NCBI GenBank assembly: GCA_017983615.1 | Contig: JAGOBB010000002.1 | Location: 124,001 to 188,000 of the forward strand | Source of the DNA: Azonexus sp. | Lineage (GTDB): Bacteria > Pseudomonadota > Gammaproteobacteria > Burkholderiales > Rhodocyclaceae | DNA length: 64,000 nt | Direction of reading: 5' to 3' | Shown here: piece after piece, positions 1 to 64,000 of the stretch | Layout of the letters: each line of letters opens with the position of its first letter | Position numbering within the stretch: position 1 is the first letter of the stretch | Notes under the pieces: generated by a model | The model's input: the letters and a program-made list of their open reading frames with translations, nothing else | Databases searched by the model: none | What the model was told of the DNA's origin: nothing | Position numbers and translations under genes: made by a program

Positions 1-19
1 GAGGTCGAAGAGTAGTTTC

Positions 20-1126
20 ATGGCGAGGCATTATATACTCCCGGAAACAACTGACCCGCAAGCAAGAGAGCGTATGCATACTGTCCTGATCGTCGATGAC
101 AGCGACATCAATCTGACCCTGATCAAGGCGCTCGTCCTCAAACTCGGCGACTGCACCCCGGTTCTTTTTGACCATCCCGTGGCGGCGCTCGAGTGGACCC
201 GCACCAACGTGCCTGATCTGGTCATCGTGGATTACATGATGCCGGACATGGACGGTCTCAAGTTCATCAGTGCCTTTCGTGCCCTGCATGGCCGCAATGA
301 AATCCCCGTCTTGATGATCACGGCCAACGACCAGAAGGACATCCGCTACGATGCCCTGCTCGGCGGGGCCAACGATTTCCTGACCAAACCGATCGACCGC
401 ATTGAATTCTCGGCGCGGGCCCGCAACATGCTGTCGTTGCGCACCGGCCAGAAATTCCTGGCCGACCGTGCCGAACACCTGACGGCGCTGGTCGAGGCGC
501 GAACAGAGGAAATTCGCCAGCGTGAGAAGGAGCTGATTTTCCGCATCTCGCGGGCGGCTGAATTCCGCGATCCGGAGACCGGCGCCCATATCCAGCGCAT
601 GGCGCACTATTCGCAGGTTATCGCGATGGGGCTGGACCTCAGCCAGGCCCAGCAGCAGCTGGTCCTTGAGGCGGCGCCGATGCATGACGTGGGCAAGATC
701 GGAATTCCCGACTATATCCTGCTCAAGCCGGGCAAGCTGACGCCGGAAGAGTTCGAGGTCATGAAGGGGCATTCGAAGATTGGCCATGAGCTGCTCAAGG
801 ACAGCCGTTCGGAAATCATGAGGGCGGGTGCCGAGGTGGCGATTTCGCATCACGAGAAATTCGACGGGACGGGCTATCCGTACGGCCTGAAGGGCAATCA
901 GATTCCGCTGTTCGGACGCATCGTCGCGGTGGCGGATGTCTTCGATGCGCTGACCTCGGAACGTCCCTACAAACGGGCGTGGTCGCTGGACGATGCCTGC
1001 AAGTTTCTCGAAGACGGGCGGGGCAAGCATTTCGACCCGCTGTGCATCGAGGCTTTCCTGGCCGGCTGGGAACAGGTTCTGGAAATTCGTCAGCGCTTCC
1101 AGGACGAGGAAGCTCCGCAAATCTGA
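20..1126 (+). CDS. Response regulator with HD-GYP c-di-GMP phosphodiesterase domain
   Basis: Cytosolic two-component output protein expected to hydrolyse cyclic di-GMP when phosphorylated. Residues about 20-140 form a receiver domain with the acidic pair D26/D27 and phospho-acceptor D71 in VDYMMPDMDG. A helical linker (about 140-175) leads to an HD-GYP domain with the metal-binding HD in MHDVGKIG and the signature in HHEKFDGTGYP, so both defining motifs are intact. The ATG at 20 is used here. An in-frame ATG at 74 falls right before the first receiver strand (HTVLIVDD) and may be the true start, as neither has a strong ribosome site. A histidine phosphotransfer gene follows 51 nt downstream, so the pair probably belongs to a phosphorelay whose kinase lies left of the window. 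Confidence 0.9.
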   Translation: MARHYILPETTDPQARERMHTVLIVDDSDINLTLIKALVLKLGDCTPVLFDHPVAALEWTRTNVPDLVIVDYMMPDMDGLKFISAFRALHGRNEIPVLMITANDQKDIRYDALLGGANDFLTKPIDRIEFSARARNMLSLRTGQKFLADRAEHLTALVEARTEEIRQREKELIFRISRAAEFRDPETGAHIQRMAHYSQVIAMGLDLSQAQQQLVLEAAPMHDVGKIGIPDYILLKPGKLTPEEFEVMKGHSKIGHELLKDSRSEIMRAGAEVAISHHEKFDGTGYPYGLKGNQIPLFGRIVAVADVFDALTSERPYKRAWSLDDACKFLEDGRGKHFDPLCIEAFLAGWEQVLEIRQRFQDEEAPQI

Positions 1127-1177
1127 ACGATCGTCAGTCCTGGCGCAGAGGATCGCCGGGACACAATGGAGAAATGT

Positions 1178-1516
1178 ATGGCTGAAGCTTTCGTGCTGGA
1201 CCGTGGGTCGATTCTTGAGCGATTGGGCGGTGACGAAGAAATTTACGCGATGATGGTGGACATGTATCTGCAGGATGTCGACAACAACTGCACGGCGATA
1301 GCGGCGGCTCTTGCGCAGGGCGATGCTACGGCGCTAAGGCGTGAAGCCCATACCATCAAGGGTTTGCTGGCCACTTTTTCCGATGACGGCGGGGCGGCTG
1401 ATGCGGCTGCTGTCGAGCATCAGGCTCGGTTGGGTGCGCTTGACGGACTGGGCGAGGCGGTGAGTGGTCTACAGCAGCGACTGCGCGAAGTTGCTTCGGT
1501 GTTAAGCGCCGGGTAG
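1178..1516 (+). CDS. Hpt domain phosphotransfer protein
   Basis: Single-domain histidine phosphotransfer protein of 112 residues. The phospho-accepting histidine is H58 in the motif EAHTIKG, inside a predicted four-helix bundle. It would carry phosphate between a hybrid kinase and a response regulator, plausibly the HD-GYP protein just upstream. The start at 1178 is preferred to the ATG at 1166 because GGAGAAA lies 5 nt before it. Its last 15 bases overlap the end of the convergent bioD gene. Confidence 0.85.
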   Translation: MAEAFVLDRGSILERLGGDEEIYAMMVDMYLQDVDNNCTAIAAALAQGDATALRREAHTIKGLLATFSDDGGAADAAAVEHQARLGALDGLGEAVSGLQQRLREVASVLSAG

Positions 1517-2167
1517 TTTCAGATAGCGGGCGGCGCCGGGTGCGCCGCCTTCCGGCCCGTACGGCACGACTCCGAGCAGCGGGGCCGGCAGGAGTTTTTC
1601 CAGGGTATCCAGGTTTTCGGCGAAGCGTGCCATGGCCGGGTCGATGCGGTTGGCGACCCAGCCGGCCAGTGTCAGGCCTCGGGCGGCAATGGCTTCCGCC
1701 GTCAGCAGCGCGTGATTGATGCAGCCCAGGCGCAGGCCGACGACGAGGATGACCGGCAGGTCGAGCTCGATTGCCAGACCCGCGGTGTCGCGGTTTCCAC
1801 CGAGCGGTACGCAGAAGCCCCCCACGCCTTCGACGATGATCAGGTTGGCCTGTTGTCGGGCTTGATTGCAGGTGGCCACGATGGTCCCGAACTCGATGCA
1901 GCGCCCTTCTTCGGCCGCCGCGATGTGCGGCGCGATGGCCGCCCCGAAACAATACGGATTGACGATTTCGCGCGGCAGCTCGACGTTGCTGGCGTTGCGG
2001 ATGGCCTCCACATCGTCGTTGAGCCCGGTGGCATCGGTGCCGGCGGCAATGGGCTTCAGGCCGGCCGCTTTCAGGCCCTCAAGCCGGGCGCGATGGAGCA
2101 GGGCGCAGGTCACGAAGGTCTTGCCGATTTCGGTATCGGTGCCGGTCAGGAAATAGGCGGGATTCAT
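1502..2167 (-). CDS. bioD: Dethiobiotin synthetase
   Basis: ATP-dependent closure of the ureido ring of 7,8-diaminononanoate with CO2, the penultimate step of biotin synthesis, in the cytosol. The 221-residue length is normal. The N-terminal P-loop TGTDTEIGKT (residues 8-17, K16) is the family signature, and GVGGFCVPL matches the substrate loop. It is the last gene of bioF-bioH-bioC-bioD: its ATG overlaps the bioC stop by 4 bases (ATGA), so it is translationally coupled. No bioB is present in this window. Confidence 0.95.
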   Translation of the reverse strand: MNPAYFLTGTDTEIGKTFVTCALLHRARLEGLKAAGLKPIAAGTDATGLNDDVEAIRNASNVELPREIVNPYCFGAAIAPHIAAAEEGRCIEFGTIVATCNQARQQANLIIVEGVGGFCVPLGGNRDTAGLAIELDLPVILVVGLRLGCINHALLTAEAIAARGLTLAGWVANRIDPAMARFAENLDTLEKLLPAPLLGVVPYGPEGGAPGAARYLKLPGA

Positions 2168-2925
2168 GGGCGGGCGTAGAGGGTGATCACGTCGTAGGTC
2201 AGCGGCAGCCCGGCCGGTGTGCGCAGGGCCTCGATTGCCGCCTCGGCGCGCTGGAAGCTGGCGCGGCTCATCAGGCCGGGGCGTCGGCCGGCACCGATCT
2301 GGTTGGCGCCGATGGCCTTGACGGCGCGGAGCAGGGTCCGGAGGTCGGGGTAATGGGCGGTTTTTTGGTTTTTTTCCAGGCTGACCGTAGCAAATCCGGA
2401 TTCGGCGGCCAGTTGGCCGATTTCTTCACCGCTGTGGAAGGCCAGCGTGTGCCGGTAGGCATCGACGCCGGCAAATGCGTGCCGTAGTTCCCTGAAGGTT
2501 TCCGGGCCAAGGCTGGCCAGCGCGAGGAGACCGTCGTGCCGCAAGGTGCGCCGGGCTTCGCGCAGGGCGCCGCCAAGGTCGCACCATTGCACGGCCAGGC
2601 TGGACCAGTAGAGATCGAGACTTGCATCGGCAAGGGGCAGGTGTTCCAAATCGCCGGCGATCCGGCAGCACGGGGCTTTTACCCGAAGCAGCATGGCCGA
2701 CGAAAGGTCGAGAGCCACGGCGTGGGCGGCCGGGAAGCGCGCCTGCAGCGCGGTTTGGGCGTGGCCGGTGCCGCAACCGGCGTCGAGGATGCGGGCCGGA
2801 TTGATCGCCGGCAGGCCTTCGGCCAGTTGGGCGCATATGCGGCGCTGGATTGCGGCGGCGCTGTCGTAGGTCGGCGCGGCGCGCTCGAACGACTGGCGGA
2901 TGCGGGCCTTGGACGGCTTAGTCAT
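2164..2925 (-). CDS. bioC: Malonyl-ACP O-methyltransferase
   Basis: SAM-dependent methyltransferase that methylates malonyl-ACP so that fatty acid synthase can build the pimeloyl chain. Starting at MTKPSKARIRQSFERAA gives 253 residues, and the text RQSFERAAPTYD is typical of BioC N-termini. Motif I is LDAGCGTGH near residue 50. The reading frame could be extended upstream, but that part lies inside bioH and looks non-native. The start overlaps the bioH stop by 8 bases. A copy of the dispersed GACCGTAGC element is embedded in the last third and is translated as FATVSLEKNQK. Confidence 0.93.
   Translation of the reverse strand: MTKPSKARIRQSFERAAPTYDSAAAIQRRICAQLAEGLPAINPARILDAGCGTGHAQTALQARFPAAHAVALDLSSAMLLRVKAPCCRIAGDLEHLPLADASLDLYWSSLAVQWCDLGGALREARRTLRHDGLLALASLGPETFRELRHAFAGVDAYRHTLAFHSGEEIGQLAAESGFATVSLEKNQKTAHYPDLRTLLRAVKAIGANQIGAGRRPGLMSRASFQRAEAAIEALRTPAGLPLTYDVITLYARP
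2359..2395 (+). repeat. Dispersed 35-bp element, copy 1 (inside bioC)
   Basis: The core GACCGTAGC at 2383-2391 is preceded by two T tracts (2361-2366 and 2369-2375), as in the other copies. The last three bases differ (AAA instead of ATT). On the bioC coding strand it reads in frame GCT-ACG-GTC, giving Ala-Thr-Val. Confidence 0.8.
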
Positions 2926-3631
2926 GCAGGAAGCTGTTGAGCGCAGCGCGGAAGTCGTCCGGGCGGGACAGAAAGGGGGCGTGGGCACAGCCGTCGAGCA
3001 CGGCCAGCCGGGCGCCCGGGATCAGGGCGGCCAGCGCCTCGGCGGCGGCGAGCGGCATCAGCGGGTCGGCCGCGCCGTGGATGAGCAGCGTCGGCGCCTG
3101 GACCTGCGGGGCGAGTTCGCGCAGGTCGACGTCGCGCAGCCAGGCCAGGCCGGTCGCCAGGACGTCGCCGGCCGGGCGCGGGTCGGCCAGCTTGAGCAGT
3201 TCGACGGTGACGGCCCGGGCCCGGGCATCGCCGCGATTGAAGTTGCCGACAAAGCGCGGCAGCACCGCTTCGGCGTCGGCGGCGACACTGGCGGTGAATT
3301 CGTCCAGCACGGCCGGCGGCATGGCCTGCGGCCAGCCGTCGCGCTGGATGAAGCTGGCCGTGCCGGCAACCAGGACCAGTTTGCCGACCTTGGCCGGATG
3401 ACGGGCGGCGATGGCCAGCGCCAACTGGGCCCCGAGCGACCAGCCGGCCAGCGTGCTGCCGGGTGTCAGGCGGGCGGCGATAGCGTCGGCGGCTGCGGTG
3501 AAGTCGCGGATCAGCGGCGTTTCGCCGTAACCGGGCAAATCGAGAATTTGGCCTTTTTTTGCCTCGACCGTAGCATTCAGCGGGCCGCGGCCGAGGCACC
3601 AGCCGGGCAGGAAAACCAGCGGCGCCGTCAT
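2918..3631 (-). CDS. bioH: Pimeloyl-ACP methyl ester carboxylesterase
   Basis: Alpha/beta hydrolase that removes the methyl ester from pimeloyl-ACP methyl ester, freeing pimeloyl-ACP for BioF. It has 237 residues when started at MTAPLVFLPGWCLGRG, the usual BioH opening. The nucleophile elbow is GWSLGAQ, the acid lies in HGAADPLMP and the histidine in CAHAPFLS, so the triad is complete. The start overlaps the bioF stop by 4 bases. Near the N-terminus, codons for NATVEAKKGQ coincide exactly with a copy of the dispersed element. Confidence 0.93.
   Translation of the reverse strand: MTAPLVFLPGWCLGRGPLNATVEAKKGQILDLPGYGETPLIRDFTAAADAIAARLTPGSTLAGWSLGAQLALAIAARHPAKVGKLVLVAGTASFIQRDGWPQAMPPAVLDEFTASVAADAEAVLPRFVGNFNRGDARARAVTVELLKLADPRPAGDVLATGLAWLRDVDLRELAPQVQAPTLLIHGAADPLMPLAAAEALAALIPGARLAVLDGCAHAPFLSRPDDFRAALNSFLHD
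3544..3577 (+). repeat. Dispersed 35-bp element, copy 2 (inside bioH)
   Basis: Exact 12-base core GACCGTAGCATT at 3566-3577, with a T7 tract at 3554-3560 and GAATTTGGCC further out. On the bioH strand it reads AAT-GCT-ACG-GTC in frame. Confidence 0.9.
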
Positions 3632-4794
3632 GCCAGTTCCTTCAGGGCAGCGATCAGACTTTCGATGTCGGCGGCGGTGTGCGCGGCCGAGACAGAAATG
3701 CGCAGCCGCGCCGTGCCCTTGGGCACTGTCGGCGGGCGGATTGCCGGCACCCACAGGCCGCGTTCCCACAGCGCTTTCGACAGGCCGACGGCGGCTTCGT
3801 TGTCGCCGACGATCAACGGCTGGATGGCGGTCGGCGAAGGCAGCAGCTTGAGCGGCAGCCCGGCCAGACCGTCGCGCAATTGGCCGATACGGGCCATCAG
3901 GCTGGAACGCAGGGCGTCGCCGGCGCCGATCAATTGCAGGCTCTTGCTCAGCGCACAGGCGACGGCCGGCGGGGCGGCGGTTGTGAAGATATAGCTGCGG
4001 CCCTTCTGCAGCAGGTATTCGATGGCCGTCGCCGAGCCGGCGACGAAGGCGCCGCCGACCCCGGCCGCCTTGCCCAGCGTGCCCATGAGCACGATGCGCG
4101 GCGATGCGGGCAGGTTGAAATGGCCGAGGCTGCCCTTGCCGTGCGGGCCAAGGACGCCGAAGCCGTGGGCGTCATCGATGATCAGCCAGGCGTCGTAGCG
4201 CTCGGCCAGCGCGAAGAGCAGCGGCAGCGGGGCGAGGTCGCCGTCCATGCTGAACACGGCGTCGGTGACGATCAGCTTGTTCTTTGCGCTGCTCGCTGCC
4301 AGCAAGCGTTCCAGCGCTGCGAGGTCGTTGTGCGGATAGCGCTGGACGTCGGCGCCGTTGGCCTTGGCCAGTTGCATGGCATCGATCAGCGAGGCGTGGT
4401 TCAGTTTGTCGGCAAATACTGCATCGCCGCGCCCGGCCAGGGTCGGGGTCACGGCGAGATTGGCCAGGTAGCCGGTCGAGAAAGTCAGTGCGCGGGCAAA
4501 ACCGGTGAAGGCGGCGATCTCATTTTCCAGCGCCTCGTGCGGCGCCAGATGGCCGCTGACCAGATGCGACGCCCCGCTACCGGCACCCCACTGCAACGCG
4601 CCATCGGCCAATGCCTGGGCGATCTCGGCATTGCCGGCCAGCCCGAGGTAGTCGTTGGATGCGAAATTAAGCACTTTTTTGCCATCGACCGTAGCATTCC
4701 GGCCGCAGGGCGTTTCCAGCACGCGCCGGCGACGGGTTAGGCCGGTGGCGGTGATTTCGGCGAGTTCGGCGGTTAGACGGTCTTCGAGGTTCAT
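3628..4794 (-). CDS. bioF: 8-amino-7-oxononanoate synthase
   Basis: PLP enzyme condensing pimeloyl-ACP with L-alanine, with loss of CO2, to give 8-amino-7-oxononanoate. It has 388 residues, the normal length. SNDYLGLA near residue 48, DDAHGFGVLG (cofactor-binding Asp/His) and the Schiff-base lysine in MGTLGKAAG are all present. The start codon lies 3 bases after the stop of the PIN toxin gene, and no good ribosome site is visible, so translation may depend on readthrough coupling from the toxin gene. The peptide RNATVDGKKV corresponds to a dispersed element copy. Confidence 0.95.
   Translation of the reverse strand: MNLEDRLTAELAEITATGLTRRRRVLETPCGRNATVDGKKVLNFASNDYLGLAGNAEIAQALADGALQWGAGSGASHLVSGHLAPHEALENEIAAFTGFARALTFSTGYLANLAVTPTLAGRGDAVFADKLNHASLIDAMQLAKANGADVQRYPHNDLAALERLLAASSAKNKLIVTDAVFSMDGDLAPLPLLFALAERYDAWLIIDDAHGFGVLGPHGKGSLGHFNLPASPRIVLMGTLGKAAGVGGAFVAGSATAIEYLLQKGRSYIFTTAAPPAVACALSKSLQLIGAGDALRSSLMARIGQLRDGLAGLPLKLLPSPTAIQPLIVGDNEAAVGLSKALWERGLWVPAIRPPTVPKGTARLRISVSAAHTAADIESLIAALKELA
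4663..4698 (+). repeat. Dispersed 35-bp element, copy 3 (inside bioF)
   Basis: Exact core GACCGTAGCATT at 4687-4698, T6 tract at 4675-4680 and the outer AT segment GAAATTAA. It is in the same reading frame as the bioH, bioC and psd copies (Asn-Ala-Thr-Val). Confidence 0.9.
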
Positions 4795-4797
4795 GGT

Positions 4798-5202
4798 TTA
4801 AACCAGCTTGAAATGCTTGCGGCCGGGTAGGCGGTAGGTTTCAAAATCGGCCCGGTCCAGCGTCCAGACGTCGGTGCAACCGGTCTTCAAAGCGGCGACG
4901 ACCAGCGATGCATCGGCCAGGTCCATCGGGCGGTCGGCGTAGCGGGTGATCCAGTCGATGGCGCTGACCAGTTCGTCACGGCCGAGGGGCAGAACTTCCA
5001 GCCCGCCGCGTTCGATCCACTGGTAGAGCGGCAAGGTCGCGGCGACGTTGGGGGCGAGGTGGGAAAACTCGGTGAGCACCGCCCAGGTAGTGAGCAGGCG
5101 TCCGCGATAAGCCTTCAGAAAATCCGTGCACCGCTCGTGCGCGTGATCCCGCTTGCTGGCCAGCGCGACGAGCGGGCCGGTATCGACGAGCAGCAGGTTC
5201 AT
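4798..5202 (-). CDS. PIN domain ribonuclease toxin (VapC-like)
   Basis: A 134-residue PIN domain protein, the toxin half of a type II toxin-antitoxin pair. The acidic PIN residues are visible: Asp in LLVDTGPLVAL, Glu in LTEFSHLA, Asp in MDLADASLV and Asp in TLDRADF, consistent with a Mg-dependent RNase active on RNA in the cytosol. Its ATG overlaps the antitoxin stop by 4 bases. It ends only 3 bases before bioF, which puts the biotin genes in the same transcript as the toxin. The VapBC label is by analogy, since no specific subfamily was recognised. Confidence 0.8.
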   Translation of the reverse strand: MNLLLVDTGPLVALASKRDHAHERCTDFLKAYRGRLLTTWAVLTEFSHLAPNVAATLPLYQWIERGGLEVLPLGRDELVSAIDWITRYADRPMDLADASLVVAALKTGCTDVWTLDRADFETYRLPGRKHFKLV

Positions 5203-5456
5203 GCGCGGCCGTGCTTGCGGGCGATGGCATCCTTGACCCGAGCCTTGGCGTTGCTCGCCAGGTCATCCGCGGCGCTCAGCGAGCCGATAAACCCGGTTTC
5301 GCAGGCAATCTCGTAAGCGGTCTTTTCCGGCTGGGCGGCGGCAAAGCGTTGCTCAAGCAATTCGATGATGACTTCGGACTTGCTGCGCCGCGTTTCCACG
5401 CAATAACGCGCCAGCGCCTGTTCCAGACGCAGGGGAATGCGGACGGTGGTGGTCAT
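5199..5456 (-). CDS. Ribbon-helix-helix antitoxin of the PIN toxin
   Basis: An 85-residue protein whose N-terminal 40 residues (TTTVRIPLRLEQALARYC, then RRSKSEVIIELLEQRF) form a ribbon-helix-helix fold of the CopG/Arc type. The C-terminal half is a variable toxin-binding tail. It should neutralise the PIN toxin encoded immediately downstream and repress its own promoter. A perfect inverted repeat 24 bases upstream (5480-5495) is the obvious operator. Confidence 0.78.
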   Translation of the reverse strand: MTTTVRIPLRLEQALARYCVETRRSKSEVIIELLEQRFAAAQPEKTAYEIACETGFIGSLSAADDLASNAKARVKDAIARKHGRA

Positions 5457-5479
5457 GCGGTGGCCCCGAAGTTGTTGGT

Positions 5480-5495
5480 GTATTAACGGTAATAC
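5480..5495. promoter_or_regulatory. Inverted repeat, likely operator of the RHH/PIN pair
   Basis: GTATTA-ACGG-TAATAC is a perfect 6-bp inverted repeat with a 4-base spacer. It sits just upstream of the antitoxin start in an AT-rich patch that would also hold the promoter. Size and location fit an RHH autoregulatory site. If so, it would also influence bioFHCD downstream. Confidence 0.55.
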
Positions 5496-5558
5496 AAAAT
5501 GTTGTGGGGTGCAAGGGAGGCTGGGCGATTAGGCGGGGCCGCGGGCGGCGTTGCACCC

Positions 5559-5798
5559 TCACCTCCTGGTTTGTTGAGTTACGCGCGCCCGCAATGCCGA
5601 GAAATAGGCGGTATCAGCCGGTGCCGACGGCGCCGAATCTACGCCAGCCAGCAGCAGGCCCCGCAATTGCTGGTGATCATGATCCTTGCAAATCAGTTCG
5701 CGGACATGCTCGCTGCTGGTGCCATAACCGTGTTGGCTGACTTGATGGTCGGCAAAGCTTTCCAGCGCATCGGGCAGAAAAATGTTCATCGTGTTCAT
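5559..5798 (-). CDS. Orphan ParD-like antitoxin
   Basis: A 79-residue protein matching the ParD/CC2985 antitoxin family: short N-terminal strand MNIFLPDALESF, helices DHQVSQHGYGTSSEHVREL, and a C-terminal toxin-binding region ending in the typical FSALRARV stretch. An alternative start lies 9 bases in (ATG at 5789). A parE toxin would be expected directly downstream, but only about 100 bases separate it from the next gene, so the partner is absent. It may be a remnant, or it may act on a toxin elsewhere. Confidence 0.7.
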   Translation of the reverse strand: MNTMNIFLPDALESFADHQVSQHGYGTSSEHVRELICKDHDHQQLRGLLLAGVDSAPSAPADTAYFSALRARVTQQTRR

Positions 5799-5843
5799 GG
5801 GGTTGTCGTGGAGGGCTTGGCAAAAGTTGGCAAGGCGCGGTGT

Positions 5844-6998
5844 TCAAACCTTGCTGCTCGACTGGCATTTCAATGTTTTCGTCCAGCCATAGCGGACGGG
5901 ATCAATGTTTAAAAGATGTTTACGCAAGGTGTCTTGCTTTTCCTGGTCGGCACGCCGAAAGATGCTGCGTAGCTCTTCGTCGATGGCTTCAGGGCTGGCA
6001 CCCCTTTGGGCCGCTTTTTCATACCAGGATTGCCCAAGGTCGTAGTTGCCGATTTCGATATTTACTGCACCGAGAAGCGTGCATGGGCGGAAATTCTGCG
6101 GGGTGAATCGGTGGGATTTTTCTCCCAGATAAAGTGCCTCTGAGTACTTGCCCAAATCCCGTTTTACCCCGCCATAAGTCGTGCAGAGCGCGGATTTGAT
6201 TTTGATGTCGTGCTTTCCGTCGATGTCAATCGTTCCCAGCATTGCTTCGGCAGTGGATGATTCACCGCATTTTCGGTAATGCTTGCTTGCGTTGACCGCG
6301 GCCCAGGGATCTTTGGTCTTTTGGAATTCGTTGGAATGGAATCTAGCTTCGTTTCGATGATAAGCGGCTTTCAGCTCTCGCGTAAAAAAGCTTTGTTCAT
6401 AGCCAGCTTTCGTTGTCGAGAGCCACACAACCTCTTCGTCCGACAGCCGGGTGCCAGCCTCGACTTTCTGCAAAATGGCCATCAGTTCCGAAAAATGCGC
6501 TTTCTCGATGAAATAGTCGAGACCGTATTTTTCCTTCAGAGCAGCCTGTTTGGCTCTGGCGATGTTCTTCGGGTCGCTCTCGTATGCGAGTTTTGCTGCC
6601 ATGAACTTTTGGCTGGCAATACGCATCGCCTGGTCTCTTGCTTCTTCGACTTGTTGCCGCTCCAACTCGTCTTGGTGGCGACGAATTTCCATGGCTTGTT
6701 TGCGTTCGCTTTGTTCCGCTTGTGCGGTTGCCAGATACTCGGCGAAAGAAATTTGCCCGGTCGCAAGATTGTGCAGGGTGATCAGTCCGGTTTTTTTCAG
6801 ATATTGCAGGGCAAGAGCGGAGACGGAAGTTTCCGAGTCAAGGCACTCGAGAATATTCGCCAGACGACTGCCAACTTGGGATGCTGACGGTTGGTCGTCA
6901 AGCGCATATTTTATTGCCAGCGCTGTCTGAGTTTTGTTCGGAACAGTGACGCCGCCCTGGAATGGACTATTGCGGAAAGTTCGAGTCATTCTTCTCAT
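5844..6998 (-). CDS. Unknown protein, coiled coil plus TPR-like C-terminus
   Basis: A 384-residue protein I do not recognise. Residues about 95-165 are rich in Glu, Gln, Arg and Lys with a long coiled-coil look (AEQSERKQAMEIRRHQDELE and following). The C-terminal third contains repeated helical units (for example around DLGKYSEALYLGEKSHRF and IEIGNYDLGQSWYEKAAQRG) typical of tetratricopeptide-like arrays. There is no signal peptide or membrane span. The DNA is visibly richer in A/T than the flanking bio genes and, with the adjacent toxin-antitoxin genes, suggests an acquired islet. The ATGs at 6998 and 6989 are both possible starts. Confidence 0.65.
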   Translation of the reverse strand: MRRMTRTFRNSPFQGGVTVPNKTQTALAIKYALDDQPSASQVGSRLANILECLDSETSVSALALQYLKKTGLITLHNLATGQISFAEYLATAQAEQSERKQAMEIRRHQDELERQQVEEARDQAMRIASQKFMAAKLAYESDPKNIARAKQAALKEKYGLDYFIEKAHFSELMAILQKVEAGTRLSDEEVVWLSTTKAGYEQSFFTRELKAAYHRNEARFHSNEFQKTKDPWAAVNASKHYRKCGESSTAEAMLGTIDIDGKHDIKIKSALCTTYGGVKRDLGKYSEALYLGEKSHRFTPQNFRPCTLLGAVNIEIGNYDLGQSWYEKAAQRGASPEAIDEELRSIFRRADQEKQDTLRKHLLNIDPVRYGWTKTLKCQSSSKV

Positions 6999-7032
6999 GG
7001 CTGAACATTCTATGCCAAAAGAGTTTTATGGG

Positions 7033-8382
7033 CTAAATGGGAAGGGACTCGTGTAGCGCTTCGCTGATGGTTTTTCCTAGATACTCGATTTCCTCATCGC
7101 TGACGATGTAGGGCGGCATCACGTAAACCGTGTTGCCGATTGGCCTGATCAGTGCTTCGCCTTCCAGCGCGGCGCGGTAGAACTTGCGGGAGAAGTGCGG
7201 GTCGGCAGTTTCGACGTCGAAGGCGGCGATCATGCCGCGTTGGCGGAGGTGGCGGACATTCGGGTGGTTGGCCAGCGGGGCTAGGGTGGCGCCGATTTTT
7301 GCCGCTTTCTGGCGGTTGACCGCAAGGATGTCGTCGGACTCGAAGATGTCGAGCGTCGCCAGCGCGGCGCGGCAGGCCAGCGGGTTGCCGGTGTAGCTGT
7401 GCGAGTGCAGGAAGGCGCGGGCGACCGAGTCGTCTAGGAAAGTGTTGTAGATGGCGTCGGTGCAGAGGACAACGGACAGCGGCAGGTAGCCGCCGGAGAT
7501 GCCTTTCGACAGGCACATCAGGTCGGGGCGGATACCGGCCTGCTCATGGGCGAAGAAGGTGCCGGTGCGGCCGCAGCCGACGGCGATTTCGTCGCAGATC
7601 AGGTGTACTTCGTGGCGGTCGCACAGCGCGCGGGCGAGGCGCAAGTATTCCGGGTCGTACATCGCCATGCCGGCGGCGCCCTGGACCAGCGGTTCGACGA
7701 TCAGCGCGGCGATCCGCTCGCCATGGGCTTCGAGATGGGCTGCCAGCGCCGCGGCGGCGCGGCGGGCGACATCGGCCGGGGATTCCCCGGCTTCGGCCAG
7801 CCGGAAATCGGGCGAGGGGACGACGGTCGCGGTGCGAACGAGCGGCGCGTAGACGTCCTTGAAAATGGCGACGTCGGTGACGGCCAGCGCGCCCACCGTT
7901 TCGCCGTGGTAGCTGCCGGCCAGGCAGAGGAATTCTGCCTTCTCAGGTCGGCCGACATTGCGCCAGTAGTGGAAGCTCATCTTCAGGGCAATCTCGGTGG
8001 CCGAGGCGCCGTCCGAGGCGTAGAAGGCGTGGCCGAGGGCGCCGCCGGTCAGCGCCGACAGCCGCTCGGACAGTTCGACTACCGGCTGGTGCGTGAAGCC
8101 GGCCAGCATGACGTGTTCGAGCGTTTCAAGTTGGTCGCGCAAAGCCGCGTTGATGCGCGGGTTGGCGTGGCCGAACAGGTTGGTCCACCACGAGCTGATG
8201 CCGTCGAGGTAGCGCTTGCCGTCAAAGTCGTAGAGCCAGGCGCCACTGCCGCGGGCGATGGGGACCAGCGGCAGGTGGGCGGGGGAGCCCGCCTGCGCGT
8301 GGTGCTGCATCTGTGTGCACGGGTGCCAGACGGCCGCCTGGCTGCGCGCCAGCCAGTCCGCGTTCGACGGCTTGTTCTTCAA
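7033..8382 (-). CDS. bioA: Adenosylmethionine-8-amino-7-oxononanoate aminotransferase
   Basis: PLP-dependent class III aminotransferase that converts 8-amino-7-oxononanoate to 7,8-diaminononanoate using SAM as amino donor. It has 449 residues. VWHPCTQMQ near the N-terminus and RYLDGISSWW are BioA hallmarks. LICDEIAVGCGRTGTFFA holds the PLP-ring Asp, and the Schiff-base lysine is in LMCLSKGISGGYLP. The start overlaps the end of the DUF2863 gene by 4 bases, so the two are co-transcribed. About 2.2 kb of islet DNA separates it from the other bio genes. Confidence 0.95.
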   Translation of the reverse strand: MKNKPSNADWLARSQAAVWHPCTQMQHHAQAGSPAHLPLVPIARGSGAWLYDFDGKRYLDGISSWWTNLFGHANPRINAALRDQLETLEHVMLAGFTHQPVVELSERLSALTGGALGHAFYASDGASATEIALKMSFHYWRNVGRPEKAEFLCLAGSYHGETVGALAVTDVAIFKDVYAPLVRTATVVPSPDFRLAEAGESPADVARRAAAALAAHLEAHGERIAALIVEPLVQGAAGMAMYDPEYLRLARALCDRHEVHLICDEIAVGCGRTGTFFAHEQAGIRPDLMCLSKGISGGYLPLSVVLCTDAIYNTFLDDSVARAFLHSHSYTGNPLACRAALATLDIFESDDILAVNRQKAAKIGATLAPLANHPNVRHLRQRGMIAAFDVETADPHFSRKFYRAALEGEALIRPIGNTVYVMPPYIVSDEEIEYLGKTISEALHESLPI

Positions 8383-9551
8383 TGCAGGACTTGCGAATTG
8401 GTGGCCGGTTGTTCGGGCATTTCGGCGTGCACCAGTTCGGCTTCGCGGTTGGGGAAGAGCGGGGCGCCGCAGTCGTCGCAGAATTCCATCGGGAAGTGGT
8501 GGTCGAGGAAGAGCACGTCCTTGACGCCGGCTTCGCGCAGAACGGCTTCGATCTCGCCGGCGGCGTCGGTCGCTTCGTCTTCGGCGCCGAGCAGCGGCCA
8601 GACGATGCCGTGGTAGATCTCGTCGCCGGTCGTCGGGCCGAGGCCGACGCGGTATTCCTCCATGCGGCGGTCGTAACAGGGACCGACGACGGCGCGAATG
8701 TCAGCGGGCATCAGGCCGAGCATGGTCTGCAGGAAGGCGACCGAGGCCTTCAGCGAATACGGCCGCGACAGGCGGTCGGCGTTGCGGCAGGCGGCGTGGT
8801 AGGCGTCGGCCAGCAGCGGCTGCCAGGCGCAGCCGGTGAGCAGCGGTTCGAGATTGGGACTGCCCTGCTTGATCCACTCCTTGAGCGCGCCGTCCTTGCT
8901 GCCGTCGGCCTCGTTCCAGCGGAACAGTGGCTTGCCACGCGGCACGGCGATGGCGCCGACTAGATAGCGTACGTCGGACAGGAAGCGGTTGGTTTCCGCC
9001 ATGCCGTCGGTGTCGATGGCCAGGTGGCTTCCGGTGAGCGCCGCTTCGCCAAGTTGTTTGGTCAGTTGCCAGGTGTCGCAGAAGCTGCGCGGCAACTGGT
9101 CCGGGCTGAACAGGAAGTCGGCCAGCGCCAGTTTGGCGTCGCCGCCGAAGACATGGGCGCCGAGCTGGACGGCCAGCGCCTGCAACGTGCTCTTGGGCAA
9201 AGGGCTGGCCGGGATCGAGAAGCGCGACCAAGCAAGCACCGGCGCCGCGAAGAGCTGGATGTCGAAGGCCTGGCCCTGGGCTTCCACGCGGTAGGTTTCG
9301 GCGCGCGATTCGACCATGTCGGCCAGTTCGTCGTGGCCGCGCGGATTGGCTTCGAACAGTCGGTCGAGCGCGGTATTGATGTCGTCCTCGCCACCGTTCT
9401 TCAGCAGGCTGTCGACGACTTCGGCCAGTTGCGCTTCCCAGTAGGCGTCTTCCAGCTTGCCGCCGGATTCGGAAAGGCCGGCGGCCAGACGTTGCAGTTC
9501 GGCCGCATCGCGGGAAAGACGGTCGCGTGAGCCAAAGCGGGTGCGTTTCAT
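8379..9551 (-). CDS. DUF2863 family protein
   Basis: A 390-residue cytosolic protein matching the DUF2863 family, known mainly from betaproteobacteria and without an assigned function. There is no signal peptide or membrane segment. The C-terminal region has a CDDCGAPLFPN motif that could bind a metal. It heads the transcript that continues into bioA with a 4-base overlap, and it is divergent from yaaA across a 76-base gap containing a perfect inverted repeat. Confidence 0.75.
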   Translation of the reverse strand: MKRTRFGSRDRLSRDAAELQRLAAGLSESGGKLEDAYWEAQLAEVVDSLLKNGGEDDINTALDRLFEANPRGHDELADMVESRAETYRVEAQGQAFDIQLFAAPVLAWSRFSIPASPLPKSTLQALAVQLGAHVFGGDAKLALADFLFSPDQLPRSFCDTWQLTKQLGEAALTGSHLAIDTDGMAETNRFLSDVRYLVGAIAVPRGKPLFRWNEADGSKDGALKEWIKQGSPNLEPLLTGCAWQPLLADAYHAACRNADRLSRPYSLKASVAFLQTMLGLMPADIRAVVGPCYDRRMEEYRVGLGPTTGDEIYHGIVWPLLGAEDEATDAAGEIEAVLREAGVKDVLFLDHHFPMEFCDDCGAPLFPNREAELVHAEMPEQPATNSQVLH

Positions 9552-9578
9552 CGGTGTTCCAGAAAATTCAAAGAGCTA

Positions 9579-9598
9579 ATTTTACCAGCCGGTAAAAT
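9579..9598. promoter_or_regulatory. Inverted repeat between divergent DUF2863 and yaaA
   Basis: ATTTTACC-AGCC-GGTAAAAT has perfect 8-bp arms. Each arm also contains a TAAAAT that could serve as a -10 box in its own direction, so the site could be a shared operator or back-to-back promoters. No convincing -35 boxes were found at ideal spacing. Confidence 0.45.
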
Positions 9599-9627
9599 GG
9601 GCACAGCACAAACCTTCGAGTCAGACC

Positions 9628-10398
9628 ATGCTTCTCTTCCTTTCCCCCGCCAAAGCGCTGGATTACAAGACGCCGCCGCATATCGCCTCCTTCACGCAGC
9701 CGGCTTACCTGAAACAGTCCGAGTCGCTGATCAAACAACTGCGCAAGCTGTCGCCGGCCGACATCGCCAATCTGATGGACCTCTCCGATCCGCTGGCGCT
9801 GCTCAATTTCAACCGTTACGCCGACTGGTCGCTGCCCTTCTCGCCGGAGAACGCCAAGCAGGCCGTGCTCGCCTTTGATGGCGACGTTTACGACGGGCTG
9901 TCGGCGAAAACCTTGTCGGCCGACGACCTAGATTTCGCGCAGCAGAGTGTGCGCATCCTGTCCGGCCTTTACGGCATCCTCAAGCCGCTCGACCTGATGC
10001 AGCCCTACCGGCTGGAAATGGGCACCCGATTCGCCAACAAGGGGGGCAAGGATCTCTACGCTTTCTGGGGCGAGCGGCTGCTTAAGGCGATCAACGCCGA
10101 ACTCGACGCCATGTCGCAGCCGGTGGCGGTCAACCTCGCCTCCGAGGAATATTTCAAGGCGGCGGTCGGGCGCAAGATCAACGGCCGGCTGATCCAGCCG
10201 GTGTTCGAGGACTGGAAGAACGGCCGCTACAAGATCATCAGCTTCTACGCCAAGCGGGCGCGCGGCCTGATGACTCGCTACGCGGTGCTCAACCGGCTGA
10301 GCGAGCCGGAAGGGCTGAAAGGTTTCGACGAGGATGGCTACGGCTTCGTGCCCGAAGCGTCGGATGACAAGACCTGGGTATTCCGGAGAAGGATGTGA
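9628..10398 (+). CDS. yaaA: Peroxide stress protein YaaA family (UPF0246)
   Basis: A 256-residue protein with the diagnostic opening [13 protein letters not shown] and the internal text [23 protein letters not shown]. In E. coli this family limits free iron and oxidative DNA damage during peroxide stress. It is cytosolic. The stop is one base before the eutB start, so it is probably co-transcribed with eutBC, although the functional link is unclear. Confidence 0.92.
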
Positions 10399-10399
10399 G

Positions 10400-11788
10400 A
10401 TGAGCCTGGCGGCCAGCATCGGCAGCGTCCGCTACCGCTTCGGGAGTCTGCGCGAGGTGATGGCCAAGGCCAGCCCGGCGCGGGCCGGCGATGCGCTGGC
10501 CGGTATCGCGGCGGCCAGCAGCACAGAGCGGATGGCCGCCCGGCTGGTGCTTGCCGAGCTGCCCTTGCGCCGCTTTCTCGACGAGCCGCTGATTCCCTAC
10601 GAAAGCGACGAGGTCACCCGGCTGATCGTCGATAGCCACGATGCGGCGGCCTTCGCGCCGGTCGCCGGATTGAGCGTCGGCGAATTCCGCGAATGGCTGC
10701 TCGACGACGCCACCGGCGAGGCGGAACTGTCGGCGCTGGCACCGGGATTGACGCCGGAAATGGTCGCCGCAGTCAGCAAGCTGATGCGCAACCAGGATCT
10801 GATTGCCGTCGCCCGCAAGTGCAGCGTGGTCACCGCCTTTCGCGACACCATCGGCCTGCCCGGGCGGCTGGCGGTGCGGCTGCAGCCCAACCACCCGACC
10901 GATGACGCCCGGGGCATCGCCGCTTCGCTGCTCGACGGCCTGATGTACGGCGTCGGCGATGCGGTGATCGGGATCAACCCGGCCTCGGACAGCCCGGCGG
11001 CGCTGGCCGCGCTGTGGCGCATGCTCGACGAGTTGATTGCCCGCTTTGAAATCCCCACGCAGTCCTGCGTGCTGACCCACGTCAGCAGCCAGATCAAGGC
11101 CATCGAGGCCGGGCTGCCGGTCGATCTTGTTTTCCAGTCGGTGGCCGGTACCGAGGCGGCCAATGCCGGCTTCGGCATCAACCTCGCGATGCTGCGCGAA
11201 GCCCGCGAGGCAGCTCTGTCGCTCAAGCGCGGCACGGTCGGCGACCACGTGATGTATTTCGAGACCGGCCAGGGCAGCGCGCTGTCAGCCAATGCCCACC
11301 ACGGCGTCGACCAGCAGACCTGCGAGGCGCGGGCCTACGCCGTCGCCCGCCATTTCAAGCCGCTGCTGGTCAATACCGTGGTCGGCTTCATCGGCCCGGA
11401 ATACCTCTACGACGGCAAGCAGATCATCCGCGCCGGGCTCGAGGACCACTTCTGCGGCAAGCTGCTCGGCCTGCCGATGGGCTGCGACATCTGCTACACC
11501 AACCACGCCGAGGCCGACCAGGACGACATGGACAGCCTGCTGGTGCTGCTCGGCACGGCCGGCGTCAATTTCATCATGGGCGTGCCGGGGGCCGACGACA
11601 TCATGCTCAACTACCAGAGCACGTCCTTCCACGACCAGTTGTTCGCCCGCCGCACGCTCGGGTTGCAACGGGCGCCGGAGTTCGAGGCCTGGCTGCGTAC
11701 GATGGGGCTGACCGACGACCATGGCCGCCTGCTGCCGCCGCGCGCCGACCATCGCCTGCTGCAGGACCTGTCGCGGGGGCTGGGATGA
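10400..11788 (+). CDS. eutB: Ethanolamine ammonia-lyase large subunit
   Basis: Adenosylcobalamin-dependent lyase subunit that splits ethanolamine to acetaldehyde and ammonia with EutC. It has 462 residues from MSLAASIGSVRYRFGSL. Conserved stretches such as LPGRLAVRLQPNHPTDD, FETGQGSALSANAHHG and LGLPMGCDICYTNHAEADQ are characteristic. GGAGAAGGA lies upstream at a usable distance. It overlaps eutC by 4 bases. No eutA reactivase, microcompartment or permease genes are nearby, so this is a minimal form of the pathway. Confidence 0.95.
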   Translation: MSLAASIGSVRYRFGSLREVMAKASPARAGDALAGIAAASSTERMAARLVLAELPLRRFLDEPLIPYESDEVTRLIVDSHDAAAFAPVAGLSVGEFREWLLDDATGEAELSALAPGLTPEMVAAVSKLMRNQDLIAVARKCSVVTAFRDTIGLPGRLAVRLQPNHPTDDARGIAASLLDGLMYGVGDAVIGINPASDSPAALAALWRMLDELIARFEIPTQSCVLTHVSSQIKAIEAGLPVDLVFQSVAGTEAANAGFGINLAMLREAREAALSLKRGTVGDHVMYFETGQGSALSANAHHGVDQQTCEARAYAVARHFKPLLVNTVVGFIGPEYLYDGKQIIRAGLEDHFCGKLLGLPMGCDICYTNHAEADQDDMDSLLVLLGTAGVNFIMGVPGADDIMLNYQSTSFHDQLFARRTLGLQRAPEFEAWLRTMGLTDDHGRLLPPRADHRLLQDLSRGLG

Positions 11789-12648
11789 AGCGGGCCGACC
11801 CCTGGGGCGCGCTGGCCGGGCTGACTGCCGCCCGCATCGCGCTCGGGCGGGTCGGCGCCAGCCTGCCGACCGAGGCCGTGCTGCGGTTCGACGTTGCCCA
11901 TGCGCTGGCCCGCGATGCGGTGCACACGCCGCTCGATCTGGCGGCGCTGGCCGACCGCTGGCAGGAAATGCAGGGGGAAGCGGCGGTGATCGTCCATAGC
12001 CGGGCCGGCGATCGCCACACTTACCTGCAGCGGCCGGACCTCGGGCGGCAACTGGACGAGGGCAGCGCAACGCACCTGGCCGCGCTGGCTGCGACGGAAC
12101 CTGATCTCGCCATCGTCGTCGCCGACGGCCTGTCAGCCACCGGCGTTGCCGCCCATGCCCTCGATTTGTTGAACGAACTGCTGCCGCGCCTGCGTGGCCT
12201 GCGTCGGGCGCCGCTGGTCCTCGCCGGCCAGGGCCGGGTGGCGCTCGGCGATGAAATCGGCGCGCGGCTCAAGGCGCGGCTGGTGCTGGTGCTGCTCGGC
12301 GAACGGCCGGGCCTGTCTTCTCCCGATAGCCTCGGTGCCTACCTGACCTTTGCGCCCCGCGCCGGGCGGCTCGATGCCGAGCGCAACTGCGTTTCCAACA
12401 TCCGCCCGGCCGGTCTGCCGCTACCGCTGGCCGCGGCGCGGCTCGCCTGGCTGATCGATGCGGCGCTGACCCGGCAGCTGACCGGTGTCGGGCTGAAGGA
12501 CGATAGCGACGCGATGTGGATTGCCGGCAACCAAACTCCCGTTCGCCCTGAGCCTGTCGAAGGGCTGTGCGCCAAGGGCTTCGACGGGCCTGTCCTGAGC
12601 CGAGTCGAAGGGCTCAGCCCGAACGGTGATGGGGCCGTGGAAACTTGA
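11785..12648 (+). CDS. eutC: Ethanolamine ammonia-lyase small subunit with repeat-derived tail
   Basis: Small subunit completing the B12-dependent ethanolamine ammonia-lyase. Residues 1 to about 250 match EutC, including LTAARIALGRVGASLPT, ADGLSATGVAAHA and GERPGLSSPDSLGAYLTF. The family normally ends soon after TGVGLKDDS. Here about 36 further residues (around PVRPEPVEG and VLSRVEGLSPNG) are encoded by a palindromic intergenic-type repeat (12538-12626), so the native stop appears to have been displaced. The tail is probably unstructured and its effect on assembly is unknown. Confidence 0.92.
   Translation: MKRADPWGALAGLTAARIALGRVGASLPTEAVLRFDVAHALARDAVHTPLDLAALADRWQEMQGEAAVIVHSRAGDRHTYLQRPDLGRQLDEGSATHLAALAATEPDLAIVVADGLSATGVAAHALDLLNELLPRLRGLRRAPLVLAGQGRVALGDEIGARLKARLVLVLLGERPGLSSPDSLGAYLTFAPRAGRLDAERNCVSNIRPAGLPLPLAAARLAWLIDAALTRQLTGVGLKDDSDAMWIAGNQTPVRPEPVEGLCAKGFDGPVLSRVEGLSPNGDGAVET
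12538..12626. repeat. REP-like palindromic repeat read into the end of eutC
   Basis: Two head-to-head units, one containing CCCTGAGCCTGTCGAAGGGC and the other its approximate reverse complement (AGTCGAAGGGCTCAGCCCGA), can fold into a long hairpin. This sequence type, whose translation gives PVRPEPVEG, is a widespread dispersed repeat in proteobacterial genomes. It lies in frame within the last 36 codons of eutC. Confidence 0.7.
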
Positions 12649-12674
12649 TTTAACGCTATTGCCGCGTGGGCCAC

Positions 12675-12714
12675 ATTTTGATTTTTGCCCTTTTTTCGGG
12701 CCGACCGTAGCATT
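12675..12714 (+). repeat. Dispersed 35-bp element, copy 4 (eutC/PIN gap)
   Basis: Exact core GACCGTAGCATT at 12703-12714, T6 tract at 12691-12696 and outer tract ATTTTT at 12681-12686. GGGCC abuts the core and GCCC lies on the far side of the T tract. It occupies most of the gap between the convergent eutC and PIN genes. Confidence 0.92.
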
Positions 12715-12716
12715 TG

Positions 12717-13136
12717 CTACCCGGCGAGCAGCGGCAGCATGGCGCCCGGCTTGACGATCTGGAAACTGAGTTTCGTTCGCCCACGCAGCTTGAGTAACGC
12801 CTTGTCCTTGCTGACCAGGATGTTGGCGTTGGCGCGGGCAGCCAGTTCGAGGAACTTCTGGTCGTCGCGGTCCTTGCAGCGCGGCAGCGGGGGCGCCTCG
12901 CCTTCATCGACAACCCGGACCAGCGCGCTGTAGCGCGCCCAGCGTTCGGCGATCATCTCCGGCGTCAGCTTCAATTGCGGGTAGGTTAGGACGCGCTGCA
13001 ACTCGTCCAGCGTGCGGGCGTCGGCCAGGCATTCGATGCGGCCGGCTTCGAGCGCGGCCATGATCGGCACCGCATCCACGTTGGCCCAGTGGAAGAGGTC
13101 GAGGACGACATTGGTGTCGAGGACGATGCGCAGCAT
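12717..13136 (-). CDS. PIN family putative toxin without partner
   Basis: A 139-residue PIN-fold protein of the type annotated as putative toxin-antitoxin toxin component. It shows Asp in VLDTNVVLDL, Glu in TLDELQRVL and acidic residues in DRDDQKFLELA, followed by ANILVSKDKALLKL, typical of this PIN subgroup. It is probably an endoribonuclease. No antitoxin gene adjoins it: upstream is the divergent dusC gene and downstream the eutC end. It may be solitary, or it may work outside a toxin-antitoxin module. Confidence 0.75.
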   Translation of the reverse strand: MLRIVLDTNVVLDLFHWANVDAVPIMAALEAGRIECLADARTLDELQRVLTYPQLKLTPEMIAERWARYSALVRVVDEGEAPPLPRCKDRDDQKFLELAARANANILVSKDKALLKLRGRTKLSFQIVKPGAMLPLLAG

Positions 13137-13187
13137 GGGGCGGGATTATAATGCCGGCCTTTTCAAGCCTTTATCGAAAGTTTGCTG

Positions 13188-14147
13188 ATGTCCCGTATCC
13201 TGCTCGCCCCGATGGAAGGCCTGGCCGATCCGCTGATGCGGAATGTGCTGACGGCCGTCGGCGGCTACGATTGGGGTATCTGCGAATTCATCCGGGTCAC
13301 CGAGAGCGTGCTGCCCAACCGCACCTTCCTGCGTACCTGCCCGGAATTGCTCAACGCCAGCCGTACCGAAGCCGGTACGCCGATGCGCGTGCAACTGCTC
13401 GGTTCCGACCCGCATTTCATGGCGGCCAACGCGCGGCGCGTCGTCAAGCACCGGCCGGCCGGTATCGATATCAATTTCGGTTGCCCGGCGCCGACGGTCT
13501 TTCGCCATCGCGGCGGTTCGGCGCTGCTCGGCGAGCCGGAACTGCTGCACGCCATCGTCAGCGCGGTGCGCGCCCAGGTGCCGGCCGACATCCCGTTCAC
13601 CGCCAAGATGCGCCTGGGCATCGAGGATTGCTGCCTGGCCGTCGATTGCGCCCAGGCCATTGAAGCCGGCGGGGCGGACGAACTGATCGTCCACGGCCGG
13701 ACCAAGGTCGACGGTTACCGGCCGCCGGCCCGCTGGGCGCAGATCGACCGGGTGCGCGAAGCGGTGGAGATTCCGATCATCGCCAACGGCGAGGTATGGA
13801 GCGTGGACGACTACCATCGCATCCGCGCCGAATCCGGCTGCGCCGACGTCATGCTCGGCCGCGGCGCGCTGGCCGACCCGCTGCTGCCGCGCAAGCTGCG
13901 CGGTGAAGCGACCGGCGGCTGGGCCGAGTTGGTTCCGTCCGTGGCAACTTACTGGCATGGCGTGCGCCAGCGCGTGCTGCCGGTGCATGCCGGCGGCCGC
14001 CTGAAGCAGTGGCTGATGCTGCTGCGCCGCCACTACCCGGAAGCCGAGGTGCTCTACCAGCGCCTGCGTCCGGTCAAGGCGGCGGAAGACATCGACCGCC
14101 TGCTGGTCGAAGCCGGCATCCTCGAAGGCTTGCCGCTGGCGGCATGA
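13188..14147 (+). CDS. dusC: tRNA-dihydrouridine(16) synthase
   Basis: FMN enzyme that reduces uridine in the tRNA D-loop. It has 319 residues from the ATG at 13188, preceded by GAAAG. An in-frame TTG at 13182 is less likely. The opening LLAPMEGLADPLMRN, the catalytic cysteine in INFGCPAPTV and VHGRTK with the FMN phosphate region IIANGEVWS are present. Compactness and the text CEFIRVTESVLP fit DusC rather than DusA or DusB. A TATAAT at 13147-13152 may be its promoter. The stop overlaps the next start. Confidence 0.9.
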   Translation: MSRILLAPMEGLADPLMRNVLTAVGGYDWGICEFIRVTESVLPNRTFLRTCPELLNASRTEAGTPMRVQLLGSDPHFMAANARRVVKHRPAGIDINFGCPAPTVFRHRGGSALLGEPELLHAIVSAVRAQVPADIPFTAKMRLGIEDCCLAVDCAQAIEAGGADELIVHGRTKVDGYRPPARWAQIDRVREAVEIPIIANGEVWSVDDYHRIRAESGCADVMLGRGALADPLLPRKLRGEATGGWAELVPSVATYWHGVRQRVLPVHAGGRLKQWLMLLRRHYPEAEVLYQRLRPVKAAEDIDRLLVEAGILEGLPLAA

Positions 14148-14812
14148 TGGACGGCAACTCCCGTTTCATCACCAGTGCTCAAGAGGGGCCGCACAAGGAT
14201 CTCGACGAGCTGGTTCGCCGGCATATGGCGCATCCCTTCCTCAAGCCTATCCTCGACTACAACCGCGAGGCCTTTGCCGCTGCGCTAGCGGCGCGCGAGG
14301 CCTGGAATCCACAGGCGCCGCTGATTCTCGATGCCGGTTGCGGCGTCGGCTGGAGCACGCTGCGGATCGCCGAACAGTTTCCCGATCACTTTGTGCTCGG
14401 TGTCGACCAGTCGAGCGACCGGATCGAGCGGGGCAAGCCGATGGCCATGCCAGCCAATGCGCGGCTGGTCCGCGCCGATCTGGTCGATTTCTGGCGCCTG
14501 CTGGCCGAGCACGGCATTCGCCTGGCCCGCCACTACAACCTCTATCCGAATCCCTGGCCGAAGATCGGCCATCTCGCCCGGCGTTGGCACGGCCACGCGG
14601 TGTTCCCCGTCTGGCGCGAGCTGGGCGGCGAACTGGAGTGCCGCAGCAACTGGCGCATCTACATCGAGGAAATGGCGCAGGCGCTGACCTTGCTGACCGG
14701 TCAGCAGGTGGCTGCCGAGCCGTACGTGACCGATGACCCGATGACGCCTTTCGAGAAGAAGTATCTTGCCTCCGGTCATCAGCTATGGCGCTGCCGGGTG
14801 ACTTTGCCATGA
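14144..14812 (+). CDS. TrmB-like tRNA (guanine-N7) methyltransferase
   Basis: A 222-residue SAM methyltransferase. Motif I is ILDAGCGVGWST near residue 60, and the signature YPNPWPKIGHLARRWHGH is a variant of the TrmB FPDPWPKxRH motif, pointing to m7G46 tRNA methylation or a relative. It overlaps dusC by 4 bases and the following cysteine-cluster gene by 4 bases, so a small tRNA-modification operon is plausible. The motif differences leave room for a divergent specificity. Confidence 0.8.
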   Translation: MMDGNSRFITSAQEGPHKDLDELVRRHMAHPFLKPILDYNREAFAAALAAREAWNPQAPLILDAGCGVGWSTLRIAEQFPDHFVLGVDQSSDRIERGKPMAMPANARLVRADLVDFWRLLAEHGIRLARHYNLYPNPWPKIGHLARRWHGHAVFPVWRELGGELECRSNWRIYIEEMAQALTLLTGQQVAAEPYVTDDPMTPFEKKYLASGHQLWRCRVTLP

Positions 14813-15123
14813 ACGTCTGCCAGTCCTGCGGCGCCTGCTGTGCCAGTTTTCGCGTCGATTTTCATCCGGCCGAGCTGGCCGGTGGCGCCTTTGCCTGGGG
14901 CGAGGGTGTTCCGGCCGAACTGACGGTGCCGGTGACGTCGGCCATCGTTCGCCTGTGCGGTACCGACGCGGCGGCGCCGCGTTGCGTGGCGTTGTCAGGA
15001 AGTATCGGGGAGGCCGTTGCCTGCACGATCTACGACGTCCGTCCCTCACCCTGCCGCGAATTCGACACCGGCCACGCAGCCTGTGCCAAGGCCCGGCAGC
15101 GGCACGGCCTGGCGCCGTTTTAA
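14809..15123 (+). CDS. YkgJ family cysteine-cluster protein
   Basis: A 104-residue protein with the metal-chelating cysteine pattern of the YkgJ/CxxCxxCC family: CQSCGACC near the N-terminus, then CGTD, RCVALSG, ACTIYDVRPSPCREF and HAAC. It is thought to bind Zn or an Fe-S cluster, but the role is unknown. The start at 14809 overlaps the TrmB-like stop (ATGA). It ends the dusC operon. Confidence 0.85.
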   Translation: MNVCQSCGACCASFRVDFHPAELAGGAFAWGEGVPAELTVPVTSAIVRLCGTDAAAPRCVALSGSIGEAVACTIYDVRPSPCREFDTGHAACAKARQRHGLAPF

Positions 15124-15242
15124 ACATTGTTTTGTCCCCGTTTTGGTCGGGTAAGTCTGTGGATAAGCTCGGGGCAGATCGGTCAAGTCGCTGAGCCGGA
15201 AGGGAATTCCGGTATTGCCTCGAAAATGGGCGGAGGAGCCCT

Positions 15243-18200
15243 TCAGTGTGCCTTTTTCGTCGCGCGCTTGCGCCGCTTCGACGAGTGCAACTGGGTTTCG
15301 ATCAATTCCGCCGGCAATGGTTTGGAGTACAGGTAGCCCTGCAGGAACTCGCAGTTCAGCAGGGCCATCGTTTCCTGCTGGGCGATGGTTTCAACGCCTT
15401 CGGCAACGACTTTCATGCGCAGGCTGTGGGCCAGCGCAGTGATGCCATTGACAATGGCGATGGCATCCTCGTCATCCGGGATGTCCTGGATGAACGAGCG
15501 GTCGATTTTCAGGATATTGGCTGGCAGGTGCTTCAGGTACGCGAGCGAGGAATAACCGGTGCCGAAATCGTCGATCGAAATGTGGATGCCCAGGCTGCGC
15601 AATTCGCGGAGCAGGTCGATGCTCTCGGCGGCGCGCGCCATCATGACGCTTTCGGTAATTTCCAGGACCAGTGAGGTGGCGGGCAGTCCGCTTTCGTTCA
15701 GGGCGCTGAGAATGATGTTGCGCAGGTCAGCCTGCTCCAGTTGCTTGGACGAAAGATTGATCGCGACATGCAGGTCGGAGATGCCGTTATCCTGCCATGT
15801 CTTTGCCTGCATGCAGGCGGTGCGCAGGACGCGTTCCCCCAGTGGCAGGATGAGGCCGGTTTCTTCCGCAATCGGGATGAATTCGGCCGGCGAGACGACG
15901 CCACGTTCCGGGTGCAGCCAGCGAACCAGCGCTTCGACGCCGGCGATCTTGCCAGTGCGCGTCTCAACCACCGGTTGATAGAAAACGGTGATTTCATCGC
16001 GCTCCAGCGCCCGTCGAAGGTCGGCTTCCATCTTGAGACGGTCGGAAATGGCGGACTCCATGGCCGCTTCGTAATAACAGAAGCCACTGCCGCTATTCTT
16101 GGCTCGGTACATGGCGGTATCCGCATGGCGCAAAAGTCGATTGATGTCCGGTCCGTCTTCGGGATACAAGGCGATGCCGATACTGGCCGTAACGACGATC
16201 TCCTGATCATCGATGAACAGCGGTGCAGATACCGTGCGGCAGATGTTCTGGGCGACGCTGGCCGCAACGCCAGAATTCGGCAAATCGTCGAGCAGCACGG
16301 TAAATTCGTCGCCACCAAGGCGGGCCACGCAATCGTCCGCCCGCACACAGCCCTTGAGGCGTTGGGCCATGGTCATCAGCAATTTGTCGCCGACCTCGTG
16401 GCCCAGGGTGTCATTGATGAACTTGAAACGGTCCAGGTCGAGGAAGAGTACGGCTAGCTTGCCATTGTGGGCTTCAGCATCGTCTATCGAGTGGGCCAGT
16501 TGCTCCATGAACAGCAGACGGTTGGGCAGGCCGGTCAGTGTGTCGTTGTAGGCCAGATGCCTGACATGGCGTTCCGCCCGGGTGGCGTCAATGATCCGGC
16601 GGACCCGCTGGTTGACGACCGAGAGGTGTATCGGCTTGGGGATGAAATCGCTGGCCCCGGCTTCGAAGGCACGCTCGATGGAGTGGCGGTCTTCAAGCGC
16701 CGTGATCATCAGGATCGGGATGTCTTTCCAGCGCGGGTGGCGCTTCAGCGCGGCGCAGGCTTCAAAACCGTCCATCACCGGCATCAACGCATCCATCAGG
16801 ATGGCATCGGCCGAGTTGTGCTCCAGCCAATCCAGCACTTCGCTGCCATCGCTCGCCTCCTCAACCCGAAAACCGCTACGGTACAAGGCGTGGCGAAGGG
16901 CTGAACGCGTGCTGCGATCATCGTCGACGACCAGAACGATGGGCGCGTCATCGCGCAGTTGCGGCAGGGTTGGTGATGGTTCGTCCAGTTCGAGCATCAA
17001 TGCCGGTTCGATGATGGCGAATTCGGTGCGCAAACGCAGCAGAAGTTCGCTGGCCTCGCTCAAAGTACCCGCTTCGGCTTGCAGCTCCAAATCGCGGGCG
17101 ACATTGGCCATGGTTACTGCGCCCAAGTTGCTGGCAGCACCCTTGATGACGTGGGCAATATTCCTGAGCGTCGAGGCATTGCCTTCAGCGATACCGGATT
17201 CGATCTCGATCAGGTAGTTGGGGACGTCTTCAAGAAATGGGCGGATGGCTTCGCTGACCGATGTCCCCAGTATTTCCCTTAGGCGTTTGAGTACCGTGGC
17301 ATCGAGTTGCGGGTTGCCAGCATTCTCGGCAGGAAGATCGGCCATTGGCACCGGATCGGACTGCCACTGAAGCCACTGGGTCAGGGCGGCTGCCAGTGCT
17401 TCCAGCGTCAAGGGCTTGGGCAGGTGGTCGTCCATCCCGGTGGCCAGACAGCGTTCGATGTCGACAGACAAGGTATTGGCTGTCATGGCGATGATCGGGA
17501 TATGGCGACCAGTGCCCGCCTCCTGGCTACGGATGGCATGGGTTGCCTGGAAGCCGTCCATTTCAGGCATCGAGCAATCCATCAGGATCAGGTCCCAGTC
17601 GCCCGTATGCCACGCTTCCACTGCCTCGATTCCGTTTTTTGCGATCTGGCTTGTGCAACCGAGCATGCGCAACATCCCAGTAGCAACCAATTGATTGGTT
17701 GCGTTGTCTTCTGCGACCAGGATACGGCCGGTGCAACTGAGCAGTTTGTCGGTATCCGGCCGTTTGCCCGCTGACGGTATGCCTGCGAGACATGGCGTGG
17801 TGAACCAGAATTCGCTGCCTTGTCCCGGCGCACCGTCTACACCGATTTCGCCGCCAAGGAGACGAACGATCTGTTTGCAGATGGAGAGTCCCAGTCCGCT
17901 GCCTCCGTAGCGCCGGGTGGTCGAGGTATCTGCCTGGGTGAAGGAGTCGAAAATGATGCCTTGCAATTCCTTGGCAATGCCAATGCCGGTGTCACGTACG
18001 CTGAAACGCAACTTTCGACCCTCGTCGATTGCTTCGACGGTCAGCGTAACCGATCCGCGTTCGGTGAATTTGACGGCGTTGCCCAGAAGATTTATCAGCA
18101 CTTGGCGGATACGCGCTGGGTCACCCGTCAAGGTCGATGGAACATCGGTCGATACACAAGCGGTCAAAGCGAGATTTTTTTGGGTTGACATGGCGTGGAA

Positions 18201-19274
18201 CATGTTCATCACGCCATCGATTAGCGGCTGTAGTTCGAAATCGCAGGCATCGACTTCCATTCGGCCCGCTTCAAGGCGGGAAAAATCGAGGATGTTGTTG
18301 ATCAGCTCCAGCAAATATTGCGATGAGTCCCAGGCCAGGCCAAGCAATTCCCGTTGTTCGCGATTCATTCGGCTCATTTTGAGCATATCGAGCGTGCCGA
18401 TCACTCCGTTGAGCGGGGTGCGGATTTCGTGACTGATCGTTGCCGCGAAATCCGCCTTCAGTTTCGCGAAACGCAGGGCGCTGTCACGGGCCAGACGCAA
18501 TTCCTGTTCGCGTTGCTCAAGCGCTTCCATCATGCTGTTGAATGCGTGCGCCATGTCAGCCAGGTCACGGGGGCCGGAAAGATCGGCACGCAGTCCGATT
18601 TCGCCATTTTCAGCACGGGCCATGGTCTCCGAAAGATCGGCCAACGGTTGGGTGAGGCGTCGGGCGAGCAGGTGCAGGCCGAGGACGAAAAAGACCGCAA
18701 ATGCTATGCCGGCTGCGAAATTGATGACGAAAACTTCGTGTACCAGCGCTTTCAGCGTCGCCTTGCTCTGGTCGATGATGACGAAGCCAAGCAGAATGTC
18801 CTGTCGCTCTGTGGTTTCGAACTGGGAGTCGGGGCCGGAAAGTGACCAGACCGGTGCCACGAAGCGCCAGCCGGCTGAGTTTTCTGTATCGAGGTAGGGG
18901 TCGCGTACCTGATGCGAAGGCTGACGGTTGTGATCTTCAACAATGTGCTTGCCATTTTCCAGAAGAATACGCCCGTCGGCATAGCGGATTTCAATGCGGG
19001 TTACGTCCGGGAAAGCGGAGGCGGCAGCCAGTGCTTCCGAGACATTTTCAGTCGACCCGAAGGCCAGCGCCAGCCGGCTCTGCGAAGCGAGATTTCGGGT
19101 GATACGCAGCCCGTCATCCAGCTTGCTGTCATAGAGCTGACGGCTACCTTGCCACGAGGTGATCAGGGCTGCCAGCAGCGAAATGCACAAGACACCTACT
19201 GAGAACAGGATCGCCAGTTGACTGCGAAAGGTGCTTTTTCGAAAGCGGCGCAACAAACCGGACAACCAAGCCAT
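15243..19274 (-). CDS. Membrane hybrid sensor kinase with GGDEF and EAL domains
   Basis: A 1343-residue inner-membrane signalling protein. Order: TM about 19-42; periplasmic sensor about 43-180; TM about 181-205; HAMP about 205-260; HisKA with H282 in ISHEIRTP; ATPase domain about 375-495 with [12 protein letters not shown]; receiver 1 with D566; Hpt with H708 in IAHVIKG; receiver 2 with D828; GGDEF 987-991 in RLGGDEF; EAL 1114-1116 in GVEALVRW. All catalytic signatures look intact, so it may both make and break cyclic di-GMP under phosphorelay control. It starts 6 bases after a periplasmic binding protein gene and is third in the TonB receptor operon, which suggests that it senses the same ligand. 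Confidence 0.93.
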
Positions 19275-19280
19275 GGTGCC

Positions 19281-20426
19281 CTATTGCTCCGGAAACAAAA
19301 GGTCGAAACCCTGTTGCTGGGCGTTCGAGGAAGCTAAGCCAAGGTGGCTCGCGGTACGCGTATTGAAGGCAGTCAGCACGTCGCGCAGCGGTAATACGCC
19401 TCGGGCGACAGGGCTGCCACTTGCGAGGCCAAGTGCCGATGTGGCCAGGTTGCGCCCAAGTTCGACATTATTGGGATAGAGGGCAAAGAGCGCACCTCGT
19501 TTGACATGCGAAACGTTGCTTGAAAATACCGGAATACTCTTTGACCACGATTCCTGCAAGACCATTGGCAGGACCAGCGAGTCGTCCACCGTTGCACTGT
19601 CCTGCGGCAACCAGAGTGCATCTCGCTTGGGATCGGCCGTGGCAAAAAAGTTCTGATAGATGAGCAGGGAGCTCTTCAAGTCGCTGGCTTCCTGGGTAAC
19701 CAGTTCTATACCTTGAGCGCGGGCCGCTTCCCTGGCCAGTTTGATCAGCCAAGTATTCTGACGAGGCTCGAAAACGACCATAACGCGCTGGGTTTTTGGC
19801 GACAGCGTCTTCAGGCGAGCAAATAGCAAGGCTGGGTCTGGTGCCAGACTGAGAATGGCGCCATTGCGTACCTCGGTGTCAGGAACAGACACGACACCGC
19901 CGGCAATGACACCGAAATCCTTATCGAGCGCACTGGCTGCCTTCAGGCCATTTCGTCCGAGGGCGATAACGACGCGAACGTCCTGCCGCTTCAATTCGCC
20001 GGAAATGGCTTGGGCGTTGAAATTGCTCCCCACCGCAAAGCTGCTTACCTTGGCTTGGACGCTTTCCTCAATGCCTTCAATGATTTTTGAAAAGACGCTG
20101 CGATAGGGTTCGCCGATATCCGGGTAGAGCACCGCGATCGGCCCGAAATTCCCGCCGGCAGCCGCGAGCCGGATTGGGCCCCCGCGCAGTGCGGTTGCCA
20201 TCAGCAATTGACTGAGACGAGGTTCTTCAAGATCCTTCAGGGTCAGTCGGATGATTTCGACTCCCGGGGTACCTTCCATTCCGCCTAGCACCCCGGAAAA
20301 AACCCCTGAATTTTCGTCGTCGGCTTCGGCAAAAATTACTGCAATACGTGTTGCGTCAGCTTGAACCCGAAGGCTGAAGGCCATGAGTAAAACAGTCAGT
20401 AGTAAGCGAAGAAAACGCAATGTCAT
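19281..20426 (-). CDS. Periplasmic ABC_sub_bind family protein
   Basis: A 381-residue protein with an N-terminal signal peptide (about 23 residues, RFLRLLLTVLLMAFSLRVQA) and two periplasmic-binding lobes. Text such as IAVIFAEADDENSGVF and VVIALGRNGLKAA fits the ABC_sub_bind family, which binds small ligands such as aromatic amino acids. No permease or ATPase gene adjoins it. The neighbours are a TonB receptor 7 bases upstream and the hybrid kinase 6 bases downstream, so it probably presents ligand to the kinase sensor domain rather than feeding a transporter. Confidence 0.82.
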   Translation of the reverse strand: MTLRFLRLLLTVLLMAFSLRVQADATRIAVIFAEADDENSGVFSGVLGGMEGTPGVEIIRLTLKDLEEPRLSQLLMATALRGGPIRLAAAGGNFGPIAVLYPDIGEPYRSVFSKIIEGIEESVQAKVSSFAVGSNFNAQAISGELKRQDVRVVIALGRNGLKAASALDKDFGVIAGGVVSVPDTEVRNGAILSLAPDPALLFARLKTLSPKTQRVMVVFEPRQNTWLIKLAREAARAQGIELVTQEASDLKSSLLIYQNFFATADPKRDALWLPQDSATVDDSLVLPMVLQESWSKSIPVFSSNVSHVKRGALFALYPNNVELGRNLATSALGLASGSPVARGVLPLRDVLTAFNTRTASHLGLASSNAQQQGFDLLFPEQ

Positions 20427-20433
20427 GTCGACA

Positions 20434-22500
20434 TTATAGGCTGTAACGCGCCTGAAGCCAGAAGGTACGGCCCGGCATGGGCAGGTCGTAGATGATGCCG
20501 GAGGCAGTGGTCGATGGTTCCCGGATATCTGTGTCGAATAGGTTGAATACCGATACCGAGAAACCCCAGCCCGTCTTCGGCTGTTCGGTGCGCAGCGTCA
20601 GGTCTATCGAGGTGTAGTCGGGAATTGGTGCGCGCGTGTCGCCCGGAGGACGCCTGCGGTCGGCGACATGATTCAATTGCGCACTCAGGCGCCAGTTGGC
20701 ACCCACTAGCCAGTCAGCACGGGTGTATAGATGGTGGTGCGGGGCATACCCTGCATCTTGGCCGGTTGCGTTGTCGATATTCTGCTGGTAGGCGTAGTGG
20801 CCTGTCAGGCGCAGAGACTTAGAGAAATCCCAGACTGCTTCCAGTTCGCCGCCACTGCCATGCTGGTTGCCGGTGTTCTGGTAGTTGGTACCGGATAGCC
20901 TGATAATGTCCGAAATCTCGTGCCGAAACACGCTCAGAGTCGTTTGCAGATTGTGCTGCGCTCGCCAGGTCAGCGAGGCTTCTAGCGTGCTGATCTTTTC
21001 CGGGCGCAGAGTCGGGTTGCCCAATGCCACCGGATTGCTAGTTGCATACTCCTCGACGAAGGAGGGAGCCCTGAAGGCGGTGCCGTACATGAGCTTTGCG
21101 GTGAGATCTTGGCGGGCTTCCCAAACCAGTGCGAGGCGGGGGTTGGTGGTGCTGCCGAAATCGGAGAAAGCGTCGTAGCGGAGGCCCCCGGTCAGCGTCC
21201 ATTGCCTGGCGAAGCTCCATTCATCCTGGATGTAGACATAGTCGAGATGCCGCTTGTGTGGCGCCAGGAATAGCTCGCTGCCAGAGACCCAAGACAAGGG
21301 GATCGGCGTCGGCAAGGGGCCGGCGGATAGCGTGAAATTTTTCTGTTCGCTAGTCTTGTAGATGTCCATTACGTCGTGGCCCAGCCCTACCCGGATCCGG
21401 TGATCGGTGAAGCCGGAATACACGCCAGTAGCCGAAAAACGGAACTGCCGTTCCCATTTGTTGGGAGCGCCGAGCATGCCATCGGGAAAACTGCCGAAGA
21501 ATGCGCCGCGGGGAAAGAGTTGCAATGGCCTCGTGATTTCGTTGGCCAGGTGCATAAACGAGGCCTGCGCCGTGACACCCAGATCTGGGGTGAGTTGCGG
21601 GTCGCTCCATGTCAGATCAGAGGTGAAGCGCTCGCTGCGCGAACGGCCATAAGGATCAAGTGCGCCGGCGACCCCAACGCCGGGTTCTATATTGTCGCGC
21701 AGTGTGTACGCGCTGCGCCAGCGCCAGCGCCCCAGTGCGAGATCGAGTTGCGCGTCGATAGCGCTGTGTCCCATGTGGGTTACGCCGGGCGCCAGCGAGG
21801 CCGGTGGGGCCAGGGCAAGGTTGTCGATGGCGGTCTGTGAGTCGACGCGGACCGTGCGATGCGCTCCGTCGGTTCCGCCAAAGCGTAGAAAGCCGGCGAC
21901 CTCCAGGTCGCCAATCCGAGACCCGTGTTGCAGCCAGGTGGCCCATGTGTCGAGCGAGCCAACGCGCAGGCCGGATGTCGTGCCATTCACTTCTTCGGCA
22001 GTCTTGGTAATGATATTGATCGTGCCGGCAAAGGCATCGGCACCGTAGAGTGCAGAGCCGGGTCCGCGGATGACTTCAATGCGCGAGACGTTTTCCACCG
22101 GCAGTGCAACCGGCATATCGTTGCGGTTACCCTGATAGGCGCTGGTCATCGGAATGCCGTTGACCATGACCAGTACGTGAGGGTTGGATTCGGTGAGGAT
22201 GCCGCGGATGCTGTAATTGGCGGCGAAATCGAGCGAGGAGCGGGAAACGTGCAAGCCAGGCACAGCCTCCAGGGCTTCGTCGACACTTGTTGCACCCATG
22301 CTGGCGATGTCCTCGGCGGTAATGACGGTGGCGACCGACGGGGCCTTGCGGATGAGTTGTTTGACGCCAGTGGCAATACTGACAAACTCTTGGCCGCCGT
22401 AGGCCATGGAGAGGTCTTCTTCTTCCGATAGTGGCTGAGCTGTCACGCTACCGGCGAAGGCCGCCAGCAGCACCCCTGAAAGCGCGCGGAGATGAAACAT
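20434..22500 (-). CDS. TonB-dependent outer membrane receptor
   Basis: A 688-residue receptor for energised uptake across the outer membrane. The ATG at 22500 is chosen because AGGGG precedes it by 7 bases. An ATG two codons upstream has no room for a ribosome site. It has a signal peptide of about 22 residues, then the plug domain (VATVITAEDIASMGATSVDEAL, RGILTESNPHVLVMVNGIPM, VIRGPGSALYGADAFAGTIN) and a beta-barrel ending in QARYSL. Plug features resemble the BtuB/CirA-like group, but no cobalamin riboswitch or Fur box was found upstream, so the ligand is unknown. It is the first gene of the receptor/binding protein/kinase operon. Confidence 0.9.
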   Translation of the reverse strand: MFHLRALSGVLLAAFAGSVTAQPLSEEEDLSMAYGGQEFVSIATGVKQLIRKAPSVATVITAEDIASMGATSVDEALEAVPGLHVSRSSLDFAANYSIRGILTESNPHVLVMVNGIPMTSAYQGNRNDMPVALPVENVSRIEVIRGPGSALYGADAFAGTINIITKTAEEVNGTTSGLRVGSLDTWATWLQHGSRIGDLEVAGFLRFGGTDGAHRTVRVDSQTAIDNLALAPPASLAPGVTHMGHSAIDAQLDLALGRWRWRSAYTLRDNIEPGVGVAGALDPYGRSRSERFTSDLTWSDPQLTPDLGVTAQASFMHLANEITRPLQLFPRGAFFGSFPDGMLGAPNKWERQFRFSATGVYSGFTDHRIRVGLGHDVMDIYKTSEQKNFTLSAGPLPTPIPLSWVSGSELFLAPHKRHLDYVYIQDEWSFARQWTLTGGLRYDAFSDFGSTTNPRLALVWEARQDLTAKLMYGTAFRAPSFVEEYATSNPVALGNPTLRPEKISTLEASLTWRAQHNLQTTLSVFRHEISDIIRLSGTNYQNTGNQHGSGGELEAVWDFSKSLRLTGHYAYQQNIDNATGQDAGYAPHHHLYTRADWLVGANWRLSAQLNHVADRRRPPGDTRAPIPDYTSIDLTLRTEQPKTGWGFSVSVFNLFDTDIREPSTTASGIIYDLPMPGRTFWLQARYSL

Positions 22501-22633
22501 GACCATACCCCTAATTGCATTACATTGTTATTGAGTTGCGCAAATCTAAAGGAAAGCCTCCGTATTAGCAATCAATTGGAATGGAGCAGGGGAATCCTGA
22601 TCTTCACCTCTTTTTCCCTGTATTGGTCAGGTG

Positions 22634-22667
22634 TTTGCTACGGTCAGTGGGAAATTTAGGCAGAATT
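22634..22667 (-). repeat. Dispersed element, degenerate copy in opposite orientation
   Basis: TGCTACGGTC at 22636-22645 is the reverse complement of the core, followed by AAATTT and AATTC segments at roughly the spacing seen in other copies. The GGCC arms are missing. It lies in the 166-base gap upstream of the TonB receptor and after the citrate-synthase-like cluster. Confidence 0.55.
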
Positions 22668-23470
22668 CACCATGTTCTTCGCGGGGGGCCTTGGTAGACT
22701 ATGGCGGCGCAGCGAAGTGGCATGGTGGCCTGCTCTGGGCGCTGGACGGATTCAATGTAGCAAGGTGTCATGCCGGCCAGGAAGGCGGGGAGTGAATACA
22801 GGTAGTATTCACGTGGCGATAGACCGAGATCCAAAGCCAGCGAAGCAGCGATTACCGCGTAGTTCATGCGCAACCGCCAGCGACCGGACAGCAGGATGTC
22901 CTCGATGGCGAACGCTAGCTTGACGAAGGGGCCGTCCGCCAAATTTTCGCGTTTGGCGATCGACAACACAATCGCGTTTCGCTCATCGGCGGCGGAGCGG
23001 TTGATCGGCCGGCCAAAGCCGCCGATACCGCGGTTGATGCGCAGTTCCTCGAGGACAACTTCTTTGAGGTCTTGCCCGGCGTCAACGGCTGACTTGGCTC
23101 GGACAAGGAAATCAGCGATCGCGATGTCTATCTGTCGGCCGTAGATGGCAGATTCAGATGTGGCCAGCGCAGCACTTATGCCGAGCACGCCAGTGCTGCG
23201 GGCGCTGCCAGCGAGTGCGGCAACACGGTTGTTCCACAGTCGGGGGTCCGGATAGCTGGTATTGACCCATAGCGCATGTAGTATGCGGAGCTGAGCCGGG
23301 GTATGGCGGCGGCCGGTAATTCCGTAGACGTAGAGGTCTATCCAGTCTGCGTCGCGTAATTCTGAATGGAGGTCTTGGCCTCGGAATACAGCTCGTTCGC
23401 CGGGAAAGCAGCCGCCCATCTCGGTGCGCAGGGGGCCTTCGTAGGATTCGAGAATCGAGGTCTGGGTCAT
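22667..23470 (-). CDS. Citrate-synthase-like protein B, catalytic residues altered
   Basis: A 267-residue protein with the fold pattern of short citrate synthase/citryl-CoA lyase homologues. Where active enzymes read GFGHP.HK.xDPR it reads GFGRPINRSAADER: the catalytic histidine is Arg, while Asp and Arg are roughly kept with one extra residue. The HGGA histidine region reads ESAIYG, and the later catalytic Asp position reads RMNY. It may bind acyl-CoA or form a heteromer with the upstream paralogue rather than act as a normal synthase. It is the last gene of a four-gene operon. Confidence 0.65.
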   Translation of the reverse strand: MTQTSILESYEGPLRTEMGGCFPGERAVFRGQDLHSELRDADWIDLYVYGITGRRHTPAQLRILHALWVNTSYPDPRLWNNRVAALAGSARSTGVLGISAALATSESAIYGRQIDIAIADFLVRAKSAVDAGQDLKEVVLEELRINRGIGGFGRPINRSAADERNAIVLSIAKRENLADGPFVKLAFAIEDILLSGRWRLRMNYAVIAASLALDLGLSPREYYLYSLPAFLAGMTPCYIESVQRPEQATMPLRCAAIVYQGPPRRTW

Positions 23471-23473
23471 AGG

Positions 23474-24289
23474 CTAGGCGGCTTGAGGGCCGGGATCGTT
23501 GGTGATGTGAATGGAAAAGAAGGGAAAGTGGCGGAACCCCTGTTTGCCTTGTTCCAGGGCAAGTGCTGCGGCACCGGGCAGGCGCAGTAGCAAGGTCAGC
23601 ATTTCGCCTTCCTCTGGTGAGAATCCGAGGTCGTGCAGTGCTGCTGCAGCGACGCCGGACAGGGCCAGGCCATGTCCGCAGCTTTCTGCCAGTGTATTGT
23701 GCTGATCGTACAGCCAGCGAGACGCTACACCGTCGAATGCGGAGGCGATTGCGTGCAGCGTCTGTATCGCCGGCTGTGCGGCATGCGCGTGATGCGGGAG
23801 GAAGCCTGGCGGGTGGGCAATGTCGGGCCAGGCCAGCAGCCGGGTAGGCCGGGCCGGGTTGGCCAGAGCATCCTGCCATGCGGCTAGGTCGTTGCCGCAC
23901 TGTTGCCAGAGGCGCATTGCCAGGAAAACTTCGCGAGCGCCGCCAGAGCTGCCGGCGCCGGCAGCGAGGGCAGCCATTAGAGCGGCGGCGGCCGGTGAGC
24001 CACCGACCCCGGCCGACATCGCGGCATGCACCGAGGGGTCGCGTGGTCCGGGGCTGGCCAGTGCGAGGGCGAGTATTTCGAGGGCTCTGGCTTGACCCGG
24101 GCAGGGGCGTTCCCCGCGAAAGAGCAGGAACAGGTATTCGGTGTACGATGCACGGGGCACGATGTCGCCGAATACGTCGTAGCCGCTACAGTAACAACGC
24201 TGGGCCACGAATGGGTTGTCTGCCTCGGCCTCCTCCTCACATAGGTGAGAAAAGATTAGATCCTTGCTGTCGCTCATGGGGGGGCTCAC
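23474..24289 (-). CDS. Citrate-synthase-like protein A, catalytic residues altered
   Basis: A 271-residue paralogue of the next gene. DPSVHAAMSAGVGGSPAAA aligns with the first catalytic region of citrate synthase and keeps a histidine, but the GPAHGGA site reads GAGSSGGA and the GFGHP site reads GFLPHHAH. The GTG at 24289 overlaps the SDR stop by 4 bases. An ATG at 24277 is an alternative. The following paralogue starts 3 bases after its stop. The pairing suggests a two-subunit protein. The substrate is unknown. Confidence 0.62.
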   Translation of the reverse strand: MSPPMSDSKDLIFSHLCEEEAEADNPFVAQRCYCSGYDVFGDIVPRASYTEYLFLLFRGERPCPGQARALEILALALASPGPRDPSVHAAMSAGVGGSPAAAALMAALAAGAGSSGGAREVFLAMRLWQQCGNDLAAWQDALANPARPTRLLAWPDIAHPPGFLPHHAHAAQPAIQTLHAIASAFDGVASRWLYDQHNTLAESCGHGLALSGVAAAALHDLGFSPEEGEMLTLLLRLPGAAALALEQGKQGFRHFPFFSIHITNDPGPQAA

Positions 24290-25035
24290 AGGAGACTCAT
24301 GCCACCATCGACGACCAGTTCGTGGCCGATGATGTAGGAGGCGTCGTTGCTGGCCAGAAAGACAATGGCTTTCGCCAGTTCGTCCGGTGTGCCGAATCGC
24401 TGGCTGGGCGACTTGCTGGCGATTTCGCTCTGCAGCGACTGGCTGATCTCGGGCGGGAGCCCCATGCGGTCGAACATCGGAGTGCTGACTGGCCCGGGGC
24501 TGACGGCGTTGACGCGGATGCCGCGCGGGATCAATTCCAGTGCCAAACTCGTCGTCAGTGAACGTAGTGCAGCCTTACAGGCAGCATATACACTGAAATT
24601 TGGCGAGCCCAGTCGATTGGTGATTGAGGTGGTCAGGATCACGCTGCTGCCGGAGGTGAGCAGGGGTGAGAGTCGTTGCAGTGTGAAAAAAATTCCCTTG
24701 AAGTTGACTGAAACCATTTCGTCGAAGGCGTGCTCGCTGACCGTCTCCATCGGCCCCGGAGTGGCGATGCCGGCATTCAATACGAGGATGTCCAGATGCC
24801 CGAAGGCGTTGCCCATGGTTTGGACCAGATGATCAATGGCTGATAACTTGCTGCTGTCGCTGTCCAGCACCAGTGCATCGGGCCCGAGTCGGGTACGGGC
24901 TGCGGTCAGGCTGGACGGGCTGCGCCCGCTCACCGCCACACGTGTGCCTTCGCGTTGCATGAGCTGGGCTGTGGCCAGGCCGATGCCGCTGGTGCCGCCG
25001 GTAATCAGGGCTGTTTTTCCTGCGAGTTTTTGCAT
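24286..25035 (-). CDS. Short-chain dehydrogenase/reductase
   Basis: A 249-residue classical SDR: NAD(P)-binding GGTSGIG at the N-terminus, NAG motif in LVLNAGIA, catalytic Ser in LTTSITN, YxxxK in YAACK, and the PGPVSTPMF loop. Cytosolic oxidoreductase of an alcohol/ketone pair; the actual substrate is unknown. AAGGAG lies 7 bases before the ATG. It is second in the operon, between the ThDP enzyme and the citrate-synthase-like pair, so it may reduce the ketone made by the ThDP enzyme. Confidence 0.85.
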   Translation of the reverse strand: MQKLAGKTALITGGTSGIGLATAQLMQREGTRVAVSGRSPSSLTAARTRLGPDALVLDSDSSKLSAIDHLVQTMGNAFGHLDILVLNAGIATPGPMETVSEHAFDEMVSVNFKGIFFTLQRLSPLLTSGSSVILTTSITNRLGSPNFSVYAACKAALRSLTTSLALELIPRGIRVNAVSPGPVSTPMFDRMGLPPEISQSLQSEIASKSPSQRFGTPDELAKAIVFLASNDASYIIGHELVVDGGMSLL

Positions 25036-25045
25036 TGTTTGCTCC

Positions 25046-26875
25046 TTAAATATCGGTGCCGAGGATCTGCATGCGGAGATTCATCGGGGGAACTTCCTCG
25101 CTGTCGATGAACACGTCGATCAAAGTTGGTCCTTTCTTCCGGCAGATGGCGTCGATGTCGAGCTTTTCCATGTCCTCCGGCGAGCGGACGGTGTGGCCGT
25201 CGGCGCCCATTGCGCGAGCCATGGCAGCAAAATCTGTGGCCGGTAGTTCGAAGCCGATCTGCTCGGCACCGGCCAGCCGTTGGCCGTGCTTTACCATACC
25301 GAGCGCACTGTCGTTGAGAATCACGAAGATGACCGTCAATTTTTCGGCGACGGCCACTGAAATTTCCTGCCCATTCATCATCAGGCTGCCGTCGCCGGTG
25401 ACGCAGACTACCGGAACCCCCGGGTTGCCGGCGGCAGTACCAACGGCTCCGCCAATCGCCCAGCCCATCGGCGCAAAATCCATGGTGACGCGCAACCAGC
25501 TTCCATCGTTATTGCGTCGGCCGTTGTCGAAACGGCGAATGCTGGTAACGCGCCGCTCGGAACGTCTGCGGTCTGCCGGTTGCAGAAAATGGGTGGCCCA
25601 GGCAACACTGTTTCCGGCGTCGGCAAGGAATCGAGTGCCAACCGGAAAGCGTTTCCCCAGCTCGTTCATCAGGCGTTGCGGCTTGATCGGTGTTGCATCG
25701 CTGGTAAATTTTCCAGCTTCCACGATTTCACTCAATGTTCGGTTGGGCAGGGGAATTGGGGTGCTGCTCACCTTGAGGCTGGTTTGGCGAAGGGTCAGGA
25801 GCCGGTCGAAAATGGTCAGGATGCGTCCACGGACGTGCAGGCGTGCCATGGGCGAACGGGCAAGATGTTCAGCGGATTCGTCGATGTGGACCAGCTTTTC
25901 ATTGAGTAGCGAATGACTCCATCCGCTACTTGTCCACTCGTTCATGCTGGTGCCAACGGCAATGAGGAGATCGACGCTGGGATCGTTGAGCGATGCGTTG
26001 GCTGACACGTGGCCAGCAAAACCAAAGACACCGTCGAACAGCGGGTGACCTGGGCTGATCAGCCCCTTGCCGTCTGGCGTCGTGACAAATCGGATATTGT
26101 GCTGAAGCGCAAACTGCAGAATGCTGCCGATGGCTTCTCCACAATTGCCGCCAATCAGCATCCGGGGATTTGTCTTTTGTTCGATCAGCGAATACAGGTC
26201 GTCGGTCGCATCGGGATCGAATAGCGAGGCCGGACGGATGATTTCGGCCAAGTGATAGGTCGGTGTTGGTACCGGGCTTGGACTCTTCAGGATGTCTAGC
26301 GGTATGCTCAAGTGGACTGGGCCACGAGGTGCGCGCACGGCACGCTGAAGGGCTGTCATCAGTTTTGATTCCAGTTGCTCTGGGTGCGAAACAAGCGAGT
26401 TGTACCGTGTGCAGTGCCGGAACATGCCAAGAGTATTGATGCCGGTGCACGCCGACTCCTGAAGGGCGCGCTTCCCGAAGGAGGGGAGCGAGGGTTGTCC
26501 GGTGATGACCAGCATGGGTATGCCATTGTCGAATGCGCAGGCCACCCCGGTAATCAGGTTGGTCGCCCCCGGACCTGATGTGGCGCAGCAGACGCCGATT
26601 TTCCCGGTCTCGCGGGTGTAGCCGTCTGCCATGAAAGCGGCACCGGATTCGTGACGGGCCACCATGGGGCGCGGGCCGCCCCGGCGGCTGCTGCGCGCAA
26701 GCGCGTTGTACAGCGGTTCGATGGCACCACCGGGAATGCCGAATACAAAATCAATATCCAGTTGTTCAAGATAGGCGACGATCAAGTCAGCAGCCTGCAG
26801 GCACTCTGCAGTCGATTGATTCGCCACCGTTTCAGCCTTTGCGCTGGTCGAATTGGCGGGTTGATTCATATTCAT
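25046..26875 (-). CDS. ThDP-dependent enzyme of the acetolactate synthase superfamily
   Basis: A 609-residue enzyme. The Pyr domain has the cofactor-activating glutamate E76 in VARHESGAAFMADG and GPGATNLITG. The PP domain carries GDGSLMMNGQE followed by ILND for Mg-ThDP binding. It should decarboxylate a 2-oxoacid and transfer the acyl unit, as in acetolactate or acyloin formation. An Arg-rich insertion (DRRRSERRVTSIRR region) before GSWLRV is unusual for biosynthetic IlvB. It is not next to an ilvN subunit. It leads the SDR/citrate-synthase-like operon. The start at 26875 (MNMNQPAN) is chosen because the upstream extension is low-complexity intergenic sequence. Confidence 0.78.
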   Translation of the reverse strand: MNMNQPANSTSAKAETVANQSTAECLQAADLIVAYLEQLDIDFVFGIPGGAIEPLYNALARSSRRGGPRPMVARHESGAAFMADGYTRETGKIGVCCATSGPGATNLITGVACAFDNGIPMLVITGQPSLPSFGKRALQESACTGINTLGMFRHCTRYNSLVSHPEQLESKLMTALQRAVRAPRGPVHLSIPLDILKSPSPVPTPTYHLAEIIRPASLFDPDATDDLYSLIEQKTNPRMLIGGNCGEAIGSILQFALQHNIRFVTTPDGKGLISPGHPLFDGVFGFAGHVSANASLNDPSVDLLIAVGTSMNEWTSSGWSHSLLNEKLVHIDESAEHLARSPMARLHVRGRILTIFDRLLTLRQTSLKVSSTPIPLPNRTLSEIVEAGKFTSDATPIKPQRLMNELGKRFPVGTRFLADAGNSVAWATHFLQPADRRRSERRVTSIRRFDNGRRNNDGSWLRVTMDFAPMGWAIGGAVGTAAGNPGVPVVCVTGDGSLMMNGQEISVAVAEKLTVIFVILNDSALGMVKHGQRLAGAEQIGFELPATDFAAMARAMGADGHTVRSPEDMEKLDIDAICRKKGPTLIDVFIDSEEVPPMNLRMQILGTDI

Positions 26876-27366
26876 AGGATTTGCCCCGATATTGGTTTTG
26901 ATATGGAAGTGATTTGAGTTCGTTGTTGTGTTTATTACTAATACTAAAGTAATAAAAGTGATGGCGGCGAACGATAGTGGAAATCTCTCCTGGGGTATGC
27001 CAAATAGTTCACGCTTCGATGGTTTTTCAGGCCCGGTGGCCGTGGCGATTCGGGGCAATAGGGCGCGTCCGGGAAGTGGCCTTACCGGGGTGCGGGAGGT
27101 GCGGGGTCACGCTATCGATATCGACGGCAGGAACGATGCTTAATACCGGTGTTCTTCAAAACGCCGCCCGGCGGCGCAGCATCGCCGGTTTGAACGGCTC
27201 GACTGCATATTCTGCGGCGGACTCTTCACGCCGCACCCCTATAACATATAAAATATATAAGACCCGCAAGTCACTGTGGATAGCCGGTTAATCGAACCAT
27301 CCGGATACCACCGTTGTCGTAAAATATCCGTTTCTCTAGAGCAACCCTTTACGAAAGGAAGTCGCC
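26876..27366. other. Intergenic region between the ThDP operon and acnB
   Basis: This 491-base gap between divergent genes is AT-rich for the window, especially near 26930-26960 and 27240-27260, and must hold both promoters. I see no convincing gene: short open frames here have no ribosome site or recognisable product. A TAAAAT at 27320-27325 could be the acnB -10 box. An operator-like half site is listed separately. Confidence 0.6.
27250..27263. promoter_or_regulatory. Half-site resembling the mdh/gntR palindrome, upstream of acnB
   Basis: AAAATATATAAGAC shares the 10-base block TATATAAGAC with the perfect palindrome GTCTTATATAAGAC at 55170-55183, next to the GntR gene. Its position about 100 bases before acnB is compatible with TCA regulation by that protein. 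A chance match in AT-rich DNA is possible. Confidence 0.35.
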
Positions 27367-29955
27367 GTGCTTGAAGCCTATCGCGCCCATGTTGCAGAGC
27401 GTGCAGCCCTCGGTATCCCGCCGCTGCCCCTGTCCAAGCAACAGACCACCGAACTGGTGGCCCTGCTGAAGAATCCCCCCGCTGGTGAAGAATCCGCGCT
27501 GGTCGAGCTGATCACCTACCGCGTACCGGCCGGTGTCGACGATGCCGCCAAGGTCAAGGCCGAGTTCCTGGCCAAGGTCGCCAAGGGCGAAGAAGCCTGT
27601 GCCCTGATTTCCAAGGAAAAAGCCACCGAACTGCTCGGCACGATGCTCGGCGGTTACAACGTCAAGCCGCTGATCGACCTGCTGGCCTGCCCGACCTGCG
27701 GCACAGTTGCCGCCGAAGGCCTGAAGAAGACCCTGCTGGTGTTCGATTTCTTCCATGATGTCGCCGAACTGGCCAAGGCCGGCAATGCCAACGCCAAGGC
27801 GGTCATGCAGTCCTGGGCCGATGCCGAGTGGTTCACCTCGCGTCCGGAAGTCCCGGCTTCGCAAAAGCTGACCGTCTTCAAGGTCACTGGCGAAACCAAT
27901 ACCGACGACCTGTCGCCGGCCCCGGATGCCTGGTCGCGTCCCGACATCCCGTTGCACGCCCTGGCCATGCTGAAGAACCCGCGTCCGGGTATCGAAGCTG
28001 ACGAGCCGGGTTCGCGCGGTCCGTTGAAGCAACTGGAAAAGCTGGCTGCCAAGGGCAATCTGATCGCCTACGTCGGTGACGTGGTCGGTACCGGTTCTTC
28101 CCGCAAGTCCGCTACCAACTCCGTGCTGTGGTTCACCGGCGAAGACATTCCCTTCGTCCCGAACAAGCGTTTCGGCGGTTTCTGCCTGGGTTCCAAGATT
28201 GCCCCGATCTTCTTCAACACCATGGAAGATGCCGGCGCTCTGCCGATCGAAATCGATTGCAGCGCCATGGACATGGGCGACGAGATCGAACTGAAGGTCG
28301 ATCAGGCCACCGGCAAGGTCACCGCCACCAAGAACGGTGCCGTGATCGCCGAATCGCAACTGAAGACCCTGGTGATCATGGATGAAGTCCGCGCTGGCGG
28401 CCGTATCCCCCTGATCATCGGCCGTGGCCTGACCACTAAGGCCCGCGAATTCCTCGGCCTGCCGCAATCCACCCTGTTCCGCCTGCCGCAAAACCCGGCC
28501 GACGACGGCAAGGGTTACTCGCTGGCCCAGAAGATGGTCGGCAAGGCCTGTGGCGTGACCGGCATCCTGCCGGGCACCTACTGCGAGCCGAAGATGACCA
28601 CCGTCGGTTCGCAAGACACCACCGGCCCGATGACCCGCGACGAACTGAAGGATCTGGCCTGCCTCGGCTTCTCCGCCGATCTGGTCATGCAGTCCTTCTG
28701 CCACACCGCTGCCTATCCGAAGCTGGTCGACGTGCGCATGCACCGCGAACTGCCGTCCTTCATCTCCACCCGTGGCGGCGTTGCGCTGCGTCCGGGCGAC
28801 GGCGTCATCCACTCGTGGCTGAACCGCCTGCTGCTGCCGGATACCGTTGGTACCGGCGGTGACTCGCACACCCGTTTCCCGATCGGCATCTCCTTCCCGG
28901 CCGGTTCCGGTCTGGTTGCCTTTGCTGCTGCCACCGGCGTCATGCCGCTCGATATGCCGGAATCCGTGCTGGTCCGCTTCAAGGGCAAGATGCAGGAAGG
29001 CATCACCCTGCGCGACCTGGTTAACGCCATTCCGCTGTACGCCATCAAGGCCGGCCTGCTGACCGTCGAGAAGAAGGGCAAGAAGAACGTCTTCTCCGGC
29101 CGCATCCTGGAAATCGAAGGTCTGCCGGATCTCAAGGTCGAACAGGCTTTCGAACTGTCCGATGCTGCCGCCGAGCGTTCTGCTGCTGCTTGCGCCATCG
29201 CCCTGAACAAGGAACCGATCGTCGAGTACATGCGTTCGAACATCACCCTGATGAAGTGGATGATCGCCGAAGGCTATGCCGATGCCCGCACCCTGAAGCG
29301 CCGCATCAAGTCGATGGAAGAGTGGATCGCCAACGGCACGCTGCTCAAGGCTGATGCCAACGCCCAGTACGCCGCTGTGATCGAGATCGACCTGGCCGAA
29401 GTCACCGAGCCGATCCTGGCCTGCCCGAACGACCCGGACGACGTCAAGGTTCTGTCCGAAGTCGCCGGCGCCAAGATCGACGAAGTCTTCATCGGCTCCT
29501 GCATGACCAACATCGGCCACTTCCGCGCCGCCGGCAAGGTCCTCGAAGGCAAGTCCGACATCCCGACCCGTCTGTGGATCGCTCCGCCGACCAAGATGGA
29601 TGCGCTGATCCTGACCGAAGAAGGCTACTACGGCGTCCTCGGCAAGTCCGGCGCCCGCATGGAAATGCCGGGCTGCTCGCTGTGCATGGGCAACCAGGCG
29701 CAGATCCGCAAGGGCTCCACCGCGATCTCAACCTCCACCCGCAACTTCCCGAACCGCCTCGGCATCGACACCCAGGTCTACCTCGGTTCCGCCGAACTGG
29801 CCGCCATGTGCGCGCTGGCCGGCCGCATCGTGACCGTTCCGGAATACATGGAGCAGATCAAGCTGGTGAACGCCAAGTCGGCCGAAGTGTACCGCTACAT
29901 GAACTTCGACCAGATTCCGGAGTTTGTGGAACAGGCAGCGACCGTCGAAATGTAA
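27367..29955 (+). CDS. acnB: Aconitate hydratase B
   Basis: Bifunctional aconitase (citrate to isocitrate, also 2-methylisocitrate dehydratase in this family), cytosolic, [4Fe-4S]. It has 862 residues from a GTG start with AAGGAAG ahead. It opens with the HEAT-like AcnB domain ([18 protein letters not shown]), then the swivel domain ([20 protein letters not shown]), and carries cluster cysteines in [12 protein letters not shown] and [10 protein letters not shown]. Codon use is strongly biased toward C-ending codons, as in highly expressed genes. It is followed by a dispersed element and then a strong terminator. Confidence 0.97.
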
Positions 29956-29960
29956 TTCGC

Positions 29961-29995
29961 GAAAATCGGCCTTTTTGGAGGCCGACCGTAGCATT
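29961..29995 (+). repeat. Dispersed 35-bp element, copy 5 (after acnB)
   Basis: Exact core GACCGTAGCATT at 29984-29995, T5 tract 29972-29976, GAAAAT outer tract and GGCC arms on both sides of the T tract (GGCC-TTTTTGGA-GGCC). It begins 6 bases after the acnB stop and ends 4 bases before the terminator stem. Confidence 0.92.
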
Positions 29996-29998
29996 TTG

Positions 29999-30035
29999 AA
30001 AAAGCCCCCGTCGGGAAACCGGCGGGGGCTTTTTT
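29999..30035 (+). terminator. Rho-independent terminator of acnB
   Basis: Arms AAAAAGCCCCCG (29999-30010) and CGGGGGCTTTTT (30023-30034) form a 12-bp stem around a short loop, ending in a T run. It is strong in the plus direction. Confidence 0.92.
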
Positions 30036-30143
30036 ACTTTGAAACTGATTTTCCCGTTTCCGTCGTTCGTGTTTCAAACGGCGGTTTGCCGCAGCAGGGA
30101 GCTTCTGCGTTAGACTTCCGGACCCGCGATCGATGAGCCTCCG

Positions 30144-31247
30144 ATGAATCGTCTTGCTGCGCTGCTTGCCGCATTGTTTCTGCTTCTCCCGAACCTGGCG
30201 TGGGCCATGTCGGTGGCTTTCATTAATCCGGGCAAGTCGGATGAAACCTATTGGCTGACGGTTACCCGGGCGATGGAGGCGGCGGCCAAGGATCTGGGCA
30301 TCCACCTCGAGGTGCTTTATGCCGAGCGCCAGCATCCACGTGTTTTCGAGTTCGCGCGCGAGATCATTGCCCGACCTGTTGCCCAGCGCCCGGATTACGT
30401 GGTGTTTACCAACGACTATGCCACCGGACCTGAATTGTTGCGTCTGTTCGACGGGGCGGGGATCAAGACCTTCATGGCGCTGAGCGGCATTTCCGAGGCA
30501 GCGGACCGGCTGGCAACGGGCGCGCCGCGCGAGCGTTACCGGGGCTGGCTGGGTTCGCTTGAACCGCGTGCTGAGGAGGCGGGGTATCTGACGGCCAAGG
30601 CGCTGATCGAGCGGGGACGTCTGGCAGGGATTCAAGGTAAGGATGGGCGCATGCATTTGCTGGCGATCAGCGGCGATCGTTCGACGCCTTCGTCCATCCT
30701 GCGCAGCGAAGGCATGCGCCGGGCGGTCAATGAGGCGGGGGACGTGGTTCTCGATCAGGAGGTTTATGGTGCCTGGAACCGTGAAAAGGCTGCCGAGCAG
30801 AGCGAATGGCTGTTCCAGCGCCATCCGCAGGCCCGCCTGGTCTGGGCGGGCAATGACCTGATGGCCTTCGGCGCCATGCAGGTTTGGGAAAAGCGGGGCG
30901 GCAAGCCGGGCAAAGACGCCTGGTTCAGCGGCATCAACACCTCGGCCGAGGCGATGCAGGCGATCAAGGCCGGGCGTCTGGAGGCGCTTTCAGGTGGCCA
31001 TTTCATCGCTGGCGCCTGGGCGCTGGTCATGCTGTACGACTACGAACACGGGCGAGATTTCGCGGCGCTCGAAGGGCTTGAGCTGAATCAATCGATGTTC
31101 GCCCTGTTTTCACCGAAGGCGGCCGATCGCTTCATGGCGCGTTACGGAGAATTGCGCTTCGAGAGTGTCAATTTCCGCCGCTTTAGCAAAGTGCTGAATC
31201 CGAAGTTGAAGCGGTATGACTTCAGCTTCCGGCAGTTGCTGGATTAG
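30144..31247 (+). CDS. Periplasmic substrate-binding protein (sugar-type)
   Basis: A 367-residue secreted protein with a signal peptide (MNRLAALLAALFLLLPNLAWA) and a two-lobe periplasmic-binding fold of the Peripla_BP_4/LacI type (SVAFINPGKSDETYW, RSEGMRRAVNEAG, LVWAGNDLMAFGAMQ). No ABC permease or ATPase is encoded nearby. Its partner is a membrane GGDEF protein starting 13 bases downstream, so it probably acts as the ligand-binding half of a sensory pair. The ligand is unknown. Confidence 0.85.
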   Translation: MNRLAALLAALFLLLPNLAWAMSVAFINPGKSDETYWLTVTRAMEAAAKDLGIHLEVLYAERQHPRVFEFAREIIARPVAQRPDYVVFTNDYATGPELLRLFDGAGIKTFMALSGISEAADRLATGAPRERYRGWLGSLEPRAEEAGYLTAKALIERGRLAGIQGKDGRMHLLAISGDRSTPSSILRSEGMRRAVNEAGDVVLDQEVYGAWNREKAAEQSEWLFQRHPQARLVWAGNDLMAFGAMQVWEKRGGKPGKDAWFSGINTSAEAMQAIKAGRLEALSGGHFIAGAWALVMLYDYEHGRDFAALEGLELNQSMFALFSPKAADRFMARYGELRFESVNFRRFSKVLNPKLKRYDFSFRQLLD

Positions 31248-31260
31248 GCAGGGAGTCGGG

Positions 31261-32493
31261 GTGCACCAGCCGCAATTTCGACCGATCGCGACGACCCTTA
31301 TCCATAGCGTCTTTCTGTGGGCGACGCTGTGTGCCCTGGCCATCGGGGTGATCCAGGCGACCTGGTCTTATGTTCGCGTTCAGGATGAGTTCGAGATGGC
31401 CGTCCGCGAAATCGGTGAAAGCCATGTTCCCCTGCTCTCGGTCAGCATCTGGGACATCGAACCGGATGCCGTGCGGCGTCAGATCGACGACATTGCGGCC
31501 CGACCGCAGATCGGCTTCGTCCGCCTGACAGTGACTACCGGACAGGTTTTTACGGCCGGCGATACGACGCTTGCCACGCAGGTAGCCCGGCGCTTCGAGA
31601 TTCCTCCGCCGGCGCGCCCGGTTGGTGTGATCGGGCAGCTAGAGATTGTCGAGAATCCGCATGCCTTTTACCGCGAACTGCTTTCCACGGTCGGTGTGGC
31701 ACTTCTTGGGTATGGCGCACTGACCCTGCTCATCTGCATCCTGATCGCCTTCCTGCTGAAGCGCGAGCTGGAACGACCCCTGCGGCGGGTGGCGCAGTTC
31801 GCCGCCGAGCTGACACCGGATCGCCTGACCGTACCGCTTGAACTTGAGCGTCCGCCGGGGCACGGTCGCGACGAAATCGATCTCGTCATCGAAGGTTTTT
31901 CCGTTCTCCAGTCAGGCATCAACAGCCACATTGCCAACCTCGACCAGCAGGTCGTGCAGCGGACCACAGAACTCGAATCGGCATTGGCTTCGATCCGCCG
32001 CCTGTCGACGCTGGACCCGCTGACCGGTTGCTACAACCGCCGGCTGTTCAACGAACGGATCCAGCAGGAGCTTGATCGGGCGATGCGCTACCAGCGCGCA
32101 CTATCCGTGATCTTCTGCGACATCGACCATTTCAAGCAGGTCAACGACACCTGCGGTCATCTGGTCGGTGACCAGGTGTTGCAGGAGGCCGCCGAATGCT
32201 TCCGCCGGGAACTGCGCGTCCATGTGGACTGGGTGGCCCGCTACGGTGGCGAGGAATTCGTCATCGTCCTTCCCGAAACCTCGCTGCCATCAGCCGTAGC
32301 TACCGCCGAGCGCCTGCGTCTGGCGTTAACCGCTAGCCTGGCAAGAGTGGTGCCGGACTTGACCATCACAGCCAGCTTCGGGGTCACCCAGCACGTGCCC
32401 GGTGAAACGGCCCAGAGCCTGCTCCAGCGGGCCGACAGCCTGCTCTACGAAGCCAAGGCCAGCGGTCGCAACCGGACGCTGCCAGCGTTGTAG
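31261..32493 (+). CDS. Membrane diguanylate cyclase (GGEEF)
   Basis: A 410-residue inner-membrane protein. TM about 15-37, periplasmic sensor about 38-145, TM about 150-175, HAMP-like linker and coiled coil about 175-250, and a GGDEF domain with the active motif in RYGGEEF. The I-site arginine four residues before the usual Asp appears to be Val (VHVD), so product inhibition may be weak. The GTG at 31261 is preceded by GGGAG at 5 bases and is preferred to frames starting inside the upstream gene. It is probably controlled by the co-transcribed periplasmic binding protein. Confidence 0.9.
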   Translation: MHQPQFRPIATTLIHSVFLWATLCALAIGVIQATWSYVRVQDEFEMAVREIGESHVPLLSVSIWDIEPDAVRRQIDDIAARPQIGFVRLTVTTGQVFTAGDTTLATQVARRFEIPPPARPVGVIGQLEIVENPHAFYRELLSTVGVALLGYGALTLLICILIAFLLKRELERPLRRVAQFAAELTPDRLTVPLELERPPGHGRDEIDLVIEGFSVLQSGINSHIANLDQQVVQRTTELESALASIRRLSTLDPLTGCYNRRLFNERIQQELDRAMRYQRALSVIFCDIDHFKQVNDTCGHLVGDQVLQEAAECFRRELRVHVDWVARYGGEEFVIVLPETSLPSAVATAERLRLALTASLARVVPDLTITASFGVTQHVPGETAQSLLQRADSLLYEAKASGRNRTLPAL

Positions 32494-32511
32494 GGCAAGG
32501 CGGGCATTTTT

Positions 32512-32546
32512 GAAAATGAGTGTTTTTTTGCGCCGACCGTAGCATT
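32512..32546 (+). repeat. Dispersed 35-bp element, copy 6 (GGDEF/hydrolase gap)
   Basis: Exact core GACCGTAGCATT at 32535-32546, T7 tract 32523-32529 and outer GAAAAT tract. It lies between the converging ends of the GGDEF and cysteine hydrolase genes. Confidence 0.92.
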
Positions 32547-32586
32547 TGCCCGGCCTTTCCCTGCTGCTGGAAAGACCGGTGCTCAC

Positions 32587-33192
32587 TTAACCCGCTGCAA
32601 TCAGGTTGGTGGTGCTTGGCGTGACGATGGCAAACAGGTCGGCCAGCGCGGCAAGGCTGGCTTGCTGTAGCGTTGCGGCCGGGATGGTCTGCCCATCCGG
32701 ACCTGGCAAGTCTCGGGTCGCAGTGGCGGAAGCGACCACAGTCGGCGAAAAACCCAGATTGAAGGCGCCGCGGGTCGTCGAGTTGACGCACATATGGGTC
32801 ATGAAGCCGGCGATGACCAATTGCGTCCGGCCACTGGCCTTGAGCTGCGCTTCCAGGTCGGTGCCGATGAACGAATTTGGGTAGCTCTTGACGATCACGG
32901 GTTCGCCAGGCGCCGGCGCGACCTTGTCGGCAATGGCGCCGATCGGCTGGCGAATGTCGTAGGGCGAGCCTTGGCCCGCGTCGTGCTGGATGTGGAAGAC
33001 GGGAACTCCCAGCTTGCGGGCGGCAGCGAGCAGGTGGGCGGCTTCGTCGAGGGCCGCTTCGACGCCACTAAGTGCCATGATGCCTTCGCGGTAGGTGTTC
33101 TGGCAGTCGATCAGGATCAAGGCACTGTCGGCCAGCGGTGGCGGGGCGTCGGGCAGTCCGACAATGTTGCGCAAGGTGGTGGGCTTCGGCAT
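32587..33192 (-). CDS. Isochorismatase-like cysteine hydrolase
   Basis: A 201-residue hydrolase of the isochorismatase/nicotinamidase superfamily. The Asp-Lys-Cys triad is visible as D in ILIDCQNTY, K in IVKSYPNSF and C in THMCVNSTTR. The likely reaction is hydrolysis of an amide, but the substrate is unknown. Start at MPKPTTLRN with AGGAG 8 bases ahead; longer frames extend into the intergenic region. It is divergent from a LysR regulator 61 bases away that probably controls it. Confidence 0.85.
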   Translation of the reverse strand: MPKPTTLRNIVGLPDAPPPLADSALILIDCQNTYREGIMALSGVEAALDEAAHLLAAARKLGVPVFHIQHDAGQGSPYDIRQPIGAIADKVAPAPGEPVIVKSYPNSFIGTDLEAQLKASGRTQLVIAGFMTHMCVNSTTRGAFNLGFSPTVVASATATRDLPGPDGQTIPAATLQQASLAALADLFAIVTPSTTNLIAAG

Positions 33193-33253
33193 GATTCGGT
33201 CTCCTGGTTGAGGGGGGTACTTTGGAGCATACGGTGCATGGCGGATAAGCGGA

Positions 33254-34159
33254 ATGGATAAACTTGCAGCGTTGCCGGGCAATTTTGCATCGGCGCCGAA
33301 CTGGGACGATGTGCGCTACGCCTTGGCGTTGGGGCGTTGCGCTTCCCTGGTTGCTGCCGCCCGCCAGCTGGGGGTCGATCAGACGACGGTTTCCCGCCGC
33401 CTGCGGACGCTTGAATCCGATTTGGGCACGCCACTGTTCGAACGCCGGAAAGGCTTGCTCATGCCGACGTCGGCCGGCCTCATCCTGATTGAGCGCGGGC
33501 AGCGTATGGAGCAGGAAATGGCGGCGCTCTGCCACTTGGTCGCCGATAGTCAGTCCCAAGTCCAAGGCGTGATCCGCATTACAGCAGTCGACGCACTGGT
33601 TTCCCACTATCTGGTCAGGCATCTGGCCCAATTGCGCGGACTGTATCCGGGGCTCGCCGTGGAACTGATCGCCAGTAGCCGGAGCCTGGACCTTGGCCGC
33701 CGTGAGGCGGATATCGCCGTCCGCCTGGCCAGGCCAGTCGACGGGGACTATGTGATGCGCTGCCTCGGCAAGCTCGCCTACAGCATCTATGGAGCGGCGC
33801 ACCGGATGGTGGAGGCGAATTGGGCGGATGAGGCCTGGGTAGCCTACGAACATGCGCTGGATCAGGTGCCGGAAATGCTATGGCTGGCCCAAAATGTTGG
33901 CCACGAGCGTGTTTCCTTCCGTTGCAACAACATGGATGCGCTGGCCACGGCGGTGGCCGATGGGGTAGGCCTGGGTATCCTCCCTCGCTTCCTTGGCGAG
34001 CGGCATGCGGGTATTGCCTGCATCTCCGGCGCGGTTCCGGTGCTGGAGCGGGAAATGTGGCTGGTCCTACCCAGGGAGTTACGCGAGATTCCCCGCATTC
34101 GTGCAGTCAGCGATTGGCTCGTCCAGCGCTTTACGACCGACGGGCAGTTGTTTGTCTGA
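33254..34159 (+). CDS. LysR family transcriptional regulator
   Basis: A 301-residue regulator. The winged helix-turn-helix at about 18-77 (WDDVRYALALGRCASLVAAA, VDQTTVSRRLRTLE) is followed by a ligand-binding domain of two lobes. The subtype resembles regulators of small divergent hydrolase operons. It is divergent from the cysteine hydrolase, which is the expected target. The last 8 bases may overlap a MEKHLA gene. Confidence 0.88.
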   Translation: MDKLAALPGNFASAPNWDDVRYALALGRCASLVAAARQLGVDQTTVSRRLRTLESDLGTPLFERRKGLLMPTSAGLILIERGQRMEQEMAALCHLVADSQSQVQGVIRITAVDALVSHYLVRHLAQLRGLYPGLAVELIASSRSLDLGRREADIAVRLARPVDGDYVMRCLGKLAYSIYGAAHRMVEANWADEAWVAYEHALDQVPEMLWLAQNVGHERVSFRCNNMDALATAVADGVGLGILPRFLGERHAGIACISGAVPVLEREMWLVLPRELREIPRIRAVSDWLVQRFTTDGQLFV

Positions 34160-34622
34160 CTGGCAGCCGATTTTGGGTCCGGCGTCGCCACCGTTCACGC
34201 TGCTGATCGAAAGCTTTCGGCGCTTGACCGGACGGGATTTGCTGCCGGCAGCTGCGCCGACAGAAGCCGCACTCTGGTCAGCGCCGCGTGTCATCGTGGC
34301 GCACGGCACGGAAGCCGATCCCATCTTTTTCTACGGCAATCGTCTGGCGCTTCAGCTTTTCGAAATGTCTTGGGAAACCTTCACCCGTCTGCCGTCGCGC
34401 TTCTCGGCGGAAGCGCCGGATCGCGAACAGCGGGCACGTCTGCTGGCGAGGGTGGCGCGCGACGGCTACATCGACGACTACGCCGGTGTGCGCATTGCCG
34501 CCTCGGGCCGACGTTTCCGCATCGAGTCGGCGGTCGTCTGGAATCTGATCGACGCGGCTGGTATTTGCCACGGACAGGCGGCCACCTTCGAGCACTGGGT
34601 CATGCTCGACGAACCAACCTGA
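34152..34622 (+). CDS. MEKHLA domain protein
   Basis: About 156 residues with the PAS-related MEKHLA domain: LLIESFRRLTGRDLLP, APRVIVAHGTEADPIFFYGN, ALQLFEMSWETFTRLPSRFSAE, FEHWVMLDEP. Function is unknown; the domain is thought to bind a small molecule. No ATG lies near the expected N-terminus. A TTG at 34152, overlapping the LysR stop, gives the right length and is the best choice, though uncertain. Probably co-transcribed with the LysR gene. Confidence 0.75.
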   Translation: MSDWQPILGPASPPFTLLIESFRRLTGRDLLPAAAPTEAALWSAPRVIVAHGTEADPIFFYGNRLALQLFEMSWETFTRLPSRFSAEAPDREQRARLLARVARDGYIDDYAGVRIAASGRRFRIESAVVWNLIDAAGICHGQAATFEHWVMLDEPT

Positions 34623-34640
34623 GTGCCCCGGCAGGGTTTC

Positions 34641-34675
34641 GATTTTGGCCGAAATTTCCGGCCGACCGTAGCATT
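34641..34675 (+). repeat. Dispersed 35-bp element, copy 7 (MEKHLA/phnA-like gap)
   Basis: Exact core GACCGTAGCATT at 34664-34675, with GATTTT as the outer tract and AAATTT between GGCC arms. It is one of the two best-formed copies. Confidence 0.93.
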
Positions 34676-34687
34676 TGCCGCCAGCGG

Positions 34688-35026
34688 TCAAACCTTGCGC
34701 AGGTAGCAGGCCTTGAGCAGCATCTGACCGACGTCGGTCTTGCAATCGACTTCGTGGTCGCCGTCGACGATGCGGATGCCCTTGATCTTGCTGCCCTGCT
34801 TGAGCGTGGTCGAGGTGCCCTTGACCTTGAGATCCTTGATCACGACGACCGAGTCGCCGCTGACCAGCACGTTGCCGTTGGAATCCTTGACGATGCGCTC
34901 GCCTTCTTCCTCGGTGGCGGCTTCGGCCTGCGGCCATTCGAAGCCGCAGTCGGCGCAGACGTAGTTGGTGCCATCAGGGTAGGTGTTCTCAAGGGTGCAT
35001 TGCGGGCAGGCGAGGGGGGCGGACAT
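34688..35026 (-). CDS. yjdM: YjdM/PhnA-like zinc ribbon protein
   Basis: A 112-residue protein with a Zn ribbon (CPQC at 8-11, CADC about 24-27) and the PhnA C-terminal domain (VKDSNGNVLVSGDSVVVIKD, LKVKGTSTTLKQGSKIKGI). The family was named for alkylphosphonate use but has no phosphonate pathway here, and its function is unresolved. It is monocistronic and faces the MEKHLA gene tail to tail across a dispersed element. Confidence 0.9.
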   Translation of the reverse strand: MSAPLACPQCTLENTYPDGTNYVCADCGFEWPQAEAATEEEGERIVKDSNGNVLVSGDSVVVIKDLKVKGTSTTLKQGSKIKGIRIVDGDHEVDCKTDVGQMLLKACYLRKV

Positions 35027-35083
35027 GGCGTTCTCTCGGGATGTTTTAGCGGAAAGGGCGACATGTTAAGCCCTGACGGCGTC

Positions 35084-35536
35084 TCAGACGACCGGAATTT
35101 TGGCCAGGAAACGGTCGAGCTGGTTGGCGAAGGCCTGCCGGTCGGCCTGGCTGAAGGCATCTGGGCCGCCGGTCTGGACGCCGGCGCTACGCAGTTCCTC
35201 CATGAAATTGCGCATGCTCAGGCGTTCCTGAATGGTCGCCGTGGTGTACAGCTCACCGCGCGGATTCAAGGCATGGCCGCCGCGCTCGATGACCAGCGAG
35301 GCAAGCGGGATGTCGGCGGTGACGACGAGGTCGCCCACCGTCAACTGGTCGACGATGTGGGCATCGGCGACGTCGAAACCGTGCGCCACCTGGATGGCCC
35401 GGATGAAACGCGAGGGCGGCGTACGCAGCATCTGGTTGGCGACCAGGATGGTCTGGATCTGCCGCCGCTCGGCGGCGCGGTAGATGATTTCCTTGATGAC
35501 GCCGGGGCAGGCGTCGGCATCGACCCAGATTTGCAT
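35084..35536 (-). CDS. yaiI: YaiI/YqxD family (UPF0178) protein
   Basis: A 150-residue protein with the family opening [15 protein letters not shown] and the later text [27 protein letters not shown]. It has a PIN-like acidic centre (DADAC, TADIPL) and may be a nuclease, but the function is not established. It lies 57 bases upstream of the yjdM-like gene on the same strand. Confidence 0.9.
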
Positions 35537-35547
35537 TTTCGGCCGGC

Positions 35548-38004
35548 TCAGATAATTACGATGTCACTGGCGTGGAGTGTGGCGTGTTTGGTTGTCCCGA
35601 GCATGGCGATTTCCACAGCACTGCCGGCGCCGTTGCCATCGCTGTCGTAGTAAAGGAGGCCGTTGCTGCTGTTGTAGATAATGAAATCGTCGGCATCGAA
35701 AGCACCAGGGCCGGCGACGAATTGCCAATCAGCCAGCGTGCCCGTGCCGAGGAGTGAAAATATCTCGTCGTCGAGCTGGATCGAGTCCTGTCCGCTGGTG
35801 AAGTCCTTGATCAGATCAGGAGCGCCTGGCATCGGTGCGAGGTCGAAGCGAAAGATGTCGGCGCCGGTGCCACCGGTCAGGATATCGGCGCTGGCACCAC
35901 CTATCAGTGTGTCATTGCCGGCTCCTCCACTCAGGGCGTTGTTGGCATCGTTGCCGATGAGGGTGTTGTCCAGCCCGTTGCCTTTCAGATTGAGAAGAGT
36001 GCCTGCCGTATTCGAGGCATCCAGCACCTCCAGATTGGCGCCGAGGGTCAGTGTGGCGAAGGTGCCTTGCCCCGCGTTGCCACCACGCAGAATCACGGTA
36101 TCACTGCCGGCACCAGCCGCTTCGGTCAGTTTGTCTTCCAGACGATTGGTGGTGGTCAGATCGACCACGTAGGTGTCGTTGCCCAAGCCGCCAATCAATT
36201 TGTCGGCAGCGAGGCCGCCATCCAGCCTGTTGTTGCCGTTATTGCCGGTCAGGGTGTTTTTCAGCGCGTTGCCGGTGGCGTTGATATCTGCACTACCCAG
36301 CAGTGTCAGGTTTTCCAGGTTGGCACCCAGTGTCCAGGTGGCGCTACTGAGGACACTGTCGGTTTCCTTGGCCAGCGCGGAGGACTCGACGATGGTATCG
36401 CCGGCAGCGACGACGTAGGTGTCCTTGCCGGCTCCGCCGATCAGGGTGTCGTCGCCATCGCCGCCATCGAGCCGATTGGCCCCTGCATTGCCCTGCAATT
36501 CATTGTTGAGGCCGTTGCCGACCACATTGATGCTTGCTTTCGAGGTGACGACCACGTTTTCGATGTCGGCACCCAAGGTGTAGGTCAGGTTCGCGGTGGC
36601 GATATTCAGGCGAACGGTGTCATTACCCTCGTTTGCTGCTTCAAGGATGGCATCCTGGATGCGGTCGACGAAATATAGATCGTCGCCGAGACCGCCGTAC
36701 ATTATGTCGGTGCCCCCCTTGCCGTCCAGCGTGTCGTTACCCGCGCCGCCGTAGATGATGGTTGCGGCGGCGTTGCCAAGCAGAGTGTTGTCCTCGGCAT
36801 TGCCGACCAACGTAAAGTCACCGTCGCCGGAAATTTGCAGGTTCTCGATATTTGGGATGCCATTGAGATCGATGACGACATTGGCGCCCGTAAATGCGAG
36901 CGTGACGGTATCGATGCCGGCATCGGCATCTTCCGAAATGTTGCCGATTTCGGAGGCGCGATCGATGATGTAGGTGTCGTTGCCAGCGCCACCGTTATAG
37001 GTGTCGTCGCCGGCGCTGCCGGTCAGAATGTTGTCGGCTTCGTTGCCAATCAGTATGTCGCTGCCGCTGCCGCCGGTCGCATTCTCAATCGTCGTGCCGT
37101 AGGCGATCCAGATATTGTGGACTGCCTGGTAAGAGCTACCTCCAGCTGTCATAGCGTAGACTGCCTGACCCAAATCGGATCCGCCATCGATTCCGGAGCG
37201 CAAGTCGATCACTGTAGCGCTCGATGAGGCATAGGCGATTGTGTCTGCGCCTCCGCCATCCCAGATGGTCATGTGATAGCGACCAGCTTCGGTGAAGTTG
37301 TAGGTTGTATCACCCGCGTTGTAGGTGTTGTTTGCGCCATAGAGCGCCTGGATGGCTGCAATGTCGAGGACCATCGGCGTAGTCGGCTCGTACGTGAAAT
37401 ACGATTGGGAGTCACCGGCGTAGGCCGAATAGCTCATCAGTGTGTAGGACACTATGTCCAGTTCGACGGGGAGCACCGTGGTTGTCAGCCAGTCGTTTTC
37501 GAAGGGGTGCTTGAGACCGAGTGCATGTCCGATTTCATGGATGGCGGTCGTGTACTCGTAAGATCCCGCCGTCCACTGGCTGTAATAGGAGCTGCCGTCG
37601 GCATTGAACCAGACATCGCCGGAAGCGGGGCCTCCGGTCGGGTAATAGGCCCAGGCCTGGTATTCGGGAGGTAGTGAGGCAAAAGCGAAGCGCAAGTCGC
37701 CGACCAGCGAAGCGGTGTCGCTGACCTGGTTGAAGTGCAGGTTGGCAACGTTGGCCCAGCTCGTGAGTGCCCTTTGCACGGCACTGCTGTCGTTGGGACC
37801 AAGTGCCTCATAGCCGGCAGTCCATGGTTCCGAGTAGTCGGGGTAGCCTTCGCTGGCGTCGGTGGACCAGTAGGCGGTGGCTGTCGGGAAGCTGTAGGTC
37901 AGCGTTGTCGACTCCCATTGGACGCCTGAAATCAGCGCGTCAATCAGATCGTTGCCGGTCAGCGAGGAATAGATGAAATTCGAACCAGTCAGCGGGCTGG
38001 GCAT
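35548..38004 (-). CDS. Serralysin-like M10 metalloprotease with RTX repeats
   Basis: An 818-residue secreted protease. The N-terminal 230 residues hold the zinc site [11 protein letters not shown] (156-166) and the Met-turn TLMSYS (188-193). From about residue 310 to 790 there are many Ca-binding RTX nonapeptides (for example [30 protein letters not shown]) in several blocks. There is no N-terminal signal peptide, as expected for type I secretion, and the C-terminus ends in a hydrophobic HASDIVII. No HlyB/HlyD/TolC-type genes are in the window, so the exporter must be elsewhere. AGGAG lies 9 bases before the ATG. It uses more A/T-ending codons than its neighbours. Confidence 0.9.
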
Positions 38005-38093
38005 GGGACCTTACTCCTGGGCCATCAAGTTGTTTTGAATATTGGTCGAGTGATCGGGCGTCGAAGCTGATCGGGCTGTCGGTGGCGAAACAC

Positions 38094-39074
38094 CTACTTT
38101 ACTTCCGTTGCCGTTGGGATGGGGGAGAATTCGGCCGGCACCCAGGCGTAGCCGCCGCGGGCTTCCCTGCGGACATGGCCGATCCCCGGGAAGGGCAGGT
38201 GCATGCCGGCGACCATCAGCCTTTCCTTGGCCGCGCGGGCGAAAATGCGCTTGCGGGTGACGACGGCCTGTTTTGCATCGACGTCGTATTCGAAGGCGAC
38301 CTCGGGGCGGGCGAACTGGACGGCGTGGTTGTGAACCAGGTCGCCAATGATCAGCAGGCGCTGACCGTTGTTTTCGAACAGGTAGCCGGCATGGCCGGGC
38401 GTGTGGCCGTGGGTGTCAACGCTGGAGATGCCGGCCAGCAGTTCGCGGTCGCTGTCGAAGGTCTTCCAGCGGCCGGCGGCGAGGTAGGGGGCGGCGGCGT
38501 CGCGCGACATTTTGAAGAAACCCTGGGCTTCCTTTGGCGCCTTGGCGGCAACTGCCTCGCTCAGCCAGAAATCATTGTCCGCCTTGGTCGACCAGACCTC
38601 GGCATTGGCGAAGACGCGCTGGCCGTCCGGCGTAACCAGACCATTGACGTGGTCGCCGTGCAGGTGGGTGATCAGCACGGTGTCGACCTGCTCCGGTGTA
38701 TAGCCGGCCGCCTTCAGGTTGTCGACGATGTTGCCGAGGCCTGGCCCGAAGAGCTTGGCGGCGCCAGCGTCGACCAGTACCAGCTTGCTGCCGGTGTTGA
38801 TCAGGTAGGCGTTGACGGCAGTCTGCACCTTCGGCCCCTGCAGGAACTGGCGGGCGAGCAGGCGCTGGATGTCGCGCTTGTGGATGTTCATCAGCAGCTT
38901 TTCGTCGAGGTCGATGGCGCCGTCATACAGCGCGGTGACTTCGAAGTTGCCGAGCATCAGGCGGTAGTAACCGGGCACCTGGGTTTTCTGGGCCGGCGCT
39001 TCGGCGCTGGCGAAGGACGAGGCGAACAGCAGGCAGGCGGCCAGCAACAGGCGTGGGAAGTGGGTGATGGACAT
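38094..39074 (-). CDS. Secreted metallo-beta-lactamase-fold hydrolase
   Basis: A 326-residue protein with a signal peptide of about 24 residues and an MBL domain. The metal motif is THLHGDHVNGL, with further ligands in THGHTPGHAGY and IGDLVHNHAVQF. It resembles periplasmic MBL enzymes related to quorum-lactone or organophosphate hydrolases, but the substrate cannot be fixed from sequence. It is divergent from the beta-helix protein gene across a 198-base gap that holds a TTGACA at 39169-39174 but no other clear promoter element. Confidence 0.87.
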   Translation of the reverse strand: MSITHFPRLLLAACLLFASSFASAEAPAQKTQVPGYYRLMLGNFEVTALYDGAIDLDEKLLMNIHKRDIQRLLARQFLQGPKVQTAVNAYLINTGSKLVLVDAGAAKLFGPGLGNIVDNLKAAGYTPEQVDTVLITHLHGDHVNGLVTPDGQRVFANAEVWSTKADNDFWLSEAVAAKAPKEAQGFFKMSRDAAAPYLAAGRWKTFDSDRELLAGISSVDTHGHTPGHAGYLFENNGQRLLIIGDLVHNHAVQFARPEVAFEYDVDAKQAVVTRKRIFARAAKERLMVAGMHLPFPGIGHVRREARGGYAWVPAEFSPIPTATEVK

Positions 39075-39272
39075 CGATAGCTCCTGACAGGGTACGGGCG
39101 GGGAAGGGCGGGGGCGGCTTGTTTACGCCGCCTTGGGCCGAAGACGAATATTGCCACGAGCCGCCGGGTTGACAAATGCATGGCCGCTGCCGTTTCATGC
39201 AGGCAAGCAGAAATTGCATTTCGCCTGCCGGCAATCCGGTACCTCATTCCCATCCATCGCCTGGAGACTGCC

Positions 39273-40553
39273 ATGATCCTGGACAGTACCCGCCGTCGCT
39301 TCCGTTCGTGCGTTGTGGCCTTCCTGCTTGCCCAGACCGGGCTGGCCGGCGCCCAGCTTCCGGACAAGCTGCCATCGGCGCCGGATTATCGCGGGGAAAT
39401 CCGCCGTGGACCGGATGGCCGCCTGGTGACGACGACCGAGGATGTCGCGCAGCGAAGGGCCGCGGAGCTTCCTGCCACCATGGTCGTTGGGCCCGGCGAG
39501 AAGATTTCCAGCATCAGCGAGGCAGCCCGATTGGCGAAGGATGGCGAGGTCATCGAGATTCGTCCGGGCGAATACCGCGGCCAACCGGCGATCTGGACGC
39601 AGAAAGACCTGCTCATCCGCGGCGCCGGTCAGCGACCGGTCATGCTGGCCGACGGAACCAGCGCCGAGGACAAGGCGATTTGGGTGGTGCGTGGCGGCAA
39701 GGTGACGATCCGCAACATCGAGTTTCGCGGCGCCAGGGTGGCCGATGGCAACGGGGCCGGGATCCGCTTCGAGAAGGGCGAATTGACGGTCCGCGAGTGC
39801 GCCTTTTTCGACAACGAGATGGGCCTGCTCACCGCCAATCTGCCTGACCTGAAGCTGGAAGTGATCGACAGCGAATTCGGCAATGCGCCTCGGCACAAGG
39901 GCAGCCTGCACCACCTGCTCTACGTCGGCAAGATCGGCAAGTTCGTGTTGCGCGGCAGCCGCTTTTCCAATGGCTACCTCGGACATCTGGTCAAGTCGCG
40001 GGCGCGCGAGAGCCATGTTCTCTACAACATGCTGGTCGACGGGACTGGTGGTGGAGCCTCTTACGAGCTGGAGTTTCCTAACGGCGGTCTGGTCTACGCG
40101 ATCGGCAATGTGATCGGCCAGAGCACGACCAGCGATAACGCCGCCCTGCTTGCCTATGGTGCCGAGGGCCCCCATTGGCCGGACAACGCGCTCTATGTGG
40201 CGCACAACACCCTGATCAATGACGCGCCGGATGGCGTGTTCGTGAAGGTCTTCAGCGGAAAGATGGGCGATCCGGAGGTCTGGTTGCTCAATAACCTGAC
40301 GGTCGGCTACGGCGACATGTTCAAGCCGGCCCAGGGGCGCTTCGATGGCAATCGTTCCGTGGCGCGGGGCGATCTGGCGGATATCGGCGGCATCCCGCTG
40401 CGTCTGACCAGCCTGTCGCCGTTGCGGGGCACCATCCGGCCGCCGGGGCAGGCGCGTGGGGTGGAGTTGCTGCCAGACGCCGAATTCCGCTTCCCGGCTG
40501 GCACACGGCCGATGCGACCAGGCAGCCAGTTGGCCCCCGGCGCTTTCCAGTAA
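39273..40553 (+). CDS. Secreted right-handed beta-helix protein
   Basis: A 426-residue exported protein: signal peptide ending at GLAGAQ, then parallel beta-helix rungs (VIEIRPGEYRGQPAIWTQKDL, WVVRGGKVTIRNIEFRGA, GIRFEKGELTVRECAFFDNE) like pectate-lyase-fold proteins. No clear catalytic site was identified. It could be a polysaccharide-active enzyme or a structural surface protein. The ATG at 39273 has GGAG 7 bases upstream. Confidence 0.78.
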   Translation: MILDSTRRRFRSCVVAFLLAQTGLAGAQLPDKLPSAPDYRGEIRRGPDGRLVTTTEDVAQRRAAELPATMVVGPGEKISSISEAARLAKDGEVIEIRPGEYRGQPAIWTQKDLLIRGAGQRPVMLADGTSAEDKAIWVVRGGKVTIRNIEFRGARVADGNGAGIRFEKGELTVRECAFFDNEMGLLTANLPDLKLEVIDSEFGNAPRHKGSLHHLLYVGKIGKFVLRGSRFSNGYLGHLVKSRARESHVLYNMLVDGTGGGASYELEFPNGGLVYAIGNVIGQSTTSDNAALLAYGAEGPHWPDNALYVAHNTLINDAPDGVFVKVFSGKMGDPEVWLLNNLTVGYGDMFKPAQGRFDGNRSVARGDLADIGGIPLRLTSLSPLRGTIRPPGQARGVELLPDAEFRFPAGTRPMRPGSQLAPGAFQ

Positions 40554-40555
40554 AG

Positions 40556-41407
40556 TCAGGCCGGCTGGCTGCCCATTGCCTCGCCCATTCGGATGGCGCC
40601 AGTCGGCGCCCAGTCCGGGTTGAAGGCGAGGGTGTCTTTCGGGAAGAGCATGACGACCGTCGAGCCGAGCAGGAAGCGGCCCATTTCCTGCCCTTTTTCA
40701 AGGGCGACCGTAGCATTCTCGTCGTAGCGCCATTCGCGCAGCACGCCGGAGCGTAGCGGATTGACAATGCCGTGCCAGACGGTGGCCATGCTGCCGACTA
40801 TGGTGGCGCCGACCAGGGTAAGCACGAAGGGGCCGAAGGCCGATTCGAAGACGCATACGACGCGCTCGTTGCGGGCAAAGAGGCCGGGTACGCCGCGCGC
40901 CGTGGTCGGGTTGACCGAGAACAGCGCACCGGGCACATAGATCATCCGCGTCAGTTTGCCGGCGCAGGGCATGTGGATGCGATGGTAGTCGCGCGGGCTG
41001 AGGTAGAGCGTGGCGAAGCTGCCGTTTTCGAAGCGGGCGGCCAGTTCGCGGTCGCCGCCGACCAGCGCGGTGGTCGAATAGCTGTGACCCTTGGCCTGGA
41101 AAATCTGGTCGCGGTCTATGGCGCCGAACTGACTGATCGCACCGTCAACGGGGCTGATGAAATCGGCCTCGGCGAGCGGCCTGGCGCCTTCCTGCAGCGG
41201 CCGGGTGAAGAATTCGTTGAAGCTCTTGTAGCTGGCGATGTCCGGATTGGCCGCCTCGGCCATGTTTACGTTGTAGCGGCCGACGAACCAGCGGATGACC
41301 GAGGTGGTCAGCGACCCGGCTTCCTTGGAGGCCAGTTTGCCGGCGAGGGCGGTCAGCGCCTGTTTCGGGATCAGGTATTGGGGCAGGACGGCGAGGCGGT
41401 CGGACAC
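40556..41407 (-). CDS. psd: Phosphatidylserine decarboxylase proenzyme
   Basis: Inner-membrane-associated enzyme that makes phosphatidylethanolamine. The proenzyme cleaves itself in LLGSTVVML (Gly-Ser), giving an alpha chain with a pyruvoyl group. FTRPLQEGARP, SPVDGAI and YHRIHMPCAG are conserved. A GTG start at 41407 (SDRLAVLPQYLIPKQ) has GGAAA upstream and matches family length (283 residues). A TTG at 41434 directly after the rlmF stop is an alternative. Codons for ENATVALEKGQ, just before the cleavage site, are a copy of the dispersed element. Confidence 0.93.
   Translation of the reverse strand: MSDRLAVLPQYLIPKQALTALAGKLASKEAGSLTTSVIRWFVGRYNVNMAEAANPDIASYKSFNEFFTRPLQEGARPLAEADFISPVDGAISQFGAIDRDQIFQAKGHSYSTTALVGGDRELAARFENGSFATLYLSPRDYHRIHMPCAGKLTRMIYVPGALFSVNPTTARGVPGLFARNERVVCVFESAFGPFVLTLVGATIVGSMATVWHGIVNPLRSGVLREWRYDENATVALEKGQEMGRFLLGSTVVMLFPKDTLAFNPDWAPTGAIRMGEAMGSQPA
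40683..40717 (+). repeat. Dispersed 35-bp element, copy 8 (inside psd)
   Basis: Exact core GACCGTAGCATT at 40706-40717 and T5 tract 40694-40698. On the psd strand it reads AAT-GCT-ACG-GTC, the same frame as in bioF and bioH. Confidence 0.9.
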
Positions 41408-41434
41408 AGGTGTTTCCAGGCTGAAAAATGACAA

Positions 41435-42457
41435 TTATACGGGGTCGGCTGCTGGCGGCACGGCCGCGGCGGGCGTAAAGGCGGGTTGCGCGTCGGGCGT
41501 CGTCGTGCCAAAAGCCGGGGCCGACGACCAGTGTTCCTTGCGCCATTTCTCGCGTTCACCGTTGCCGAAGAAAGTCCAGGCGATCAGCCGGCTCTGCTTC
41601 TGGCCCTGGGCCATCGGGATGATGCGTGACTCGACGACCTTGGCCTTCTTCAGCGCCGCCTCGATATGAGGCAGGTTGTCGCCTTGCGACAGCAGGCTGG
41701 TGAACCACATGACCCGCTTCGGGATGCTTACGCTCTGCTCGATCATCCGCTTGACGAAGGCGCGCTCGCCGCCGTTGCACCAGAGTTCGCTACCGCCGCC
41801 GCCGAAATTGAGGCGCGGCTCGGCGGCGCCGCGTTTGGCGCCCGGCTTGTTGAGGTTGTTCCACTTGCGCTGGCTGACGGCATGAACGTCATCCGGCGAG
41901 TTGTGGAAGGGCGGGTTGCAGATTGACAGGTCGAAACTTTCGCCGGAACGCAGCAGGCCGGTAAACACGTTGTCCCAGACCGGCTGGTGGCGCAGTTCGA
42001 CGATGCCGGCCAGCTCGGGATTCTTGCCGATGATGGCCTGGGCGTTGGCCAGCGCCGCCTCATCGATATCGACGCCGAGGAAGGACCAGCCGTATTCGGC
42101 ATGGCCGATCAGCGGATAGACCAGATTGGCGCCGGTGCCGACGTCGAGCACGCGCACGCCGGAGCCGCTCGGGATGTTCTTCTTGTTGCAGGTCGCCAGC
42201 AGGTCCGCAACGCTGTGGATGTAGTCGGCACGGCCGGGAATCGGCGGGCACAGGTAGCCGGCCGGGATGTCCCAGCCCTTGACGCCGTAGTGATGCATCA
42301 GGATCGCCCGGTTCAGCATCTTGACCGCCGCCGGGTTGGCAAAGTCGATGCTGGCTGTGCCGGCCGGCGTCGTCTTGAGGTGCTTGGCCAGCGCCGCCGA
42401 GGTGGCGGTCAGCGCGGCAAAGTCGTAGCCGGCGGCGTTCTTGTTGCGGGGATGCAT
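41435..42457 (-). CDS. rlmF: 23S rRNA (adenine(1618)-N6)-methyltransferase
   Basis: SAM-dependent methylation of A1618 of 23S rRNA. It has 340 residues. It opens with MHPRNKNAAGYDF, has motif I LDVGTGANLVYP and the N6-adenine motif ICNPPFHNS, all typical of RlmF. A Pro/Ala-rich C-terminal tail of about 35 residues (TPDAQPAFTPAAAVPPAAD) is extra. psd follows at once, so the two are probably co-transcribed. Confidence 0.93.
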   Translation of the reverse strand: MHPRNKNAAGYDFAALTATSAALAKHLKTTPAGTASIDFANPAAVKMLNRAILMHHYGVKGWDIPAGYLCPPIPGRADYIHSVADLLATCNKKNIPSGSGVRVLDVGTGANLVYPLIGHAEYGWSFLGVDIDEAALANAQAIIGKNPELAGIVELRHQPVWDNVFTGLLRSGESFDLSICNPPFHNSPDDVHAVSQRKWNNLNKPGAKRGAAEPRLNFGGGGSELWCNGGERAFVKRMIEQSVSIPKRVMWFTSLLSQGDNLPHIEAALKKAKVVESRIIPMAQGQKQSRLIAWTFFGNGEREKWRKEHWSSAPAFGTTTPDAQPAFTPAAAVPPAADPV

Positions 42458-42537
42458 GGCGGTCTTTCTTTCAGCGGGGTGCGGATTGTCTCACGACCTG
42501 TCGTGAATGAGACATTGGCGGCCGCGGGCAAGATGAT

Positions 42538-42572
42538 GATTTTTGGCGTTTTTTCGGGCCGACCGTAGCATT
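42538..42572 (+). repeat. Dispersed 35-bp element, copy 9 (upstream of rlmF)
   Basis: Exact core GACCGTAGCATT at 42561-42572, T6 tract 42549-42554 and outer GATTTTT tract. It lies between the end of the GlxA-type regulator gene and the start of rlmF. Confidence 0.92.
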
Positions 42573-42631
42573 TGGAAAGTCGGTTGCCAATGAGGCTGCG
42601 GATCGACTGTCGGGTCGTTCGTTCGAAGCGC

Positions 42632-43582
42632 CTATCCCCGTAGCCGGGCCTGTCGCCGCAGCTCCTGCGGTGACAGGCCGAAGATCGCCAGGCAACTGCG
42701 CCGCATCCGTTCCACGCTGCCGAAGCCGACGCTTCTGGCGATTTGCTCGAAAGACTCCGCTCCGACCTCGATTCGTGCACGGGCGCCATCCAGCCGCAGG
42801 CGCTCGATGGCTTTGGCGGGCGTTGTGCCGGTGGCGTTGAAAAACACCCGGTTGAATTGCCGCACACTGAGGCAGGCGACATCGGCGAGTTGCTCGACGG
42901 TCAATGCCTCGGCGAGGTGCTCCGTGGCGTAATGCAATGCATCCCGGACGCGACCGGCCGGCGGCGCCATGTCGAGCAGGGTGGAGAACTGGGACTGGCC
43001 GCCGAGGCGGCGCTGATGGACCACCATGTCCCGCGCGACGCCCTTGGCGACCTCTGGCCCCAAGTCGTCCTCGATCATGGCCAGTGCCATATCCATGCCG
43101 GCGGTCATGCCGGCGGAAGTCCAGACCTTGCCCGCCTTGATGAATATGCGGTCGATATCGACCTCGACGGCGGGATATTGGGTTTGCAGCAGGCCGCCGT
43201 AGCGCCAGTGGGTGGTCGCCCGCTGGCCGTCGAGAATGCCCGCCGCCGCGAGGAGGAAGGCGCCGGTGCAGACGCTGCCGACGCGCGCGGCCGTCTGGCT
43301 GCTTTCGCGGATCAGGGTCCGGGCGGCTTCGTTCAGGGCGTATTGATGGGCAATGGGACCGCCCGCCGCGAGCAGGGTGTGGCTTGGCCCAACCTGGCCG
43401 AAGGCTTCGCTCGCGATGCTGACGCCGGCGCGATCCACCACCGGACCGCCGCTTACCGAGACAATCCTGATCGGGTACTGGGCGCCGTACAGCTCGCTGG
43501 CCAGGTTGAAGGCGCTGCAGGGACCGCTCAGATCGAGCAGTTCGAACCCCGGATGCACGATGAAGGTGATGCTGCGCTGCAT
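42632..43582 (-). CDS. GlxA family AraC-type transcriptional regulator
   Basis: A 316-residue regulator. Residues 1 to about 180 form a DJ-1/PfpI-like domain with the nucleophile-elbow region VCTGAFLLAAAGIL. Residues about 215-316 hold two AraC helix-turn-helix motifs (LADVACLSVRQFNRVFFNAT, FEQIARSVGFGSVERMRRS). Such proteins often regulate amine, arginine or carnitine catabolism, but no obvious target operon adjoins it. Monocistronic. Confidence 0.9.
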   Translation of the reverse strand: MQRSITFIVHPGFELLDLSGPCSAFNLASELYGAQYPIRIVSVSGGPVVDRAGVSIASEAFGQVGPSHTLLAAGGPIAHQYALNEAARTLIRESSQTAARVGSVCTGAFLLAAAGILDGQRATTHWRYGGLLQTQYPAVEVDIDRIFIKAGKVWTSAGMTAGMDMALAMIEDDLGPEVAKGVARDMVVHQRRLGGQSQFSTLLDMAPPAGRVRDALHYATEHLAEALTVEQLADVACLSVRQFNRVFFNATGTTPAKAIERLRLDGARARIEVGAESFEQIARSVGFGSVERMRRSCLAIFGLSPQELRRQARLRG

Positions 43583-43608
43583 GGCTGTTTTGCGGGAGAG
43601 TCGGAAAC

Positions 43609-43631
43609 GGGCCGACTATACGCGTAGCATT
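43609..43631 (+). repeat. Dispersed element variant with a 6-base insertion
   Basis: GGGCCGAC (43609-43616), then TATACG, then CGTAGCATT (43623-43631). The two halves match the element core on each side of the insertion. The T tract is missing. CGGGAGA (43593-43599) and TCTCCCG (43631-43637) flank it as an inverted repeat. It lies just upstream of the GlxA-type regulator. Confidence 0.4.
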
Positions 43632-43660
43632 CTCCCGGCCCAAGCCGTTGGGGCGAAGCG

Positions 43661-43960
43661 CTACAGGGTGTGATAGTGCAGCGGGTTGGCGATGCCGAGA
43701 AATTCGAGGTCGACCTCGAAGGCCATCAGATCGGCTGCGCCGCGGCGCGGGTCATCGGCCAGTTGCGCTTCGCTTGAGGGTGACGGGGCGGGGTAGCCGA
43801 AATTCATCAAGGTGGTGAGATGCCGCGCCAGATCTTCCCCGGCCAGGGCGCTGACCAGGGCCAGGTTCGCGCCGACGGTGACGCAGCCGGGCAGATCCGG
43901 AAATTCGACGGTGTAGCTGCCAGCCTCGTTCTGGCGCAGGAAGGCGATGAAGCACGCCAC
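43661..43960 (-). CDS. HicB-like protein without HicA
   Basis: A 99-residue protein resembling the HicB antitoxin N-terminal fold: CFIAFLRQNEAGSYTVEFPDLPGCVTVG, then a helix (LALVSALAGEDLARHLTTLMNFG) and PAPSPSSEAQLADDP. The C-terminal DNA-binding domain of larger HicB proteins is absent, and no hicA lies next to it. The GTG start follows the DUF779 stop by one base, so it appears translationally linked to that gene rather than to a toxin. Confidence 0.7.
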   Translation of the reverse strand: MACFIAFLRQNEAGSYTVEFPDLPGCVTVGANLALVSALAGEDLARHLTTLMNFGYPAPSPSSEAQLADDPRRGAADLMAFEVDLEFLGIANPLHYHTL

Positions 43961-43961
43961 G

Positions 43962-44336
43962 TCAAACCACGCCCGCTTCTTCCAGTTCGGCGCATTCCGC
44001 GTCGGTGAACAGGCGGGACTCCATGCGGAAGATGACGCCTTCCGTCCCTTCGAGCGACATATCGCCGCTGCGATCCCCGGGGACGACCCGGATCAGGATC
44101 TGGGTGCGCCTGAACAGTTCGTGCTGCGAAGCATCGAGGTAATAGGGCACGCCGCCGACTTCGCCGACGAGCTGGTCATGCGGTCCGACGTGGTATTCGC
44201 TCGCCTTGTAGCAGTAGGCTGAACTATGGTCGCAGCCGCCGCAGGATTGCACGAATAGCAGTGGCGAGCCATGTTTCGTCTTGAGCCTTTCGAGGAGACC
44301 AAGAGCCTCCGGCGTGGCCACGATGCGATCGACCAT
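43962..44336 (-). CDS. DUF779 family protein
   Basis: A 124-residue protein matching DUF779 (VDRIVATPEALGLLERL, QSCGGCDHSSAYCYKASEYHVG), often found beside aldehyde dehydrogenase genes, though none is here. CGGCDH and the second cysteine may bind metal. GGAGGA lies 7 bases before the ATG at 44336, so the longer upstream frame is rejected. Confidence 0.85.
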   Translation of the reverse strand: MVDRIVATPEALGLLERLKTKHGSPLLFVQSCGGCDHSSAYCYKASEYHVGPHDQLVGEVGGVPYYLDASQHELFRRTQILIRVVPGDRSGDMSLEGTEGVIFRMESRLFTDAECAELEEAGVV

Positions 44337-44671
44337 GGGTTCATCCTCCAGATGTGAGTTGAGTGCGACGCCGCGACAGGAGATCGCGAGCAGGGCAATC
44401 ATCGCCTGAAGGTTTTTGCGAGACAGGACAAAAATCCCGCGATTCTGGTCATTTTGAGTGGTGGGATGACTGCCACCCTGTTTCCGGACAGCCCCGCGTT
44501 TGTCGGCTTCGCGACACCGCGCTCCGGAATTGGCGGGTCTGGCACGCCGGAGCGTGAGAAATGCTCGGCGCGATGCCAGCAACTTATTGATTTTTGGCCA
44601 TTTTTCCGGCCGACCGTAGCGGCATGATTCTGGCTAGTCGACTGTCATTGCAATCGACAGGGAGGCAGCCC
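44337..44671. other. Intergenic region upstream of the AAA+ gene
   Basis: A 335-base gap between the divergent DUF779 and AAA+ ATPase genes. It contains one dispersed element (44589-44620) and must hold promoters for both genes. No small gene, RNA or terminator was recognised in it. Confidence 0.6.
44589..44620 (+). repeat. Dispersed 35-bp element, copy 10 (upstream of AAA+ gene)
   Basis: GATTTTT, GGCC, ATTTTT, CCGGCC and the core GACCGTAGC at 44612-44620. The final ATT is replaced by GGC. It lies about 50 bases before the ribosome site of the AAA+ gene. Confidence 0.85.
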
Positions 44672-46378
44672 ATGAAGCTGCAGATCGACCGGCCGCACAT
44701 CGAGGCGATGTTGCAGGCTTTTCCGCGACTGGAATTCGTCCGTGAGCAACTGCGCTTCGGCAACCGGGTCGAGGTCTCGTTCAACCAGCTGGAGGACGGC
44801 GAGCTCGATCTGCTGCAAAGCTTGTACGCGGCAGGCGACAGCGAATTGCGGGCGCGGGCGGCGCAGATCGCTACCTTGCGTCAGGCGCTGAAGGAGGGCG
44901 GCAAGCGCTTCGAGCCGGAAGAGCTGGAAATGGCCGTGCCCGCCATCGCCCGCTACCTGTCCGAAGGCTCGTCCCGCGGCTGGATGTTTTCGGCCAGCAT
45001 CACCGGCAAGCCGCTGGCCTACGTGGTGACGCGACTCGATTTCACGCCGCCGTCGGAAGAGGAAACCGGCAAGATCTTCGTCGAGCTGAAAGCCAACGCC
45101 AAGGCGCGCCTGGCGACGGCGACGCTACGCATCTCCGGCCCCGACATCGCCGGCCGGACGATCCCGGAAGTGCTTGCGACCAAGGGCTTCGTCAAGGAAA
45201 CGCCGGCCCTGCTGGCCAGCTACGATGAAGGAGCCGAGCGTTATTTCGACTGGCGGGCGCAGTACGGCGCCCAGTTCTCTGGCACCGGCACCGGCTACTT
45301 CGCCGAAAATCCGACGGCGACGCACCGCGATACGGATTACTCGCGCAAGGATCAGATCATCCTGTCGTCGACCGGCAGCCCGGCGCGGCTGGTCAACGAC
45401 GAGAGCATCCTCGGCGAACGAGTGCTGGCGCTCGATGCGACCGGCGACATCATGGCCAAGTTCGTGCGCCGCGTCGCCCGCAATTCGCGGCTGTCCGGCA
45501 AGGAGGAAGCCGAGGTCGAGGAAACCCAGGCCGGCATCGCCAAGGGCCTGTTTACCGAATTGCCGGTGCATTTCTACCTGCTGATGTTCCACCTCGACCT
45601 TCACCATTATGTCTGGGTGCACGTCGACGACATGCAGGCCTACGCCTACCAGCCGGAACTGAAGACCAAGCTGGTCCTGCCGCCCGAGCAGACCGACCTG
45701 ATCGACATCCTGACCGCCGAGATGGACGTGCTGATGGACGATATCGTGTCCGGCAAGTCGGGCGGCACGACAGTGCTGTGCGCCGGGCCACCGGGCGTTG
45801 GCAAGACGCTGACCGCCGAGGTGTACTCGGAAATCATCCGCCGGCCGCTGTATCGTGTGCATTCCGGGCAGCTTGGCCTGAACGTCGCGGCGATGGAAAC
45901 GGCGCTCAAGGAAGTGCTGACCCGTGCCCAGCGCTGGGGGGCGGTCATGCTGATCGACGAGGCCGACGTGTACATCAAGAAGCGCGACGACAACATAACA
46001 ATGAACGCCGTGGTCGGGGTCTTCCTGCGCGTGCTGGAGTATTTCAACGGCCTGCTGTTCCTGACCACCAACCGCGTCGACGACATCGACGAAGCCATCG
46101 TCTCGCGCTGCATCGCGTTGATCCGCTTCTACCCGCCGGATCGTGTGGATCGCAAGAAGATCTGGGGCGTCATGGCCGCGCAATTCGGGCTGGAACTGGC
46201 ACCGGAACTGCACGACCGCCTGCCCTACATCTTCCCGAATGCATCAGGCCGCGACATCAAGGGGCTGGCCAAGCTGGTCGCCAAATACTGCAGCCAGAAA
46301 GCCGTGCCGCCGAGCGAGGAGGTCTTCCGTCGCTGCTCGATGTTCCGGGCCATGGATCAGGCCGAGGTGCCGGCCTGA
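44672..46378 (+). CDS. AAA+ ATPase with unfamiliar N-terminal half
   Basis: A 568-residue cytosolic protein. Residues about 345-550 form an AAA+ module: Walker A GPPGVGKT (372-379), Walker B VMLIDEAD (425-432), sensor region LLFLTTNRVDD and a likely arginine finger in IDEAIVSRC. The first 340 residues do not resemble FtsH, ClpX or other known partner domains that I recognise. They include an acidic helical start and a mid-region YFAENPTATHRDTDYSRKDQ. GGGAGG lies 6 bases before the ATG. It is monocistronic and framed by dispersed elements on both sides. A remodelling or chaperone role is likely from the fold; the substrate is unknown. Confidence 0.8.
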   Translation: MKLQIDRPHIEAMLQAFPRLEFVREQLRFGNRVEVSFNQLEDGELDLLQSLYAAGDSELRARAAQIATLRQALKEGGKRFEPEELEMAVPAIARYLSEGSSRGWMFSASITGKPLAYVVTRLDFTPPSEEETGKIFVELKANAKARLATATLRISGPDIAGRTIPEVLATKGFVKETPALLASYDEGAERYFDWRAQYGAQFSGTGTGYFAENPTATHRDTDYSRKDQIILSSTGSPARLVNDESILGERVLALDATGDIMAKFVRRVARNSRLSGKEEAEVEETQAGIAKGLFTELPVHFYLLMFHLDLHHYVWVHVDDMQAYAYQPELKTKLVLPPEQTDLIDILTAEMDVLMDDIVSGKSGGTTVLCAGPPGVGKTLTAEVYSEIIRRPLYRVHSGQLGLNVAAMETALKEVLTRAQRWGAVMLIDEADVYIKKRDDNITMNAVVGVFLRVLEYFNGLLFLTTNRVDDIDEAIVSRCIALIRFYPPDRVDRKKIWGVMAAQFGLELAPELHDRLPYIFPNASGRDIKGLAKLVAKYCSQKAVPPSEEVFRRCSMFRAMDQAEVPA

Positions 46379-46383
46379 ATTTC

Positions 46384-46440
46384 GATTTTGGCCAAAATTT
46401 CGGGCCGACCGTAGCATTCCGGCGGTCGGCCCGAAAAAGG
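46384..46440. repeat. Dispersed 35-bp element, copy 11, with partial inverted copy forming a hairpin
   Basis: Full element 46384-46418 (core GACCGTAGCATT at 46407-46418) followed by a partial reverse copy. TTTCGGGCCGACC (46398-46410) pairs perfectly with GGTCGGCCCGAAA (46424-46436), a 13-bp stem around a 13-base loop. It sits between converging genes and could act as a two-way terminator, although no long T run follows. Confidence 0.9.
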
Positions 46441-46446
46441 CCGGAA

Positions 46447-46911
46447 TCAGGCGGCGAGCAGGGTTTCCTCGATCAGCGCGGCAATGACCGACCCGCCGAC
46501 GCCGTCCTCCGGGTCCAGCGCAAGGACGCGCCGGATCGCCGCTTCGGCCTTGGCCGGCTGGCCGTGGCGCAACTGGATGAAGGCCAGGCCCTTCAAAGCG
46601 GCGAGCGCGCTGCCCGGGGCGGACTGCCACTGCAGCCAGTTGTCGGGCAGGCCCGCCTGGCGGGCGGCGGCGGCAACCCAGGCCTGGGCGGCGCTCAGGG
46701 CCTTGTCGAATTGTCGACAGCGGTTGTAGTGTTTGACCAGGCAGCGATGGGCCGGCAGGGCATCGGGCGCCAGCGCGAGGGCGGTGAGAAAGTGGCTCTC
46801 GGCCAGCGCCGGATCGGTGAAATGGGCGGCCACGCCTTGTTGTAGAAGGTTGTCCACGGCCGGGGGCAGGTGGCCGAAGTCGAGTTTGTCGTCGTTGTCG
46901 AATGCGATCAT
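46447..46911 (-). CDS. TPR-like repeat protein
   Basis: A 154-residue helical protein with tetratricopeptide-like units (DPALAESHFLTALALAPDAL, PAHRCLVKHYNRCRQFDKAL, RHGQPAKAEAAIRRVLALDP). Probably a cytosolic protein-interaction module, partner unknown. The ATG at 46911 is chosen from the similarity onset; the frame is open further upstream. The ribosome site is weak. Confidence 0.7.
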   Translation of the reverse strand: MIAFDNDDKLDFGHLPPAVDNLLQQGVAAHFTDPALAESHFLTALALAPDALPAHRCLVKHYNRCRQFDKALSAAQAWVAAAARQAGLPDNWLQWQSAPGSALAALKGLAFIQLRHGQPAKAEAAIRRVLALDPEDGVGGSVIAALIEETLLAA

Positions 46912-47001
46912 GTTGGGTCCAGCCTGTTTGTTGGAGGATTGAGCACCGGAGTAAGCAACAAGCATGCGCAGATTTTGCCGTCCGTTTCCACAGGAGCTTC
47001 C

Positions 47002-47307
47002 ATGTTTCTCGCCATGAACCGTTTTCGCATCGCCCTCGGCAAGGAGGACGATTTCGTTGCCCACTGGCGCAACCGCAATAGCTACCTCGCCGAGGTGCCG
47101 GGCTTCGTTTCCTTCAATTTGCTGCGTGGCGATACCAACGATGAACGCACCTTGTTCGCCTCGCACACGGTCTGGGAATCCGAGCAGGCTTTCGCCGACT
47201 GGACGCAGTCCGACGCCTTCCGCAAGGCGCACATGCAGGCCGGCCAGTCGCCGCGCGATTTCTACCTTGGTCCGCCACAACTCGAACTGTTCGAATCAGT
47301 TCTCTGA
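47002..47307 (+). CDS. ABM-fold monooxygenase, heme-oxygenase-like
   Basis: A 101-residue ferredoxin-like fold protein of the antibiotic biosynthesis monooxygenase family. FLAMNRFRIALGKEDDFVAHWRNR, VPGFVSFNLLRG and HTVWESEQAFADWTQSDAFRKAH resemble IsdG/HmoB-type heme-degrading enzymes, including a histidine near AFRKAHM. AGGAG lies 5 bases ahead of the ATG. It ends exactly where the convergent nnrS gene ends. Confidence 0.8.
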   Translation: MFLAMNRFRIALGKEDDFVAHWRNRNSYLAEVPGFVSFNLLRGDTNDERTLFASHTVWESEQAFADWTQSDAFRKAHMQAGQSPRDFYLGPPQLELFESVL

Positions 47308-48468
47308 TCAGTGCTCGCGGCCGTCGATGCGTGGTCGCCACAGCATCGGGACGACGCGCCAGGCGAGCAGGCCGAATGCCGCCAGCCAGCAGGTAGCGGA
47401 CAGGTGGATCCAGCCGAGATAGGCGCCTGGGGCCAGTTGCGGCAGCAAGACGCGGATGAAAAGGGCGGTCAGCATGATGTAGAGCACCAGGCGGTCGAGG
47501 CGCTCGAAAACCACCTTGCGCCCGGTGTGACCCTTGGAAATGCGGATGATCATGGCCGGGATGACCGCGCCCATGGCGCCGAAGGTGAACAGGTGCACCG
47601 ACACCGAGCCGACCCAGACGAAATTGACCATGTGGCCGAGTGCCTCGATCAGCAGTTGGCCGACGATGCACAGGTAGCCGACGTACATGATGCCGATGTC
47701 GATGCGCCGGAAAGCGAGATGCGGCTTCCAGAACACGAAGCGGATCATGAGCAGCACTGCGAGGGTCAGTGACAGGAAGGCGGTCAGCGGCCGGGGCAGG
47801 GCAAATTCGATGACCAGCAGCAGGCCGAGCGCCTTGATCGCCAGATCCAGTTGCGGATGGCGCAGGATCTGGGCGGCGAACGCAGCCTTCATGAAACCGG
47901 TCAGCGTCCGTTCGAGCATAACCAGGAAGGCCAGCCGGAACAGCGCGATGGCCATGCCGTACCCGGCGGCGAATTCCTCACCGGCCAGCATCAGGATCTT
48001 GGCGACGACAAAGGCCGGCAGCAGAACCAGGAAAAAGGCGTTGTCGCGATAGCTGTCCTGGCTGCGGTAGCGGATCAGCGTCCACATCAGCATGGCGATG
48101 ATGCTGCCGAGGAACAGGTGATTGCTGAGCAGGAACAGCGGCCGTGGCCAGTTGCCGCCGAAGCTCATGCCTATCCGTTCGACGACCCAGGCGCCGGCTA
48201 GCAGCATCAGCGCCGGCCCGTGATAGCCGCGGATATTGACCCAGTTTTTCGTTGAAGTGAGCAGGAAACCCCCGAGCACCGCCCAGCCGAAGCCGAAGAA
48301 CATCTCGTGGGCGTGCCACTGGATGGCGCTGAAGGGCGCGCTCGGCGCCGGCAGCTGACCACCGAAAATCAACGCCCAGACAATGGGCAGCGTCATGCCG
48401 GCCAGGCAGGCCAGGATGAAAAACGGGCGGAAGCCGACGAGCCAGAGAGGGTGTGTCAAGACGTGCAT
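47308..48468 (-). CDS. nnrS: NnrS family membrane protein
   Basis: A 386-residue polytopic inner-membrane protein with about 12 hydrophobic segments and the NnrS signatures HPLWLVGFRPFF and WHAHEMFFGFGWAVLGGFLLT. NnrS is a heme- and copper-containing protein tied to nitric-oxide stress and denitrification. No nor or nir genes are present. Only half-site similarity to FNR/NNR boxes was seen upstream. Confidence 0.93.
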   Translation of the reverse strand: MHVLTHPLWLVGFRPFFILACLAGMTLPIVWALIFGGQLPAPSAPFSAIQWHAHEMFFGFGWAVLGGFLLTSTKNWVNIRGYHGPALMLLAGAWVVERIGMSFGGNWPRPLFLLSNHLFLGSIIAMLMWTLIRYRSQDSYRDNAFFLVLLPAFVVAKILMLAGEEFAAGYGMAIALFRLAFLVMLERTLTGFMKAAFAAQILRHPQLDLAIKALGLLLVIEFALPRPLTAFLSLTLAVLLMIRFVFWKPHLAFRRIDIGIMYVGYLCIVGQLLIEALGHMVNFVWVGSVSVHLFTFGAMGAVIPAMIIRISKGHTGRKVVFERLDRLVLYIMLTALFIRVLLPQLAPGAYLGWIHLSATCWLAAFGLLAWRVVPMLWRPRIDGREH

Positions 48469-48638
48469 GGCGAACTGTTGTCCGAGTGAACGATCAAAGT
48501 TGGCAGTCTAGCGACAGACGGCATTGCCAAGTTTGATTTATCCCCGGCTTGTCACGCAAGGTTCTTAACATTGGCGTAAAATTCACGCCTTGGCCGTGAT
48601 TGAGGGGAGTCGCGGACCGGCTGTATTCCATAAGGACA

Positions 48639-49898
48639 ATGATGAAGTGCGTGGATGATTTCCGCTTGCGGCTTGGCAAGCACGAGCTTGTGCCAATCAT
48701 GATCGGTGGCATGGGGGTCGATATTTCCTCGGCCGATCTGGCAGTTGAGGCTGCCCGTCTGGGGGGCGTCGGACATATTTCCGACGCGATGATCAAGACC
48801 GTGTCGGATCGGCGCTACAAGACCAAGTTCGTCAAGGAAAAGCTCGCGCTCTACAAGTACAACGTCGAGAACGAAGACAAGTCATCGGTCAAGTTCGACC
48901 TCGGCAAGCTGGTTGAAGCCACCCGCCTGCACGTTGAAGAAGCCATGTCGCGCAAGACCGGCGATGGCATGATCTTCATCAACTGCATGGAAAAGTTGAC
49001 CATGAACGCGCCGAAGGAGACGCTCAAGGTCCGCATGACTGCGGCGCTGGATGCCGGTATCGAAGGCATCACACTGGCCGCTGGCCTGCACCTCGGTTCC
49101 TTCGCCCTGATCGAGGATCATCCCCGTTTCCGCGATGCCTATCTGGGCATCATCGTCTCTTCCGTCCGCGCCCTGCAGCTGTTCCTGAAGAAAAATTCGC
49201 GCACCGGCCGCCTGCCCGACTACATCGTGGTCGAAGGCCCGCTCGCCGGCGGTCACCTCGGATTTGGCATGGACTGGGCGCAGTACGATCTGGCGACCAT
49301 CGTCGCCGAAGTCATCCAGTACCTGAAGGACGAGCACCTCGATATTCCGGTCATTCCCGCCGGTGGTATCTTTACCGGCTCCGATGCGACGGCCTTCCTC
49401 GAAAATGGCGCCGCTGCCGTCCAGGTTGCGACCCGTTTCACGGTCACCGACGAGTGCGGCCTGCCGACCGCCGTCAAGCAGGAGTACTTCAAGGCCAGCG
49501 AGGAAGACATCGAGGTCAACCAGATCTCGCCGACCGGCTACCCGATGCGGATGATCAAGAAGAGCCCCGGTATCGGCGACGGCATTCGCCCCAACTGCGA
49601 AGCCTACGGCTACCTGCTCGACGCCAACGGCAAGTGTGCCTATGTCACCGCCTACAACCGCGAAGTGGCAGCCCACCCTGAGGCTCGCAAGATTTCGGTC
49701 ATGGACAAGACCTGTTTGTGCACCCATATGCGCAATTTCGATATCTGGACCTGCGGCCAGCTGACCTATCGCCTGAAGGACACCACACGCGTGCTTGCCG
49801 ACGGTAGCTATCAGGTGCTGTCCGCCGAGCATGTCTTCAAGGACTATCAGTTCAGCAAGGACCAGAAGGTCGCCCTGCCCGATATTCCGGGGGCGTAA
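48639..49898 (+). CDS. Nitronate monooxygenase-like flavin enzyme
   Basis: A 420-residue TIM-barrel FMN protein of the 2-nitropropane dioxygenase family: PIMIGGMGVDISSADLAVEAARLGGVGHIS at the N-terminus (read as separate strands), EGPLAGGHLGFG, PVIPAGGIFTGSDATAFL and AAAVQVATRF for FMN binding. The C-terminal 90 residues add a cysteine-containing region (DKTCLCTHMR, WTCGQL) beyond the common core. AAGGA precedes the ATG at 48639. The substrate may be a nitronate or an unsaturated acyl compound. Confidence 0.85.
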   Translation: MMKCVDDFRLRLGKHELVPIMIGGMGVDISSADLAVEAARLGGVGHISDAMIKTVSDRRYKTKFVKEKLALYKYNVENEDKSSVKFDLGKLVEATRLHVEEAMSRKTGDGMIFINCMEKLTMNAPKETLKVRMTAALDAGIEGITLAAGLHLGSFALIEDHPRFRDAYLGIIVSSVRALQLFLKKNSRTGRLPDYIVVEGPLAGGHLGFGMDWAQYDLATIVAEVIQYLKDEHLDIPVIPAGGIFTGSDATAFLENGAAAVQVATRFTVTDECGLPTAVKQEYFKASEEDIEVNQISPTGYPMRMIKKSPGIGDGIRPNCEAYGYLLDANGKCAYVTAYNREVAAHPEARKISVMDKTCLCTHMRNFDIWTCGQLTYRLKDTTRVLADGSYQVLSAEHVFKDYQFSKDQKVALPDIPGA

Positions 49899-49984
49899 CG
49901 CGGGGTTCCGGAGACTCGCCTCTTGACGGGTCTTCGGCGTGTTCGAATTGACAGTGCATCGGCTACAGCCCTACCCATAATTCC

Positions 49985-51217
49985 ATGTTGATCTCCCAGG
50001 TTTTTGGCCGGCCGGCAGGCCGGTATCCAGTTTGGCGGGCGATGACGGCGACTATCGCCGCATTGATGCTGCTTTCTTCCGCCTTCGCCGATACCGGCGA
50101 CGAATTCAGCCTGCAGGGCTTCGGAACATTGGGCGTGGCGCGTACGACCACTCACGACGTCGAGTTCGTGCGCGACCTGTCGCAGCCGCGCGGCATCAGC
50201 GACTCATGGAGCCTGCAGAACGACAGTGTGATCGGGGTGCAGGGGGCGTGGCGCATCAACCCGCAACTCGAAGCCGTGGTCCAGGCCATGAGCCGTTTTC
50301 GTTACGACGGCACCTTCAACCCGGAAATTTCCTGGGCTTACCTCAAATACGAACCTGCGCCCAACCTTAGCCTGCGGGCGGGCCGGCTGGGCACGGAATT
50401 TTTCATGATGGCTGACTCGCGCTGGGTTGGCTATTCGTTCCTGACGGTTCGTCCCCCGGGCGACTACTTCTGGTACCTGCCGTTCTACACGATTCACGGT
50501 GCGGATGCCGCATTGACCGTGCCGCTTGGTGAAAGCGTCCTGCGTGGCAAGGTCTTCTACGGCCTGTCGAACGGCAAAATTCCGCTGGCGGATGAGCAGT
50601 GGGATATCAGTGGTTCGCCGATGGCGGGCGGTTACCTGGAATTCCAGCACGGTTCGTGGCAGGTCCGGGGGAGTTACGCCAATATCCGCTTCGAGCGCGA
50701 TCTACCGATAGCCCGGGTATTGAACATTTCGCCGGCTGTGATCTCTGATGCGCTCAATTTCCTGTCCACCGAAGGAAAGCGCACTCACTATTACTCCGTG
50801 GGCATCGTCTATGACAACGGTCCCTGGCAGGGCCAGTTCATGCTCAATCACATCGAGCAGGGAGCCAAGGCACTTGAGAATTCGGATGGTGGGTATGTGC
50901 TGCTCGGATATCGGGTTGGTCAGGTAACCCCCTATCTTGGGTATTCATGGATACGCTCGCATGAGCGGAGCCGGATGACGACGGGCGATCCATTGAACAA
51001 TTCAGTTGCCACCTATGTCATGCAGGATTCGCATTCCGACCAGAAAACGACGATTGCCGGCCTGCGCTGGGATGTGGCCCGCAATGTCGCGCTCAAGGCG
51101 CAATGGGACGGTATCCGCGGCGAGGCGGCGTCGATTTTCCCTTACCGCAAGGACAATCGTGCGGCCTGGGACGGCAGCATGGATGTCTTCTCGCTGGCCT
51201 TGGACTTCGTGTTCTGA
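49985..51217 (+). CDS. Outer membrane porin-like protein
   Basis: Up to 410 residues; alternative start ATG at 50042 gives a cleaner signal peptide (TATIAALMLLSSAFA). It has alternating aromatic/hydrophobic beta strands throughout and ends in SLALDFVF with a terminal Phe, the usual outer-membrane barrel ending. It has a porin-like plan without assignable substrate. A PstS-like secreted protein follows 3 bases downstream; such pairs are seen in proteobacteria and suggest a shared uptake or sensing role. Confidence 0.78.
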   Translation: MLISQVFGRPAGRYPVWRAMTATIAALMLLSSAFADTGDEFSLQGFGTLGVARTTTHDVEFVRDLSQPRGISDSWSLQNDSVIGVQGAWRINPQLEAVVQAMSRFRYDGTFNPEISWAYLKYEPAPNLSLRAGRLGTEFFMMADSRWVGYSFLTVRPPGDYFWYLPFYTIHGADAALTVPLGESVLRGKVFYGLSNGKIPLADEQWDISGSPMAGGYLEFQHGSWQVRGSYANIRFERDLPIARVLNISPAVISDALNFLSTEGKRTHYYSVGIVYDNGPWQGQFMLNHIEQGAKALENSDGGYVLLGYRVGQVTPYLGYSWIRSHERSRMTTGDPLNNSVATYVMQDSHSDQKTTIAGLRWDVARNVALKAQWDGIRGEAASIFPYRKDNRAAWDGSMDVFSLALDFVF

Positions 51218-51220
51218 CCG

Positions 51221-51658
51221 ATGCCTTTCCGTCGCTACCTCCTCCTTCTTGCGATGAGCTGCCTGCTGATGCAGCCGGTCAGGGAGGCTCGCGCCGAACT
51301 GGTCGTTGTGGTTAATGCGCGTTGCGGCGTCGCGGCGATGACCCGCAACGAAGTGGTGAATATCTTTTTCGGTCGCAACCGGCAATTCTTCAACGGTGTC
51401 GAGGCGCAGCCGGTCGACATGGCTGATTCGCATTCGGACCGGGAGCGTTTCTACGCCGGCCTGGTCGGTAAGGATCTGTCCGAAGTCAATGCCTATTGGT
51501 CGCGTCAGGTCTTCTCCGGACGCATGCAGCCACCGCCCAAGGTGGCTTCGCCGGAAGAGGTCCTGAAGTGGGTCATCTCCCATCCGGGGGGGATCGGCTT
51601 CGTCGAACTCTCCAAGGCCGATGCGCGGGTTCGTGTGGTTTACGAACTCGGGCGATAA
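51221..51658 (+). CDS. Small PstS-like periplasmic protein
   Basis: A 145-residue secreted protein with a signal peptide (RRYLLLLAMSCLLMQPVREARA) and half of the phosphate-binding fold: ELVVVVNARCGVAAMTRNEVVNIFFG, YWSRQVFSGRMQPPPKV, VLKWVISHPGGIGFVE. It is much shorter than PstS (about 320), so it may be a single-lobe variant. It is co-transcribed with the porin-like gene. Confidence 0.8.
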   Translation: MPFRRYLLLLAMSCLLMQPVREARAELVVVVNARCGVAAMTRNEVVNIFFGRNRQFFNGVEAQPVDMADSHSDRERFYAGLVGKDLSEVNAYWSRQVFSGRMQPPPKVASPEEVLKWVISHPGGIGFVELSKADARVRVVYELGR

Positions 51659-51676
51659 AATATTTTTGGGTGTCCA

Positions 51677-51748
51677 TTGAACATTGAGCTGGTCGGCATG
51701 GTCATCATCTTTGTGGCCATTGCAGTGATTGTCATCAAGGTGATGTAA
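51677..51748 (+). CDS. Possible 23-residue membrane peptide
   Basis: A TTG-started frame between the PstS-like and CBS genes encodes NIELVGMVIIFVAIAVIVIK plus VM, a single hydrophobic span with a Lys near the end. GGGTG precedes the start. Small single-span proteins are often missed, but chance remains likely without conservation data. Confidence 0.3.
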   Translation: MNIELVGMVIIFVAIAVIVIKVM

Positions 51749-51820
51749 TCTCCGCATGTGCGGTGTTGCCTGCGGTGAGCGGGCCGCCCGTCACGTATCC
51801 ATAATACGAAGGAGACATAG

Positions 51821-52261
51821 ATGCCAAGAAGGATGATCAGCGACATGCTGGATGGCCGCAGCCTGGTGACGGCCACCAAGGAAATGACCGTGCGTTCGGC
51901 TTGCCGCCTGATGACGGAAAAGAGGATCGGTGCCCTGCTCGTGGTTGAGAACAACCGGATTACCGGCATCTTTACCGAACGGGATGCGCTCAACAAGATT
52001 CTTTCTGCCGGCGTAGACCCGGATGCGACCAAGGTTTCCCAGGTAATGGTCAGCAACCCCCAGACGATCGGGGTGGACAAGCCATTGGCTCACGCCCTGT
52101 ACATGATGGCCGAGGGCGGGTTCCGCCACGTGCCTGTCGTCGATGCGAACGGCACGCCCCTCGGCATGGTTTCCGCCCGCGATGCTCTGGGTCAGGACAT
52201 GATGGAACTCGAGCGCGAAATGAAACATCTCGAGGAACTGCAGTCGTCGATCGGCTACTGA
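51821..52261 (+). CDS. CBS domain pair protein
   Basis: A 146-residue stand-alone CBS pair. CBS1 is about 8-62 (SLVTATKEMTVRSACRLM, ITGIFTERDAL) and CBS2 about 72-125 (PQTIGVDKPLAHALYMMAEG, PLGMVSARDALG), followed by a short charged helix. It probably binds adenine nucleotides and regulates a partner. AGGAG lies 6 bases before the ATG. Its end overlaps the convergent truC-like gene by 7 bases, and its terminator lies inside that gene. Confidence 0.9.
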   Translation: MPRRMISDMLDGRSLVTATKEMTVRSACRLMTEKRIGALLVVENNRITGIFTERDALNKILSAGVDPDATKVSQVMVSNPQTIGVDKPLAHALYMMAEGGFRHVPVVDANGTPLGMVSARDALGQDMMELEREMKHLEELQSSIGY

Positions 52262-52986
52262 GTTTCAGTCCAGCCAAAGCGCGCCAGTGTCGCGGCGAAT
52301 TCGCCGGACACTGGCGCTTTTATTTCCAGGCGTCGCCCGTCTGCCGGATGGTCGAAACACAATCGGACGCAGGCCAATAGCAGGCGGTGACAATCCAGGT
52401 GTTCCGCGAAGTAACGGTTGTGGCGCCCCTTGCCGTGTGTGGCATCGCCGATGACCGGATGGGCGATGTGCTTCAGGTGGCGCCGGATCTGATGACGCCG
52501 ACCGGTGACCGGTTCCACTTCCAGCAGCGCGTAGCGGCTGGTCGGATAGCGATCGACCTCGACTGGCAGTTCGATCTCGGCCAGTTTGCGGAAGTGGGTC
52601 AACGCCGGCTGGGCTTCGCAACTGCTTTGCTCCCCCCGAAATTCGTAGGCATCACGCTGGCGTGATAGCGGATGGTCGATGCTGCCTGATGCTGGTGGGT
52701 GGCCGCGGACGACCGCCCAGTAACGTTTGTCGATGGTGCCTGCCTCGAATTGCCGACCCAGTTGGCTCGCAATTTCCGGGCTTAGCCCGAACAACAGCAC
52801 GCCGGAAGTTCCTCGGTCCAGCCGGTGGGCGGGCCAGACTTTCTGACCGATCTGGTCGCGCAGGATCTGGATGGCGAAGCGGGTTTCGTGGCGATCGATT
52901 TCCGAGCGGTGGACGAGCAGACCAGGCGGCTTGTCAATGACGACGATGGTTTCGTCGCGGTAGAGGATGATTAGTTCGTCAGCCAA
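52255..52986 (-). CDS. truC: TruC/RluA family pseudouridine synthase
   Basis: A 243-residue RNA pseudouridine synthase. The catalytic Asp is in HRLDRGTSGVL. ILYRDETIVVIDKPPGLLVHR is the typical opening, and GRRHQIRRHLKHIAHPVIGD the RNA-binding region. Similarity and length fit TruC (tRNA U65). A TTG start at 52986 overlaps the CitE-like stop by 8 bases. No better start is visible. The final 15 codons form a stem-loop that serves as the CBS gene terminator. Confidence 0.85.
   Translation of the reverse strand: MADELIILYRDETIVVIDKPPGLLVHRSEIDRHETRFAIQILRDQIGQKVWPAHRLDRGTSGVLLFGLSPEIASQLGRQFEAGTIDKRYWAVVRGHPPASGSIDHPLSRQRDAYEFRGEQSSCEAQPALTHFRKLAEIELPVEVDRYPTSRYALLEVEPVTGRRHQIRRHLKHIAHPVIGDATHGKGRHNRYFAEHLDCHRLLLACVRLCFDHPADGRRLEIKAPVSGEFAATLARFGWTETQ
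52281..52325 (+). terminator. Terminator of the CBS gene inside the truC coding end
   Basis: GCGCCAGTGTC (52281-52291) pairs with GACACTGGCGC (52307-52317). The loop contains the palindrome CGGCGAATTCGCCG, which extends the stem. A T-rich run (TTTTATTT) follows. It serves plus-strand transcripts but is translated on the minus strand as part of truC. Confidence 0.85.
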
Positions 52987-53962
52987 AGAAACGGCTCTTT
53001 GCCTCGGCCGGGATGGTCATGCCGGTCACGTGGGCACGGTCGAGCAGTTCCCAGTAATAGCGGTAGGAGGCACGGTCATGCAATTTGCCGTCGTGCTGGA
53101 TCGGACCCCAGTCCTTGTCCTGGGCCGCGATCAGGATTTCAGCCGCGACCTGGACTTCGGAAAAATCGGGGCGCATGGCTTCGACGATGGGCAGAATCTG
53201 GTTGGGATGAATGCTCCACATGCGCAGGTAGCCGAATTCGGTCCGGGCGCGCCGGGCGTCGTTGCCGATGTGCTCAATGTCCTTCAGCTCGGTCGTTACG
53301 TTGTGCGAAGGCACGATGCCATTGGCCAGCGCAGCGGCGGTGATTTCGCACTTGGCGCGGGCGACCAGCGGATGATCGAACTGGCCGGGGCTCTTCATCG
53401 CGCTGCCGGGAATGGCGCCGTGATGGCCGGAGACGAAATCCATCAGGCCAAAATCCAGCGACTCGACGCCGGGCAGGGCGGCGATCTCCCACACTTCGTG
53501 CAAGGCGCCGTGCGTTTCGATCAGTACATGGACCGGAATCCTACGGTCGATGCCAAATTTAAGCTCAATTTCGCGTAGCGCCTCGATCTGGACTTGCACG
53601 TCTCCGGCGCTGCATGGTTTGGGTAGCGTGAGGAACGGCAGGCGGCTCCCGGCATGGCCGACCAGTATCTCCATGTCCTGCCGCCAGTGGGCGTGGGTCA
53701 CGTCATGAATGCGGACACCAACCCGATTGAAAAGGTTGTCCTCGCTCATGATCACTGCAGCGGCCATTTCAGCATGCTCGCGCTCGGCACCAGCATGGGC
53801 GCCATCCTCGCAGTCGCAGGTGATGTCGAAGATCGGACCTAGTTCTTTCTGCAGTTGCAGGGCCTTCCGCATCAGTTTTTCCGAGCCGGCATAATGGTCG
53901 ACTGCGGGCAGGACGGGAAAAGGCTTTTCGCCGGCAAAAAGAACCGCTTTCGGATGGCGCAT
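52979..53962 (-). CDS. CitE/HpcH-like CoA ester lyase
   Basis: A 327-residue TIM-barrel lyase of the HpcH/HpaI-citrate lyase beta family. FDITCDCEDGAHAG holds the Mg-binding acidic residues, and LIETHGALHEVWEIAALPGVE and RMWSIHPNQI match malyl-CoA lyase-like enzymes. It may cleave malyl- or citramalyl-CoA type substrates. The start at 53962 (RHPKAVLFAGEK) is preferred because the ATG at 53998 lies inside the mdh terminator. It follows mdh on the same strand. A weak dispersed element copy lies within it. Confidence 0.83.
   Translation of the reverse strand: MRHPKAVLFAGEKPFPVLPAVDHYAGSEKLMRKALQLQKELGPIFDITCDCEDGAHAGAEREHAEMAAAVIMSEDNLFNRVGVRIHDVTHAHWRQDMEILVGHAGSRLPFLTLPKPCSAGDVQVQIEALREIELKFGIDRRIPVHVLIETHGALHEVWEIAALPGVESLDFGLMDFVSGHHGAIPGSAMKSPGQFDHPLVARAKCEITAAALANGIVPSHNVTTELKDIEHIGNDARRARTEFGYLRMWSIHPNQILPIVEAMRPDFSEVQVAAEILIAAQDKDWGPIQHDGKLHDRASYRYYWELLDRAHVTGMTIPAEAKSRFFG
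53537..53573 (-). repeat. Dispersed element, one-mismatch copy in opposite orientation
   Basis: AATCCTACGGTC differs from AATGCTACGGTC at one base and is followed by GATGCC, AAATTT and CAATTTCG, closely tracking the bioF copy. It lies inside the CitE-like gene, on the strand opposite to the 11 strong copies. Confidence 0.6.
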
Positions 53963-53982
53963 GGTTTTCGGACCCTGAAATG

Positions 53983-54010
53983 AAAAAGGCCGCGGCATTT
54001 TACCGCGGCC
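53983..54010 (-). terminator. Rho-independent terminator of mdh
   Basis: On the minus strand GGCCGCGG (54010-54003) pairs with CCGCGGCC (53995-53988), followed by TTTTT (53987-53983). It ends mdh transcription before the CitE-like gene. Confidence 0.88.
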
Positions 54011-54039
54011 CTTCGATGAAGCTAAGAACTAATGCCGGA

Positions 54040-55026
54040 TTACAGCATGTCCTTGACGGCTTCGGCTTCGTCGGTCAGTTCCTTGAGCGTGATATTGATC
54101 TTCTCGCGGCTGTACTCGTCGATTTCCAGGCCTTGGATGATCTTGAAGGAATTGCCCTTGCACTCGCACGGGAAGCCGAACACGATGCCAGCCGGAATGC
54201 CGTAGGAACCATCGGACGGAACGCCCATGGTGACCCATTCGTCGGAACCGAGGACCCAGTCACGGACGTGGTCGATGGCGGCGTTGGCTGCGGAGGCAGC
54301 AGACGACAGGCCACGGGCTTCGATGATGGCGGCGCCACGCTTGCCGACGGTCGGCAGGAAAACGTCGTTGTTCCAGGCGTGATCGTTGATCAGGGCCTTG
54401 ACGCTGTCACCGTTGGAGGTACAGTAGCGGTAATCCGCGTACATCGTCGGCGAGTGGTTGCCCCAGACGACCAGCTTCTTCAGGGAAGAAACATCACGGC
54501 CGGTCTTGGTGGCCAGTTGCGACAGGGCACGGTTGTGGTCCAGGCGCAGCATGCCGTGGTAGTTGTTCGGATTGGTGCGGCCGACCTTCTTGGCTGCGGC
54601 GGCGGCGATGAAGGCATTGGTGTTACAGGGGTTGCCGACGACCAGAACCTTGACGTCTTCCTTGGCGTTCTCGGCGATGGCCTTGCCCTGAACGGTGAAG
54701 ATGGCGCCGTTGGCGGTCAGCAGGTCGGCACGTTCCATGCCCTTGGTGCGCGGACGGGCACCAACCAGCAAGCAGACGTCGGCATCCTTGAAGGCAACGT
54801 TCGGGTCATCGGTGGCAACCATGCCGGCGAGCAGCGGGAAGGCGCAGTCTTCCAGTTCCATCATGACGCCCTTCACGGCCTGCTGGGCTTGCGGCAGGTC
54901 GAGCAACTGAAGGATGACCGGCTGGTCTTTGCCGAGCATTTCGCCGGAGGCGATGCGGAACAGCAGGCTATAACCGATCTGGCCGGCGGCGCCGGTAACG
55001 GCAACGCGCATGGGGGCTTTGGACAT
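54040..55026 (-). CDS. mdh: Malate dehydrogenase
   Basis: NAD-dependent oxidation of malate to oxaloacetate in the TCA cycle. It has 328 residues, of the cytosolic-type MDH common in betaproteobacteria. NAD fold [19 protein letters not shown], substrate arginines in [25 protein letters not shown] and catalytic histidine in [12 protein letters not shown] are present. Divergent from the GntR-type regulator; the 203-base gap contains a perfect palindrome. Confidence 0.97.
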
Positions 55027-55169
55027 ATGTCGCTCCTGTATCTAACAGCGTGGTTGAAATTGTGCGGGTCTGCTCGAATGCCGGCCTGTGTTTTTCGACT
55101 TCCGTCAGTAGCTGGCACGAGAGACTATCGATGTTAGAAGTTCGGCGTTTTTCTGTCAATTCATCATCT

Positions 55170-55183
55170 GTCTTATATAAGAC
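55170..55183. promoter_or_regulatory. Candidate GntR operator GTCTTATATAAGAC
   Basis: A perfect 14-bp palindrome between divergent mdh and gntR genes. GT...AC ends and an AT-rich centre are typical of HutC-group GntR sites. It may also overlap the mdh promoter. A half-matching site lies upstream of acnB. Confidence 0.6.
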
Positions 55184-55229
55184 AACTTTTCGTGGACGCT
55201 CAGTCTGAAATGTGCTGAAATTTGCGCCC

Positions 55230-55985
55230 ATGACCCGTGACGTTTCCCGTCCTGCCGCCCGTACCGCCTCGCCGACTTTCAGCCCGCTTTATCGTCAGAT
55301 CAAGGATTTTCTGATTCGCAGTCTGGAGGAGGGAGAATGGGCGCCGGGTGACGCCATCCCCAGCGAGGGCGATCTCGCGCTGCGCTTCAATGTCAGTCAG
55401 GGAACGGTGCGCAAGGCCATCGACGAAATGGCGGCGGAGAACCTGCTGGTTCGCCGGCAGGGGAAGGGCACCTTCGTTGCTACCCACAGTGACCCGCGTT
55501 CCTTTTATCGCTTCCTGCGCCTGGTCTCCAATGATGGCAAAGCGATGCAGGCGGTCAGCGACCCCTTCTTTTGCGAAACCATCGCGGCGACGCCAGACGT
55601 TGCCAGTGTTTTGGGCTTGCAGCCAGGTGACCGGGTGATACACGTCAAGCGCCTGTTGAGATTCAACGGCGAGCCCGTGGTGTTCGACCAGATTTTTTTA
55701 GTGGCTGACCTGTTCAGTGGTCTGACCCTGGAAGGGCTGCGCGGTGGCGAACGCTCGCTCTACAGCCTGTTCGAAACCGATTTTGGCGTTCGGATGATCC
55801 ACGCCGAGGAGCATTTGCGAGCGGTTGGTGCTGACGCCCAGAGCGCGGAATTATTGGGCGTCGCTCAGGATGACCCCCTGCTGCTAGTCGAGCGGACCGC
55901 CTACACCTACGGCAACAAACCGGTTGAATGGCGTGTGGGCTTGTATTGCACGCGGCATCATTACTACCGGAACGACCTGGGCTGA
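55230..55985 (+). CDS. HutC/GntR family transcriptional regulator
   Basis: A 251-residue repressor-type protein. The winged helix-turn-helix is at about 18-85 (PLYRQIKDFLIRSLEEGEW, IPSEGDLALRFNVSQGTVRK, RRQGKGTF), followed by a UTRA effector-binding domain (about 100-245, ending EWRVGLYCTRHHYYRNDL). The setting between mdh and the sdh operon suggests control of TCA genes by a cycle intermediate. The ATG at 55230 lacks a good ribosome site; a GTG at 55212 is the alternative. sdhC begins 132 bases downstream. Confidence 0.88.
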   Translation: MTRDVSRPAARTASPTFSPLYRQIKDFLIRSLEEGEWAPGDAIPSEGDLALRFNVSQGTVRKAIDEMAAENLLVRRQGKGTFVATHSDPRSFYRFLRLVSNDGKAMQAVSDPFFCETIAATPDVASVLGLQPGDRVIHVKRLLRFNGEPVVFDQIFLVADLFSGLTLEGLRGGERSLYSLFETDFGVRMIHAEEHLRAVGADAQSAELLGVAQDDPLLLVERTAYTYGNKPVEWRVGLYCTRHHYYRNDLG

Positions 55986-56049
55986 CTTAGTGCTTGCGAA
56001 CTAGCTCCGAAATCGCCTGCGGACGGCGCGCTCAGGCTGATTTTGAATG

Positions 56050-56055
56050 TATAAT
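56050..56055 (+). promoter_or_regulatory. Possible sdh operon -10 box
   Basis: A consensus TATAAT lies 63 bases before the sdhC start. No -35 box is evident at 16-18 bases, so the promoter may need an activator, or the match may be chance. Confidence 0.35.
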
Positions 56056-56117
56056 TATGGTTCTTTTCAAACCACGTACAAGCGGATAACCGCATCTTCA
56101 CGCGAGGGATGACGTTC

Positions 56118-56504
56118 ATGGCAGAAATGACCATCAAGAAACGTCCAAAAAACTTGGACTTGACCACAATTAAATTGCCATTGCCGGGCAAGGTTTCAAT
56201 TCTTCATCGCGTCAGCGGTGCGGGTTTGTTTCTCTGCCTGCCGGCGATTCTCTGGCTGTTTGGTGCCAGCCTTGGCTCTCCGGAAAGCTTTGCAGCATTC
56301 AAGTCGGTGGCTGGTCTGCTACCGGTCAAAGTGATTCTGGCTGGCCTGCTCTGGGCTTTTGTGCATCACTTCTGCGCTGGTATCCGCTTTCTGCTGCTCG
56401 ACCTGCATGTCGGTATCGAAAAGGAAGCTGCCCGCAAGTCAGCGGGTGTCGTGCTGGCTGTCAGCATACCGCTGACCCTGATTTTGTGGGGGATGCTGCT
56501 GTGA
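56118..56504 (+). CDS. sdhC: Succinate dehydrogenase cytochrome b556 subunit
   Basis: Inner-membrane anchor of complex II binding heme b and ubiquinone. It has 128 residues with three spans. SILHRVSGAGLFLCLP holds the quinone-site Ser/Arg, and HHFCAGIRFLLLDLHVG the heme histidine region. The ATG at 56118 is 9 bases after GAGGG; the ATG at 56109 is too close. The stop overlaps sdhD by 4 bases. Confidence 0.95.
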   Translation: MAEMTIKKRPKNLDLTTIKLPLPGKVSILHRVSGAGLFLCLPAILWLFGASLGSPESFAAFKSVAGLLPVKVILAGLLWAFVHHFCAGIRFLLLDLHVGIEKEAARKSAGVVLAVSIPLTLILWGMLL

Positions 56505-56848
56505 TCAACCGTACTGTAGTTGGTGCCCATTACGGCCTCAAGGACTGGATCATCCAGCGTGCCACGGCCGTTATCATGGCAGTCTATTCCGTGCTGATCG
56601 CCGCTGTTTTGCTGGCTGTCCGTCCGTCAACCTTCGAAGCCTGGCAGGGCGTGTTCGCTAATGGCGTAATCAAGTTCCTGACCTTCCTGTTTTTCGTCAG
56701 CCTGTTCTACCACGCCTGGATTGGCGTGCGTGACATCTGGATGGACTACGTCAAGCCGACTGGCTTGCGTCTGTCCCTGCATGTGCTGACCGCGACCGCG
56801 CTGGTGGGTTACACCGCGTGGGCTGCTGCGATTCTCTGGAGGCTGTAA
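56501..56848 (+). CDS. sdhD: Succinate dehydrogenase membrane anchor subunit
   Basis: Second membrane anchor of complex II, 115 residues and three spans. GLKDWIIQRATAVIMAVYSV, FYHAWIGVRDIWMDYVKP (heme/quinone side residues) and a final span are typical. GTG start at 56501 overlaps the sdhC stop (GTGA). Confidence 0.94.
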   Translation: MINRTVVGAHYGLKDWIIQRATAVIMAVYSVLIAAVLLAVRPSTFEAWQGVFANGVIKFLTFLFFVSLFYHAWIGVRDIWMDYVKPTGLRLSLHVLTATALVGYTAWAAAILWRL

Positions 56849-56850
56849 GC

Positions 56851-58635
56851 GTGAGTATTCCTGTTCTGAAGTTTGATGCGGTGATCGTTGGCGCCGGTGG
56901 TGCTGGTCTACGTTCCGCAATCCAGTTGTCCGAAGCCGGTCTGAAGACTGCCGTGCTGTCCAAGGTCTTCCCGACGCGTTCCCATACAGTTGCTGCCCAG
57001 GGTGGCGTCGCTGCCTCGCTCGGTAACTCCGAGGAAGATCACTGGACGTGGCACATGTACGATACCGTCAAGGGTTCCGACTGGCTCGGCGACCAGGATG
57101 CGATCGAGTTTATGTGCAAAAAGGCCAACGAGGTGGTCGTTGAGCTTGAGCACTACGGCATGCCCTTCGATCGTACCGATGACGGCAAGATCTATCAGCG
57201 CCCGTTCGGCGGCCACATGTCGAACTTTGGCGAAAAGCCGGTGCGTCGCTCCTGCGCTGCCGCTGACCGCACCGGTCACGCCATGCTGCACGCAATGTAC
57301 CAGCGCAACGTCAAGGCCAACACCCAGTTCTTCGTCGAATGGATGGCTCTGGACCTGATCCGTGATGAAGAAGGCCATGTCCTCGGCGTAACTGCGATGG
57401 AAATGGAAACCGGCCAGATCGTGATTTTCCACGCCCGTGCCACCATTTTCGCGACCGGTGGTGCCGGCCGCATCTTCTACTCTTCGACCAATGCCTTCAT
57501 CAACACCGGTGACGGCCTGGGTATGGCAGCGCGTGCCGGCATCCCGCTCGAAGACATGGAATTCTGGCAGTTCCACCCGACGGGCGTGGCCGGTGCTGGC
57601 GTGCTGATCACAGAAGGCGTGCGCGGCGAAGGCGGCATCCTGCGTAACAGCAGCAAGGAACGCTTCATGGAGCGCTACGCGCCGAACGCCAAGGATCTCG
57701 CGTCGCGCGACGTGGTCTCCCGTGCCATGGCGACTGAAATCAAGGAAGGCCGTGGCTGTGGCGTCAACAAGGACTACGTCCTGCTCGACATCACCCACCT
57801 CGATCCGGCCACCATCATGAAGCGTTTGCCGGGTATCCATGAAATCGGCCTGCAGTTTGCCGGTGTCGATTGCCTGAAGGAGCCGTTGCCGGTCGTGCCG
57901 ACCTGTCACTACCAGATGGGCGGGATTCCGACCCATTACTCCGGCCGTGTCGTGATGCCGCAGGGCGGCGACATGAATGCCGTCGTGCCGGGCTTCTACG
58001 CTGGCGGCGAATGCGCCTGTGCCTCGGTGCACGGTGCCAACCGTCTCGGTACCAATTCGCTACTTGACCTGCTGGTCTTTGGTAAGTCGGCTGGTGACTC
58101 TGCCGTGGAAGATCTCAAATCCGGCAAGGCTCACCGTGACTTGCCGAAGGACGTCGCCGATAAGACCCTGGCCCGCATCGCAGCACTGGATAACCGCAAG
58201 GGCGGTGCCAACGTGCACGAAACCCGTCTGGCCATGCAGCGCACCATGCAGGATCATGCCGGCGTGTTCCGTTTCGGCGACATGCTGAAGCAGGGCGTCG
58301 AGAAGATTCTCGAAGTCGAAAAGGCTGCTCGCCAGCTCGAAATCAAGGACAAGTCGATGGCCTGGAATACGGCCCGTACCGAAGCGCTCGAAATGGAAAA
58401 CCTGATCGAAGTCGCCAAGGCTACGATGATTTCTGCCGAAGCCCGCAAGGAATCGCGTGGCGCGCATGTCCGCGACGATGCACCGGATACCGCCGAGTTC
58501 CCGAATGGTCGCAACGACAAGGAATGGCTGAAGCACACGCTGTTCTCGCCGGTTGATAACTCGATCAGCTACAAGGCGGTCAACATGCAACCCCTGACCG
58601 TCGAGGCCGTAGCCCTCAAGACGCGCTCGTACTAA
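56851..58635 (+). CDS. sdhA: Succinate dehydrogenase flavoprotein subunit
   Basis: Catalytic subunit oxidising succinate to fumarate, with covalent FAD. It has 594 residues. The nucleotide fold VIVGAGGAGLRSAIQLSE, the FAD-linking histidine in SHTVAAQGGVAA, HPTGVAGAGVLITEG and CHYQMGGIPTHYSG active-site regions, and C-terminal KEWLKHTLF are all present. GTG start with GGAGG 9 bases upstream. FAD attachment would be assisted by SdhE downstream. Confidence 0.97.
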   Translation: MSIPVLKFDAVIVGAGGAGLRSAIQLSEAGLKTAVLSKVFPTRSHTVAAQGGVAASLGNSEEDHWTWHMYDTVKGSDWLGDQDAIEFMCKKANEVVVELEHYGMPFDRTDDGKIYQRPFGGHMSNFGEKPVRRSCAAADRTGHAMLHAMYQRNVKANTQFFVEWMALDLIRDEEGHVLGVTAMEMETGQIVIFHARATIFATGGAGRIFYSSTNAFINTGDGLGMAARAGIPLEDMEFWQFHPTGVAGAGVLITEGVRGEGGILRNSSKERFMERYAPNAKDLASRDVVSRAMATEIKEGRGCGVNKDYVLLDITHLDPATIMKRLPGIHEIGLQFAGVDCLKEPLPVVPTCHYQMGGIPTHYSGRVVMPQGGDMNAVVPGFYAGGECACASVHGANRLGTNSLLDLLVFGKSAGDSAVEDLKSGKAHRDLPKDVADKTLARIAALDNRKGGANVHETRLAMQRTMQDHAGVFRFGDMLKQGVEKILEVEKAARQLEIKDKSMAWNTARTEALEMENLIEVAKATMISAEARKESRGAHVRDDAPDTAEFPNGRNDKEWLKHTLFSPVDNSISYKAVNMQPLTVEAVALKTRSY

Positions 58636-58647
58636 TTGGAGTCCAGA

Positions 58648-59358
58648 ATGAGCAAACGCATGGTTCAATTCAGTATCTACCGCTACGATCCGGACAAGGA
58701 CGACGCGCCGTACATGCAGGACATCTCGGTTGAACTCGAGCCGACTGATCGCAAGCTGTTGGACGCGCTGACCAAGTTGAAGGCCAAGGACGACGCGATC
58801 TCCTACCGTCGTTCCTGCCGCGAAGGTGTCTGTGGTTCCGACGCGATGAACATCAACGGCAAGAACGGCTTGGCCTGCCTAACCGATATCGACAGCCTGA
58901 AGCAGCCGATCGTGCTGCGTCCGCTGCCCGGCCTGCCGGTCATTCGCGACTTGATCGTCGACATGACCCAGTTCTTCAAGCAGTACCACTCGATCAAGCC
59001 TTACCTGATCAACAACGATCCGCCGCCGGAACGCGAGCGCCTGCAGTCGCCGGAAGATCGTGAAGAGCTGAACGGTCTGTACGAGTGCATTCTGTGCGCC
59101 TGCTGCTCGACGTCATGCCCGTCGTTCTGGTGGAACCCGGACAAGTTCGTCGGGCCGGCCGGTCTGCTGGCTGCCTACCGTTTTATCGCCGATACGCGCG
59201 ATCAGGCAACCAACGAGCGTCTCGACAACCTCGAGGACCCGTATCGCCTGTTCCGTTGCCACACCATCATGAACTGCGTTGACGTGTGTCCGAAGGGGCT
59301 GAATCCGACCAAGGCCATCGGCAAGATCAAGGACATGATGGTCCGTCGCGCAGTCTAA
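58648..59358 (+). CDS. sdhB: Succinate dehydrogenase iron-sulfur subunit
   Basis: Electron-transfer subunit, 236 residues. The [2Fe-2S] ligands are in SCREGVCGSDAMNINGKNG; the [4Fe-4S] and [3Fe-4S] ligands are in CILCACCSTSCPSFWW and CVDVCPKGLNPTKAI. GGAG lies before the ATG. The stop shares one base with the sdhE start (TAATG). Confidence 0.97.
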   Translation: MSKRMVQFSIYRYDPDKDDAPYMQDISVELEPTDRKLLDALTKLKAKDDAISYRRSCREGVCGSDAMNINGKNGLACLTDIDSLKQPIVLRPLPGLPVIRDLIVDMTQFFKQYHSIKPYLINNDPPPERERLQSPEDREELNGLYECILCACCSTSCPSFWWNPDKFVGPAGLLAAYRFIADTRDQATNERLDNLEDPYRLFRCHTIMNCVDVCPKGLNPTKAIGKIKDMMVRRAV

Positions 59359-59600
59359 TGGAACGCCAGGACTACGAACGCCTGCGCTGGCGCTGTATCC
59401 GTCGGGCGCTGCTTGAGCTTGACATCACGCTGACCCGGTTTCTTGATGACGGGTTTGATCAGTTGAGCGACGAGCAGCAGCAGGTGTTCGTGGAACTGGC
59501 AGATATGGAAGATCACGACCTCTGGTACTTGCTCAGTGGCAAGACAGAATGCGATGATCCTCGTTTGGCGCCCGTTGTGGCGTTGATTCGTAAGAGTTGA
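59358..59600 (+). CDS. sdhE: FAD assembly factor SdhE, variant RGxxE motif
   Basis: An 80-residue flavinylation factor for SdhA. The fold is clear (LRWRCIRRALLELDITLTRF, LSDEQQQVFVELADMEDHDLW). The family motif RGxxE reads RALLE here, with Ala for Gly. Overlap with sdhB shows it is part of the sdh operon. Confidence 0.9.
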   Translation: MERQDYERLRWRCIRRALLELDITLTRFLDDGFDQLSDEQQQVFVELADMEDHDLWYLLSGKTECDDPRLAPVVALIRKS

Positions 59601-59682
59601 GTAAGGTTTACGTTCTATCTTTGGAACGTTGACCGCTTTTTTGCAGTGCCGTAACAATTTACACCTGAACAGGGAATACACC

Positions 59683-60981
59683 ATGACGACCGAACGCAAG
59701 GCAATTTTGACAATCGATGGACAGGCTCCCGTCGATTTTCCGATCATGTCCCCGACGCACGGCAACGATTGCGTCGATATTCGCACGCTGGGTGGCAAGA
59801 CCGGTCTGTTTACCTACGACTCCGGTTTTCTCTCTACCGCCAGCTGCAAGTCCAAGGTTACCTTTATCGACGGTGACAAGGGCGAACTTCTCTATCGTGG
59901 TTACCCGATTGAGCAACTGGCCGAGAACTGCAATTTCCTGGAAGTGACCTACCTGCTGAAGAATGGTGAACTGCCGAACGGCAAGCAGAAGGTTGACTTC
60001 GAGAACACCATCAAGAAACACACGATGGTCCACGAGCAGCTGACCAAGTTCTACTCCGGTTTCCGTCGCGATGCCCACCCGATGGCTGTGATGACCGGTG
60101 TAGTTGGTGCGCTGTCGGCCTTCTACCATGATGCGATGGACTTCTCCGATGCCGAGCATCGTAATGTGAGCTTTAACCGCCTTGTCGCCAAGATGCCGAG
60201 CATCGTCGCCATGGCTTACAAGTACAGCACCGGCATGCCGTTCATGTATCCGGACAATGATCTGGACTACACCGCCAACTTCATGCGCATGATGTTTGGC
60301 AATCCGTGCGAGAAGTACAAGCCGAACCCGGTTTTGGTCAACGCACTGGACACCATTTTCACGCTGCACGCCGATCACGAGCAGAACGCTTCCACCTCGA
60401 CGGTGCGTCTGGCCGGTTCCTCCGGTGCCAACCCGTACGCCTGTATTGCTGCCGGTATCGCCTGTCTGTGGGGTCCGGCACACGGCGGTGCCAACGAGGC
60501 CTGCCTGCAGATGCTGGAAGAAATCGGCGATGTTTCCCGCGTTGGCGAGTACATCAACCGCGCCAAGGACAAGAACGATTCTTTCAAGCTGATGGGCTTC
60601 GGTCACCGTGTCTACAAGAACTTCGATCCGCGCGCCAAGCTTATGCGCAAGGTATGCAACGACGTTCTCGGCGAACTCGGCCTGGAAAATGATCGCCTGT
60701 TCAAGCTGGCCATGGAGCTGGAAAAGATCGCTCTGGAAGATCCGTATTTCGTTGAGAAGAAGCTCTACCCGAACGTCGACTTCTACTCCGGTATCGTCCA
60801 GAAGGCCATCGGTATCCCGACCGAAATGTTTACCTGCATCTTCGCGCTGGCCCGCACGGTTGGCTGGATGACGCAGTGGGAAGAAATGCTGACCGATCCG
60901 GAGTACAAGATCGGCCGTCCGCGTCAGCTCTACATTGGCGCTGCCAAGCGCGATGTCGTACCGCTTGCCCAACGCGGCTAA
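59683..60981 (+). CDS. gltA: Citrate synthase, type II
   Basis: Condenses oxaloacetate and acetyl-CoA to citrate. It has 432 residues with the N-terminal beta domain of the hexameric bacterial type. Catalytic histidines are in [20 protein letters not shown] and [14 protein letters not shown], and the Asp is in [14 protein letters not shown] precedes the ATG. It is followed by a strong terminator. It gives a reference for the altered motifs of the two citrate-synthase-like proteins near 23-24 kb. Confidence 0.97.
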
Positions 60982-60991
60982 TCAGAAAATT

Positions 60992-61018
60992 GGGCGGCCG
61001 CGAGGCCGCCCTTTTTTT
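60992..61018 (+). terminator. Rho-independent terminator of gltA
   Basis: GGGCGGCC (60992-60999), loop GCGA, GGCCGCCC (61004-61011), followed by seven T. It ends the sdh-gltA transcript before sucA. Confidence 0.93.
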
Positions 61019-61086
61019 ACCTGTGGAATTTGTTGTTTCCGCAGCCCGCAGTAACAGTGGAAAAAAATACCCTAGAGGGGATGCCC

Positions 61087-63924
61087 ATGACTACGATGAA
61101 TCAACTCTTCGATAGCACCTTGTATTTTGGCGGCAACGCGCCGTTTGTCGAAGAGCTTTACGAGAATTACCTGAACGACCCGACCTCGGTCCCGGCCGAG
61201 TGGCGCGACTATTTCGACCGCCTGGCCCAGATGCCGGGTTTCGTCGCCCGCGACGTAGCCCATGCACCGGTGGTTTCCGCCTTTGCCGAACTGGCCAAGG
61301 ATGGCGGCTTCCGTCCCGCGGCACCGGCCGCCGGTGGTGACAACAAGAAGCAATCTGCGGTCGGACAGCTGGTGACTGCCTACCGTTCGCTCGGCACGCG
61401 CTGGGCCGACCTTGATCCGCTGAAGCGCTTGGCTCGGCCAAAGATCGAGGAACTGGAACCGTCTTTCTACGGCTTCTCCGATGCCGATCTGAACCAGACC
61501 TTCAGCGTCGGTTCGCTGAAGGGCCTGCCGGAAACCGCCAAGCTCGGCGATATTCTGGAAACCCTGAAGCAGACGTACTGCGGCACCATTGGTGTCGAAT
61601 ACATGTACATGTCCGACTACAACGAAAAGGGCTGGTTGCAGTCGCGTCTGGAAACCATTCGTTCGCGCCCTACCTATACTGCCGACCAGAAAAAACGCCT
61701 GCTCGAGCGTCTGACTGCTGCAGAAACGCTGGAGCGCTACCTGCATACCCGCTACGTCGGCCAGAAGCGCTTCTCGCTGGAAGGTGGCGAGTCGCTGATC
61801 GTTTCGATGGACGAAGCGATCCGTAGCGGTGGCAAGCTGGGCATTGATGAAGTCGTTATAGGCATGGCCCACCGCGGCCGCCTGAACGTGCTGGTCAATA
61901 CGCTGGGCAAGGCCCCGTCGATGCTCTTTGCAGAGTTCGAAGGCAAGAAGAAGAGCGATCTCTCGGCCGGTGACGTCAAGTACCACATGGGCTTCTCGTC
62001 CGATGTATCCACCCCGGGCGGCGCCTGCCACCTGACGCTAGCGTTCAACCCGTCGCACCTCGAAATCGTCAATCCGGTCGTTGAAGGCTCCGTCTATGCC
62101 CGTCAGGTTCGGCGTGGTGAAGAAGGCAAATCCAAGGTTCTGCCGGTGGTTGTCCATGGTGACTCCGCCGTGGCCGGCCAGGGTGTCAACCAGGAAATGC
62201 TGAATTTCGCCCAGACGCGTGGTTACGGCACGGGCGGCACGCTGCACATCGTCGTCAATAACCAGATCGGTTTCACGACCAGCGATCCGCGCGATTATCG
62301 TTCGGGTCACTACTGTACCGATATCTTCAAGATGGCCGATGCGCCGATCTTCCACGTCAATGGCGACGACCCGGAAGCAGTGGCACTGGTCACCCAGCTG
62401 GCTATCGAATTCCGTCAGCAATTCAAGAAGGATGTCGTCGTCGACATCATCTGCTTCCGCAAGCTTGGCCACAACGAGCAGGACGAGCCGATGGTCACCC
62501 AGCCGCTGATGTACAAGATCATCAGCAAGCACCCGGGTACCCGCAAGCTATACGGCGACAAGCTGATTGCCGAAGGCGTGCTGTCGGCCGAAGGACCGGA
62601 TGAAATGATTGCCCAGTACCGCGAGCACTTGGACAAGGGCGAACTGCTGTACAACCCGGTGCTGGCTGGCTACAAGCATCCGATGACCATCGACTGGACG
62701 CCGTTCCTGATCAAGAACTACATCGAGACTTGTGATACCACGGTGCCGATGAAGGAACTGAAGCGCCTGGCCAAGGGGCTGACCACTTTCCCGGAAGGCT
62801 ACACACTCCATTCACGCGTCAAGAAGATCGTCGAGGATCGTGCAGCCATGGGCGAAGGCAAATTGCCGGTCGACTGGGGCATGGCCGAGAACCTGGCTTA
62901 CGCTTCCCTACTGGTCTCCGGCTACGGCGTACGCATCTCCGGTGAGGACGTGGGGCGCGGTACCTTCTTCCATCGCCATGCTGCTTTCCACGATCAAAAT
63001 CGTGCAAGCTGGGATGAGGGTACCTACTATCCGCTGAAACACCTGCAGGAAAAGCAGGCGGGCTTCCAGTGTTACGATTCCGTGCTCTCCGAAGAAGCTG
63101 TGCTGGCCTTTGACTACGGCTATGCCTCGGCCAATCCGTATGAGCTGGTTATCTGGGAAGGCCAGTTCGGCGACTTTGCCAATGGCGCCCAGGTCGTCAT
63201 CGACCAGTTCATCGCTTCCGGCGAAGCCAAGTGGGGTCGCGCCTGCGGTCTGGTCATGCTGTTGCCGCACGGTTACGAAGGTCAGGGTCCGGAGCACTCT
63301 TCTGCCCGCCTCGAACGCTACATGCAGGCCTGTGCCGAGATGAACATGGAAGTCTGTGTTCCGTCCAACGCTGCCCAGGTTTTCCACATGCTCCGCCGTC
63401 AGGGCGTCCGCATGCAGCGCAAGCCACTCATCGTCATGTCGCCGAAGTCGCTGCTCCGCCACAAGGATGCCTGTTCCTCGCTTGAGGATCTGGCCAATGG
63501 CGAATTCCAGTGCGTGATCGGCGAAATCGATGCTCTCGATGCCAAGAAGGTCAAGCGTGTGATCCTTTGCTCCGGCAAGGTTTACTACGACCTGCTGAAC
63601 GCGCGTCGCGAAAAGAAGATCAACGATATTGCCATCGTTCGCCTGGAACAGTTGTATCCCTTCCCGAAAGATTCGCTCGAGAAGGAACTGGCCAAGTACC
63701 CGAAGGCTACGGAAATCGTCTGGTGTCAGGAAGAGCCGCGTAACCAGGGTGCCTGGTACTGGATCGCTTCGCGTCACCATCTCGATTCGCAGATCAGTGG
63801 CAAGCAGAAGATGCTGCTGGTTTCCCGTCCGGCATCGTCGTCACCGGCGGTTGGCTACCTGGCCAAGCACAACGAGCAACAAAAGGCACTGGTCGAGTCC
63901 GCACTGGGCAAGATCGAGTACTGA
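61087..63924 (+). CDS. sucA: 2-Oxoglutarate dehydrogenase E1 component
   Basis: ThDP-dependent decarboxylase of the 2-oxoglutarate dehydrogenase complex. It has 945 residues. N-terminal LYFGGNAPFVEELYENYLND is the E2-binding opening, and GMAHRGRLNVLVNTLGK, NGDDPEAVALVTQLA and the catalytic loop GHNEQDEPMVTQPLMY are conserved. The ATG at 61087 is 6 bases after GAGGGG; ATGs at 61081 and 61096 are alternatives. sucB follows 24 bases on. Confidence 0.97.
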   Translation: MTTMNQLFDSTLYFGGNAPFVEELYENYLNDPTSVPAEWRDYFDRLAQMPGFVARDVAHAPVVSAFAELAKDGGFRPAAPAAGGDNKKQSAVGQLVTAYRSLGTRWADLDPLKRLARPKIEELEPSFYGFSDADLNQTFSVGSLKGLPETAKLGDILETLKQTYCGTIGVEYMYMSDYNEKGWLQSRLETIRSRPTYTADQKKRLLERLTAAETLERYLHTRYVGQKRFSLEGGESLIVSMDEAIRSGGKLGIDEVVIGMAHRGRLNVLVNTLGKAPSMLFAEFEGKKKSDLSAGDVKYHMGFSSDVSTPGGACHLTLAFNPSHLEIVNPVVEGSVYARQVRRGEEGKSKVLPVVVHGDSAVAGQGVNQEMLNFAQTRGYGTGGTLHIVVNNQIGFTTSDPRDYRSGHYCTDIFKMADAPIFHVNGDDPEAVALVTQLAIEFRQQFKKDVVVDIICFRKLGHNEQDEPMVTQPLMYKIISKHPGTRKLYGDKLIAEGVLSAEGPDEMIAQYREHLDKGELLYNPVLAGYKHPMTIDWTPFLIKNYIETCDTTVPMKELKRLAKGLTTFPEGYTLHSRVKKIVEDRAAMGEGKLPVDWGMAENLAYASLLVSGYGVRISGEDVGRGTFFHRHAAFHDQNRASWDEGTYYPLKHLQEKQAGFQCYDSVLSEEAVLAFDYGYASANPYELVIWEGQFGDFANGAQVVIDQFIASGEAKWGRACGLVMLLPHGYEGQGPEHSSARLERYMQACAEMNMEVCVPSNAAQVFHMLRRQGVRMQRKPLIVMSPKSLLRHKDACSSLEDLANGEFQCVIGEIDALDAKKVKRVILCSGKVYYDLLNARREKKINDIAIVRLEQLYPFPKDSLEKELAKYPKATEIVWCQEEPRNQGAWYWIASRHHLDSQISGKQKMLLVSRPASSSPAVGYLAKHNEQQKALVESALGKIEY

Positions 63925-63948
63925 TAACTACAGCAGAGTGGAGTCATC

Positions 63949-64000
63949 ATGAGCATTATCGAAGTTCAAGTTCCGCAACTGTCCGAGTCCGTCGCCGAAG
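63949..64000 (+). CDS. sucB: Dihydrolipoyl succinyltransferase E2, start only
   Basis: The window ends after 17 codons. SIIEVQVPQLSESVAE is the start of the lipoyl domain of the 2-oxoglutarate dehydrogenase E2 subunit. The position right after sucA supports this. GTGGAG lies upstream of the ATG. Confidence 0.88.
   Translation, partial: MSIIEVQVPQLSESVAE

Follow-up and report, generated by a model that had tools for sequence, protein, structure and literature searches.

What is a short element doing at a dozen or so places in a single 64-kb stretch of an Azonexus sp. genome (64,000 nucleotides, hereafter the window)? Azonexus and Dechloromonas are perchlorate and aromatic degraders. An earlier note on the window had read the element as a DNA uptake or other genome-signature sequence, a reading that the present analysis supports. 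Counted exactly across the whole host genome (2.92 Mb; assembly G000, completeness 86%), the core GACCGTAGCATT occurred 451 times, 223 and 228 times on the two strands, and its reversed control 0 times. In an unprompted search of a 461-kb host sample it was the top enriched 12-mer, with 79 copies found versus 0.05 expected, in keeping with the earlier estimate that chance would supply far fewer than one. Hundreds of copies far above expectation are a feature of uptake signals. The consensus around GACCGTAGCATT is a motif of about 40 bp, AATGCTACGGTCGGCCnnAAAAAAnGGCCAAAATCAAAAT, rather than the 35 bp first proposed, with A/T tracts roughly 11 bp apart at +11..16 and +22..27 counted from the C of CGGTC. 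Both tracts described previously after the core were found; a third, weaker one had been left out. GGCC arms had also been described and are present, with GGCC beside the core belonging to this dialect only. As a highly iterated genome-wide motif the element resembles HIP1 of cyanobacteria, which, unlike it, is a short palindrome without flanking tracts. Among the publications listed for the bare 10- and 12-mers in a literature search, titles suggest primer matches.

To locate copies in the window we used a weight matrix trained on 79 core sites outside the window. It found 13 copies scoring 26.7-58.5; in five Markov-3 randomizations of the same stretch the highest score was 12.6:

2355..2394, minus strand: core variant TTTGCTACGGTC, in a predicted gene; score 26.7
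3538..3577, minus strand: exact core, in a predicted gene; score 40.5; ACGGTCAACCGG at the orthologous place in G069 and G122
4659..4698, minus strand: exact core, in a predicted gene; score 44.1; exact core also in G029
12675..12714, minus strand: exact core, between convergent predicted genes; score 58.5
22634..22673, plus strand: core variant TTTGCTACGGTC, overlapping a predicted gene end; score 32.2; new
29956..29995, minus strand: exact core, between predicted genes; score 40.0
32507..32546, minus strand: exact core, between convergent predicted genes; score 47.1
34636..34675, minus strand: exact core, between convergent predicted genes; score 53.9
40678..40717, minus strand: exact core, in a predicted gene; score 30.8
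42533..42572, minus strand: exact core, intergenic; score 49.3
44584..44623, minus strand: variant core end GCCGCTACGGTC, intergenic; score 35.7
46379..46418, minus strand: exact core, between convergent predicted genes; score 57.7
53537..53576, plus strand: one core mismatch, in a predicted gene; score 33.0; new

All eleven cores listed in the earlier note were present, nine as exact 12-mers (3566, 4687, 12703, 29984, 32535, 34664, 40706, 42561 and 46407) and two, at 2383 and 44612, as variants. That list lacked the two copies marked new; as both lie on the opposite strand, the window stands at 11:2 by strand, versus 223:228 for the genome.

Same-genus relatives carry dialects of the motif, with equal tract spacing and other letters, often at the same orthologous place (for example window positions 46406, 40705 and 3565). 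At the orthologous place of 40678..40717, G029 shares the core, G043 and G014 have GCGGTCAACC and L166 has GCGGTCGACC, the core being absent in most other aligned species; at that of 46379..46418, six relatives have the ACGGTCAACCGG form. Dialect cores include AATGCTACGGTC, YACGGTCAACCGG and GCGGTCRAC, and at least five core forms occur within the genus, those of G043 and G034 being GCGGTC forms and the others ACGGTC. The version of the motif in use thus appears to vary from species to species. Sampled DNA gave one site each in G003, G014 and G120 and none in G066, and these genomes were left out of the consensus. Among 76 same-genus Azonexus/Dechloromonas genomes, 16 have at least 190 copies of the architecture and 47 have fewer than 50; outside the genus, none of the genomes searched showed enrichment. 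The earlier note had named a genome-wide count near expectation, or sister loci without the motif, as grounds for abandoning its reading. The count was instead 451 versus 0 for the control, and copies or dialects stood at homologous loci in several same-genus genomes. Carriage by relatives, which it had proposed to examine, holds for several of them, although 47 have few copies.

We consider the element, with a probability of roughly 0.84, to be an uptake signal sequence that serves natural transformation. The hallmarks of such signals, as set out in the consulted parts of PMC1626085, match those seen here. Perfect copies outnumber singly mismatched ones in the host genome (451 and 99 of the 550 copies with at most one mismatch), even though one-mismatch forms number 36, and five relatives showed the same excess in the DNA sampled from them (30/8, 31/10, 13/10, 15/11 and 10/4). 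Genome-wide there is no orientation bias, other motif-rich genomes being likewise strand-balanced by the architecture pattern. None of the 74 gaps between copies in G000 was shorter than 1 kb, versus 15.2 in simulation, and 0 of 1000 simulations went that low. Short gaps were also few in G029, G122 and G069 (7, 6 and 16 of 1000 simulations as low), so that four of the five genomes sampled are evenly spaced; evenness in G052 did not exceed the random level (517 of 1000 simulations). Intergenic sites made up 44 of 79 in a host sample that is 88% coding, and 33 lay within coding sequence, in both orientations, with 18 of 21 same-strand in-gene sites sharing one reading frame. Many sites fall within about 60 nt of the 3' end of a gene, and in G000 convergent gaps held 17 sites in 5.5 kb and tandem gaps 21 in 35 kb. 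We made 44 in-gene orthologue comparisons, of which 13 lacked the site: nine were gapless with scattered substitutions, one had a short gap and three lacked 18-19 nt. Those three are all at one locus. The alignments show that in-gene copies mostly arose by substitution, not insertion. Site-less intergenic comparisons were gapless in 0 of 6, and three had gaps of at least 10 nt.

These intergenic gaps, found in six of six orthologues, would suit a small mobile or copied element that inserts, such as a MITE- or REP-like palindrome (the earlier note had raised a small mobile palindrome as an alternative), as would the 18-19-nt gap at one in-gene locus and the combination of high copy number with strong consensus seen in young transposed elements. 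Because site-less alignments within genes are mostly gapless, however, a mobile palindrome is unlikely for the in-gene copies; with copies evenly spaced and GGCC arms not retained beside the core in other dialects, insertion is a very improbable origin for the element. Enrichment in convergent gaps would fit a gene-end function, either as a transcription terminator or as an RNA element, yet the 33 copies within genes lie in both orientations, close pairs under 150 bp number 0 in G000 (G069 and G052 each have a single inverted pair), and other dialects have not retained the GGCC...GGCC hairpin that this one could form, all of which leaves a terminator with hardly any likelihood. Unlikely, though less remote, is a binding site for a cellular protein, be it nucleoid-associated, chromosome-organising or a global regulator, with hundreds of sites and no relation to uptake. 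Such a protein would account for a long, strong consensus with phased A/T tracts, for the intergenic preference and the many sites near gene 3' ends, and even spacing would fit a role in structuring the chromosome. It would not readily account for a set of sites whose letters shift together between related species, for copies that are few or absent in many same-genus genomes, for the presence of 33 of the 79 sites in coding DNA, or for the excess of perfect over one-mismatch copies, which is unlike regulatory sites as described in the consulted parts of PMC1626085.

Strand polarity requires separate treatment. Since two replichores cancel, genome-wide balance alone cannot exclude a replication-polar motif, also raised previously and here taken as Chi- or KOPS-like, and 11 of the 13 window copies point the same way. 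In several species the syntenic region favours one strand (0:9 for exact cores in the window, 7:23 in G029, 3:14 in G002), and G069 has 29:17 with opposite skew. Set against GC skew, the lean is the same in the syntenic pieces of G029, G002, G069 and G122. Of 201 sites in five sampled genomes, 121 run counter to the sign of the local skew, but the pieces concerned are orthologous and not independent. Against polarity, the pieces of G000 outside the window gave 14:14, 17:13, 7:2 (contrary to the trend) and 0:3, and neighbours in G000 lay on the same strand in 42 of 74 cases, a value reached by 262 of 2000 shuffles. Polarity is not seen across the host genome, though this chromosomal region is strand-biased, and we give a replication-polar motif very little credence.

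Our best reading remains a candidate signal for taking up self-DNA, in what would be a third lineage with such signals, which are described as known only from Pasteurellaceae and Neisseriaceae (PMC12616744). The earlier comparison with the Pasteurellaceae layout was correct in that A/T tracts spaced by one helical turn follow a core, but here they lie about half a turn farther from it. According to the consulted parts of PMC1626085, the Pasteurellaceae uptake signals (AAGTGCGGT and ACAAGCGGT types) share with the Azonexus motif a strong core followed by same-side A/T segments about one helical turn apart, an excess of perfect over one-mismatch copies, genome-wide strand balance, spacing more even than random, origin by substitution, an intergenic preference yet many coding copies, and subclade dialects; their inner GCGG recurs in the GCGGTC forms seen in G043 and G034. 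The host lineage differs, being Rhodocyclales, and although CGGT(C) is common to both, the Azonexus motif lacks a GCGGT-ending core with an A/T segment almost adjoining. In Azonexus the first tract begins 11 bp beyond the C of CGGTC, and seven bases separate CGGT from it; the Pasteurellaceae values, computed from positions in the same parts of PMC1626085, are about 5 bp and one base. A third tract, at least five core forms in one genus and a lower density are further differences on the Azonexus side. Host density is one motif per 6.5 kb; classical signals occur roughly once per kb (PMC1626085, consulted parts). Neisseriaceae signals also have dialects (PMC3630211, consulted parts) and a betaproteobacterial host, and a pilin of the Pfam ComP_DUS family is present in Azonexus. 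They are, in the consulted parts of PMC1626085 and PMC12616744, short, continuous and without A/T tracts; the Azonexus motif has such tracts, and is unrelated in sequence to their continuous, CTG-core signal.

Genes for a type IV pilus and for transformation are present in the host (ComEC, DprA, PilQ and pilins). A comEC match was found in 71 of 76 same-genus genomes, including all 51 good ones, DprA and PilQ scored above cut-off in 12 of 12 genomes, and pilins were detected in 8 of 8. Presence of comEC was rejected as an explanation for which species bear the motif, the match occurring in 71 of 76 anyway. A ComP_DUS-family pilin (PF16732) occurred in 7 of 7 genomes examined, that of G000 scoring 37.1 bits versus a curated score of 27.3. 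Because matches occur also in the motif-less G066 and G047, the Pfam match does not identify the receptor and was dropped as a receptor test. Dechloromonas agitata (G066) has ComEC, DprA, PilQ and the ComP_DUS pilin and lacks the motif; uptake genes do not discriminate motif-bearing from motif-less species. A pattern-based extraction of pilins from seven genomes, an incomplete set that missed some detected pilins and left out G028, gave no orthogroup present in all five motif-rich genomes (G000, G069, G122, G043 and G034) and in neither motif-poor one (G066 and G047).

We infer that the motif is read during uptake. The core around CGGTC would be recognized by a type IV pilus protein exposed at the surface, most probably a minor pilin, and the A/T tracts, with their phasing of one helical turn, may help the DNA to bend or open. 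The retracting pilus would then pull DNA through the PilQ pore, ComEC would move one strand to the cytoplasm, and DprA/RecA would recombine it into the chromosome. Fragments bearing the signal by chance mutation would be preferentially taken up and recombined, so copies would accumulate by point substitution, a molecular drive that is probably still continuing. Drift of receptor specificity in a lineage would carry the entire site set with it and so yield dialects. If the uptake reading is true, natural transformation is implied in Azonexus/Dechloromonas; a narrow literature search found no report of it in Dechloromonas. Uptake signals would then extend to a third lineage, an environmental one, in which a single genus has several dialects and sister species differ in whether they carry the motif. 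Such a genus would offer many natural replicates for identifying the pilin that reads the signal and for asking if dialects keep species apart, why A/T tracts keep recurring and how a signal is gained or lost. More speculatively, and doubtfully, the CGGT core with phased A/T tracts in Azonexus and Pasteurellaceae may not be pure convergence and may reflect a DNA-reading pilin of common ancestry, possibly spread by horizontal transfer, or an entry mechanism based on DNA bending that both lineages share, with the dialects, at least five in Azonexus, acting as gene-exchange barriers between sister species. Also in favour of the uptake reading, a foreign 34-kb insert within comEC of G002 has 0 cores of the form [CT]ACGGTCAAC; the surrounding 66 kb has 17.

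Judged from sequence, the motif is a strong candidate for a DNA uptake signal sequence (probability roughly 0.84), and it behaves like one on the computational hallmarks tested. The eleven copies claimed in the earlier note are all present in the window, nine with the exact 12-mer. Scanning the window with a weight matrix of 40 positions, built from 79 core sites that lie outside it, gave 13 copies, including two on the opposite strand that had been missed. The genome-wide excess for which the note had proposed a check is borne out: the host genome (G000; 2.92 Mb in 34 contigs, 85.7% complete) carries 451 exact 12-mers, divided 223/228 between strands, against 0 for the reversed control, and 550 copies at ≤1 mismatch. 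A motif-blind enrichment scan of 461 kb (16% of G000, window included) ranked the 12-mer top, with 79 copies where an order-3 Markov model predicts 0.05. Another 12-mer, CAAAAGAAAGTA, occurred six times in this sample versus 0.01 expected.

The consensus, built from 78 exact sites with sufficient flank and 91 sites with a 9-mer core, reads AATGCTACGGTC GGCC nn AAAAAA n GGCC AAAATC AAAAT. A/T tracts start 11 and 22 bp past the C of CGGTC, a third tract is weaker, and the opposite flank has almost no conservation except one further A/G. With conservation nearly all on one side of the core, the motif is thus polar. By sequence or layout it belongs neither to the Pasteurellaceae USS nor to the Neisseriaceae DUS, and PMC12616744 states that such motifs are known only from these two families. 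A search of open-licence papers yielded no report of an uptake sequence in Rhodocyclales, Rhodocyclaceae, Dechloromonas or Azonexus; the sole match for Azonexus plus uptake sequence concerns a gonococcal pilus factor. Within the papers searched, the motif is new as an uptake signal.

A protein encoded in the window matches named Azonexus and Dechloromonas genomes. Among 71 same-genus relatives, Betaproteobacteria bacterium AG28 (G029) has 310 exact 12-mers, six genomes have 12–53 and the remaining 64 have 0–6; 48 genomes from other families have 0–1 each. In a wider same-genus set, G123 has 483 copies at ≤1 mismatch. Blind k-mer scans of genome pieces revealed other cores at the same tract spacing: YACGGTCAACCGGAAAAAA in G069, G122, G052, G002 and G012, CTRCGGTCAACCGG in G043 and CTGCGGTCGAC in G034; TTCACGGTCRACC in G065 has weaker tracts. 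An architecture pattern that left the flanks of the core free, and whose reversed control gave ≤19 per genome, occurred 192–575 times in 16 of 76 same-genus genomes, 50–134 times in 13 and <50 times in 47. A stricter pattern gave 161 copies in G000, 156 in G043, 147 in G034 and 0–9 in nine further same-genus genomes; it was found 0–1 times each in 285 genomes of 67 other genera in the family and ≤3 times each in 297 genomes across the order outside the genus. No motif was found in 80 kb sampled from Dechloromonas agitata is5 (G066). Most dialect-B genomes cluster in a one-gene tree, where G000 groups with G123; two genomes, G029 of dialect A and G055 of dialect B, are placed away from their dialect fellows; whether dialects follow phylogeny is beyond what this tree decides.

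The scans yielded several side observations. Some TTTTCACGGTCGACCGTGAAAA copies in G065:C1:1-140000 (L284-L288, L292-L293) are palindromic, with two cores overlapping in opposite directions, and the ACGGTC[AG]AC density there, ~46 per 100 kb, is the highest among samples ≥80 kb. G012 and G069 also have an unrelated GAGAAG repeat among their highest-ranking words, and dense AGAAGGCCGAGA / AGAAGTCCGAGA repeats in G012:C83 (L289-L290), partly in G069 too, are likely a repetitive coding region. GAGCAGG/CCTGCTC-like 9-mers, perhaps codon usage or a Chi-like motif, are enriched in several of the sampled G000, G029, G043, G034 and G066, motif-less D. agitata included.

Individual sites differ between species in the core. 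At window position 46406, G000 has ACGGTCGGCC and six relatives have the ACGGTCAACCGG form. At position 40705, within a gene, the core is common to G000 and G029, reads GCGGTCAACC in G043 and G014 and GCGGTCGACC in L166, and is absent from most other aligned species. In-gene sites of G069 were searched in ten relatives, nine of which gave alignments. The site was present in 31 of 44 alignments and absent from 13, of which nine were gapless, one had a short gap and three, at a single locus, had an 18–19-nt gap. Such gapless alignments have already been used to argue that USS are not insertions (PMC1626085). Intergenic alignments contained the site in 22 of 28 cases; the six site-less ones were all gapped, three by ≥10 nt, so substitution and insertion are not separable there.

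The 79 G000 sites comprise 44 intergenic, 33 in genes and two at gene edges (coding fraction of the sample 87.7% by a simple purpose-made gene caller), and gaps between convergent genes are enriched in sites. Same-strand in-gene sites encode Asn-Ala-Thr-Val in 18 of 21 cases. None of 74 inter-site gaps in G000 is <1 kb (simulation mean 15.2; 0/1000 simulations as low), and the first 100 of the genome matches listed, which overlap the 461-kb sample, gave 2 of 91 such gaps versus ~14 expected. Short gaps are also few in G029 (7/1000 simulations as low), G122 (6/1000) and G069 (16/1000); spacing in G052 is not more even than random (517/1000). Pairs <150 bp apart occur twice in G069, once in G052 and never in G000. 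Although the motif is balanced between strands genome-wide, it is one-sided in this region in several species: exact cores in the window divide 0:9 by strand, syntenic pieces give 7:23 (G029), 3:14 (G002), 29:17 (G069) and 16:8 (G122), and relative to GC skew the lean has one direction in all of them. Other G000 pieces are without that lean (14:14, 17:13, 7:2 and 0:3). Strand balance does not by itself exclude replication polarity; regional strand bias, low density and G052 spacing are the weak points of the uptake-signal reading.

Uptake machinery is widespread. ComEC matches, some broken or partial, occur in 71 of 76 same-genus genomes and in 51/51 of good quality; DprA and PilQ exceeded cut-off in 12/12 genomes tested, and pilins were present in 8/8. 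Against Pfam ComP_DUS (cut-off 27.3), one G000 pilin scores 37.1 bits. Because such matches occur in six more genomes, two of them from motif-less species, and the G000 pilin resembles general type IV pilins by PDB sequence likeness, a receptor is not singled out.

G002 and G044 each carry one of two related elements that encode a large serine recombinase and have a comEC match on either side:

G002:C33:109609-143310 (L281-L283), element 1, about 33–34 kb, low-GC, between two comEC matches
G044:C1:2218694-2251156 (L294-L295), element 2, ~33 kb, between two comEC matches

In the G002 element the serine recombinase shows Resolvase/Recombinase domains; the element also has a DUF4917/SIR2-like protein and, judged by eye, large helicase-like and tyrosine recombinase-like proteins. 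Both insertions would inactivate DNA uptake; nonetheless, G002 has 497 motif matches. G044 has eight. At the G002 locus, [CT]ACGGTCAAC cores number 17 in the surrounding 66 kb and 0 in the foreign insert, where flank density predicts about 7–9 by simple arithmetic on this one locus; the tract pattern occurs 14 times outside and once inside, there without the ACGGTCAAC core. Elsewhere, the comEC match at G035:C1:1959178-1959913 is split over two frames in a motif-poor genome (8 matches), and that at G008:C10:856383-856889 has an internal TAG, also in a motif-poor genome (53 matches), which suggests broken competence genes.
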